From a virus: a stretch of DNA of 36,283 bases. Each line of letters opens with the position of its first letter. Position 1 is the stretch's first letter. Positions 1-36,283 of the stretch are shown one piece after another. The stretch lies in the IMG/VR virus record IMGVR_UViG_3300031521_000202, positions 1-36,283 of that record; one strand, given 5' to 3'. The notes below the pieces were generated by a model, which was given only the letters and a program-made list of their open reading frames with translations, was not told where the DNA came from and did no database searches. The position numbers were made by a program, and so were the translations under genes.

Positions 1-252
1 TCTTTTGGTGGAGCATCAACACCAATAGTTGACATTAATGGTGATTATGGTCAAGTGGAGTTTGCATATTCGATCATTGATGATGTTGATGTCTTATTTA
101 AAATTAAAAAAGCAATGTTAAGCCCAAAATTTATTAAATTAATGACATTTAGCGATGGTACTGCAGGTGTTGGCGGACAGAGATATAATAGCAAAATTAT
201 TGCAACTTTTAGAAATGATTTTTGGAAAGACTTTATTGATAATAACAATTAA
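1..252 (+). CDS. Hypothetical protein, 5' end outside window
   Basis: The frame is open from base 1 to a TAA at 250-252, so this is the last 83 codons of a longer gene; the GTG at 55 is internal to the open frame and need not be the start. The visible part has a Gly/Asp-rich beginning (SFGGASTPIVDINGDYG) and a charged C-terminus (FWKDFIDNNN). I do not recognise a family. It is the last gene of its unit: 93 bases without an obvious gene follow. Confidence 0.6.
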   Translation, partial: SFGGASTPIVDINGDYGQVEFAYSIIDDVDVLFKIKKAMLSPKFIKLMTFSDGTAGVGGQRYNSKIIATFRNDFWKDFIDNNN

Positions 253-300
253 TAAATATTAAAAAATAAACTTTATAAAAAAATAAATATATATCTATGT

Positions 301-326
301 ATCAATTTGTCTAATTATAAATTGAT
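301..326. repeat. Inverted repeat, 8-bp arms
   Basis: ATCAATTT (301-308) and AAATTGAT (319-326) are perfect inverted arms around a 10-base loop, between the gene ending at 252 and the one starting at 346. No U-run follows on either strand, so it is not a classical terminator; it could be a weak operator or chance in AT-rich DNA. Confidence 0.3.
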
Positions 327-345
327 TAAAAAATAATTAAAAATT

Positions 346-909
346 ATGGATATATTAATTGGTATAATAATGGGAGTATTTATGGGAATGTTTTTTAAAA
401 TCATATTAAGAAAAATTTTTAAAATCATTCCAATATTCGAACGATATAAATATAATATTCTTTGCCATAATTCAACATTTGATTTAATTATAAAACATGA
501 TAATGTGAAAGAAGAAATTGAGCTTAATATTTTATCAAAATTAAGAAATGATGGAAAGCAAAGAACAGATTATTTTAATGCTAAATTTAGTTATAATTAT
601 TATGATAAATTAATAGGACAAAACAAATATATTTATGAATATTTATATTTTAAACATTTACCAATTAGAAAAGATTTTTTTGAATATTTAAACAAAAAAT
701 TTATCTATAAGATATTAAAAAATAAAAGAAAAAAAGAAAATATTGATTTTAATAGACTAAAAGATATTGATATAGACCTTATAATTAGTGATATAATTTA
801 TAATAATTTACCAATTAAAAATGGACAAGTTGTAATAACTACAAATGAAAGTCAATTAGATGAATTATTAAAAAACAATATAAAAAATATCACTAATATA
901 TTTTTTTAA
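346..909 (+). CDS. Hypothetical protein with N-terminal membrane segment
   Basis: 187 residues. Residues 1-30 are strongly hydrophobic (ILIGIIMGVFMGMFFKIIL) and followed by Arg/Lys, which fits an N-terminal membrane anchor with a cytoplasmic basic flank; the rest is charged and soluble-looking, rich in Lys, Asn and Tyr. No catalytic motif is evident. It is the first gene of a short plus-strand run (346-1526); the next gene begins 2 bases after its stop. No function can be assigned. Confidence 0.7.
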   Translation: MDILIGIIMGVFMGMFFKIILRKIFKIIPIFERYKYNILCHNSTFDLIIKHDNVKEEIELNILSKLRNDGKQRTDYFNAKFSYNYYDKLIGQNKYIYEYLYFKHLPIRKDFFEYLNKKFIYKILKNKRKKENIDFNRLKDIDIDLIISDIIYNNLPIKNGQVVITTNESQLDELLKNNIKNITNIFF

Positions 910-910
910 T

Positions 911-1213
911 ATGACAATTAAAGAATATTATAATATAATTTTAGATAAACTTCAGAAAGGAGAATTTCGTATTGGTATAAATAAAAAATTTAAAGCACCA
1001 GACAAATCCGAAATTAAGACCAATGAATTACCCCTTCACGCGTTAAATTATATACTTTATGAATATCTAACAGATCGTAAAGATAAAAGATGGACATTAC
1101 TTTTTGAATATGTAGTTGTTCCAAGAGGAGTAAATAGAAAAGGTTGTGATGTAGATTTTACAAAAGTTGGCATAAATGAATTAATTGAGTTTATGATCAC
1201 TGTAAAAACTTAA
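911..1213 (+). CDS. Hypothetical protein
   Basis: 100 residues, beginning one base after the upstream stop, so probably translationally coupled. It has an amphipathic helical N-terminus (MTIKEYYNIILDKLQKGEF) and a more conserved-looking middle (PLHALNYILYEYL, then WTLLFEYVVVPRGVNRKGCD). The composition is that of a small soluble globular protein. I do not recognise the family, and the neighbours give no functional hint. Confidence 0.65.
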   Translation: MTIKEYYNIILDKLQKGEFRIGINKKFKAPDKSEIKTNELPLHALNYILYEYLTDRKDKRWTLLFEYVVVPRGVNRKGCDVDFTKVGINELIEFMITVKT

Positions 1214-1229
1214 AAAATAATAAATTATT

Positions 1230-1526
1230 ATGATAAAAATAAAAAATTTAAAAGGTTATTTAGATAATGAAGAAATTTTATCAAGTGACAATGCAAATTT
1301 GTATATTAATAGCCCAGCAATAATTATACAAACCAAAGATGATAGCACAAAGTACAAAGGTAAAATGAGTTGGAAAGTTATTCTTAATAATACTATTAAC
1401 GATTCAAGAGATATATTAGAATCTAAGCAAATATTAATAAAAATGGTTGATATAAATAATAAAGAATATTCTGGTTATGCATTTTGTGCGGACTTAAAAG
1501 GATGTGGTAAACTTGATGGTTTTTAA
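1230..1526 (+). CDS. Hypothetical protein
   Basis: 98 residues. Alternating hydrophobic and polar residues suggest a small beta-rich fold; the C-terminal part (SGYAFCADLKGCGKLDGF) has two cysteines and several glycines. It is the last gene before the promoter at 1535-1565. An imperfect inverted repeat (AAATAATTTG / CAAATAATTT, 1529-1553) follows the stop and might weakly terminate transcription. No family is recognised. Confidence 0.65.
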   Translation: MIKIKNLKGYLDNEEILSSDNANLYINSPAIIIQTKDDSTKYKGKMSWKVILNNTINDSRDILESKQILIKMVDINNKEYSGYAFCADLKGCGKLDGF

Positions 1527-1534
1527 TTAAATAA

Positions 1535-1565
1535 TTTGTTTATTCAAATAATTTCCTTATCTTTG
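1535..1565 (+). promoter_or_regulatory. Bacteroidota-type promoter for nuclease-helicase pair
   Basis: TTTG at 1535-1538, a 19-base spacer, then TATCTTTG at 1558-1565 match the Bacteroidota primary-sigma consensus (TTTG at -33, TAnnTTTG at -7). The expected start of transcription, about 4 bases after the final G, gives a leader of roughly 13-15 bases before the ATG at 1583. It implies that the host holoenzyme can read this unit. Confidence 0.65.
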
Positions 1566-1582
1566 TCTAAAATATTAAAACT

Positions 1583-2179
1583 ATGACATCACAAGACATT
1601 CAGCACGGTTTCGGAAAAAGAGCACATGATATTGTAGGTTTGTTTGATAAAACAAACCTTCTTTCAACTTTTATGAAAAAACTTGAAAAACAAGCATTAA
1701 AAGATCCAGATAGATATGATCGGGATAAATATGTCGGTGATGGATTTGAATTTTTAATGGAGATTTTCATTAAAATATCAGCATACGACAATAGAGTTGG
1801 TATAACAAAATATGAACCAGTGCAATCAGATGATAATGGTGTTGATGGTGTTGGATTTAATTTAAATCGTGAAAAATGTGCAGTTCAAATTAAATATCGT
1901 TCAAATACAATGCAGACTCTTACTGCAAATGAAGACCACCTAAGTAATTTTATTGCAGATGCAATGTTTAAGTATAAAATAGTTGCAGCAGAAGACAATA
2001 CACAAGTACCAAGGCATTATGTTTTTACCACCGCAAAAGGATTAAATTTTTACACTGATAGTGAAATGTTTAAAGGTTATGTAAAATGTTTTGGTAATGA
2101 AGATTTGAGATTTATGTTGGATGGTAATTTTAATTTTTGGGATTTATGTCGTGAAATTGTAAAAGATTTAAAGAAATGA
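1583..2179 (+). CDS. Mrr-like PD-(D/E)XK nuclease, partner of helicase
   Basis: 198 residues. The region GVDGVGFNLNREKCAVQIKYR carries a PD-(D/E)XK-type core: Asp88, then Gln102-x-Lys104, with Glu56/Glu60 in the preceding helix (DGFEFLMEIF). The Q-x-K form with a GVDG turn is like the Mrr group of restriction nucleases. The family cuts DNA; the specificity of this member is unknown and no separate DNA-binding domain is visible. It overlaps the downstream helicase by four bases, so the two are co-translated and probably act together. The unit is bracketed by its own promoter and terminator. Nuclease fold fairly sure; biological role inferred. Confidence 0.7.
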   Translation: MTSQDIQHGFGKRAHDIVGLFDKTNLLSTFMKKLEKQALKDPDRYDRDKYVGDGFEFLMEIFIKISAYDNRVGITKYEPVQSDDNGVDGVGFNLNREKCAVQIKYRSNTMQTLTANEDHLSNFIADAMFKYKIVAAEDNTQVPRHYVFTTAKGLNFYTDSEMFKGYVKCFGNEDLRFMLDGNFNFWDLCREIVKDLKK

Positions 2180-3726
2180 AAAACGAACAAAAAATTCAGG
2201 AACTTATAGATGGTCTTTACGACGATCAAAAAGAAGCACTACAAGCAGCTTTAAATAATAAAAAGGGCAAAATCACAATGCCTACCGGTACTGGAAAAAC
2301 CAGAGTTGAAGCCGCAATTATAGCAATTGATATTCTAAAAAATCCAAATAAATTTAGAATGTATGTTATCAATGCACCTAGAATTATGTTATCTTATCAA
2401 TTATTAAGAGAAATATATTCTTTTTTAGTTAAATATGGTGTAGAATCAAGATATATGTGCGTTCATTCAGGTGGCGCAACTGATATTAAGCAATTAGAAG
2501 AAATTCGTGAACTAGCAAATGAAAATTCAGAAGATAATGTTCCATATTCTGATATTGCTAATGGCACATCAACAGAAATCATTAAAAACATGATTCAGAA
2601 AGCACAAAATCAAAATTTACCATTAATCTTTTTCTCCACTTATAATAGTGCAGATAGAATTGAAATGTCTTTAAAAGGTGAAAAATTAGAAATTGTCATA
2701 AATGATGAAGCTCAATATTTAGTGCAAGGAAGGTTTTTTGAAATACTTAAAATATTAAGACCAAATCGTTTTTATTTCTTCACTGCAACTGAAGTACATT
2801 CAGAATCAAATGAAGGTAGAGGAATGAACAACGAAGAATATTATGGTAAAAATTTATTTACCATGACACCTATGGAAGCAATCACAAAAGGTAGAATGGT
2901 TAGGCCAAGAATGCATTTTGTTAAATTAAAAAATAAAAATCAAGTTTACAATAAAGATGAATTTGATAATAGCATACCTAAATTAATTGAAGAATCACTT
3001 TATCAACATCAATATGTGTCCAGAGGAATTAGACCTAAAATATTAGTTAGTGTTAGTGGAACAAAAGACATGCTCAGATTTTCAAAAAGCGAAGAATATA
3101 CTAATTTAAGAAGTACAGGTGTTGAAGTTTATATGGTTTCTTCAAATGAGGCTATTGGTAATTTTATTAATGGCGAAAGAACAACAAGACAAGACTTTTT
3201 AAATAGATTAAAAATTGATGGTGAAAATATCACAAAGGAAATTATTGTGCTACATTTTGATATTCTAGCAGAAGGTATTGATATTTCAGGCTTTACAGGT
3301 ATTTTACCATTAAGAAGCTTAAGTGATTCTAAATTCTTTCAAACTTATGGTAGAGCCGCAAGATTAGATTTAAGGGATAGAAAAAAATTGGAAGAAGGAT
3401 TGTTAGATCCAACAAAAGTAGATGGATTTATCAAAAAATATGCGTGGATCATTATTCCTGAAATAATTCATGAAAATTTAGATAGTAAAGCACATATTGG
3501 TGAATTAATTCATAGAATGAGAGATTTTGGTTTTAATCCAGTTGATGATATTGTAATTTCAAATGAAGCAAATGGTTTACCAACGATTGAAGGACCAGAA
3601 GCATTAAACAAATTAAAAAAGAGGTGTCCTAACATTGGTCAAAATATTGAAGAAGTTGAAGCAGAATACGAAGATGAAAGGATTGCATCTTTAAGTATGG
3701 AAGAATTTATTAATGAAATTTTATAA
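2176..3726 (+). CDS. SF2 DEAD/DEAH-type helicase
   Basis: 516 residues with a full superfamily 2 motif set: Walker A PTGTGKT (36-42), Walker B DEAQ (177-180), motif III TAT (203-205), motif V around DILAEGID (362-369) and motif VI YGRAAR (391-396). It should be an ATP-dependent translocase or helicase on nucleic acid. The start ATG overlaps the nuclease stop (ATGA). The C-terminal 100 residues are acidic and helical with no known accessory domain. The layout recalls helicase-nuclease pairs such as restriction-like systems or archaeal XPB-Bax1; I cannot place it in a named system. A strong terminator follows. Confidence 0.8.
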   Translation: MKNEQKIQELIDGLYDDQKEALQAALNNKKGKITMPTGTGKTRVEAAIIAIDILKNPNKFRMYVINAPRIMLSYQLLREIYSFLVKYGVESRYMCVHSGGATDIKQLEEIRELANENSEDNVPYSDIANGTSTEIIKNMIQKAQNQNLPLIFFSTYNSADRIEMSLKGEKLEIVINDEAQYLVQGRFFEILKILRPNRFYFFTATEVHSESNEGRGMNNEEYYGKNLFTMTPMEAITKGRMVRPRMHFVKLKNKNQVYNKDEFDNSIPKLIEESLYQHQYVSRGIRPKILVSVSGTKDMLRFSKSEEYTNLRSTGVEVYMVSSNEAIGNFINGERTTRQDFLNRLKIDGENITKEIIVLHFDILAEGIDISGFTGILPLRSLSDSKFFQTYGRAARLDLRDRKKLEEGLLDPTKVDGFIKKYAWIIIPEIIHENLDSKAHIGELIHRMRDFGFNPVDDIVISNEANGLPTIEGPEALNKLKKRCPNIGQNIEEVEAEYEDERIASLSMEEFINEIL

Positions 3727-3746
3727 ATTTAAAAAATTCTAGATTT

Positions 3747-3778
3747 AAAAAAGAGAAGCTTAAAACTTCTCTTTTTTT
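3747..3778 (+). terminator. Rho-independent terminator
   Basis: GAGAAG (3753-3758) pairs with CTTCTC (3766-3771) around a 7-base loop. The stem is extended by A6/T6 pairing and followed by a run of seven Ts. It ends the nuclease-helicase unit; the A-run on the left could make it work in both directions. Confidence 0.8.
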
Positions 3779-3794
3779 GTTTCATATAATAAAT

Positions 3795-4328
3795 ATGAAT
3801 TATACTTGTTATAGCGGAGGTGCTTCAGGAAGTGACGGAATTTTTGAACTAGAGTCCATTAAACACAATTTTAATGTCGTTGCTTACTCTTTTGATGGTC
3901 ATAATACCAAATCATCAAACACTCTTATTCTCTCACCAAATCAACTAAAAGAAGGCTTCAAATACATTGAGATCACCAACAAAAGACTGAATAGAAATAT
4001 TTACAATACATCCACGTATGTTAAAAATTTAATATCCAGAGATTATTACCAAGTGAAATCATCTGAAGCAATATTCGCAATCGGTAGATTACAAACCGAA
4101 AATACAGTTAGAGGTGGCACAGGTTACGCATGTTCTTTAGCTGTTGATTTTAAGAAGCCAATATATTTATTTGAGCAAAATGATAATCAATGGTATTATT
4201 ATGATTATGAATCAGATAGATTTGAAATTTATGAAGAAACACCTAAATTAACTGAAAAATTTGCAGGAATAGGCACAAGAGAAATTAATGATAATGGGAT
4301 AAAAGCTATTATAAGTTTATTCAACTAA
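3795..4328 (+). CDS. SLOG-superfamily protein (YspA/LOG-like)
   Basis: 177 residues from ATG 3795; a longer reading from TTG 3777 would begin inside the terminator and is rejected. The N-terminus YSGGASGSD resembles the nucleotide-binding GGA-G-D turn of SLOG Rossmann proteins, the middle has RGGTGYA followed by a strand reading KPIYLFEQ, and FAGIGTREI is near the C-terminus. SLOG proteins bind nucleotides or nucleotide-derived ligands; the ligand here is unknown. It lies directly after the nuclease-helicase terminator and is not clearly part of that unit. Family moderately sure, function open. Confidence 0.65.
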   Translation: MNYTCYSGGASGSDGIFELESIKHNFNVVAYSFDGHNTKSSNTLILSPNQLKEGFKYIEITNKRLNRNIYNTSTYVKNLISRDYYQVKSSEAIFAIGRLQTENTVRGGTGYACSLAVDFKKPIYLFEQNDNQWYYYDYESDRFEIYEETPKLTEKFAGIGTREINDNGIKAIISLFN

Positions 4329-4352
4329 TTTTTTTATTTAAAATATTTATTC

Positions 4353-4360
4353 TATATTTG
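4353..4360 (+). promoter_or_regulatory. TATATTTG -7 element, likely leaderless start
   Basis: TATATTTG fits TAnnTTTG and ends four bases before the ATG at 4365, so transcription should start at or next to the start codon. The -33 position holds only a T-run instead of TTTG, so this is the weaker of the two leaderless candidates in the window. Confidence 0.45.
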
Positions 4361-4364
4361 TAAT

Positions 4365-4580
4365 ATGACAGATTTTAACGCTTATATTGAAAATGTAAAA
4401 GAGCAATTAGATTGCAATGCTACAGAGTATTTTAAAGATAACTACATTACTTATATGTATAGTAATGAGCAAATTGATTATAATTTAGATTATTTTAACA
4501 CATCTATGAAGAATGGACTGTCAGGATATAAAGCATTATTATTTTTTAATGACTATCTTAAAGAAAGATATGAAGAATAA
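4365..4580 (+). CDS. Small hypothetical protein
   Basis: 71 residues, acidic and rich in Tyr and Asn (EQIDYNLDYFNTSMKNGLSGYKALLFFNDYL). It is predicted to be a small soluble helical protein with no signal or membrane segment. It is the last plus-strand gene before the convergent repeat region. Expression probably comes from the adjacent TATATTTG element on a leaderless mRNA. Family not recognised. Confidence 0.65.
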   Translation: MTDFNAYIENVKEQLDCNATEYFKDNYITYMYSNEQIDYNLDYFNTSMKNGLSGYKALLFFNDYLKERYEE

Positions 4581-4581
4581 A

Positions 4582-4718
4582 TTTTATCCGGACATTTATC
4601 TGTACATCGTGTCCAGATAAATGTCCGGATAATGTCCGGATAAAATCTAATCAACTCACCCAATATCATTTAATAAAAATAATAATGTCCGGATAATGTC
4701 CAGATAAATGTACAGATT
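4582..4718. repeat. Hairpin and iteron-like 11-bp repeats between convergent operons
   Basis: Perfect inverted arms TTATCCGGACATTTATCTG (4584-4602) and CAGATAAATGTCCGGATAA (4614-4632) form a 19-bp stem with an 11-base loop. The unit ATGTCCGGATA recurs at 4632-4642 and 4685-4695, with variants ATGTCCAGATA at 4696-4706 and ATGTACAGAT at 4708-4717. The block separates the plus operon ending at 4580 from the minus array ending at 4719. It could be a bidirectional terminator, a protein-binding array or a replication element. It is locally more GC-rich than its surroundings. Confidence 0.75.
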
Positions 4719-5144
4719 TTATAAATTAAATTTAGTTGTTGACATATAAAGTTCAAGAGTTTCTTCTAATTCAGTTTTTTTTGTATTAAATATTTTTATA
4801 CTATGATTTTTAACAATATACCATTTATTATTAATCTTAAATTTATACTGCCATTTTGTTATAAATCCACCTGCAGAATATCTTGTCCAAACATCTGATA
4901 TTTCGCCATTTATATAAGTCTTATTACCATTATTATCAAATACTATCAATTCGATTATTTTACCAATTAATATTTTAGGAACCTCTTCCCTATAATAATA
5001 ACATCTAGTTTTTATATCTTTTTTTCTTAAATTAGTATCAGGATGTATTTTATTGAAATTGTCATTATATGTATTCCACATATCATCTAAATTTAGAAAA
5101 TAATATTCTTGTGAATTCTCAAATATTTTGAATGTTGTTATCAT
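4719..5144 (-). CDS. Head/tail-tagged array protein, 141 aa
   Basis: Starts with the array head MITTFKIFE and ends in T-K-F-N-L. The body has a beta-rich middle (GKIIELIVFDNNGNKTYINGE, later WQYKFKINNKWYIVKNH) and a C-terminal acidic helix (KKTELEETLELYM) before the tail. It is the last gene of the minus array, so its KFNL end is not needed to start another gene; that argues that the tail is selected as protein. Body function unknown. Confidence 0.7.
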   Translation of the reverse strand: MITTFKIFENSQEYYFLNLDDMWNTYNDNFNKIHPDTNLRKKDIKTRCYYYREEVPKILIGKIIELIVFDNNGNKTYINGEISDVWTRYSAGGFITKWQYKFKINNKWYIVKNHSIKIFNTKKTELEETLELYMSTTKFNL

Positions 5145-5479
5145 AAATTATATTTATTTACATATTCCCTTGATTCTACCTCGCCATCATATATATTTAC
5201 AGCATCCATAAATTTATAACCATTTTCGTCATACCATTTATTGCGCATTTTACCTTTGAACATCATCCAACCCCAATTATCATGTGAAGTGTAGCCAACA
5301 AATACATAATTAAAATCTTTACTGCTAAAAATCCGATCTAATCTATTTATAGATTCTGAATCACATTTTATTTCTTTTAATGATTTTATAAGTCTATCAT
5401 CAGTAGGAACTAACCAATATCGTTTAATTAGACCTGTACGACTTACATATTGTTCAAATATTTTAAATATTGTTATCAT
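5141..5479 (-). CDS. Tagged array protein, YWLIPTD family copy 1
   Basis: 112 residues with head MITIFKIFE and tail VNKYNL. The body is a paralogue of the genes at 5476-5814 and 8190-8534: YWLVPTDDR, a Cys-containing helix (SLKEIKC), FNYVFVGY, NWGWM, and NGYKFMDAVNI in the same order. No catalytic signature is known to me. It overlaps both neighbours by ATGA. Probably a tandem duplicate of the next gene. Confidence 0.7.
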   Translation of the reverse strand: MITIFKIFEQYVSRTGLIKRYWLVPTDDRLIKSLKEIKCDSESINRLDRIFSSKDFNYVFVGYTSHDNWGWMMFKGKMRNKWYDENGYKFMDAVNIYDGEVESREYVNKYNL

Positions 5480-5814
5480 AAATTATATTTATTTACAACT
5501 TCACTTAATTCTATCTCACCATCAAGTATATTTACAGTACCCATAAATTTATAACCATTTTTTTCAAAATATCTATCGACCATTTCGTCAGAATAAGAAT
5601 TCCATCCCCAAGGTTCTATATTATCAACAATACTATATCCAATAAAAACATATTTATACTTACGAGCTTTACATGAATCACCATTTAATATATTCATATA
5701 GTTTGAACTACATTTTATCTCTTTAAGTGATTCTCTAAACCTATCATCAGTAGGAATCAACCAATATAATGATTCATCGTGTGTTTTTGCTTCAAATCTT
5801 TTCAAATATTTCAT
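5476..5814 (-). CDS. Tagged array protein, YWLIPTD family copy 2
   Basis: 112 residues, head MKYLKRFE, tail VNKYNL. It has the same body order as its neighbour: YWLIPTDDRF, SLKEIKC, YKYVFIGY, WGWN, NGYKFMGTVNILDGE. The strong conservation of WLIPTD and GY(x)FMG/T-VNI over three diverged copies suggests a defined small fold under selection. Function unknown. Overlaps both neighbours by four bases. Confidence 0.7.
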   Translation of the reverse strand: MKYLKRFEAKTHDESLYWLIPTDDRFRESLKEIKCSSNYMNILNGDSCKARKYKYVFIGYSIVDNIEPWGWNSYSDEMVDRYFEKNGYKFMGTVNILDGEIELSEVVNKYNL

Positions 5815-6128
5815 ATATTGTATTTATTTGTTACTAATATCTCTTCTAATTCTTCTTTATACTTTGAAAAATGAGCAATTTCATATTTACCCATTCTTCG
5901 GCAATTTGTAAAATCTCTATCGTCTTCATCACTAAACCAATCTTTCAATTCATATGGCACATTTTCATACTTAATCAAATATTCATACATTCTGATTTTA
6001 TCATGTTCAACAATAATACCAATATTATTATTTAAAAAATTAGTTATTGATTTACTATTCTCATAACAAATAACATAATCACCAAGTTCTGGCTTTAATT
6101 CTTCAAATATTTTGAATGTTGTTATCAT
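5811..6128 (-). CDS. Tagged array protein with SH3-like body
   Basis: 105 residues, head MITTFKIFE, tail TNKYNI. The body GDYVICYEN, NNIGIIVEHDK, YLIKYENVP reads like a small SH3/KOW-type beta barrel. The C-terminal stretch EIAHFSKYKEELEEIL resembles that of the 40-residue gene at 6876-6998 (EILYFSKNKEELELKL), so the conserved tail module is about 20-25 residues long and not just the last four. The tyrosine of KYNI is coded TAC here, not TAT. Confidence 0.7.
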   Translation of the reverse strand: MITTFKIFEELKPELGDYVICYENSKSITNFLNNNIGIIVEHDKIRMYEYLIKYENVPYELKDWFSDEDDRDFTNCRRMGKYEIAHFSKYKEELEEILVTNKYNI

Positions 6129-6879
6129 TATTGTTAATTATCATTTTCTTATCTTTACACATAGCAACTAATCTTTCCTTATTTTTCTTATCACTTTTCT
6201 TCTCATGTAAAAAATTATCAGTAAATCTTATTTCTTGAACATATTTTATTGGTAATATATTTGTATGTATTTGTACTTCAGCATATTTATCATAAAATCG
6301 TTCTGGTATAAACATTCTACCACGACTAGTATTATGCCATTTTTCAGGATTTTTATGATTCAAATTATTCAAAATATATTCTGATTCTTTAATATATTCA
6401 TTATCATCTTTTAATATAGTAGAATATATTTTAGATATTTCTTTAGAATTATAAATTTTAATATTTTCTATTAAACTATCTAAAAGTGTTAATGTCACTT
6501 TAAAATTTTCAAAAATAGACGGTTTGAAATAAACCATCACTGGTCCATGCCCAGTTTCATATCCAGAATCATTATACCAATCTGGTGTGCAAAATATTAA
6601 ATCTTCAGTACCAAAATTCTTACTATCTAATTCTGCTCTTTCATTCCACCAAGAATCATTAGAATTTAAGCCTTTATGCTTGATTAAATCTTCATCTAAT
6701 TTATCAATATGGTTTTTTAACTCATTTCTACTCATTAAAAACCCATTTTCCAACATAGAAATAGCTGATTCATAAGATGAAAAATGTCTAACTAATGGAT
6801 ATTTTTGTGTAGAATTTGTGATTCGCGAATCACAAATTTTTATGTTTGGTGTTCTAAATGTATCAAATTTTCTTATCAT
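6103..6879 (-). CDS. ADP-ribosyltransferase-like protein with array head
   Basis: 258 residues, head MIRKFDTF. The body pattern is that of ART-fold enzymes: H32 in VRHFSSYESAISMLENGFLMSR (His, then the ENGFL-S-R turn), a central strand GPVMVYFKP, and a late Glu201 in YAEVQIHTNILP followed by KYVQEIRF, like the C-terminal Glu strand of DarT-type and related enzymes. NAD+ would be the substrate; the target is unknown. The stop lies inside the coding sequence of the next gene (26-base overlap), and it lacks the KYNI end. Family assignment is by pattern only. Confidence 0.5.
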   Translation of the reverse strand: MIRKFDTFRTPNIKICDSRITNSTQKYPLVRHFSSYESAISMLENGFLMSRNELKNHIDKLDEDLIKHKGLNSNDSWWNERAELDSKNFGTEDLIFCTPDWYNDSGYETGHGPVMVYFKPSIFENFKVTLTLLDSLIENIKIYNSKEISKIYSTILKDDNEYIKESEYILNNLNHKNPEKWHNTSRGRMFIPERFYDKYAEVQIHTNILPIKYVQEIRFTDNFLHEKKSDKKNKERLVAMCKDKKMIINNNDNNIQNI

Positions 6880-6998
6880 ATATTAAATTTTTTTATTTGT
6901 AATTTCAATTCTAATTCTTCCTTATTTTTAGAAAAATATAATATTTCGTTTAATAATACATCTTCAATAATATTTTCAAATGTTTTTATATATTTCAT
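6876..6998 (-). CDS. Minimal 40-residue head-plus-tail protein
   Basis: Start ATG at 6998 overlaps the upstream stop (ATGA) and its own TGA overlaps the next ATG. The 40 residues are the head MKYIKTFE, a short helical middle, the module EILYFSKNKEELELKL and the tail KKFNI. There is no room for a globular domain. Its preservation between two ATGA junctions indicates a translated gene. It is the smallest array member, and suggests head and tail are the functional parts, or that it is the residue of a deletion within a larger member such as that at 5811-6128. Confidence 0.65.
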   Translation of the reverse strand: MKYIKTFENIIEDVLLNEILYFSKNKEELELKLQIKKFNI

Positions 6999-7252
6999 AA
7001 ATTATATTTATTATTTATTAATAATTTATCTGCTTCTTCTTGTGATATTTTTTTATATACAGGTTCTATTAACTTGAAATTTCTTTCAACATTTCTATCA
7101 TCATCAAAATATGCTTTCTCTTTAGCACTATCAATAGAGGTAATTTGATAAGGATGGTTTTTTCTTATAAATTTCCCCCAATCATTAAAAAATATTATAT
7201 AATCACCCATATTAAGTTGTTTACTATTTTCAAAAGTTTTTATATATCTCAT
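6995..7252 (-). CDS. Tagged array protein with SH3-like body
   Basis: 85 residues, head MRYIKTFE, tail INNKYNL. The body begins MGDYIIFFNDWGKFIRKNHPYQITSID, which fits the GDY(I/V)-type small beta barrel seen in other array members, and ends in an acidic helix (KISQEEADKLL) before the tail. Its ATG overlaps the stop of the glycosyltransferase-like gene. Function unknown. Confidence 0.7.
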   Translation of the reverse strand: MRYIKTFENSKQLNMGDYIIFFNDWGKFIRKNHPYQITSIDSAKEKAYFDDDRNVERNFKLIEPVYKKISQEEADKLLINNKYNL

Positions 7253-8193
7253 TGCAATTCCTCTATTATTTGATGAAAACTCTTACTATTTTTCAATTTA
7301 TTAAGCAAAATACTATCAAATTTATTATTTTGATTAACTCTTTTTAAATATGACTCAGTATCTTCGTGATACCAAGTATCAAAATCTAAATTAATAAACA
7401 ATTCTTTATGATTACAATTCATCAATGACATAATTGCTTCTTCATAGTATAAAGTTTTATCTTCATTAGTTATTTTATCTATATATTGTCTAAATATTTT
7501 AATAATTTTATTCATCACATCTTTTTTACCACCAAATAACCCAGCAATTACATGTCGTGATGAATTATAGTTCTTATAATGTTTAGGATCTACGGTATTT
7601 GCATAAAAAAACTTAGAATTTTCTTTTGTTATCACTATACATTTATCCTCACATTTTTTCACTAAATTTTTTAAAAAATTATTATTAAATAATGGTGAAT
7701 TGAAACCAATCTTATTATTATCATAATTCAAGTGCTTTTTTGGAATTAAACCATCAAATGATAATCCAGCATCAATCCAAAAATAATAATCATATGTCAT
7801 ATCTTCTAAAGTAGGCCATATAAACTTCATATACTGTATTTCAAAGCATCTTTGTGATTTTTTAATATCATTAGCATCTTTATATTTATTTATCAAATCT
7901 TTGAAATTATTATTCTCCAAATCAAATATTTTTATCTTTAATTGATTATTATTAACATTATTTTCATTATAAAAGAAATCACACATTTTTTCATATTCTA
8001 TACTTGATGTATAGCACACAAAATCCGCATCAGTCATCTTTAATAATGATAATAAACTATATTTATAATGATCTTCTCTATCATTTCTACCACCAAATTG
8101 TGTTCCGTGTAAATTAGAATAAATACAAGTTATAAACTTAACTTTATTTTTTATTTGTGTATCTGACATAAAATTTTCAAATTTTCTAATCAT
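7249..8193 (-). CDS. WlaTC/HtrL-like glycosyltransferase-type protein with array head
   Basis: 314 residues, head MIRKFENF. The body matches the HtrL/YibB-WlaTC family: FITCIYSNLHGTQFGGR (20-36), YKYSLLSLL, DFVCYTS (57-62), a Glu/Arg stretch CFEIQYMKFIWP, and YYFWIDAGLS (136-145), where the Asp is the likely metal/nucleotide-sugar site. In bacteria such genes sit in surface-polysaccharide loci; the donor here is unknown. It lacks KYNI and ends IIEELQ, its TGA overlapping the next ATG. A tagged sugar transferase within the array suggests host-surface or virion modification. Confidence 0.6.
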   Translation of the reverse strand: MIRKFENFMSDTQIKNKVKFITCIYSNLHGTQFGGRNDREDHYKYSLLSLLKMTDADFVCYTSSIEYEKMCDFFYNENNVNNNQLKIKIFDLENNNFKDLINKYKDANDIKKSQRCFEIQYMKFIWPTLEDMTYDYYFWIDAGLSFDGLIPKKHLNYDNNKIGFNSPLFNNNFLKNLVKKCEDKCIVITKENSKFFYANTVDPKHYKNYNSSRHVIAGLFGGKKDVMNKIIKIFRQYIDKITNEDKTLYYEEAIMSLMNCNHKELFINLDFDTWYHEDTESYLKRVNQNNKFDSILLNKLKNSKSFHQIIEELQ

Positions 8194-8534
8194 ATATTAT
8201 ATTTTTTTGATACAAATTCCCATTCTGGAATATTTATAGTGCCACCAAATATATAGTCATGATATTCATACCAATCGCTTTTTACTTCACCTTTATATGG
8301 ATTCCAGCCCCAACCTAAGCAAAAATCACTTTCTTTAAAACCAGCATCATATCCTACAAATATATAGCCAGTATCTTTATCTCTTACACTTAAAATTATT
8401 TTTCGATAATGTTCAGAACAATTAATTTTATTTAATGAATCTTCAAATCTTTCATCTGTTGGAATTAGCCAATATATTTTTAAAGGTTCTTCGCCTATTA
8501 TGTTTAATTCCTCAAACAATTTTAAATATTTCAT
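8190..8534 (-). CDS. Tagged array protein, YWLIPTD family copy 3
   Basis: 114 residues, head MKYLKLFEEL, tail SKKYNI. Third paralogue of the family at 5141-5814: YWLIPTDERF, SLNKINCSEHY, GYIFVGYDAG, LGWGWNPY, YIFGGTINIPEWE. It is separated from the other two by four unrelated genes, so the family was duplicated and then dispersed within the array. Function unknown. Confidence 0.7.
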   Translation of the reverse strand: MKYLKLFEELNIIGEEPLKIYWLIPTDERFEDSLNKINCSEHYRKIILSVRDKDTGYIFVGYDAGFKESDFCLGWGWNPYKGEVKSDWYEYHDYIFGGTINIPEWEFVSKKYNI

Positions 8535-9001
8535 ATATTAAATTTCTTTCCATATATTATATGCTCTACCTCTGGTATTGTTAATCTTTCAAGCATTCTA
8601 ATTAATTTTTTATCATTCATATATATAGGCATCTCTAATCTATCTAAAATATCATTTAATATTCTAATATATGTTGGTTTATATTCATTATAAAATTCTT
8701 TTACAGTCATAAATTTTATTTTATCAAATTCATTTTCGTTATAATAATGTTTCCAAGTATTATTATAAATAAGGTTCTCTTCACCACTTACATATTGATT
8801 AAATTGAATCATATCTTGACCTTTTACACTCATATGAATATCATCACCATAATCTATATTTTTAGCTATTTTAACTATATCAACAAAAATAATTTGAAAT
8901 TTTATATCACTAATAAAATATTTAGACGATGGTATATTAATAAATAATTTACCTTTATAATCATCAAAGTTATGACTTTCAAATTTTTTAATATATTTCA
9001 T
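8531..9001 (-). CDS. Tagged array protein, FDDYK family copy 1
   Basis: 156 residues, head MKYIKKFE, tail GKKFNI. Paralogue of the next upstream gene: HNFDDYKGKLFI, then QIIFVDIV, an acidic region, and KIKFMTVKEFYNEYKPTYIRIL. The shared MTVKEFYN-Y helix is the best family mark. Probably a soluble mixed alpha/beta protein; no catalytic motif seen. The two copies are adjacent and overlap by ATGA. Confidence 0.7.
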   Translation of the reverse strand: MKYIKKFESHNFDDYKGKLFINIPSSKYFISDIKFQIIFVDIVKIAKNIDYGDDIHMSVKGQDMIQFNQYVSGEENLIYNNTWKHYYNENEFDKIKFMTVKEFYNEYKPTYIRILNDILDRLEMPIYMNDKKLIRMLERLTIPEVEHIIYGKKFNI

Positions 9002-9723
9002 ATATTAAATTTATTTATTGTTTTAAATAATTCAAAATCTTCTACTGTTAATTTTTTTATAAATTTATCCGCATTTTCTAATGTTAAAATATATTCATAA
9101 AATGCGAAAGCGTTCAGAAAATGTAATTTACCATCCTTCATCTTTTGACCATATTCAATCAAAAGTGATTGAATATATTCTAATTCTTCAATTTTAGTAT
9201 TCTTTCTTACTTTTACTTGTAGCCATTGATTCACAAATTCCACATTTAATATTATATTAGAAATAGTTAATCTTTCAGTTGTTTTAATAAAAAAGGATGC
9301 ATCATTTTTATCAATATAAACCCAACCAGGCTTACCTAGTTTATCATTTGAAATTTTATCAAATCCTTCTACTATTTTTTTAACATAGTTATTAGAAAAT
9401 AGTCTTGTAAATAATCCTTCTTCTAATATTCTAATATATAAACTTTCGTATTTATTATAAAATTCTTTTACTGTCATAAAATTTATATTATAAAATTCAT
9501 CTTTTGAATAAAGTCTATCACAAGTTGTAGCATAATTCAGACTATATTTACCATTATCTTGTTTAAATGTAATCACATTGTTACCGTTTATTCTATATTC
9601 ATCATGATCAATATCAATATTATCAACAAAAATAATTTGAAGCTCACTTTTAAGAAAAACTATAAATATTTTATCTTTATAGTCATCAAAATTCTGATTT
9701 TCAAATTTTTTAATATATTTCAT
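8998..9723 (-). CDS. Tagged array protein, FDDYK family copy 2, with extra C-terminal region
   Basis: 241 residues, head MKYIKKFE, tail INKFNI. Residues 1-100 repeat the neighbour's plan (QNFDDYKDKIFI, QIIFVDNI, NINFMTVKEFYNKYESLYIRIL). About 115 additional residues follow, including WVYIDKNDASFFIKT and a helix-rich C-terminal part, before the same tail. The size difference with head and tail retained shows that sequence has been gained or lost between the conserved ends. Confidence 0.7.
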   Translation of the reverse strand: MKYIKKFENQNFDDYKDKIFIVFLKSELQIIFVDNIDIDHDEYRINGNNVITFKQDNGKYSLNYATTCDRLYSKDEFYNINFMTVKEFYNKYESLYIRILEEGLFTRLFSNNYVKKIVEGFDKISNDKLGKPGWVYIDKNDASFFIKTTERLTISNIILNVEFVNQWLQVKVRKNTKIEELEYIQSLLIEYGQKMKDGKLHFLNAFAFYEYILTLENADKFIKKLTVEDFELFKTINKFNI

Positions 9724-9986
9724 ATGTTAAATTTATTTATATTCGACTCCAATTCATATTGTTTTATTTCTTCTGGAGTCAACTTTCGCTCAATCATACC
9801 TACTGTAGTCCACTCCCATTCGCCTGTTGAAAATAATACTTTATATGGAATCCTATCATTATCAATATATATAATTTTTCCATATTTATGAATAAAATTT
9901 AAATGATATTGTGTTTTATCATCTATTTTCAATAAAACATAATCACCAACTTTATGATACGTTTCAAATAATTTTAAATGTTTCAT
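9720..9986 (-). CDS. Tagged array protein with SH3-like body; first gene of the left array
   Basis: 88 residues, head MKHLKLFE, tail INKFNI. The body KVGDYVLLKIDDKTQYHLNF, KYGKIIYIDNDRIPYKVLFSTGEWEW is a convincing small SH3/KOW-like barrel with a glycine-marked turn. The Asn of the tail is coded AAC. As the first gene of the 9986-4719 minus operon it follows a TATATATAG element at 9990-9998 (minus strand), about 10 bases from the ATG. Confidence 0.7.
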   Translation of the reverse strand: MKHLKLFETYHKVGDYVLLKIDDKTQYHLNFIHKYGKIIYIDNDRIPYKVLFSTGEWEWTTVGMIERKLTPEEIKQYELESNINKFNI

Positions 9987-10075
9987 AAACTATATATAAA
10001 AAACAAAGAGATAATTTTTTAAATAGATAAAACAAATAAAAAAGAATTTAATATATAACAAACATTAAATAATAT
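9987..10075. promoter_or_regulatory. Divergent intergenic region with TATATATA elements
   Basis: The 89 bases separate the minus array from infC. On the minus strand TTTTTTATATATAG sits just upstream of ATG 9986; on the plus strand TTTAATATATAAC (10047-10059) sits about 17 bases upstream of ATG 10076. The same element recurs before other first genes (12725, 18376, 22059, 35576), so it is a candidate phage promoter. No TAnnTTTG element is clear here. Confidence 0.4.
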
Positions 10076-10606
10076 ATGAATAAGAAAAAAGACGAAGTAC
10101 AAAACAGAATAAACAACTTAATTAGAGTTTCTAATGTTAGATTAATTGGTGATAATATAGAACCAGGAGTCTATGAAATAAGAACCGCACTAAGAATTGC
10201 AAGAGAAATGGAATTAGATTTAGTAGAAATTTCAGTTGCAAATGATGTAAGTATCTGCAAAGTTATTGATTATGGAAAATTTCTTTATGATAAAAAGAAA
10301 AAAGAAAAAGACCAACAAAAAAAACAAAAACAAAATCAAGTTGAAGTAAAAGAAATCAGAATGACTCCAAATACTGATGATCACGATTTTAATTTCAAAT
10401 TAAATCATGCTAAAAACTTTTTAACCAATAACGATAAAGTTATGATTTCAGTTTTTTTTAAAGGCCGCGAAATTACTTATAAAGAACAAGGCGAAATTAT
10501 TTTATTAAGATTTTCACAAGAATTAAAAGGATTAGGAACACCTGAATATTTACCAAAATTAGAAGGTAAACGAATGTCAATGATGATTAAACCAATAAAA
10601 AAATGA
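10076..10606 (+). CDS. infC: Translation initiation factor IF-3
   Basis: 176 residues, essentially full length. N-domain: INNLIRVSNVRLIGDNIEPGVYEIRTALRIA followed by LDLVEIS and CKVIDYGKFLYD; a Lys/Gln linker (about 75-92); C-domain: VKEIRMTPNTDDHDFNFKLNHAKNFL, VFFKGREITYKEQGE and PKLEGKRMSMMIKP. IF-3 binds the 30S subunit, blocks premature 50S joining and checks the start codon. The TDDHDF and FKGR-I-KEQGE wording looks like Bacteroidota IF-3. It starts with ATG, whereas E. coli infC uses a rare AUU that makes it self-limiting. First gene of a short plus operon. Confidence 0.95.
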   Translation: MNKKKDEVQNRINNLIRVSNVRLIGDNIEPGVYEIRTALRIAREMELDLVEISVANDVSICKVIDYGKFLYDKKKKEKDQQKKQKQNQVEVKEIRMTPNTDDHDFNFKLNHAKNFLTNNDKVMISVFFKGREITYKEQGEIILLRFSQELKGLGTPEYLPKLEGKRMSMMIKPIKK

Positions 10607-10701
10607 TAGAATGTTTTGATAATGGTGAACAAGAATCATTCGAAGAAGATGATTCTTTTGATAATGGCGAAAGCGAAAATGAAAGCAATGAATCAAATTA
10701 A
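10603..10701 (+). CDS. Acidic 32-residue peptide coupled to IF-3
   Basis: ATG 10603 overlaps the infC stop (ATGA), and the frame runs to TAA 10699-10701, overlapping the next start at 10688 by 14 bases. The peptide is extremely acidic and disordered (FEEDDSFDNGESENESNESN), with one Cys. The tight coupling on both sides supports translation; no function is known. It might bind a basic partner such as IF-3's linker, or be a decayed gene. Confidence 0.45.
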   Translation: MIECFDNGEQESFEEDDSFDNGESENESNESN

Positions 10702-10924
10702 AATTGGTAGTAAAGTAAAACTTATTGAGAATATAGAAATGTTTCATAGAACATATAAAGTCGGTGAAATATTTACTGTTTATGGAGTTAGTTATCGTGG
10801 CTGGGATTTAATTAATGATAAAAATGAAAGAATTGATGAAACATATTTTTCTTCTCATAAATATGAATTATATGACATTAAAGAAGAAAGAAAGAAAAAA
10901 CTTCAAAAAATAAATGAAATTTAA
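10688..10924 (+). CDS. Small SH3-like protein with KIN tail
   Basis: 78 residues from ATG 10688; the open frame extends to 10616 but the upstream part lies in the acidic peptide gene and reads as out-of-frame Met/Lys-rich sequence. The body is a likely small beta barrel (IGSKVKLIENI, YKVGEIFTVYGV, RGWDLINDK). It ends with the second conserved tail, DIKEERKKKLQKINEI. The last codons overlap the next ATG at 10914. Confidence 0.65.
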   Translation: MNQIKIGSKVKLIENIEMFHRTYKVGEIFTVYGVSYRGWDLINDKNERIDETYFSSHKYELYDIKEERKKKLQKINEI

Positions 10925-11204
10925 TAAAAATCTTGGTATATTATTTGATAAATATAATTTTGATTATATTTATATAAATCCAAAACAACTTGAATATTTG
11001 GAGTGGGATTTCATACCAGAAGAATATTTAGTAGATTCTAAAAATGAGCCAGGTTATTTAGGCACTATAACATTACAAAATGATCATATAAAAGTATATT
11101 ACGATAAAAAAATCATACCCGGAGATATGATTTTTAAATATAAAGATATTAAAGAAGAAAGAAAAATTAAATTATTTGATATAATTAATAATAGTATTAA
11201 CTAG
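10914..11204 (+). CDS. Small protein with KIN-type tail
   Basis: 96 residues. The body is rich in Tyr and Ile (YNFDYIYINPKQLEYLEWDFIPEEYL) with a beta pattern (GTITLQNDHIKVYYDKK). It carries the tail helix DIKEERKIKLFDII, a variant of the KIN tail. The first bases overlap the preceding gene. It converges with, and overlaps by 33 bases, the minus gene ending at 11172. Function unknown. Confidence 0.65.
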   Translation: MKFNKNLGILFDKYNFDYIYINPKQLEYLEWDFIPEEYLVDSKNEPGYLGTITLQNDHIKVYYDKKIIPGDMIFKYKDIKEERKIKLFDIINNSIN

Positions 11205-12164
11205 CACTTTCATTTCTTCTTCATTTCTTGCTAATTTGGAAATATGTGGGAATGTCCACATTGAAAAATCAGAAAAAGACCATTCATCATCTGTCATCCA
11301 AACAAATATAGGTTTATTCATAAAAGATTGCGTTTGTAATTCACCATAAGTGCCTGCAGCTGCAGCGGTATTTAATCCTAAAAATACCATGTCAGAAAGA
11401 TTAACCAAATGCTCATCCCCTGGCTCAATAGTACTAGATAACGTCCTTCTAATATTTGTCATAGTTGGCTCATATTCTTCTGGTTCTGTTTCATCGCCAA
11501 AAGTTTTATATTGTATAGCAGCTTGTGCAAAATCTTTATCTTTAGTTCTATCAACTTCTTTTCTTACTGGATTTAACACCAATGGTTTATTATACATTTT
11601 TTTAATTTTTTCTGGATTTTCAATAAACATATCTAAATAAATACCATCAACAACTCTTTTTGGATCAACTTTACCAAATTCTTTTAAATTAATTTCTGGT
11701 AATCCAGTTTTTTTACCTGGATATTTTTCAAATTCATGTTCTACTATAATTCTCCATCCAGCGCCAACATCCTTTGCTTTATCCATACCACCAGCCAAAT
11801 AAACTGAAATTAAATCAAATCCTGGATAATTTTTAAATATATCATCAAGAGAAGTTAAATCAAATATATTCATTTTATCAATTAAATTAACATAAAATTT
11901 ATTTTTTCTATTAATTAAATACTTCCATATTCTTTGATCAATACTTTTTTGAAATTTTATTTTCAATTTATCAATAATATCCATGAAAAATCCTTCTCTT
12001 AAATTTTCACTCGTTTCAACTAATTCTTCTAATGAATTTCGTAATTCTATAATATCTTCAGTTGGTACATTTTTTAATAAATCTAAAACTTCAAAAACAT
12101 CATTTGACTCGTTTGTTTCAATGCTTTCTTTTATAAATCTTCCATAATTTGTAATAATTTTCAT
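11172..12164 (-). CDS. Nucleoside deoxyribosyltransferase-like (SLOG/NDT fold) protein
   Basis: 330 residues. The N-terminus MKIITNYGRFIKESIE resembles a phage capsid-targeting leader more than the short array head. Residues 20-110 are acidic, then basic and helical. The C-terminal two-thirds has the NDT-type Rossmann fold: FDLISVYLAGGMDKAKDVGAGWR, LVLNPVRKEV, LSDMVFLGLN and AAAGTYGELQTQSFMNKPIFVW, where the GTYGE Glu corresponds to the family's catalytic position. Members transfer or hydrolyse deoxyribosyl bonds of nucleosides or nucleotides. Substrate unknown. No KYNI tail. Lies 3 bases after the next array gene. Confidence 0.65.
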   Translation of the reverse strand: MKIITNYGRFIKESIETNESNDVFEVLDLLKNVPTEDIIELRNSLEELVETSENLREGFFMDIIDKLKIKFQKSIDQRIWKYLINRKNKFYVNLIDKMNIFDLTSLDDIFKNYPGFDLISVYLAGGMDKAKDVGAGWRIIVEHEFEKYPGKKTGLPEINLKEFGKVDPKRVVDGIYLDMFIENPEKIKKMYNKPLVLNPVRKEVDRTKDKDFAQAAIQYKTFGDETEPEEYEPTMTNIRRTLSSTIEPGDEHLVNLSDMVFLGLNTAAAAGTYGELQTQSFMNKPIFVWMTDDEWSFSDFSMWTFPHISKLARNEEEMKVLVNTIINYIK

Positions 12165-12167
12165 ATT

Positions 12168-12446
12168 TTATAAATTGTATTTTGTGGTATTTAATAATAA
12201 CTCAATAGTTTTTTCATCTAACGTTTCTTTTGTTACTTTTTTGATAAAAAAATTCTGTTTCTTATATTTTCTTTTATACTTCATGTAATAGTTAGCAACA
12301 TCTTTAAAATCAAATGGATTAACATTATTAAAATCACTATTACTAGGATTAAATTCATATTCGTCACCATTACTATCTGTTATCCAGAGTTCATAAGTAA
12401 TATCTAAATCAATCTCATCAAAATTCTCAAATAATTTTATTTTCAT
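12168..12446 (-). CDS. Tagged array protein, MKIKLFENF pair, downstream copy
   Basis: 92 residues, head MKIKLFENF, tail NTTKYNL. Paralogue of the adjacent upstream gene: both read F-[DN]-EID after the head, a D-NGD turn, an acidic stretch with NPFDF/YDPFS, then a Tyr/Lys helix (YYMKYKRKYKKQNFFIKK / IFMKYEKTHPNLFIEK). The tail tyrosine is TAC and the stop is TAA, separated by 3 bases from the next ATG, so the tail persists without ATGA overlap. Confidence 0.7.
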   Translation of the reverse strand: MKIKLFENFDEIDLDITYELWITDSNGDEYEFNPSNSDFNNVNPFDFKDVANYYMKYKRKYKKQNFFIKKVTKETLDEKTIELLLNTTKYNL

Positions 12447-12449
12447 AAA

Positions 12450-12725
12450 TTATATATTATATTTGTTTGATAATAGTTTAAGTTTAATCTCATTAATAAT
12501 TTCTTTATCTACTATTTCAGTAGTCATTTTTTCTATAAATAAATTTGGATGTGTTTTTTCATATTTCATAAAAATTACAACTGAATCAACTAAACTAAAA
12601 GGATCATATTCATCTGATTCATCTTCACTAAGGTCAAGACCAATTTTATCACCATTTTTATCTAAATCACTAACTCCATACATAACATCAATTTCATTAA
12701 AATTTTCAAATAATTTTATTTTCAT
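12450..12725 (-). CDS. Tagged array protein, MKIKLFENF pair, upstream copy
   Basis: 91 residues, head MKIKLFENF, tail LSNKYNI. It shares the plan of the next gene, with a very acidic middle (LDLSEDESDEYDPF). The stop is TAA followed by TTT before the next ATG. The start follows AATATATAGAG on the minus strand, which is both the end of the homing endonuclease gene and a TATATATA-type element. Function unknown. Confidence 0.7.
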   Translation of the reverse strand: MKIKLFENFNEIDVMYGVSDLDKNGDKIGLDLSEDESDEYDPFSLVDSVVIFMKYEKTHPNLFIEKMTTEIVDKEIINEIKLKLLSNKYNI

Positions 12726-12728
12726 ACT

Positions 12729-14309
12729 CTATATATTAAATTTATAAATTAAATTTCCTGAATCATAAATATTTAAAATTCGTTCATTTTTTTCATTTTT
12801 CTTATATCTAACAAAATCTTTTATAAAATAACAATTAGGCTCTGTTTTTTCTTGAATTTTAAATCCTAATTTACTAAAAAATTCTTCTTGATTTGATCTA
12901 TCACTAACTGCAATTATTTCTTCTGGTTGATGTTTACTAATAAAATAATCAAATATTTTTATTTCGCTATCTATCACATTTATATTTAATTTATCACAAA
13001 ATCTTAATAATTCATATTTATTTTTATTTTTAGAAAATATCATCAAACTGATAAGTTCATTTTCATTAAATAAACCAATTTTTATTTTAGATTCTATAAA
13101 TCCTTTAATATGATTTTTATCTAAAAATTCTATAATCAATTTAATATCATCAACTTCTTTAATTTCACAAAAATTAGAATCTATTTTAATATTATTACTC
13201 ATCTTATTTGAAATAATAGATTTAATTATTTCTTGTTTAAATAACCAGTCATCCTCCCAAATATGTATCAACTCTATACTATTTGATTCACATAATTCAG
13301 TCTTATTCAAATGATAATTTTTATCTTTATGCTCATCAGAATGCCAATATAATCCATTATACTCAAATGCCAACTTTAATTCAGGAATATAAATATCTAA
13401 TTCATATGGTTTTATTATATTTCTACTATTTAATAATATTTCACCATTATAATTCTCTCTAATAAAATTTAACAATATTATTTCATTACCAGATATATTT
13501 GTGCTTACAGGATTACATATTGTGCAAATTGGAACATTATACCTTTTTCTATTATAATATAAGTGCGGTTCTATAGTAAAATTATGATATTTATTTTGAT
13601 CACACTTTACAATAAAAATAGGCTTATCATAATCTATTTCAATAATATCTTTATTTTTTTCTAAAATTTGATTTATTTTTGTTATTTTTACTTTGTTTAC
13701 CATTTCATTCTTTATATCATCCCTTTGAAATTGGCATTTAACACCATATTTTTCAATCATAGTGTTAAATGTTTTTTCTGCAGTTTTTTCATTTATCAGC
13801 GAATTAATATTTCCATATCGTTCCAAATTTGTTTTATTTATTTTGTCTCTAAATTTCTTTAATTGTGCTGGATGTTCAACGCCATATCTTTCTAAATTAG
13901 TATTTGCTATTTTTTTCTTTATTTTATCTGATTGACATTGATGTTCAAATCCAAATTTATTCAACATCGTTTTTTTACGTTTAGCATTAAATTCTTCATT
14001 TTTTATCAACGCATCAACACCATATTTTTCTAATAATGTATTTTTTCTATTTTTATCATTACATTTATAACACAAATATTCATTATCTACTGAATTTTTT
14101 AAATATTTATTATATGCAAAATAATGACTCTCCCTTTCAGAGCCACATTTATCACATTTTATCAAAACTTTTTCGTGTGAGGTTTTAGGTAGTTGATCAA
14201 TAGGAATAGTAATAATATCTTTTACTTTAATAATATTATATCCTAAATTTCTATAATAATGAATATTTCCACCTTGTATAGAAATTGAAACTTTTGTTGT
14301 TAATAACAT
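12729..14309 (-). CDS. Vsr-fold homing endonuclease with Lys-Tyr-Gly repeats
   Basis: 526 residues. N-terminal part: zinc-ribbon-like CDKCG and CYKC, then tandem repeats of the form T-x-LE-[KR]-[YF]-G-V-[DE] (LLEKYGVDAL, MLNKFGFEHQ, NLERYGVEHPAQ, NLERYGNIN, MIEKYGVKCQ), as in phage homing endonucleases. A CTIC knuckle precedes the nuclease core YELDIYIPELKLAFEYNGLYWHSD with HL-KTELCE and IHIWEDDW (Vsr/EDxHD-like). A C-terminal domain (KIKIGLFNENELISLMIFSK) follows. It probably cleaves an intron- or intein-less target gene and is selfish. It ends IYKFNI, matching the array tail; this may be chance. Own TATATATA element upstream. Confidence 0.75.
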   Translation of the reverse strand: MLLTTKVSISIQGGNIHYYRNLGYNIIKVKDIITIPIDQLPKTSHEKVLIKCDKCGSERESHYFAYNKYLKNSVDNEYLCYKCNDKNRKNTLLEKYGVDALIKNEEFNAKRKKTMLNKFGFEHQCQSDKIKKKIANTNLERYGVEHPAQLKKFRDKINKTNLERYGNINSLINEKTAEKTFNTMIEKYGVKCQFQRDDIKNEMVNKVKITKINQILEKNKDIIEIDYDKPIFIVKCDQNKYHNFTIEPHLYYNRKRYNVPICTICNPVSTNISGNEIILLNFIRENYNGEILLNSRNIIKPYELDIYIPELKLAFEYNGLYWHSDEHKDKNYHLNKTELCESNSIELIHIWEDDWLFKQEIIKSIISNKMSNNIKIDSNFCEIKEVDDIKLIIEFLDKNHIKGFIESKIKIGLFNENELISLMIFSKNKNKYELLRFCDKLNINVIDSEIKIFDYFISKHQPEEIIAVSDRSNQEEFFSKLGFKIQEKTEPNCYFIKDFVRYKKNEKNERILNIYDSGNLIYKFNI

Positions 14310-14378
14310 ATCTTTTTTATATGTATATATAAAAAATGTTTGGTCCTGCTTGAAACTTTTTTAATTATACAGGTATTT

Positions 14379-14633
14379 TTAATTGTTATGCTTTGAGTAA
14401 TAACGAGATACGGTATAATTAAACCAATTTCTGGCAATTAAATTTGATTCTATTGTATATATTAAAAGAGATTTTATTTTATTTAAAAAATCATTTGTCA
14501 TTTTATTTTGAAACATTACATTAGAAAATGATGTTCTAAGCAATCCTTCTTCATAATCAAATCCACTTTCAATCTTATCATTCATATGTTTAAGTTCATA
14601 TAACTCTTTTATTTGTAAATCTTTTTCTATCAT
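14379..14633 (-). CDS. Small helical protein, array region
   Basis: 84 residues beginning MIEKDLQIKELYELKHM, without the usual head, and ending YYSKHNN, at best a degenerate tail. It is almost entirely helical with mixed charge. It begins one base after the stop of the tagged gene at 14635 and is followed by about 70 bases containing the promoter-like region of the homing endonuclease. It may have been the array end before that endonuclease gene was inserted. Function unknown. Confidence 0.6.
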   Translation of the reverse strand: MIEKDLQIKELYELKHMNDKIESGFDYEEGLLRTSFSNVMFQNKMTNDFLNKIKSLLIYTIESNLIARNWFNYTVSRYYSKHNN

Positions 14634-14634
14634 T

Positions 14635-14988
14635 TTAAATATTATATTTTTTTGAATTCATTCTAACTTCTATCCAATTTTTTAATTCTATATTTTCCAA
14701 ATATTTTACTTTTTCATAAATAATATGAGTCATATCATAATCACATTCTAAATTATTATAACACACAAATATATCATCTATTTTATTTAAATTTATAATA
14801 TCCCAATCTTCTTCAATTTCTACTAATACATTTTCGTGACTTTTAAAAAATGAATATATGTAATTTATCATAAAATTACATATGTCTTTTTCTGAATCAA
14901 ATATATAATTTTCATCAAAATTTTCATGAATAGTAAGAAAATAACAATATTTATATTCTAAATTTTCATTGAATTTTTGTATTTTCAT
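14635..14988 (-). CDS. Tagged array protein, acidic
   Basis: 117 residues, head variant MKIQKFNEN, tail NSKKYNI with Ile coded ATT, unlike the ATA used elsewhere. The body is very acidic and aromatic (YIFDSEKDICNFMINYIYSFF, LVEIEEDWDIINLNKIDDIFVCYN). No known motif. Overlaps the upstream stop by four bases and is followed immediately by the next gene. Function unknown. Confidence 0.7.
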   Translation of the reverse strand: MKIQKFNENLEYKYCYFLTIHENFDENYIFDSEKDICNFMINYIYSFFKSHENVLVEIEEDWDIINLNKIDDIFVCYNNLECDYDMTHIIYEKVKYLENIELKNWIEVRMNSKKYNI

Positions 14989-15260
14989 ATATTATATTTA
15001 TTTGCTTCTATACCTATAATTGTTTTAATATCTTTAGATTCTAAATATAAATTATAAAGATAAACCTGCATTGTATTTTTTATAATATAAGCTTGATCCT
15101 CATCTAAATCATCTCCTTTAACAACATCATAATACACAGATTCTAATGTTTCTTCATTTTTTTTATCTATATATTTTGAAACAATTAATTTAGTATATTC
15201 AGTAGCAATATCATCATCATACTCAAATTTATATTCTTCAAATTTTTTTATATTTTTCAT
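14985..15260 (-). CDS. Tagged array protein, helical
   Basis: 91 residues, head MKNIKKFEE, tail EANKYNI. The body is an acidic helical bundle pattern (DIATEYTKLIVSKYIDK, LESVYYDVVKGDDLDEDQAYIIKN, YLYNLYLESKD). No recognisable domain. ATGA overlaps with both neighbours. Function unknown. Confidence 0.7.
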   Translation of the reverse strand: MKNIKKFEEYKFEYDDDIATEYTKLIVSKYIDKKNEETLESVYYDVVKGDDLDEDQAYIIKNTMQVYLYNLYLESKDIKTIIGIEANKYNI

Positions 15261-15721
15261 ATATTATATTTTTCTTTTCTATTTTCTATTTCATATCTTT
15301 CAATAATATCTTTATATGTTTCTAAATCTTTTTTATTCATTTTTCTAATTATATTAGAATACGGTTCTGTGATCCATTCTTTATCTTTAAAACTACGCAT
15401 TCCAATAAACCAATCACAAATATCACCATTACATATCATGGGTGTAGGCTTGTGGGTATGATAATCTTTTATTATTAAATAATCACCATCCTTATATGAT
15501 GGCATTTTTTTAACTATATCACCTTCTTTAATGGTAAATTGTTCATCGTCCATCTCACTATCTGCATTCCATACAAGATAATATATATCATCATATTTTA
15601 TTGATATTTCACTTATTATTACTAAACGATTATTTAATTTAGTATTGTTAACAATAACAAAATCATCAAGATGATATTTATTTGTCTTATGTTTTTCATA
15701 TAATTTAAATTTTGTTATCAT
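15257..15721 (-). CDS. Tagged array protein with SH3-like body
   Basis: 154 residues, head MITKFKLYE, tail RKEKYNI. Two possible small barrel repeats: YHLDDFVIVNNTKLNNRLVIISEISIKYDDIYYLVWN and a second one starting YKDGDYLIIKDYHTHKPTPMIC. The C-terminal helix (KMNKKDLETYKDIIERYE) precedes the tail as in other members. Function unknown; the DYLI/DFVI strands relate it to the GDYV group. Confidence 0.7.
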   Translation of the reverse strand: MITKFKLYEKHKTNKYHLDDFVIVNNTKLNNRLVIISEISIKYDDIYYLVWNADSEMDDEQFTIKEGDIVKKMPSYKDGDYLIIKDYHTHKPTPMICNGDICDWFIGMRSFKDKEWITEPYSNIIRKMNKKDLETYKDIIERYEIENRKEKYNI

Positions 15722-16104
15722 ATATTATATTTTTTAGTATTTTTTAAAATAATTAGATCTTTAAATATTTTACTATATGCTAATAAATTAACATCTATTA
15801 AACATTCTACCATATCTTTATCTTCTGAAAAACTTCTAATAACAATTTTTGCTGAACTATCAAATTTTTTAAAATAATCAGATACACTTTGCATTATTTT
15901 TAATTCATCTTCATCAATAGCCATAAAATAAAAACTTGATCTTATAAATTTTTTTACACCAGATATACCAAGTTTAGCTTCATATGATCCCATATTTCCT
16001 AAATCATCATCAGGATAAAATTTATTAATAACAAGTTCTATAAACTCACTAAGTTCCTTATCATCTTTAGATGCTATTTTTTCGTTGAATTTTTCAATTT
16101 TCAT
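15718..16104 (-). CDS. Tagged array protein
   Basis: 128 residues, head MKIEKFNEK, tail NTKKYNI. Acidic N-terminal helix (KDDKELSEFIELVINKFYPDDD), a glycine-containing turn (NMGSYEAKLGISGVKKF), then a mixed region with IVIRSFSEDKDMVECLIDVNLL. No motif known to me. Overlaps both neighbours by ATGA. Function unknown. Confidence 0.7.
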   Translation of the reverse strand: MKIEKFNEKIASKDDKELSEFIELVINKFYPDDDLGNMGSYEAKLGISGVKKFIRSSFYFMAIDEDELKIMQSVSDYFKKFDSSAKIVIRSFSEDKDMVECLIDVNLLAYSKIFKDLIILKNTKKYNI

Positions 16105-16574
16105 AAATTATATTTATTTATATCTTTTTTTATTTTTTTGTTTTCTATCTTTTGTAACTCTTTTTTATATTCTTCCTCATCTTTTTCCTGTTCCTTTTTT
16201 CTAAATATTCTATATATTTTATAAAAATATTTTTTTAAATATTCATAATCATCTTCTGTGATATCAATAGAATAATTAGAATTAGCATTATTAGCATCAT
16301 GGTAATTAAAACATATATATGGAATTTTATAGCCGTTATCTCTTGTTTCACAACCAATATATATTTTACTAAAATTCAATCCATATTTAAACCCAACACT
16401 AGATTCGTTTGTACTATTTATACCAGGATTAATATTATCAAAATTATCTTCAATAAATTTTATTGTATCAATCACAACATCAGATAATTTTGGTTTTTTA
16501 TCACCATAATTAACAACAACATTCTTATCAGTCACATCAGTTATCCAATTATTATATTCTTTTAAATACTTCAT
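16101..16574 (-). CDS. Tagged array protein
   Basis: 157 residues, head variant MKYLKEYNN, tail DINKYNL. The middle looks globular (SVGFKYGLNFSKIYIGCETRDNGYKIPYICFNYHD), followed by a basic/acidic coiled-coil-like helix (YRIFRKKEQEKDEEEYKKEL) leading into the tail. A small folded domain on a helical stalk is plausible. Function unknown. Confidence 0.7.
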   Translation of the reverse strand: MKYLKEYNNWITDVTDKNVVVNYGDKKPKLSDVVIDTIKFIEDNFDNINPGINSTNESSVGFKYGLNFSKIYIGCETRDNGYKIPYICFNYHDANNANSNYSIDITEDDYEYLKKYFYKIYRIFRKKEQEKDEEEYKKELQKIENKKIKKDINKYNL

Positions 16575-16855
16575 AAATTATATTTTATTATATTTTCATA
16601 TTCAATTTTTTCTTCATCAGTCAAAATTTCATCTCTAATCCATGATTGTGATAATTCTTTACTAGTTAATGGTTTAAATCTTGGAATTTCTCCTTTAATA
16701 TTATTTAATTCCGCACTTAATTCACCGCAAACTCTCCAATATTTAGAATTTGTTTTTCTAGTAAATTCATTATAATCATAAATAAAATTATCAATTTTTT
16801 TTAAAATATCAATTTTCATTTTATCATATTCAGCACGTGTTTTTATGATTCCCAT
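16571..16855 (-). CDS. Tail-only array protein
   Basis: 94 residues ending NIIKYNL, but the N-terminus MGIIKTRAEYDKMK is not a standard head. This is the one clear case of the tail without the head, useful for separating their roles. The body is helical (DILKKIDNFIYDYNEFTRK, then a Trp/Cys/Gly segment WRVCGELSAEL). Starts with a one-base overlap (TAATG) to the upstream gene. Confidence 0.65.
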   Translation of the reverse strand: MGIIKTRAEYDKMKIDILKKIDNFIYDYNEFTRKTNSKYWRVCGELSAELNNIKGEIPRFKPLTSKELSQSWIRDEILTDEEKIEYENIIKYNL

Positions 16856-17169
16856 TATACTTTTAACTTTTCTTTATTTTTATTTACATGTTTTAATAAT
16901 TCTGTAAAAGAATTAAATTTTTCAATAGTTTTTTTACCATTTATATTTATTTCTTTTTTATAAAAAAAAGCACCTTCATCTTTTATTTTTTTAACTGCTA
17001 TATCAACAACAGAATCCAATGAATGATAATATTTTGGCGATTTAGAACCAATATTTTTTTTGTAGAAATTAAGTTTTTCTAATTCTTTTATTTCATCATC
17101 TGTCCAATATGTTGAATTAGTAATTTTTTTATACTTTGAAAAAATTTCATATTTTTTTAAATATTTCAT
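16855..17169 (-). CDS. Head-only array protein
   Basis: 104 residues with a head variant MKYLKKYEIF but ending KNKEKLKV, without KYNI: the converse of its downstream neighbour. The body has WTDDEIKELEKLNFYKKNIG, a Ser/Lys segment, and a C-terminal TELLKHVNKNKEKL helix. It is possible that a recombination exchanged ends between these two adjacent genes. Function unknown. Confidence 0.65.
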   Translation of the reverse strand: MKYLKKYEIFSKYKKITNSTYWTDDEIKELEKLNFYKKNIGSKSPKYYHSLDSVVDIAVKKIKDEGAFFYKKEININGKKTIEKFNSFTELLKHVNKNKEKLKV

Positions 17170-17178
17170 ACTATTTAT

Positions 17179-17700
17179 TTATTTTTTCTTATCTGACCAA
17201 ATATAATAGCCATTATACTCGTTCTCATATGTCATCTCACCTAATGTTGAAATAACATTTAATGTTGTATCAAAAGTTATAGTCTGTTGAAATGTAAATT
17301 TAACCGCGTCTTTATTAATATAAGTCAATGGTTTTAATTTTATGCCAAAAACATCTAATGAATCCGGAATTTCACGATAAAACTCTGATAATGCATAAGT
17401 CACTAAATTTTCTCTAATATTTTCAATATCTTCTTTATCAAAAATAAATGATCTAAATACTACTCTCTCTGTACCAAGAATATCACCAGTCAAATCATTA
17501 ACTTTGTATTGATGTTTCTTTTTATCAATCAAGTCAATATATTGTTCATAACTTTTATAATACTCAACAAGAATTTTAGTATATTTTGGCCCTGCCAATT
17601 TAATATTATAGAAAAATTCATCTAATTTAACATTAGGTATTTGAAATTCTTTTAGTGACGACCACTCTGTAAATTTTGTTATATTTAATATTTCATTCAT
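17179..17700 (-). CDS. Hypothetical protein
   Basis: 173 residues without head or tail (starts MNEILNITKFTEW, ends WSDKKK). It appears globular: LKEFQIPNVKLDEFFYNIKL, then KYKVND-like linker, GTERVVFRSFIFDKEDI and a beta-rich C-terminus (FQQTITFDTTLNVISTLGEMTYENEY). No family recognised. It lies nine bases upstream of the next gene in the same operon. Confidence 0.65.
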   Translation of the reverse strand: MNEILNITKFTEWSSLKEFQIPNVKLDEFFYNIKLAGPKYTKILVEYYKSYEQYIDLIDKKKHQYKVNDLTGDILGTERVVFRSFIFDKEDIENIRENLVTYALSEFYREIPDSLDVFGIKLKPLTYINKDAVKFTFQQTITFDTTLNVISTLGEMTYENEYNGYYIWSDKKK

Positions 17701-17704
17701 ATTC

Positions 17705-18376
17705 TTATTTTTTTATTATTTTTAATAAATTACTATATTCGTCATCTTCTAATTTAATTCTAATTTCATTTTGATAATTTTTGCTAAAAATGAGTATTTC
17801 TTTTTCATTTTTTAACACTCTTATATTAGTAGTGCCGCCATCAGCATTATTAACATTCATTACAAATCTATCAGAAAAATCTGAAATTGGTACATTGTTC
17901 ATGTTCTTCAATCCTGTTAATAAACTTGTTATACTTTTTCTATCTCTATCGTTCTTTGATTTATTAATTTGTTTTTTAGCTACCCATAATAAAAATTCAT
18001 AAACTAAATATGCACAAACTAAAAACTTACCAACTTCAGCTAATAAACTTTCATTATATGAATTAAATTCTTTAATATGTTTCATTTTATTTTCTTGTTT
18101 ATTTTTATATTCTTTATCCTTATCATTGGCAATAAAATCATCTAAAATCTCATTTAGTATTTCTCTCACCAACTTTTCATATTCTTTTTCATCTTTAACT
18201 AAATTAACACCCTTATTATTTATATCGCTTAAAAGATCAGAAAATCTCTTACTATTCTTATAATATTTCCTAAGTGATACAGGTTTAGCACCTTTATTTA
18301 TATAAAAAGTAATAATAGGGTGCATCGCCTTAAATATATCAGATTTTGCTTGTTTTATAATTCCTAAATTTTCCAT
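17705..18376 (-). CDS. Hypothetical protein, possible fusion with an internal array head
   Basis: 223 residues. The N-terminal 97 are helical and basic/acidic; at residue 98 (ATG at 18085) the sequence MKHIKEFNSYNESLL reads exactly like an array head, followed by a hydrophobic segment (KFLVCAYLVYEFLLWVA) and a soluble C-terminal part. Either a second, internally started gene (17705-18085, 126 residues) is present, or an array gene has fused in frame to an upstream gene. First gene of the right minus operon, with AATATATACA about 8 bases upstream. Confidence 0.65.
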   Translation of the reverse strand: MENLGIIKQAKSDIFKAMHPIITFYINKGAKPVSLRKYYKNSKRFSDLLSDINNKGVNLVKDEKEYEKLVREILNEILDDFIANDKDKEYKNKQENKMKHIKEFNSYNESLLAEVGKFLVCAYLVYEFLLWVAKKQINKSKNDRDRKSITSLLTGLKNMNNVPISDFSDRFVMNVNNADGGTTNIRVLKNEKEILIFSKNYQNEIRIKLEDDEYSNLLKIIKK

Positions 18377-18429
18377 ATGTTGTATATATTATTTTTAAAT
18401 TCTCAATTTTTGGTTTTTATATATATTGT
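18377..18429. promoter_or_regulatory. Divergent promoter region
   Basis: 53 bases between the minus array and the plus unit. Both strands have an alternating TA element: minus AATATATACA near 18381-18390 and plus TTTTTATATATATTG at 18416-18428. It is the same kind of element as at 9987-10075. No -33 TTTG / -7 TAnnTTTG pair is evident. Confidence 0.35.
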
Positions 18430-18528
18430 GTGATAACTAAATTTAAAATATTTGAATCAGTAAACGAAGGCGAGCCTCAAGTTGGTGATTATGTTTTATG
18501 TAAAAATGTTAGCAATAAAAAAATATAA
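18430..18528 (+). pseudogene. Orphan array head with truncated GDYV body
   Basis: From GTG 18430 the frame reads head MITKFKIFE, then SVNEGEPQVGDYVLCKN and stops at TAA 18526-18528 after 32 residues. It corresponds to the first third of a GDYV-type array protein, but on the opposite strand from the array and without a tail. It is best explained as a truncated remnant of a duplicated array gene, though a real short peptide from a GTG start is possible. Confidence 0.5.
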
Positions 18529-18536
18529 CATCTAAA

Positions 18537-19334
18537 ATGAAAAAAATACTATTTATTATTTTAATATTTTTAGCATATTCTTGTAATACCAGTAAAATAC
18601 CAATTAAAAAATCAGTATCAATAGAATTTTATCAACAAAAGACTGAACCAAAGCCTGAACCAAAGCCTGAACCAAAGCCTGAACCAAAGCCTGAATCTAA
18701 ACCTAAATCTATATTAACAAAAATATCAATTAATCAATCAGAAGTAAAAAAAGATATTCCAGTTGTTAAAAAAGTTAAATCAAATATAAAACCAGCAACA
18801 ATTTCTAAATCACCAGGATTTGATAAAGGTAGTATAAACTATGTTATTCAAGATACTATGATAATTGGAGTTATAACTGAAGTAAATATGACAATATCTA
18901 AAGGTGTTGATATAAAAACTATAATAGCAGATATAAAAACATTCAAAGATAATAATTTACATACGGATACTATTAGAATTGCGCCAGTTATGAGAGCAAG
19001 ATTAGTAGATTCATCAAACGGAATAAATTTTATTATTACATCGAAAACAAATGCTGAGCAATTTTTAGAAATTGGTGATTACACAAGATGGACGTGGGAT
19101 ATAACGCCATTAAATAAAGGTAAAAATAAACTATCTCTTATAGTGGATGTTATATATGAAAATAAAAGTAAAAGTTATCAAGTTTATGATGGTCTTATTT
19201 ATGTTTATTCTAATGAAACTTTTTTTCAAAAAATAACTAAATTTATTATAAAAAATTGGCAATATTTATTATCTTCGTTGCTTATACCATTTATCGGTTT
19301 TTTATATACCCGATACAAAAAGAAAAAACATTAA
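18537..19334 (+). CDS. Candidate unimolecular spanin (OM lipoprotein with C-terminal TM)
   Basis: 265 residues. N-terminus MKKILFIILIFLAYSC is a lipoprotein signal with lipobox AYSC (Cys16). It is followed by a proline-rich rod with four perfect EPKP units, a beta-rich periplasmic domain (for example ARLVDSSNGINFIITSK and WTWDITPLNKGKNKLSLIVDV) and a single C-terminal membrane helix (NWQYLLSSLLIPFIGFLY) with basic end RYKKKKH. A lipid anchor at one end and an inner-membrane helix at the other is the u-spanin plan (as in phage T1), which fuses inner and outer membrane at lysis. It could instead be another envelope-spanning protein; no holin or endolysin is next to it. Confidence 0.55.
   Translation: MKKILFIILIFLAYSCNTSKIPIKKSVSIEFYQQKTEPKPEPKPEPKPEPKPESKPKSILTKISINQSEVKKDIPVVKKVKSNIKPATISKSPGFDKGSINYVIQDTMIIGVITEVNMTISKGVDIKTIIADIKTFKDNNLHTDTIRIAPVMRARLVDSSNGINFIITSKTNAEQFLEIGDYTRWTWDITPLNKGKNKLSLIVDVIYENKSKSYQVYDGLIYVYSNETFFQKITKFIIKNWQYLLSSLLIPFIGFLYTRYKKKKH
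18648..18695 (+). repeat. Four perfect 12-bp tandem repeats in the spanin rod
   Basis: CCAAAGCCTGAA occurs four times head to tail with no mismatch, encoding repeated Pro-Lys-Pro-Glu. Perfect repetition means recent expansion or slippage. Each unit changes the rod by four residues without a frameshift, so length can vary without loss of the protein. Confidence 0.9.
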
Positions 19335-19335
19335 T

Positions 19336-20088
19336 ATGAAAGTTAAAAAATTTACAGAAGAAATACAAACTAAAAATTTTTCAGATATGGAAAATTGGAC
19401 ACCTGGATTTTCAGGTGAAAAAAAAGTCACATATACTGGAAATAAAAAAATAGATTATGAATTAGGATCAAAAGTTATTGATTTATTAAGCGAATATGAA
19501 CTTGGTATTATGACCATTGGTCCTGGAAAATGGCTTCATGGTCAAGGTTTGGTATTGCCAGATGAAACTAATTTTCAAGAATATAGAGTTAATATATGTA
19601 AAAAAGATTGGGATAATTTTATAGAAAATTATAACGATGAAAACGATATTAAATATGATGATTTATCAGAAGATGAACAAGAAAAAGTGCAAGATATTTA
19701 TAATAAATTACCATATAACGAAAATACTAGTTATGGTAGAGAAACTATTGAATTTTCCGTATTTTTACCAAATAATGTAACTAATATTAACTCTGCGTCA
19801 ATGAGTGATGCTTCTACATATTTAAAATTATTGAGTGATAGTGGTTTCAGGTTATTTGGTGGAGATTTTGACGAATATGACATTTTTTATCATGAAGTAG
19901 AGCCTACAAAAAAATTCATAAATAGTAAAAAAATTAAAATAAGTAATAATAATTTAGAAATAATTAATACAATAAGTCATAGATTACATAAAGATGGTAA
20001 AGTATTTGATACATTTAAAGAACTTTTAAATGATAGCGAATCAACAGCCAAACAATTATTTAATGAATGGTTAAATTTAATGAAATGA
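19336..20088 (+). CDS. Hypothetical protein with array-like head
   Basis: 250 residues, N-terminus MKVKKFTEEIQ resembling the array head although on the plus strand. The body includes GIMTIGPGKWLHGQGLVLPDE, an acidic linker (DDLSEDEQEKVQDI), and SGFRLFGGDFDEYDIFYHEVEP, then a helical C-terminus. It seems globular and soluble. It starts one base after the spanin stop and overlaps Dam by ATGA. No family recognised. Confidence 0.65.
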   Translation: MKVKKFTEEIQTKNFSDMENWTPGFSGEKKVTYTGNKKIDYELGSKVIDLLSEYELGIMTIGPGKWLHGQGLVLPDETNFQEYRVNICKKDWDNFIENYNDENDIKYDDLSEDEQEKVQDIYNKLPYNENTSYGRETIEFSVFLPNNVTNINSASMSDASTYLKLLSDSGFRLFGGDFDEYDIFYHEVEPTKKFINSKKIKISNNNLEIINTISHRLHKDGKVFDTFKELLNDSESTAKQLFNEWLNLMK

Positions 20089-20588
20089 AATTTTACGGGC
20101 AAAAACAAAAGAAATTATACGAAGAATTTATCTCACAACATATTCCAAATAACATAGAAATTTATGTAGAGCCATTCGCTGGCTCTTTTTCTGTTGCATG
20201 TTATTTAATTGAAGAAAGATTAAAAGATATTGATAAGTCTCCTAAAAAATTAATTTATAATGATATAAATAATTACAATTTAAAAATTTATGCTGATAAA
20301 GTTCATCATTTAGATTATAAAGAAATTTTCAAATTATACGACTCAGAAAAAACATTTTTTTATTTAGATCCACCATATTTTAAGAAAGAATTTTTATATT
20401 CAGGGTGTGAAAATTATTCAAGGCAATTTCACATTGAATTGTATGATGAAATAAAAAAACTAAAAGGAAAATTTACACTATCATATGAAGATTGCACATT
20501 TATACGAGATTTATATAAAGATTTTACAATTTATAAATATGATGGCAAAAATAGAATATTCAAAAACGAATTAATAATAACAAAATGA
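20085..20588 (+). CDS. dam: Compact D12-class DNA adenine methylase
   Basis: 167 residues from ATG 20085 (ATGA overlap); the frame can be extended to 20067 but that lies inside the previous gene. Motif I VEPFAGSFSVACYL binds S-adenosylmethionine and motif IV FYLDPPYF is the catalytic DPPY, in the order of D12 (Dam/DpnM) enzymes; FTLSYED follows. It methylates adenine N6. Only about 70 residues separate motifs I and IV, much less than in T4 or E. coli Dam, so the usual target-recognition region is largely missing. It may be a reduced enzyme or one with different specificity. Confidence 0.75.
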   Translation: MKFYGQKQKKLYEEFISQHIPNNIEIYVEPFAGSFSVACYLIEERLKDIDKSPKKLIYNDINNYNLKIYADKVHHLDYKEIFKLYDSEKTFFYLDPPYFKKEFLYSGCENYSRQFHIELYDEIKKLKGKFTLSYEDCTFIRDLYKDFTIYKYDGKNRIFKNELIITK

Positions 20589-20932
20589 CAAAATTTAATC
20601 CTGAAAACAAAGAAAGTTTAACTTATGGAGAATGTTTAGATCCAGCAATGAAAATAACAGATCAACACGATGCTGATCAATATTTATATGATTATGTTAG
20701 ATTTATCGAAAAAAATATAGATCCTACATCTAACATGACTGCTATTCAAATGGCTAAATATAATCTCGGATATTATGCTGGATATCACAATGATGACACT
20801 AGATTAAGGGTAGAAACTTTATTTATGTGTAAACATCCAATATTTGGTAGTATAGCAGAAAAAGATTCATTAACATCTGAAGAAGCATTTAATCTTGGAA
20901 TGAAAATAGGTCTTAATGAAATAGAAAAATGA
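20585..20932 (+). CDS. Hypothetical protein
   Basis: 115 residues, co-translated with Dam (ATGA overlap). The sequence looks like a conserved small helical protein: DPAMKITDQHDADQYLYDYVRFIE, then NLGYYAGYHNDDTRLRVETLF, CKHPIFG and a C-terminal TSEEAFNLGMKIGL. The His/Asp-rich segments could bind metal, but I know of no family function. Confidence 0.65.
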   Translation: MTKFNPENKESLTYGECLDPAMKITDQHDADQYLYDYVRFIEKNIDPTSNMTAIQMAKYNLGYYAGYHNDDTRLRVETLFMCKHPIFGSIAEKDSLTSEEAFNLGMKIGLNEIEK

Positions 20933-21078
20933 AATCAAATAATTTAGATATAAACACTATCACAAATGATATAATAATGTTTAGAATATTAATAGCATTA
21001 CTTGTACCTGTTGCTATATTTTCATATTATGTTGCATTTCATCTAGATAAGGTTTTAATATATTTAAATCTTGTTTAA
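20929..21078 (+). CDS. Small single-pass membrane protein
   Basis: 49 residues starting in an ATGA overlap with the preceding stop and ending at TAA 21076-21078. One hydrophobic helix (FRILIALLVPVAIFSYYVAF) is flanked by a polar N-terminus. The coupling supports a real gene. It could be an inner-membrane accessory of any kind; no function assigned. Confidence 0.55.
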   Translation: MKSNNLDINTITNDIIMFRILIALLVPVAIFSYYVAFHLDKVLIYLNLV

Positions 21079-21102
21079 TTTAAACCAATTCTAAATAAAC
21101 GT

Positions 21103-21128
21103 CTATAAAAAGAAAAGAAATTTTATAG
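21103..21128 (+). promoter_or_regulatory. Hairpin abutting the polymerase start codon
   Basis: CTATAAAA (21103-21110) and TTTTATAG (21121-21128) are perfect 8-bp arms around a purine loop AGAAAAGAAA; the ATG of the polymerase fragment follows at the next base. Folded in mRNA it would cover the ribosome site. T4 gp43 represses its own translation by binding a hairpin at its ribosome site, so this is a candidate translational operator. Confidence 0.4.
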
Positions 21129-22019
21129 ATGACTGCTGCAGAAAAAAGAGAAAAAGTATCAGAATTAAAGAAAAAAATAGACGAAACCCAAGCAGATTAC
21201 GATAGAGCCAAAGCAATGCAACTTGCTCTAAAACTTGTTATTAACGGCACATACGGTGCCTTCGCACACCCAAAATTCGTATTATCAAATTCACATATAG
21301 CAAATGCTATCACGGCTATGGGTCGTGATGTGATCCAATATATGTTAAAGAAAATAGAACATTATTTCTATACAGAATGGCATTTAGATATTGAATCACA
21401 CAAAAAACTTGGGATTGAATATGTTGCTGAAAAAGATGGTAAATTTTTCTTATTAAATAGAGAAGGTGAAAATATTCATTATTCACATCCTTCTATTGAT
21501 GATTTATTATCTAAATTAAACATAATGAAATATGATTTAAAAGAAGATAAGCAAGAACTTGCTGGTTATAATGTCTTATATCGCAGAAACATACACGATT
21601 TTTCTAATATTAAAAAAATATCAACTGATTCCCCTATAACTATTTATGGTGATACAGATTCTGTGGCTTTTAATACTATTATAAATACAAATAATGGAGA
21701 TTTTACAATAGAACATTTATATGAAAAAAATATAAATACTGGTTCTGCTGGTATAACATTAAAAGGGCACGAATCTGTTAATTGCGAAGAAAAAGTTTTA
21801 AATTGGGATGAAAATAAAAAACTTTATTATGCAACTGTTAAAAGGATCATAAAACATAAAGTATCTAAATCAAAATGGAAACTCAAAACTAAATCAGGTG
21901 AAGAAATTATAGTTACAAATGATCACTCTATGATAGTATTTAGAGACGGTAAAAAATTAGAACTCAAGCCATCCGAAATTTTAAAAACAGATAAAATATT
22001 ATCTATTAGAAAAAAATGA
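21129..22019 (+). CDS. Family B DNA polymerase fragment fused to split-intein N-half
   Basis: 296 residues. Polymerase part 1-177: a finger-region helix, motif B KLVINGTYGAF (35-45) and motif C YGDTD (173-177). The exonuclease domain and motif A are absent, and an in-frame TAG lies directly before the ATG, so the polymerase's first half must be another gene outside this window. Residues 178-296 are an intein N-half: block A begins at Ser178 (SVAFNTIINTNNGDF) and block B has VTNDHSMIV. The chain stops after LSIRKK. Splicing in trans with the product of 23251-24222 would rejoin YGDTD to SLYISF. Confidence 0.85.
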   Translation: MTAAEKREKVSELKKKIDETQADYDRAKAMQLALKLVINGTYGAFAHPKFVLSNSHIANAITAMGRDVIQYMLKKIEHYFYTEWHLDIESHKKLGIEYVAEKDGKFFLLNREGENIHYSHPSIDDLLSKLNIMKYDLKEDKQELAGYNVLYRRNIHDFSNIKKISTDSPITIYGDTDSVAFNTIINTNNGDFTIEHLYEKNINTGSAGITLKGHESVNCEEKVLNWDENKKLYYATVKRIIKHKVSKSKWKLKTKSGEEIIVTNDHSMIVFRDGKKLELKPSEILKTDKILSIRKK

Positions 22020-22030
22020 AATATTTACAT

Positions 22031-22040
22031 TTATATATAG
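22031..22040 (+). promoter_or_regulatory. TATATATAG element before the endonuclease
   Basis: TTATATATAG lies 18 bases upstream of ATG 22059, in the 39-base gap after the polymerase fragment. It matches the element before other first genes and may let the endonuclease and polymerase C-half be transcribed separately. Confidence 0.3.
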
Positions 22041-22058
22041 AGATAAAAGTATCACCAT

Positions 22059-23261
22059 ATGACAAAAAGGAAAAATAATTCTCAATACAATAAAACTTGG
22101 GTGTCTTGGTTTATTAAAAATAAAACCAAAGAAAGTTATGATAAAATTTTAAAAGACAATTTTAAAAATCATAAAAGATGTAAATATTGTGATGGACCAA
22201 TATATTATTATGATTCAACATTTAGTGTTACTCGTGAATATAATTTAGTACCATTAAAAAAATCTTATTTATCAACAAAAACAATATATGATAAAGATTA
22301 TTATTTATGTGTATGTGAAGATTGTTTAACAAAAGAATTTCCAGAATATCAAGAAATGAATAAATCACGAGTATTTAATAAAATGAATGATATTACAGAA
22401 TATGCATTTGATATACCAAAAGAAATAGGCAAGAAATATAAAGATGAAAATTATAGAGTAACAAAAGATAATTTTATTAAAAAATATGGGGAAAATGATG
22501 GATTAGAAAAATGGGATTCTTATGTCTCTAAACAGTCATACACTAATAGTTTTGAATATAAAAATAAAACTCATAATTGGACAATAGATAATTTTAATGA
22601 TTATAATAAAAGTAGATCCATAACACTATCAAATTTAATTGACAGGCATGGAGAAGATGATGGAGTTAAAATATGGGATGAATATATTAATAAGCAGAAA
22701 GAGACAAAATCAAAAGAATATGTTATAAATAAATATGGATTAGAATATTGGATAACATTATGTAAAAATAAAAAAGTGACATTAGATCACTTTATCAAAA
22801 AATATGGTAAAGAAAAAGGTGAAGAATTGTATATAAATAAAATACATAATAATATTTATTTACCGTCAAAAATTTCAGGTGAAGTTTTTGATAGAATAGA
22901 TTTAATTTTAGGTAAAAAATATAAAACATATTATTATAAAAAAGACGGATTTGAATTTGGTAAAATGCTGTCAAATGGTAGATATGTTTTTTTAGATTAT
23001 TATATAGAAGATATAAAAATTTGCATAGAATATTACGGTAATGTTTGGCACGGAAATCCTAAAATATATAAAGCAGATGATATTCCATTTTCATTTAAAG
23101 GAGATAAAAAAACTACACAACAAATTTGGGATGATGATAAAGAAAGAATAGAACTCTTAAAAAAAGATTTTAATATTGACACAATTGTTATTTGGGAAAC
23201 TAAAGGAATGTCAATTCAAGATATTTTAACAAAAATTAAAGAATTAAAAAATGATAAATGA
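22059..23261 (+). CDS. Vsr-like (EDxHD) homing endonuclease of the fractured polymerase
   Basis: 400 residues. Zinc knuckles CKYCDGPI and CVCEDCL are near the N-terminus, then FIKKYGENDGLEKWDSY, LIDRHGEDDGVKIWDEY and FIKKYGKEKGEELY repeats that probably contact DNA. The nuclease core is FLDYYIEDIKICIEYYGNVWHGNP with IWDDDKERIELL and IVIWE, as in I-Bth0305I-like enzymes. It presumably cuts an uninterrupted polymerase gene at motif C and so spreads the insertion. It overlaps the polymerase C-half gene by 11 bases. Confidence 0.8.
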   Translation: MTKRKNNSQYNKTWVSWFIKNKTKESYDKILKDNFKNHKRCKYCDGPIYYYDSTFSVTREYNLVPLKKSYLSTKTIYDKDYYLCVCEDCLTKEFPEYQEMNKSRVFNKMNDITEYAFDIPKEIGKKYKDENYRVTKDNFIKKYGENDGLEKWDSYVSKQSYTNSFEYKNKTHNWTIDNFNDYNKSRSITLSNLIDRHGEDDGVKIWDEYINKQKETKSKEYVINKYGLEYWITLCKNKKVTLDHFIKKYGKEKGEELYINKIHNNIYLPSKISGEVFDRIDLILGKKYKTYYYKKDGFEFGKMLSNGRYVFLDYYIEDIKICIEYYGNVWHGNPKIYKADDIPFSFKGDKKTTQQIWDDDKERIELLKKDFNIDTIVIWETKGMSIQDILTKIKELKNDK

Positions 23262-24222
23262 AATTGAATACTATTTTGATGAAATAGAATCATGTGAAAT
23301 GATAGGAGAATTTGAAGATGAATATGTTTATGATATTGAAGTAGATGACGAAACACATACATTTATTGGTAATAATATATTAGTTCATAACTCTCTTTAT
23401 ATTTCTTTTACGCCAATGGTAGAATCTTGTGAATATAAAGGAGACACTTTAGATTTTATATTACACCTTGATAGAGTAATAGTTAAAAAATTATTTACAC
23501 AATACCTTGATGAATATGCCGCTAAATTTGGTGTTAAAAACATTCATGACTTTGAACTTGAAACAATTAATCGTTCGGCTCTTCATATACAAAAAAAGAA
23601 TTATATTAACAATGTAGTTTATGAAGATGGTATTTTCTACGAAAACTTAAGTTATTTTTATCCAAAAGGTGTTGAAATTGTTAAATCATCAACTCCGCCA
23701 TTTGTTAGAGAAAATATTTTTGAATTCTTAAAATATATTTTTGCAAATCCTGATAATCTAAACATTAGAAAGATACTTTTATTAGTTAAAGACCTTAAAA
23801 AGCAATTTATGATGGCAGATATTGAAGAAGTATCCATGACTACAAGTTGCTCAAATTATACAGCAAAAGTTATAGATGATGTTACTGATGTTGTGACTGT
23901 TAAAGGTGCTCACTTTGGAGTTAAAGCAGCAGCTTTACATAATTATTTGCTAAATAAAAATTCAGAATATAAAACTAAATATGATAATATCAGAGGTGGT
24001 AGAATAAAATATTATTATTGTAATCATCCTAAAAATAATGTCTTTGCTTATATGAGATCAATGCACCCTTATGAAATTTGTGAAAAAGAAGGTGTTAAAA
24101 TTGACTATGATGAGCAATTTGACTTAACAGTATTACAAATTGTTAATAGATTCTTGGAACCAATTGGTTTACCAACTATTAATAAGAGATTATCTGTATT
24201 AAATTCAATATTTTCATTATGA
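23251..24222 (+). CDS. Split-intein C-half fused to DNA polymerase C-terminal part
   Basis: 323 residues. Residues 1-47 are the intein C-half, ending ILVHN with the splice-site Asn47 and +1 Ser48. The extein from Ser48 is the palm/thumb of a family B polymerase: SLYISFTPM, KKNYINNVVYEDG (KKxY motif that grips primer DNA), KGVEIVKSSTPPFVR, and a C-terminal PIGLPTINKRL. Trans-splicing with the product at 21129 would give about 450 residues of polymerase, still lacking the first half. It overlaps the next gene by ATGA. Confidence 0.85.
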   Translation: MINEIEYYFDEIESCEMIGEFEDEYVYDIEVDDETHTFIGNNILVHNSLYISFTPMVESCEYKGDTLDFILHLDRVIVKKLFTQYLDEYAAKFGVKNIHDFELETINRSALHIQKKNYINNVVYEDGIFYENLSYFYPKGVEIVKSSTPPFVRENIFEFLKYIFANPDNLNIRKILLLVKDLKKQFMMADIEEVSMTTSCSNYTAKVIDDVTDVVTVKGAHFGVKAAALHNYLLNKNSEYKTKYDNIRGGRIKYYYCNHPKNNVFAYMRSMHPYEICEKEGVKIDYDEQFDLTVLQIVNRFLEPIGLPTINKRLSVLNSIFSL

Positions 24223-24458
24223 CAACAGAACAATTTAATATAGCTAAAAAATATCCTTTCATACTTGATGAATGCTCCAATACAATTTCGTTAAGAAAAG
24301 TTAGTACATATTTAACAATAATAAATGCATTTGATAAGTCAGAATTAAAACTTTTAAAATTGGAAAATTTTAAAGAAGATATAAAATATATATTTAATGA
24401 TATTAAAGAAGAAAGAAAAAGAAAATTAAACAAAATAAATCAAAATGAACAATTTTAA
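24219..24458 (+). CDS. Small protein with KIN tail
   Basis: 79 residues, ATGA-coupled to the polymerase C-half. The body (MTTEQFNIAKKYPFILDECSN to KSELKLLKLENFKEDI) is helical. It ends with NDIKEERKRKLNKIN plus a short extension whose codons overlap the next ATG at 24445. Function unknown. Confidence 0.65.
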   Translation: MTTEQFNIAKKYPFILDECSNTISLRKVSTYLTIINAFDKSELKLLKLENFKEDIKYIFNDIKEERKRKLNKINQNEQF

Positions 24459-24570
24459 TTGGAGAAAATTATTTCCTATCACATATAACTATGGGGAATT
24501 TAATGCATTTTTATTTTATTTAGATTGCCTTTTATGGATTTCTATTATAGTTTTAACTATATTTTTGTAA
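24445..24570 (+). CDS. Small membrane protein
   Basis: 41 residues starting within the end of the preceding gene, stop TAA 24568-24570. The C-terminal half is a membrane helix (LDCLLWISIIVLTIFL) ending at the stop; the first half is polar and aromatic. It converges with the minus gene ending at 24557, with 14 bases shared. Function unknown. Confidence 0.5.
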   Translation: MNNFNWRKLFPITYNYGEFNAFLFYLDCLLWISIIVLTIFL

Positions 24571-24841
24571 AACCTAAATTTAATAATTGTTGTTCATCTA
24601 ATTGAGTTTTGATGACATCTTTTTCTTTTTCTATAATAACAAGATAAAAATTAGGATTTGTGTCTCTTGTTTCAACCGATGCAATATGAATAGGCGTATT
24701 TTTTTTAATATTCATTGATTTTCCATTACATGTTCCCCACATCTCAAATGACGCAATAGTATCAAAATTACCTTGACGTTCATAATTTTCTCTATCTTTA
24801 GAGTTTTTCCAAGTTAATTCATAAAATGGTCTTACTTTCAT
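24557..24841 (-). CDS. Hypothetical protein
   Basis: 94 residues, MKVRPFYELTWKNSKDRENYER then GNFDTIASFEMWGTCNGKS, a beta-rich middle and a short C-terminal helix (DEQQLLNLGF). Looks globular; neither head nor tail. Its start lies within the extended end of the KIN-tailed gene upstream. It is the last gene of the 29033-24557 minus operon. Confidence 0.65.
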   Translation of the reverse strand: MKVRPFYELTWKNSKDRENYERQGNFDTIASFEMWGTCNGKSMNIKKNTPIHIASVETRDTNPNFYLVIIEKEKDVIKTQLDEQQLLNLGFTKI

Positions 24842-25103
24842 ACTGATATATATTATTTATCTTTTTCAGTTTTTCTTTTCTTATTTCTTGAAATGATTCT
24901 GTATTATCTTCTAGCAACTTACAATCTATAAATGGAGTCAGTTCGTTGGCAACCGCAAGTCCTATTACTTCATAATAACAATAATTGTTTTTTTCTTCAC
25001 AACAAACATCTTTAATTACATATAATTCTTGTGAATTATTACTAAAATGATGTTTATATCTTATTCTAGCACCAATATTATATTTATGTTTAAATTGCTC
25101 CAT
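24819..25103 (-). CDS. Small SH3-like protein with KIN tail
   Basis: 94 residues. The body NIGARIRYKHHFSNNSQELYVIKDVCCEEKN, then YEVIGLAV, fits a small beta barrel with two cysteines. The tail is SFQEIRKEKLKKIN, then ten more residues that overlap the next start. The ATATATAT run at 24846-24853 is inside this end. Function unknown. Confidence 0.65.
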   Translation of the reverse strand: MEQFKHKYNIGARIRYKHHFSNNSQELYVIKDVCCEEKNNYCYYEVIGLAVANELTPFIDCKLLEDNTESFQEIRKEKLKKINNIYQYESKTIL

Positions 25104-25326
25104 TTATCTTTTTTAGTTTATCTCTTCTTAATGTTTTTTTGAATTTTTCATAAATTTTTTCCACATTATCAAAATCATTTCTTATCAAATACACATCAAA
25201 ATCTTTATTATCAGAAACATGCCAGGTCATTTCACCTTTTTTATTTGTTCCTCCTCCATCACATATTAAACCTAATGGTTTCAATCTTTTTTCATCTACA
25301 ATTCCACCATCAACACCCCAAACCAT
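25090..25326 (-). CDS. Small protein with KIN tail
   Basis: 78 residues. Glycine-rich start (WGVDGGIVDEKR), ICDGGGTNKKGEM, then DFDVYLIRNDF and the tail KTLRRDKLKKINGAI. The triplet after KIN overlaps the next ATG. The N-terminus itself overlaps the upstream gene by 17 bases. Function unknown. Confidence 0.65.
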   Translation of the reverse strand: MVWGVDGGIVDEKRLKPLGLICDGGGTNKKGEMTWHVSDNKDFDVYLIRNDFDNVEKIYEKFKKTLRRDKLKKINGAI

Positions 25327-25555
25327 AATAATTATTTATTTTTTCCAATTTTTCTTTCCTCAATTTCATATTGTATTTTACATCATATTCTTTTTTGTGT
25401 TTATCACAAAGAATATGCCAACTATTACCATCTTTTATTAGTGAATAGCAATTAGTATTAAGATTATCATAATAATTTCCGTATTTATTGCATATTTCAC
25501 AATACGGAACCCTTGTTGTATGATGTGTAGTTGAATTTGGTGGTCCTGTTATCAT
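25310..25555 (-). CDS. Small Cys/His protein with KIN tail
   Basis: 81 residues. A possible zinc site: CEIC near residue 19, then Cys and C-x2-H in ILCDKHKKEY. Tail: MKLRKEKLEKIN and a short extension over the next start. It overlaps the upstream stop by four bases. It may be a small zinc-ribbon protein; the partner is unknown. Confidence 0.65.
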   Translation of the reverse strand: MITGPPNSTTHHTTRVPYCEICNKYGNYYDNLNTNCYSLIKDGNSWHILCDKHKKEYDVKYNMKLRKEKLEKINNYYGLGC

Positions 25556-25752
25556 TTTAAATCTTTTTCTAATTTTTCTAATTTTCGTCTTCTTAAATAT
25601 TGCTCAATAACTTTAATATCCATTCTATCTAGGATTTCCTCATCTGACAAAGGAGCATCAAGCGGATCAGCAAAAACTTGATTTTGATCATAACTACTTG
25701 TTATATCATAAAAAAAATCATCATTAATCAACCAATCATTATACGTTGTCAT
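25552..25752 (-). CDS. Small acidic protein with KIN-like tail
   Basis: 66 residues. The first part is acidic and aromatic (WLINDDFFYDITSSYD), the middle DAPLSDEEILDRMD, and the end EQYLRRRKLEKLEKDLK is a divergent member of the KIN-type tail, with Leu-Glu in place of Ile-Asn. Function unknown. Confidence 0.6.
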   Translation of the reverse strand: MTTYNDWLINDDFFYDITSSYDQNQVFADPLDAPLSDEEILDRMDIKVIEQYLRRRKLEKLEKDLK

Positions 25753-25784
25753 TATTTATTTTTATAATTTTTTTTTATTATTTA

Positions 25785-26375
25785 TTAAATCCAAGCATAC
25801 AATCCTTTATTATCTATCATTCCCTCACAGTAATTAAAATCTATATTGTAATTTTTAAAAACATAAAGTAAAACATTTTTATATAAATTTAATTTCCTAG
25901 GGTCTATTGTTTTACCAATAACAAAATATTTCTCAATATCTAATTGATTTAAAATATCACCAACTCTTATTAAAACCTCTTTTTCTTCATATAATTCGGT
26001 GAGTTTTTCATAATCTTCTGAATTTATATCATATTTTTTTAATGTAAATGATAAACTCCAAACAAAATCTGAATTTATATTTTTATTATAATTAATAACT
26101 GGTATTAAATCTATTCTATATTCTGTTTTAGAATCAGTTTCAAAAAATATTTGATATCCATTATGATTTTTATAATTTGAATATTCGTCATTAAAAATAT
26201 AATCATAAATTTTATATTCTGTATTAAAATATAATTTATCAAATGATTCAATAATATTATTTTGAAATTCCGGATAAGTATATAAATTTATAAATTTATC
26301 TAATTTAAGATTATTATGTTCTTTTATATATTTTTCTAATGTTTGATGCGATGCTATTAATTGTAAATGCTTCAT
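25785..26375 (-). CDS. Hypothetical protein
   Basis: 196 residues without array head or tail (starts MKHLQLIASHQTLEKYI). The sequence alternates aromatic-rich strands (GYQIFFETDSKTEYRIDLIPV, DFVWSLSFTLKKY) with helices and ends in a Trp. Looks like a single globular domain. ATGA overlap with the endonuclease gene upstream. No family recognised. Confidence 0.65.
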   Translation of the reverse strand: MKHLQLIASHQTLEKYIKEHNNLKLDKFINLYTYPEFQNNIIESFDKLYFNTEYKIYDYIFNDEYSNYKNHNGYQIFFETDSKTEYRIDLIPVINYNKNINSDFVWSLSFTLKKYDINSEDYEKLTELYEEKEVLIRVGDILNQLDIEKYFVIGKTIDPRKLNLYKNVLLYVFKNYNIDFNYCEGMIDNKGLYAWI

Positions 26376-27862
26376 TTCTTTTTATAATTTTTATAATTTT
26401 TAATCAAATTCATATAATTATCAACATTGTCATAATATGGTATTCTTATAAGGCTTATATTATTTTCAGCACAATAGTCTGTTTTCATATTATCTTTTTC
26501 TTTACATTCACTAAATGATTTTTCACCACCAAAAAAATCAATTGGTTTAAAATGTTGTATTCCATCATATTCAATACAAATATTATAATCAGGTAAATAA
26601 AAATCAAATTGTAATTTCTTTTTATATTCGCAACCATCAAACGTTTTTTGCCTATTAAATTTTATATTAAATTTTTCTAAAAATTGTTTAATTTTATTCT
26701 CACCTTTTGATAAATTACATATTGGGCAACTTTGTCCATTTAAATGATGAGCAGGAGTTTGTTCAAAATCACCGTGTTTTTTACAAGTTATAATAACTTT
26801 GGTATTAAAATTAATAAAAATTGTTTTATCATAATTATATTTATCACCATTAATTTCTTTTGATAATTTTATAAAATCTTCTGTTGTTTTATGTCGGCCT
26901 GCACACTTTGGACAGCCTTGCTTATGGCTTATATGTAAACTAGGGCTTTGCTCAAATACACCATGTATTAAACAAATTAATTTTATCTTAGATTTTCCAT
27001 TAAAATAATCGACTAATGAATAATCATATTTATCGCCATTTATATTTTTTGATCTTTTAATAAATTCTTCATTCGTTAATTTTTTCATTCCAGAACAGAT
27101 CGAACATCCAAATCCAATTAAATGTGAATGATGTGATTGCTCAAAATCTCCATGTTCAGGACACGTTATAATAACTTTAGTTTTAGCATCAATAAATATA
27201 CTTTTTTCATAATTATATTTGTTATTATGAACTTCTTTAGATTTCTTAATAAAATATTCAGTTGACATTTTATTTCCAGCACAAAACGGACAATTTTGAC
27301 CTTTTAAATGATTGCTAGGAGTTTGTTCAAAGATACCATGCTCTCTACATATTATTTTAATATTTGTTTTACAATTAACATATTCAACTAATGAATAATC
27401 ATATAAATCTTCATTTATATCTTTACATTTTTTTATAAAATCCTCAGTGCTTGGTCTATAAACTTTAGAACATTTAGGACAGCTTTTTCCATCTAAATGG
27501 TTGCCAACTTTTTGACTAAATATTCCATGTTCTGGACATATAATATCAATTTTTTGATTTCTATTTATATATTCTACAAATAAAGAATAGTCATATTTGC
27601 CATTATGTTTTATACTAAAATGATTTTTAACGTCATTCACAGTTTTATTTCTATTATAACATTTAGGACAGCCCTGTCCATTTAAATGTTTAATCAATTT
27701 TTGTTCAAACACTCCATGTTTTTTACATATAATTTTAACTTTTGAATTAGTATTTTTGAATTCTAACATAGAATAATCATACTTATCTAAATGTAGATTT
27801 TTCAATTTAGATAATACTATCTCTTTTGTAAATTGTTTAGGCATAATTTCATTTTTTACCAT
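26372..27862 (-). CDS. Six-repeat zinc-finger (DUF723-like) endonuclease
   Basis: 496 residues; ATG 27862 overlaps the primase stop, with an alternative ATG at 27844 just after it. Six repeats of about 60 residues each read TxEDFIK.S...GDKYDYS, a strand, then I-C-x2-HG-F-Q...HL.G..CP-x-C, treble-clef-like zinc units that probably bind DNA. The C-terminal 110 residues are a Vsr/PD-(D/E)XK-type nuclease: FDFYLPDYNICIEYDGIQHF and MKTDYCAENNISLIRIPY. It is a probable free-standing homing endonuclease, perhaps targeting a neighbouring replication gene. Confidence 0.75.
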   Translation of the reverse strand: MVKNEIMPKQFTKEIVLSKLKNLHLDKYDYSMLEFKNTNSKVKIICKKHGVFEQKLIKHLNGQGCPKCYNRNKTVNDVKNHFSIKHNGKYDYSLFVEYINRNQKIDIICPEHGIFSQKVGNHLDGKSCPKCSKVYRPSTEDFIKKCKDINEDLYDYSLVEYVNCKTNIKIICREHGIFEQTPSNHLKGQNCPFCAGNKMSTEYFIKKSKEVHNNKYNYEKSIFIDAKTKVIITCPEHGDFEQSHHSHLIGFGCSICSGMKKLTNEEFIKRSKNINGDKYDYSLVDYFNGKSKIKLICLIHGVFEQSPSLHISHKQGCPKCAGRHKTTEDFIKLSKEINGDKYNYDKTIFINFNTKVIITCKKHGDFEQTPAHHLNGQSCPICNLSKGENKIKQFLEKFNIKFNRQKTFDGCEYKKKLQFDFYLPDYNICIEYDGIQHFKPIDFFGGEKSFSECKEKDNMKTDYCAENNISLIRIPYYDNVDNYMNLIKNYKNYKKK

Positions 27863-29033
27863 TTTTTGGGTATAATGTATAATCTAAATAAAACTTATCA
27901 AATATATCATTAGAAAAATATTTTTGTAAATTTATTTTTTTAAAAATTTCCAAATTATTTATTTCCTGTACCAATTTATTTAAATCTTTAATTTTTAATA
28001 AATAATTTTTAGCTTTGTATTTATCTATTTTATTTTTTATTAAATCTTCAATTAATTTTTGCCATAAAAACACTTTATGACCCTTTTCTATCATACTCAC
28101 CGATTTACGAACACCTATGTTGTCTTGATCAAAAAAAAATTGAATATTTAAATCCTCAGACATTAAAAAAGACATATCGTCAATGGAATTAAGACCAATT
28201 GCTCCAATAGAATTATTTTCTGAATTTATATTCATAAAAATTGAATCTAAATAACCTTCAAAAACAGTCACAGGTTTATCCCAGTTCACATTTAATATGT
28301 TAAAGAAATTTGATATTTTATTATAAGAAATTGCTTCAATCTCATCTAACGGATCATCTGGATGAACCATATTATATAATTTTTCAAAATTGAATATTTT
28401 GAATATTCTTTTATCTCCAGGTTTTAAATTTCTAGTTTGAAGTCCTAAAACCTTTTTACCTGATTTATTTAGCATTACAATAACCTTTTCCGTCCATTTA
28501 GGAGTAATAATAAAATCTGCTTGATATATATCATCAAAATTATTAATCAATCTATCATACTTAAGATATTGATATTGTGCGGAGTTAATTTTAATTGGTG
28601 AAAAATTAGAAAATTGTGTTTCAGGATGATTATTTAAAAACTCTGTAAGAAAATCTATATCAATAAGTTTATCAAGTTTCTGAAGAATAAATGTATCTTC
28701 GTTTTTTGAAAAATGAATATTTGTATCAATATAATTATAAATGTCCATTTTCTTTTGAAGATCAATTTCAACATTGAAAGTTTTTAATAAATTTAAGAAA
28801 CTCCGATTACATCCACTCTCGTTGAAACATATAAATTGCATATTTTTTTTATAAAGTACTCCTCTAAGTTTCTGGCCTGGTGACTTTTGGGAGTCTCCAC
28901 AAATTGGGCAGGAAAATTGAAGTCTATCAGGAAAATCTTTTAATCTCCATTTGCGTTTATCCGCATGGGCAATTTTTAAGACTTCTTCAATTTTAGATTT
29001 AATATATTCGTTATCTAGTTCTTGATTTGGCAT
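27849..29033 (-). CDS. DNA primase (T4 gp61-like)
   Basis: 394 residues. N-terminal zinc-binding domain: FSCPICGDSQKS, then LRGVLYKKNMQFICF and GCNRSF. Toprim core: VTVFEGYLDSIFM with its Glu, then QFFFDQDNIGVRKS with the D-x-D pair. It makes RNA primers for lagging-strand synthesis with the replicative helicase, which is not in this window. Length is near that of T4 gp61. First gene of its minus unit; AGTATATAAATTT precedes the ATG. Confidence 0.85.
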   Translation of the reverse strand: MPNQELDNEYIKSKIEEVLKIAHADKRKWRLKDFPDRLQFSCPICGDSQKSPGQKLRGVLYKKNMQFICFNESGCNRSFLNLLKTFNVEIDLQKKMDIYNYIDTNIHFSKNEDTFILQKLDKLIDIDFLTEFLNNHPETQFSNFSPIKINSAQYQYLKYDRLINNFDDIYQADFIITPKWTEKVIVMLNKSGKKVLGLQTRNLKPGDKRIFKIFNFEKLYNMVHPDDPLDEIEAISYNKISNFFNILNVNWDKPVTVFEGYLDSIFMNINSENNSIGAIGLNSIDDMSFLMSEDLNIQFFFDQDNIGVRKSVSMIEKGHKVFLWQKLIEDLIKNKIDKYKAKNYLLKIKDLNKLVQEINNLEIFKKINLQKYFSNDIFDKFYLDYTLYPKNGKK

Positions 29034-29132
29034 AAAATTTATATACTATTCAAAAAAGAAAGTTTATCTAAATATTTTCATCATATCTAATTCTTATTAA
29101 AGTGATATTTTTATTTTTACAATTATAATTAA

Positions 29133-29187
29133 TTGATAAAGTTTGCTTTTATTTATAAAATTAGCAAATATTAGCAAACTTTATCAA
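29133..29187. promoter_or_regulatory. 15-bp palindromic operator candidate
   Basis: TTGATAAAGTTTGCT (29133-29147) and AGCAAACTTTATCAA (29173-29187) are perfect inverted repeats 25 bases apart, with an extra AGCAAA half-site at 29163-29168. It sits between divergent units (primase, minus; HARE-HTH gene, plus), 32 bases from the HARE-HTH start. Two-half-site architecture suggests cooperative repressor binding with looping. Confidence 0.6.
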
Positions 29188-29218
29188 ATTTATATTATAT
29201 ATAAAATAAAATCTCAAT

Positions 29219-29671
29219 ATGAAAATGAAAATAAAAGACGCTGCAATAGCAATATTAAAAGAAAAAGATAATTTATCAACATCAGAAATTTATAATGAAA
29301 TATTCGCTAATGGAATTGAAATAGAAACAAATGGTAAAACTCCTAAATCCACATTATCCGCAATGTTATCTTCTTATAGTAATAATCCTGATAAATCATT
29401 TCATTATAAAAATATAATATTTTCTTTTAGCAATACTACACCAAAGAGGTATTCGTTAATTAAAAAAGAAAATATAAAAACTAATACGGATATAATAAAA
29501 CATTTAGTTGATAATGGTGTTCGTTGTCTTAAAATAGAAGATACAAATGGTAATGAAATAGAAAGTATATACCTTGAACCAAATTATACCTGGTTCATGA
29601 AAACTACGGAAAAATGTGTGGAGAAAAATGAATTATTTTTAGATATGTTTATTAAACTATTAGAGAAATAA
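29219..29671 (+). CDS. HARE-HTH domain protein
   Basis: 150 residues. Residues 3-80 fit the HARE winged-helix domain: IKDAAIAILKEKDNLSTSEIYNEIF, GKTPKSTLSAMLSSY, and a wing ending RYSLIKK. Such domains occur in RNA polymerase delta subunits, restriction enzymes and chromatin proteins and have been proposed to read DNA or its modifications. The C-terminal part (LVDNGVRCLKIEDTNGNEI to WFMKTTEKC) is a second small domain, perhaps for dimerisation. Likely regulator of the divergent units through the adjacent palindrome. Confidence 0.65.
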   Translation: MKMKIKDAAIAILKEKDNLSTSEIYNEIFANGIEIETNGKTPKSTLSAMLSSYSNNPDKSFHYKNIIFSFSNTTPKRYSLIKKENIKTNTDIIKHLVDNGVRCLKIEDTNGNEIESIYLEPNYTWFMKTTEKCVEKNELFLDMFIKLLEK

Positions 29672-29685
29672 TTTTTATAATTTAA

Positions 29686-30648
29686 ATGAATAAAATATTA
29701 GTATTAATCGGTTCAAATAGTATTGGTGACACCTTATGTTCTATACCCACTATAAAAAAACTTAGTGAAGTATATGATAAAAATATTCATGTGTTTACAT
29801 ATCAACCAGAATTATTAAAAAATTATCCATATATTACGTTATCAAACAATTATAATATTGAAGAAGGTGACACATTAATAGAATCATTTAAAGTTGACAA
29901 ATTTGTACACACAAGAACAGATATTAGGCAATTACACGCAATAAGTTCAGGTTTTCAATTATTACCAGAAGAAATGGAAATAAAATTTTACCCAGATCCT
30001 TATGAATTAATTGATGAATTGCCAGAAAATTATATGGTGATACATCCATCAAAAACTTGGCCATCAAGAACTTGGGAAAAAGAAAGATGGCAAGAATTAA
30101 TAGATAAATTGAATATTCTTGGTGTTCCAATTGTTATTGTTGGTAAAAATTCAAGTGAAATAGGAACTTATGAAATAAAAAAACCTGTATATGAATTAAA
30201 TATTAAATGTGGGTTAAATTTAGTAAATAAAATAAATATACATCAAACTTGGCATGTTTTAAATAAAGCATCACTAATTATTACAATGGATTCTGGTATA
30301 TTACATCTTGCAGGCACAACTAATACCTATATTATTCAACTAGGGAGTTCGGTTGATTACAAATTAAGAGCGCCATATAGAAACGGCACACAAGATTATA
30401 AGTACTCTTATATCTCAGGAGAATGCAAACTATTGTGTGCATCAGATATGAAATATAATATTAGGCATAATGGAACTCATATGAAAATGGCACCCGTAGC
30501 ATTTTGTTTAGAAAGAGTAGAAACTATTGGGCAAGATATTGATCCAGATCCTAATTTATATAAATGTCATCCAACAGTTGATCAAGTTTTTAAAGAAATA
30601 GAAAAAAATTATATATTTCCAAATAAAGGTAAAATTTTAATGAAATGA
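29686..30648 (+). CDS. GT9-like (heptosyltransferase-type) glycosyltransferase
   Basis: 320 residues with the GT-B GT9 layout: N-domain start VLIGSNSIGDTLCSIPTIKKL; the C-domain begins with YMVIHPSKTWPSRTWEKERW, contains IVGKNS and the nucleotide-sugar site MDSGILHLAGTT followed by IIQLGSS. GT9 enzymes usually add heptose to LPS from ADP-heptose. The late Cys/His-rich segment (ECKLLCASDM, AFCLERV) is unusual. In a phage it may alter LPS or a phage component. It overlaps the next start by ATGA. Confidence 0.75.
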   Translation: MNKILVLIGSNSIGDTLCSIPTIKKLSEVYDKNIHVFTYQPELLKNYPYITLSNNYNIEEGDTLIESFKVDKFVHTRTDIRQLHAISSGFQLLPEEMEIKFYPDPYELIDELPENYMVIHPSKTWPSRTWEKERWQELIDKLNILGVPIVIVGKNSSEIGTYEIKKPVYELNIKCGLNLVNKINIHQTWHVLNKASLIITMDSGILHLAGTTNTYIIQLGSSVDYKLRAPYRNGTQDYKYSYISGECKLLCASDMKYNIRHNGTHMKMAPVAFCLERVETIGQDIDPDPNLYKCHPTVDQVFKEIEKNYIFPNKGKILMK

Positions 30649-30917
30649 GAAAACGTGGTGATTATGTTACCTGTAAAACATTTCCAAAAAAAGTTAATGG
30701 GTTAGAAAAAGATAGTGATTCCAATATTATTATTAATAAAACTTATATGGTAATAGATGTTAGTCATCAAGTAGTAGATAAAAATGGTTTAACAGGATTA
30801 GAAATGTTAAGCATTATTGGTGAAAATGGAAAGTGTTATTATTGGAGTGATTATTTTTATAATATAAAAGAATTGAGAAAATTAAAACTTGAAAAGATAA
30901 ATGATAAAAGAAGGTGA
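30645..30917 (+). CDS. Small SH3-like protein with KIN tail
   Basis: 90 residues. The body KRGDYVTCKTFPKKVNG, NKTYMVIDVSHQVVDKNG, EMLSIIGENGKCYYW is a good small-barrel pattern, related to the GDYV proteins of the minus array but with the other tail, NIKELRKLKLEKIN. The tail's last codons overlap the next ATG. Function unknown. Confidence 0.7.
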   Translation: MRKRGDYVTCKTFPKKVNGLEKDSDSNIIINKTYMVIDVSHQVVDKNGLTGLEMLSIIGENGKCYYWSDYFYNIKELRKLKLEKINDKRR

Positions 30918-31176
30918 AAAATTATTATGTATAAAAGATATGTATAATAATCATGGTTATATTAATAGTATTGGCGGTTATCATATTCATAAAAAAGGAT
31001 CATATTATATAATAAATATAATATACGACAATGATGTATATCTATCTACTGAAAATGAAAATGTGCGCATATATAATATTAAATTTGGAACAGAATTTTA
31101 TCTATATGATTATTTTATTGATATTAAAAAAGAAAGAAAATTAAAACTTGAAAAAATAAATGAAAAAAGAGGTTAA
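30901..31176 (+). CDS. Small SH3-like protein with KIN tail
   Basis: 91 residues. KEGEKLLCIKDMYN, a GSYYIINIIYDNDVYLS strand pair and YDYFIDIKKERKLKLEKIN at the end. Same plan and spacing as the preceding gene, so probably a duplication; the bodies have diverged while the tail is nearly identical in protein and DNA. Overlaps neighbours by 17 bases each. Confidence 0.7.
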   Translation: MIKEGEKLLCIKDMYNNHGYINSIGGYHIHKKGSYYIINIIYDNDVYLSTENENVRIYNIKFGTEFYLYDYFIDIKKERKLKLEKINEKRG

Positions 31177-31345
31177 AATAGAAGATTTTATTGATTTAAC
31201 AAAACTTGAATCAATGTCAGAAAGAGAAAGAGAAATATATGATAGTGTATTTCAATTAAACAAAAATAAACTTCAAGAATTAACTGATGTACTTGAATTA
31301 TTAGAAGAATTTAAAAACAAACACAATAGTGAAAGTAAAAATTAA
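31160..31345 (+). CDS. Small helical protein
   Basis: 61 residues, highly charged and helical, with a likely coiled coil (MSEREREIYDSVFQLNKNKLQELTDVLELLEEF split by short breaks). It lacks the KIN tail and ends NSESKN. It lies between two tailed genes and overlaps both. Function unknown. Confidence 0.6.
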   Translation: MKKEVKIEDFIDLTKLESMSEREREIYDSVFQLNKNKLQELTDVLELLEEFKNKHNSESKN

Positions 31346-31577
31346 TAATTACGTATTTGAATGTGAGAAAATTGAACCAATTTACAAAAATTGTTTACAT
31401 TTTGATTATGAGTCTTTTTATAAGATGAAAAATAACCCAAACAGGATTTTTGTTAAATTAAAAACAAAATATATGTATTATGAATATATGAGTTTTGATA
31501 TAACTCAGGTTGAGATAATTGATATTAAGAAAGATAGAATGCAAAAATTAGAAAGATTAAAAGAATTAAATTATTAA
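31329..31577 (+). CDS. Small protein with KIN-like tail, GTG start
   Basis: 82 residues from GTG 31329. VKINNYVFECEKIEPIYKNC, then FVKLKTKYMYYEYMSFDI, reads as a small beta fold; the end IDIKKDRMQKLERLKELNY is a divergent KIN tail. It overlaps the previous gene by 17 bases. The last of four genes in this mini-array before smpB. Confidence 0.65.
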   Translation: MKVKINNYVFECEKIEPIYKNCLHFDYESFYKMKNNPNRIFVKLKTKYMYYEYMSFDITQVEIIDIKKDRMQKLERLKELNY

Positions 31578-31595
31578 TTTAAAAAGCAAACACAA

Positions 31596-32036
31596 ATGAT
31601 AATAAAGAATAAAAAAGCAAATTATGAATTTGAATTACTTGATGAATACCGTGCAGGCATTCAATTATTTGGCAGCGAAATAAAATCAATTAGAAAAGGA
31701 AAAGCGTCAATTATTGATAGTTTTTGTGTATTTATTGGCAAAGAATTATTTTTAACAAACTCATATATTGCTGAATATGAATTCAGCAATCAATTTAATC
31801 ATGAGCCTAAACGACCAAGAAAATTATTGCTTACTAAAAAAGAATTGAAAAAAATTAAAGCAAAAATAAAAGAAAAAGGTCTTACAATAGTACCATTAAA
31901 TATGTTTATCAATAAGCGAGGTTTTTGTAAAGTTACGATATTTATTGCAAAAGGTAAAAAATTACATGATAAAAGTATGTCAATAAAAGAAAAGGATATT
32001 AAAAGGGACACAGACAGAGAATTAAGTAACTATTAA
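31596..32036 (+). CDS. smpB: SsrA-binding protein SmpB
   Basis: 146 residues, near the family's usual length. Signatures: NKKANYEFELLDEYRAGIQL, GSEIKSIRKGKASI (26-40), YIAEYEF, HEPKRPRKLLL (69-79), GLTIVPLNMF, VTIFIAKGKKLHDK and the C-terminal KDIKRDTDREL tail that enters the ribosome. SmpB carries tmRNA to stalled ribosomes, giving trans-translation. No tmRNA was recognised in the window, so it may use the host's. It follows the KIN-tail cluster by 18 bases. Confidence 0.93.
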   Translation: MIIKNKKANYEFELLDEYRAGIQLFGSEIKSIRKGKASIIDSFCVFIGKELFLTNSYIAEYEFSNQFNHEPKRPRKLLLTKKELKKIKAKIKEKGLTIVPLNMFINKRGFCKVTIFIAKGKKLHDKSMSIKEKDIKRDTDRELSNY

Positions 32037-32152
32037 TTTTTTTATTTCAATTATTTTTATTATCTTTATAAAAATAAAAGATTGTTACAACAATACAACA
32101 GTATTTACTGATGTGATTAAAAGTTAAATACATCACTTATAAAAAAAAACAG

Positions 32153-32326
32153 ATGAAACTTACAGAAAAATTAAAATTAATATTAGCAATTTTATTTATT
32201 AGTTTATGTTTATGGGCATCAATAACTTGTACTATACAAAGATTTAAGTGTGATACAATGACCGAAACTCAATTATTTAAAAGAATACCACAATCTTTTG
32301 TGTGTAATTGGATAAAATGCAATTAA
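32153..32326 (+). CDS. Small membrane or secreted protein with cysteines
   Basis: 57 residues, ATG 32153 to TAA 32324-32326. N-terminal hydrophobic helix (KLILAILFISLCLWASITC) after Lys residues, then a 35-residue polar part with four Cys (FKCDTM..., FVCNWIKCN). It could be a small membrane-anchored periplasmic protein. The 116 bases upstream hold only a weak promoter (TATCTTTA) and small inverted repeats. Confidence 0.5.
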   Translation: MKLTEKLKLILAILFISLCLWASITCTIQRFKCDTMTETQLFKRIPQSFVCNWIKCN

Positions 32327-32333
32327 AAAACAA

Positions 32334-32681
32334 ATGAAAATAGTACTAAGAAAAAATCTTAAAAAGAAAAAATTATTATTATTTATTGATTGGGGATATG
32401 CATTAAAATATTTTACAATTTCATCTTATGATGAAGATATAACAAGCAGACAAATTGACGATGGATGTTATACTTGTTGGTTTAATATTGATAATGTAAA
32501 ACGAGAAATTGAAAACTATTCAGAAAAAAATAATTTTAAATTAGATGAAAAAAAATTGAAAGTATTTTTGAAAAGTATAGAAGTCAAAGGTCTTTCATAT
32601 TCTGACAAAAATAAATTAGAAATACAAACCGACATTGAAGAAAGAAATAAACAAGGTATAAAAATAAAAATGATTGAATGA
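32334..32681 (+). CDS. Hypothetical protein
   Basis: 115 residues, basic N-terminus (MKIVLRKNLKKKKLLLFIDW), then YALKYFTISSYDEDI, DDGCYTCWFNIDNVKREIENY and an EIQTDIEERNKQGIKI end. Probably a small soluble alpha/beta protein. Co-translated with the nucleotidase (ATGA). No family recognised. Confidence 0.65.
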   Translation: MKIVLRKNLKKKKLLLFIDWGYALKYFTISSYDEDITSRQIDDGCYTCWFNIDNVKREIENYSEKNNFKLDEKKLKVFLKSIEVKGLSYSDKNKLEIQTDIEERNKQGIKIKMIE

Positions 32682-33121
32682 AAAAACCAAGATTATATGT
32701 TGATATGGATGGTGTATTGTGTAATTTTCAAAAAGCACATCAAGAATCACTTATTGAAAAACCAACACAAAGATATCCTCAAGCACAATGGGGATTCTTT
32801 CTAAGATTAGAAGAAATATCAGATGCAATTTCATCTTTAAAAATTCTTCAAGAAAAATATGATATCTGGATTTTAACCCGTCCATCATTCATTAATGTTA
32901 ATAGTTTTACTGAGAAAGCTCAATGGGTTTGGGATCATTTAGGATTTAATTTTCTTAAACAAACTATAATGTGTGGGGACAAATCACTTTTAAAAGGGGA
33001 TTATTTAATTGACGATACTGATGGTGCTGGTCAATCAAATTTCGAAGGAGAATGGATAAAATTTGATTCTCAAAAATTTCCTGATTGGGAAAGAATTGTT
33101 AAATATTTAATGCATAAATAA
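32678..33121 (+). CDS. HAD-family 5'(3')-deoxyribonucleotidase-like phosphatase
   Basis: 147 residues. HAD motif I is LYVDMDGVLCNF (6-17), with nucleophile Asp9 and Asp11; motif II IWILTRPS; the late acidic pair is in YLIDDTDGAGQSNFEGEWI, as in NT5C-type phage nucleotidases. It probably dephosphorylates (deoxy)nucleoside monophosphates, adjusting nucleotide pools or salvaging host nucleotides. Length is typical of compact phage versions. Confidence 0.8.
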   Translation: MKKPRLYVDMDGVLCNFQKAHQESLIEKPTQRYPQAQWGFFLRLEEISDAISSLKILQEKYDIWILTRPSFINVNSFTEKAQWVWDHLGFNFLKQTIMCGDKSLLKGDYLIDDTDGAGQSNFEGEWIKFDSQKFPDWERIVKYLMHK

Positions 33122-33123
33122 TT

Positions 33124-33288
33124 ATGAAAATTAGAATTGGAAAAAGTGCAAAAGTTTCTTTAATAGAAAATATTATAAGTTCTTTAGATGATTTATATGA
33201 CGAATTATCATATGATAATAATGAAAAAGAAATTGAATGTATCAAATCAAAAATAAAGATTAGAGAGGATTTTCTAAACAAAATTTAA
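33124..33288 (+). CDS. Small helical protein with KIN-like end
   Basis: 54 residues from ATG 33124, two bases after the previous stop. Mostly helical (SLIENIISSLDDLYDELSYD). It ends SKIKIREDFLNKI, a shortened version of the I-K-x-x-R-x-x-x-L-x-K-I tail. Function unknown. Confidence 0.5.
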   Translation: MKIRIGKSAKVSLIENIISSLDDLYDELSYDNNEKEIECIKSKIKIREDFLNKI

Positions 33289-33297
33289 AAAATTTAA

Positions 33298-33329
33298 TTT
33301 GTATTTTTAACAAAGTATTCTTATCTTTG
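33298..33329 (+). promoter_or_regulatory. Bacteroidota-type promoter, leaderless
   Basis: TTTG (33298-33301), a 20-base spacer and TATCTTTG (33322-33329), followed by CGCC and the ATG at 33334. It is the best host-type promoter in the window, and the transcription start should coincide with the start codon within about two bases, giving a leaderless mRNA. Confidence 0.65.
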
Positions 33330-33333
33330 CGCC

Positions 33334-33588
33334 ATGAGAAATATCAAAAAAATTATGAGCCCTTGTTTCATTTCAAAAGCTTCAAATGGCAATGGTAAAC
33401 CAAAAAATTATTCTAGAAAAGGATCAATTTGTTCTTGTCTTTGCTTTATACTATGCAAAACAAATATTTTAGAAAAAAATATAAAAGTTGTATATGAAGT
33501 TGAGCCAAATTCAAATAGGATCAAATATGGATCAAAACAATCAACATATAAACAGCAAATATATTGGGGGAATTTAAGCAAGTCATAG
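33334..33588 (+). CDS. Cys-rich basic protein, possibly the first part of a frameshifted gene
   Basis: 84 residues beginning MRNIKKIMSPCFISKASNG, with a cysteine cluster (SICSCLCFILC). The chain ends shortly after QQIYWGNLSKS. At 33566-33570 a run of five Gs allows a -1 shift into the next frame, which continues as GEFKQVIELPK and carries a KIN tail. Transcribed from the leaderless promoter. Either a separate small gene or the broken first half of a gene of about 150 residues. Confidence 0.5.
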   Translation: MRNIKKIMSPCFISKASNGNGKPKNYSRKGSICSCLCFILCKTNILEKNIKVVYEVEPNSNRIKYGSKQSTYKQQIYWGNLSKS

Positions 33589-33779
33589 AATTACCTAAAA
33601 TATTTGACAAATTAAATGATGATGATTTTGAAATTCAAATTGGATTTTTTACTAGAGATAAAGTGGAAGTTCCATTTATTTATGGTATCTCAATAGTAAA
33701 TATTCAAAAATATCAAATGATCAAAATCAAAGAAGATAGAATGAAAAAGTTAAATAAAATATCAAGCAATGAAAACTGA
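33564..33779 (+). CDS. KIN-tailed protein or second half of the frameshifted gene
   Basis: 71 residues if started at TTG 33564, a poor start deep in the previous gene. Body: VIELPKIFDKLNDDDFEIQIGFFTRDKVEVPF; end: MIKIKEDRMKKLNKISSNEN, a KIN-type tail (KIS for KIN). The lack of a good start supports its being the continuation of the gene at 33334 after a frameshift in the G-run. Confidence 0.55.
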   Translation: MGEFKQVIELPKIFDKLNDDDFEIQIGFFTRDKVEVPFIYGISIVNIQKYQMIKIKEDRMKKLNKISSNEN

Positions 33780-34233
33780 TAAAAAATTAGGCAGATTAAG
33801 ATCATTAATACATAAATATGATAGTTATTATACAAGTAGTCGTATAACTGAAGATATTATTACTCGCTTGGATAAAAAAATACAATCCCATTCTGTTTGT
33901 AAAGAAGGAGTTGGCTTTGAAAGATATAACGCTTTTATTGAAATGAAAAAATTGGTGCTTGAATTAAAATTAAGCAGTGATGAATATTATAAAATAACAA
34001 CAGAAGAAAGATTAAAAATATACAATTCTGTTACTTCTCGTACAACAAGAAACAATGCTAAAGAAACAAGAGATAATAAAGGAGTATATGTAGGATCAGG
34101 CGGTAGTAATGCAAATAAAGTAAGATATCCAAGCAAAAAAAGATCAAAAAAAGTTTGGAATATTTTTTATAAAATGTTTCCATATTTTGCTGAGAAAGAT
34201 GGATGGGATGGAGAAAAATCAAAAAGAACTTAA
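33769..34233 (+). CDS. Hypothetical basic protein
   Basis: 154 residues, overlapping the previous gene by 11 bases. The N-terminal half is helical (LGRLRSLIHKYDSYY, FIEMKKLVLELKL). The C-terminal half has a conserved-looking basic stretch: TRTTRNNAKETRDNKG, GSGGSNANKVRYPSKKRSKKVW and a final YKMFPYF. The net positive charge suggests nucleic-acid contact. Family not recognised. Confidence 0.65.
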   Translation: MKTDKKLGRLRSLIHKYDSYYTSSRITEDIITRLDKKIQSHSVCKEGVGFERYNAFIEMKKLVLELKLSSDEYYKITTEERLKIYNSVTSRTTRNNAKETRDNKGVYVGSGGSNANKVRYPSKKRSKKVWNIFYKMFPYFAEKDGWDGEKSKRT

Positions 34234-34245
34234 AAAAATAAAATT

Positions 34246-35034
34246 ATGAATAATCTAACAGCTTTAAAAAGTTTAGTTCTTGCACCATATATTTTAAAAG
34301 CAACAGCACTAATAAGTATATGTCGTAAAGTTGGTGGAAATCAATTCAGACATTCATTTGCTACTCTTGGTATTTTGTTAGATTATAAATACTTTAACGA
34401 TCCTATTTTGCTTAAAGCCTCGTTGATGCATGATTTTTTTGAAGATCTAGTTGATTGTAATTTAGACGAAATTCGTAATATTGATGACGATGGTTCAGCA
34501 GTAGTTAATTTAGTTTTAGAAGTTACAAGAAACGAAAAAATAGAAACTAAAATTGAATATTTGGAAAGATTAAAAAACAGTTCAACAAAAGCAAAAATAT
34601 TAAAATGTGCTGATAGAATAAGTAATCTAACTGATTTACATCTTGATACACATACAAATCAAAAAATATCTGATTATCTTGATCAAACTGAAATATATAT
34701 TTTGCCATTAGCACGAGATGTTAATAAAAACTTTGAAAAAGAATTAATTGATCTTATAAAAAAAAGACGGGAATTATGTGAAATTAAAAAAGTTCCAACT
34801 ATGAAAGCCATATTCAAAAAAGATAAATTGTTTAACATGTTACGTGATTTTGGATTTATTGAAACTATTTCAGATAAATATATCGTTTTTAAACTTGAAG
34901 ATGAGTTATTTGCTTTTCCAAATTTAGTTTCATTACAAGATCACCATTATGCAGCAACAAGATTTCAATTAGATATGAATGGTTGGATATGTAGAGACGA
35001 ATTTGATAAAATATTTAATACATTTGAATTATAA
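34246..35034 (+). CDS. SpoT/SAH-like HD alarmone hydrolase
   Basis: 262 residues. Residues 24-135 match the RelA/SpoT hydrolase domain: CRKVGGNQFRHSFATL (His36), LKASLMHDFFEDL with the HDxxED signature (62-67), V-LEVTR, and AKILKCADRISNLTDL like the family's K-ADR-xN segment. Such enzymes remove the 3'-pyrophosphate of (p)ppGpp with Mn2+. No synthetase domain is present, as in small alarmone hydrolases. Residues 190-262 are an extra C-terminal domain ending in NGWICRDEF. It would counter the stringent response or alarmone-type toxins. Confidence 0.75.
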   Translation: MNNLTALKSLVLAPYILKATALISICRKVGGNQFRHSFATLGILLDYKYFNDPILLKASLMHDFFEDLVDCNLDEIRNIDDDGSAVVNLVLEVTRNEKIETKIEYLERLKNSSTKAKILKCADRISNLTDLHLDTHTNQKISDYLDQTEIYILPLARDVNKNFEKELIDLIKKRRELCEIKKVPTMKAIFKKDKLFNMLRDFGFIETISDKYIVFKLEDELFAFPNLVSLQDHHYAATRFQLDMNGWICRDEFDKIFNTFEL

Positions 35035-35042
35035 AAATTTAA

Positions 35043-35576
35043 TTAACTTCCAATCCAAGCGTTTATTTTTACTTTATTCCAATTTTCATATTTTTCAGTA
35101 CCATCTGAACCTAATGATAAAATCGCCATCGCTCTATGCCAACCTTCATATAAATGATAACCACCAGGCTTTTTTACAATAATGACGGGTTCGTTTTTTC
35201 CATAATTTTGTACAGCAATATCTCTTTGACGAATAGTTCTTACTTCATCATTCGGAACATCTACAATTAATTCACCCATCTTTCTTTCAATCATCCAATC
35301 TTGAGTATCATCATCAAAATCATCAAAATTAACTTCAATTATTTGTTTTTTCCATTTTATATTAATAAAATCAGAAAAAACAGTTTCAATATCTTCTATA
35401 TCAGATTCATAATTCACCATTTTTATAAATTCAGATTTAAAAAATCCATTATGAGAATAATATAATTCCTTAAATACATATTCTGGAGTATTCTTAAATA
35501 AAGGTCTTACTATTGAATAAACATCTTTATTTCTATATTCATTAATAAAATTTTCAAAAAGTGTAATAAATTTCAT
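35043..35576 (-). CDS. ParB/Srx-like fold protein with array-type head
   Basis: 177 residues, head MKFITLFENFINEY. The C-terminal half has ELIVDVP, then NEPVIIVKKPGGYHLYEGWHRAMAIL, the strand-turn-helix of ParB/sulfiredoxin-like domains, where GYHLYEGWHR corresponds to the nucleotide- or substrate-binding G-HR turn. The function of phage members is unknown (CTPase, nuclease or kinase-like activities exist in the fold). It has no KYNI tail and is a lone minus gene; ATTATATATAGAATATG surrounds its start. Confidence 0.6.
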   Translation of the reverse strand: MKFITLFENFINEYRNKDVYSIVRPLFKNTPEYVFKELYYSHNGFFKSEFIKMVNYESDIEDIETVFSDFINIKWKKQIIEVNFDDFDDDTQDWMIERKMGELIVDVPNDEVRTIRQRDIAVQNYGKNEPVIIVKKPGGYHLYEGWHRAMAILSLGSDGTEKYENWNKVKINAWIGS

Positions 35577-35673
35577 ATTCTATATATAATTTTTAAAAAT
35601 AATTTTTTAATCTTGAAATATTTTTGTATTTTTGTAATTCTATAAAATTATAACAATTTAAAATGAAAAATGT
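35577..35673. promoter_or_regulatory. Divergent promoter region
   Basis: 97 bases. Minus: TATATATAG (35580-35588) 3-4 bases from the ATG of the ParB-like gene. Plus: TATTTTTG (35627-35634) fits TAnnTTTG, about 40 bases before ATG 35674, but no TTTG is found at the -33 position. It thus shows one phage-type and one host-type element back to back. Confidence 0.4.
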
Positions 35674-36042
35674 ATGAAAAAAACTAGTTACAACATAGAC
35701 AACTTTAAAGTAAAAAAACTTGAAAATTTCAAAATCCTTTACTGCAATTTTGATAAAAAAGTGTTTGGAAATCCTGAATTTGATTATGAAACAAACGAAA
35801 TCAAATTAAAAAGTAATGAATGTGAAGTATGTGAATTCAAAGGTACTCTTTCTTATGGTTTTATTGAATTAAATAAGATATCTATTTATGGTGAAGGATC
35901 TGGTTACTTTATGCATGAAATAGGCAATGAACTATTAAAAAAAAGCACAGGAACACTTATTGCTAGATTAGTCTGGGAAAGCGGTGATACTGTTGAAAAA
36001 ATGACTATTATTGATGGAATAAAAAAAATAAAAAAATTATGA
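35674..36042 (+). CDS. Hypothetical protein
   Basis: 122 residues. Mixed beta strands (FKILYCNFDKKVFGNPEFDYE, CEVCEFKGTLSYGFIELNKISIYG), glycine-rich GEGSGYFMHEIG, then LIARLVWESGD and a basic end. Two Cys in CEVC could bind metal. Looks globular; no family recognised. Overlaps the next gene by ATGA. Confidence 0.65.
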   Translation: MKKTSYNIDNFKVKKLENFKILYCNFDKKVFGNPEFDYETNEIKLKSNECEVCEFKGTLSYGFIELNKISIYGEGSGYFMHEIGNELLKKSTGTLIARLVWESGDTVEKMTIIDGIKKIKKL

Positions 36043-36143
36043 AAAAAAGCACAATTATAAACATTTTAAAAATAGTTGGTATAATATCAGTATTTATTGC
36101 ATCAATTGCAGCAGCCATATGGCTAAATAATACAGCTATATAA
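36039..36143 (+). CDS. 34-residue membrane peptide
   Basis: ATG 36039 overlaps the preceding stop, and TAA 36141-36143 overlaps the next ATG by one base. One hydrophobic helix (ILKIVGIISVFIASIAAAIW) after a Lys-rich N-terminus. Coupling on both sides supports translation. Possibly a small inner-membrane protein; function unknown. Confidence 0.5.
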   Translation: MKKSTIINILKIVGIISVFIASIAAAIWLNNTAI

Positions 36144-36283
36144 TGGAATTTAATATTGATGATAATTATTACCTGTTTATTCAAAATAGAGACGAAAAAT
36201 CTATTGTAAAATTACAAAGAGATTATGAATGGACAGTAGAAACTATTGATGGTGTTGTTTTTGACTTAGGCACACTATGGTCA
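36143..36283 (+). CDS. Hypothetical protein, 3' end outside window
   Basis: The frame is open from ATG 36143 to the window edge (47 codons). It starts MEFNIDDNYYLFIQNRD, then KLQRDYEWTVETIDG. Too short to identify. The start overlaps the previous stop by one base (TAATG), indicating coupling. Confidence 0.55.
   Translation, partial: MEFNIDDNYYLFIQNRDEKSIVKLQRDYEWTVETIDGVVFDLGTLWS

Follow-up and report, generated by a model that had tools for sequence, protein, structure and literature searches.

The window analysed here, a stretch of 36,283 nucleotides, is a 36-kb fragment from a clade of huge phages, the kin of which are phages of 462–735 kb. Genes were called as naive longest open reading frames (ORFs), so all gene and ORF counts are approximate. 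On the minus strand, a series of small genes shares the same two ends: an N-terminal head, with MKYIKKFE as the main form, and a C-terminal tail K-[YF]-N-[IL] (Table 1). The 19 genes listed with this tail in the initial annotation are all found at the same coordinates and with the same ending, and 17 of them start with the head or a variant, in agreement with its statement that most do. The exceptional tail codons that it reported are correct. It had also noted the tail at 4719 and 12168, where no ATGA junction needs it; both hold, but five such genes exist, not two. The array, described as lying at 4719–18376, is present there, but the tagging is genome-wide. The KFNI ending of the homing endonuclease is probably a coincidence, as the head is absent and its family ends “...YDSGNL...” anyway.

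Table 1. Genes and motif related to the shared ends (all positions refer to the window).
Feature	Position	Strand	Characteristics
Tagged gene, 141 aa	4719..5144	-	Head MITTFKIFE, tail KFNL, stop TAA; last of run
Tagged gene, 112 aa	5141..5479	-	YWLIPTDD family, tail KYNL, ATGA overlap
Tagged gene, 112 aa	5476..5814	-	YWLIPTDD family, tail KYNL, ATGA overlap
Tagged gene, 105 aa	5811..6128	-	AlphaFold SH3-like barrel, head (1-9) pLDDT <50; tail KYNI, TAC codon
ORF, 40 aa	6876..6998	-	Almost nothing but the two ends, with an apparent deletion of the body; tail KFNI
Tagged gene, 85 aa	6995..7252	-	SH3-like family, tail KYNL
Tagged gene, 114 aa	8190..8534	-	YWLIPTDD family; AlphaFold body folded, residues 1-5, 7-13 and 110-114 pLDDT <50; tail KYNI
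Tagged gene, 156 aa	8531..9001	-	Tail KFNI
Tagged gene, 241 aa	8998..9723	-	Paralogue of 8531-9001, tail KFNI
Tagged gene, 88 aa	9720..9986	-	Opens its run; tail KFNI, AAC codon
Late-type promoter-like motif TTTTTTATATATA	9991..10003	-	4 nt upstream of the start codon of 9720..9986, the tagged gene that opens the run; predicted from sequence and motif statistics
Tagged gene, 92 aa	12168..12446	-	Head MKIKLFENF, tail KYNL, TAC codon, stop TAA
Tagged gene, 91 aa	12450..12725	-	Paralogue of 12168-12446, tail KYNI, stop TAA
Homing endonuclease	12729..14309	-	Ends KFNI, no head, stop TAG; probably a coincidental member
Tagged gene, 117 aa	14635..14988	-	Tail KYNI, ATT codon, stop TAA
Tagged gene, 91 aa	14985..15260	-	Tail KYNI
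Tagged gene, 154 aa	15257..15721	-	Tail KYNI
Tagged gene, 128 aa	15718..16104	-	Tail KYNI
Tagged gene, 157 aa	16101..16574	-	Tail KYNL
Gene, 94 aa	16571..16855	-	Tail KYNL, head not clear
Head-only gene	16855..17169	-	Head MKYLKKYE, C-terminus LKV, no tail
Head-only gene	35043..35576	-	Head MKFITLFENF, no tail

A family-weighted logo extends the tail beyond four residues: an acidic/hydrophobic helix is followed by [ND]-[TAS]-[NK]-K-[FY]-N-[IL]. In the head logo of the tagged genes, I/L occupies position 4 and F/Y position 7. Over seven contigs, 234 of 1543 ORFs end in K[FY]N[IL], whereas only ~0.5 would be expected from the frequency of this motif inside proteins (3.2e-4 per position), which excludes a chance origin. 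A 330-kb relative has the tail on 103 of its 616 ORFs. Head and tail co-occur (both on 187 ORFs, head alone on 30, tail alone on 63, neither on 1263; Fisher p ~1e-150), and both ends sit on ~15% of the clade ORFs, joined to many different folds. Tail enrichment is absent from 43 other related records, and the tail–head joint gave 11 scattered single matches in 257 Gb of bacterial and archaeal genomes, which is the chance level. No match was obtained with megablast of the 4719–18376 interval against phage records or with the YWLIPTDD protein in annotated phages, and the helicase alone as a query revealed no close viral contigs.

Both ends are maintained as peptides, by selection at the protein level. 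The tail is retained in 50 of 50 orthologues, with a median body identity of 61%. When two relatives are compared, the Asn codon of the tail is identical in 33 cases and silently changed in 18, with 0 replacing changes, and the Phe codon shows 13 silent and 7 replacing changes, the latter F/Y swaps only. The body codons show 2134 replacing versus 891 silent changes. The initial annotation had proposed selection of the tail as protein, to be given up if relatives kept the nucleotides of the ends but not their reading frame; between these two relatives, it is the peptide that is kept, with silent changes. Its suggestion of a sorting or docking signal at both ends is likewise favoured at the protein level.

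The claim that the bodies differ completely applies to the clade, in which ~102 body families (BLAST) and several folds share one common tail logo, but not to the window, where several tagged genes are related. The genes starting at 5141, 5476 and 8190 form one family (37–50% identity), 8531/8998 and 12168/12450 are related pairs, and 5811, 6995 and 9720 align together as a single SH3-like family. AlphaFold confidence is low at the ends, namely at the head of the SH3-like barrel (5811) and over most of both ends of 8190. A fold search with the SH3-like body gave SH3/chromo-barrel-like matches below significance (best E 0.097), and a search with the second predicted fold gave no match. Ankyrin was identified in 11 of 100 tagged bodies, LRR in two and an ExoX-like C-terminus in one. 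In a tagged protein of 273 aa, which has an internal Met after the head, the four matching PHROG families stop near residue 260, so its tail lies outside the family's own end.

The internal head proteins of phage T4 carry an N-terminal capsid-targeting sequence in front of freely variable bodies (PMC3012670, PMC9026906), and targeting depends on a hydrophobic residue 4 and an aromatic residue 7 (PMC9026906). The clade head matches at both positions. The assertion that no described system resembles the array needs a qualification as regards the head, since bodies vary in T4 too; it stands for the fixed tail, no description of which was found in the open-access literature. T4 IPI, IPII and IPIII share with the tagged proteins a short head that starts M1-K2 and is hydrophobic/aromatic at positions 4 and 7, as well as small, freely varying bodies, and T4-type capsid genes occur in the clade too. 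In contrast, T4 has only a handful of such proteins, compared with ~100 on one clade contig, and the conserved C-terminal tail is a clade feature. Most clade heads read KKFE|N/S/E and fall outside the T4 cleavage rule [LI]xE. Head variants in the same gene set include MKTYQQFNEMS and MKNYNQYIKES; the rule fits the latter, MIIKRFIQLNES and MLDKYLDFINEN, but not the main form.

In the jumbo phage PAU, gp142, gp154, gp199 and gp270 (annotated as internal capsid proteins) and gp152 (annotated as scaffolding) start with MK[STG][LI]xxLYE. A counterpart of the head is thereby present on four of the five PAU “internal capsid proteins”, as labelled in the deposited record; gp70 lacks it. As in the clade, a common head is found on diverse proteins, many clustered near the portal, protease and major capsid genes. 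The PAU proteins are, however, far fewer and have no common tail, and an LYE cut-site motif closes their head. The huge phage LR756502 contains a run of MKHLKKFNES heads.

The capsid genes of the clade were located on other contigs via the tail–head joint pattern; direct searches for the gp23 and protease families in the tail-bearing contigs gave weak matches. The gp23-like MCP (contig G058) is 72% identical to that of LR756501 over residues 202–583, with a predicted cleavage site MNE|N. An adjoining ORF of ~790 aa is a candidate protease/scaffold, based on its gene position and on protease matches in LR756501 and LR756502. The clade thus encodes a gp23-like capsid protein and a candidate prohead protease, as is the case for T4-type internal proteins. 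Neighbours of the capsid genes carry classic T4-like heads (MKNFKEFLEG, MKKTLNFDDFLNET) without the tail, and one tagged gene (G057:93065-93373) lies between the portal and the protease/scaffold. The late-type motif occurs at 16 of 39 tagged operon starts, compared with 1.4% of random windows. It is also found at the head–tail adaptor, a neck-protein homologue and large virion-like genes, and is absent at primase, DNA polymerase, topoisomerase, helicase and SSB genes; its designation as “late” is suggested by these downstream genes.

A huge T4-related phage probably uses the tagged proteins as internal head (cargo) proteins, to which we give a probability of roughly 0.6; their packaging into the head is deduced from sequence. 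The head would be the capsid-targeting sequence of the clade, a short flexible helix bringing each protein into the prohead core, as for the T4 internal proteins. Produced late and enclosed in the head, the proteins would be injected together with the DNA as a helper or counter-defence set. The tail might form a short amphipathic helix with K-[FY]-N-[IL]-COOH at its end and act as a second docking element of this pathway; its most likely partner would be a shared component of the phage head (shell, core or portal), bound alongside the N-terminal head or later than it. This exact role of the tail is tentative, somewhat short of an even chance; it is without precedent, the tail being absent from the PAU internal proteins and not described for T4. 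One copy each of all tagged proteins of the 330-kb contig amounts to 1.6 MDa. This is small beside the ejection mass of SPN3US, >40 MDa (PMC7411985), in favour of packaging. The ejection proteins of the phiKZ-like giant phages SPN3US and phiKZ are many different head-packed and injected proteins, as proposed for the clade; they differ by long propeptides, and no shared short ends are described there (PMC5694885). Cleavage is not a constant feature of the ejection proteins in other giant phages (PMC5694885).

Short C-terminal peptides on many proteins are also known elsewhere. Encapsulin cargo proteins of different kinds carry a short conserved C-terminal peptide, which docks inside an HK97-fold shell; these peptides have another sequence, are not accompanied by a head and belong to bacterial compartments. 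In tmRNA/SmpB tagging, a short C-terminal peptide is likewise placed on many proteins. The phage of the window encodes SmpB, and no tmRNA was found in the window. In contrast to tmRNA-type addition after the gene, each clade tail is encoded in the genome, in frame.

Other small proteins of the clade carry a different, second C-terminal tag, RKxKLxK[LI]N. It never occurs on the same protein as the K-[FY]-N-[IL] tail, the operons are separate, and those with RKxKLxK[LI]N tend to host-type promoters. Together, the two tags are present on about one quarter of the ORFs. They might constitute an address code, in which the first (head MKYIKKFE plus tail KFNI) would denote late, head-packaged proteins and the second those staying in the infected cell, new genes joining either set by gaining short ends. 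We regard this as speculative, with the odds against it, and the same holds for its being a general protein-addressing system of a kind undescribed in phages.

Alternatively, the ends could route or dock proteins inside the infected cell (at a hub, adaptor, membrane or assembly site) without enclosure in the virion. The tail is new to the clade, the second, exclusive tag on another gene class suggests a general addressing scheme, and ankyrin and LRR are bodies of a type commonly used as interaction modules. This explanation is nevertheless rather unlikely, as the head matches a known capsid-targeting signal, common to the annotated PAU internal capsid proteins, and virion genes have the same promoter motif. 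Still less probable is a tail that serves as a C-terminal propeptide cut off in the prohead, both ends then being removable packaging signals. T4 Alt, both termini of which are processed by gp21 (PMC9026906), provides a model, and Glu is enriched at -14, -13 and -11; yet [LIM]xE is present in 60 of 250 tail helices and thus hardly commoner than in body windows (21%).

That the ends represent a DNA or RNA element which reads as a peptide by accident, be it a cassette joint for recombination or a signal that serves the next gene in translation or as a promoter, is largely refuted as their main cause. Codon usage at the tail is indeed biased, with AAC in 49% of overlap tails and 34% of the others against a background of 12%, and with ATA far above ATT even upstream of TAA; moreover, cassette exchange could be favoured by the repeated joint made of a tail and the next head. 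However, the Asn codon changes only silently, and the tail is kept before TAA and without a following gene (49/242). It also forces C/T at -3 through its Asn codon, against the preference of Bacteroidota for A (PMC6847099). Such an element may act as an added second constraint. On the basis of the silent/replacing counts, the -3 position and the in-frame encoding, the tail was rejected as a translation signal, as a promoter (TATAAT inside AAATATAAT) and as a product of tmRNA. Descent of all tagged proteins from one ancestor, with the ends kept and the body diverged beyond recognition, can practically be discarded: the largest families are small and one is SH3-like, but ankyrin, LRR and the 273-aa protein represent different folds, the cores clearly differ between ankyrin and SH3-like members, and the low-confidence ends lie outside the folded bodies, with no single shared domain.

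With the same front and back labels on >100 otherwise different small proteins, the viruses of this clade may package a very large array of helper proteins and inject them. If the tagged proteins are packaged, >100 different injected proteins per virion would be readable directly from sequence. The injected proteome of uncultured huge phages could then be listed, with many candidate counter-defence or take-over proteins, and the tail would provide T4-related capsids with another packaging handle, independent of the first. With two mutually exclusive tags, protein addressing could be put to the test in phage-infected cells.

All 19 genes that the initial annotation of this 36,283-base viral fragment had listed as ending in K-[YF]-N-[IL] (the tail) are present, each with that end, and 17 of them begin, as claimed for most, with the N-terminal head MKY[IL]KxFE or an evident variant of it (MITTFKIFE, MKIKLFEN, MKIEKFNE, MKYLKEYN). 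The head is missing from 16571 and 12729 (genes are named after their ends). The latter is a homing endonuclease, the tail of which is probably due to chance, because its relatives finish in a similar YDSGNL stretch. That the bodies differ completely is not true of all: it fails for 5141, 5476 and 8190 (37–50% identical) and for two further pairs. A 40-aa ORF has head and tail with almost no body and looks like a body deletion between the ends. The 32-aa ORF MITKFKIFESVNEGEPQVGDYVLC... is the remnant of a tagged SH3-like gene, truncated by a stop.

Head and tail together are called tag A. The family-weighted logo of 250 tailed genes (102 body families defined by BLAST, an upper bound) displays a helix-like stretch with E/D at positions -14, -13 and -11 and L/I/F/Y at -12 and -10, followed by [ND]-[TAS]-[NK]-K-[FY]-N-[IL]. 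In AlphaFold models of two unrelated bodies the core is folded, and confidence is low for the head and, in the second model, for the tail too. Among 100 tagged proteins of the related 330-kb contig G002, 11 contain ankyrin repeats. A tagged protein of 273 aa matches four PHROG families, all ending near residue 260, so that its tail extends past the point where the family itself stops; this family has an internal Met directly after the head.

The YWLIPTDD body family (5141, 5476, 8190) led to related viral contigs, and a structural protein encoded there to more contigs and named phages. Relatives of this protein are found in LR756501 (735-kb phage), LR756502, LR756504, LR745206 and LR756500 and, more distantly, in phages PAU, Tenacibaculum PTm1 and Chryseobacterium MA9V. 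Every count is based on naive longest-ORF gene calls in incomplete contigs. K[YF]N[ILMV] closes 103/616 ORFs of G002 and 60/480 of the 256-kb contig G004, and K[FY]N[IL] stands at 234 of 1543 C-termini in seven contigs, versus about 0.5 expected from its rate inside proteins (3.2e-4 per position). The DNA pattern gives 115 matches in G002 versus 13 in reversed controls; it does not clearly exceed the control in 43 other records, including LR75650x, PAU, PTm1 and MA9V-2. The joint of a tail and the next gene's head recurs within each of some 45 viral contigs; in 257 Gb of genomes from bacteria and archaea there were 11 single, scattered matches. This enrichment in these contigs, and not clearly in the 43 records, bacteria or archaea, marks the tail as an innovation of one phage clade.

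Two peptide ends are under selection, on many folds, in this huge-phage clade. Between G002 and G004, the tail is kept in 50/50 orthologues of tailed genes (44 strictly, 6 as [NQ]FN[LM]), the bodies of which have a median identity of 61%. The tail Asn codon is identical in 33 cases, silently changed in 18 and replaced in none (p about 3e-10), versus 891 silent and 2134 replacing changes in body codons; this dominance of silent changes bears out the proposal that the tail is selected as protein. The Phe codon has 13 silent changes and 7 F/Y, and the Lys codon 1 silent change and 7 K/N or K/Q. Changes at head positions 3 and 8 are mostly silent (11:3 and 7:2). The tail is also kept, as had been stated, where no ATGA junction needs it: before TAA, and in genes with no co-directional neighbour downstream within 30 nt (49/242).

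An extra nucleotide bias is seen in the window and the related contigs G001-G007: tail Asn is AAC in 49% of overlap tails and 34% of others (background 12%, thus a 3-4x excess), and ATA is far more frequent than ATT, also without ATGA overlap. This bias might stem from an exchange of cassettes at the joints. A translation signal is disfavoured, since a tail overlapping the next start sets C or T at -3, where Bacteroidota prefer A (PMC6847099).

The motif TTT[TA]TATATA, located 4-36 nt upstream of many starts, is a putative late promoter. It is found at 17/42 tagged operon starts and 57/307 starts of larger untagged genes, versus 0.8% of random windows (16/39 tagged operon starts versus 1.4% with 80-nt windows). 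Among the genes that it precedes are the neck homologue, one encoding a head-tail adaptor, and others for large virion-like proteins. It is absent at the starts of primase, DNA polymerase, PhoH, topoisomerase, helicase, SSB and methyltransferase.

A second C-terminal peptide, R-K-x-K-L-x-K-[LI]-N (tag B), begins 9-20 residues before the C-terminus of other small proteins. It is carried by 160 genes of 83 body families, versus 12 internal occurrences among 270,000 residues; many of its bodies appear SH3-like, so some of these families may be one. Its codon use equals background, and its R and second K positions vary only silently. Both tags on one protein were never observed (0 versus 26 expected, p 1e-13), and 79 operons contain tag B only, 67 tag A only and 2 are mixed. 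The late-type motif is present in 1/30 tag-B operons, and the Bacteroidota-type TAnnTTTG in 9/30 versus 3/39 tag-A operons (7.6% random). One tag-B family is homologous to Tad3, a Thoeris inhibitor. Tad3-like homologues in G006, G001, G004 and G002 (L385-L388) have a C-terminal extension, at the end of which stands tag B or a sequence close to it. A two-tag protein addressing code in this clade is a tentative proposal, with perhaps one chance in three.

Features of the window; tag B proteins lack the head and carry RKxKLxK[LI]N or a variant
Feature	Position
40-aa ORF, head and tail	6876-6998
IF-3	10076-10606
Tag B small protein	10616-10924
Tag B small protein	10914-11204
32-aa remnant ORF	18430-18528
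DNA polymerase, whole	21129-24222
DNA polymerase N-half	21129-22019
DNA polymerase C-half	23251-24222
Tag B small protein	24219-24458
Tag B small protein	24819-25103
Tag B small protein	25090-25326
Tag B small protein	25310-25555
Tag B small protein	30645-30917
Tag B small protein	30901-31176
Tag B small protein	31329-31577
SmpB	31596-32036
Tag B small protein	33564-33779

The window also encodes a translation initiation factor IF-3 (Pfam IF3_C 9.6e-31, IF3_N 1.2e-21) and SmpB (Pfam 6.7e-53); no tmRNA was found in it. An intein, divided among separate ORFs, interrupts the family B DNA polymerase of the window; the ORF between the halves looks homing-endonuclease-like and has no Pfam match.

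In phage T4, the IPIII capsid-targeting sequence is MKTYQEFIAE. A 10-residue sequence of this kind takes the internal proteins of T4 into the prohead core. In it, positions 4 and 7 serve targeting and 8 and 10 processing (PMC9026906). As in T4, position 4 is hydrophobic in the heads of the clade and position 7 is F/Y; among these heads, MKTYQQFNEMS, MKNYNQYIKES and MKTFNQYNES closely resemble the T4 sequence. In PAU, MK[STG][LI]xxLYE begins 4/5 proteins with the annotation internal capsid protein, as well as the one annotated as scaffold. The PAU major capsid protein is shortened by about 65 residues, from 585 to 520 (PMC5646251), which places the cut at ALME|N. HSINE|NAY is present in huge-phage capsid proteins, and the capsid genes of the tail clade, located on two contigs that also bear tagged genes, have the predicted site MNE|N. 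The main head form, KKFE|N, fails the [LI]xE rule; in other giant phages, some ejection proteins stay uncut (PMC5694885). On contig G057, a tagged gene (MKVNRFNES...KYNL) is placed between portal and a putative protease/scaffold gene. In the 642-kb phage LR756502, about ten genes in a run (L048, 28541-36162) bear heads (MKHLKKFNES) and have no shared tail. A binding partner of the tail is less certain than the reading to which the T4 analogy points: the tagged proteins are probably packed into the head as cargo by means of a T4-type address, akin to T4-type internal head proteins.
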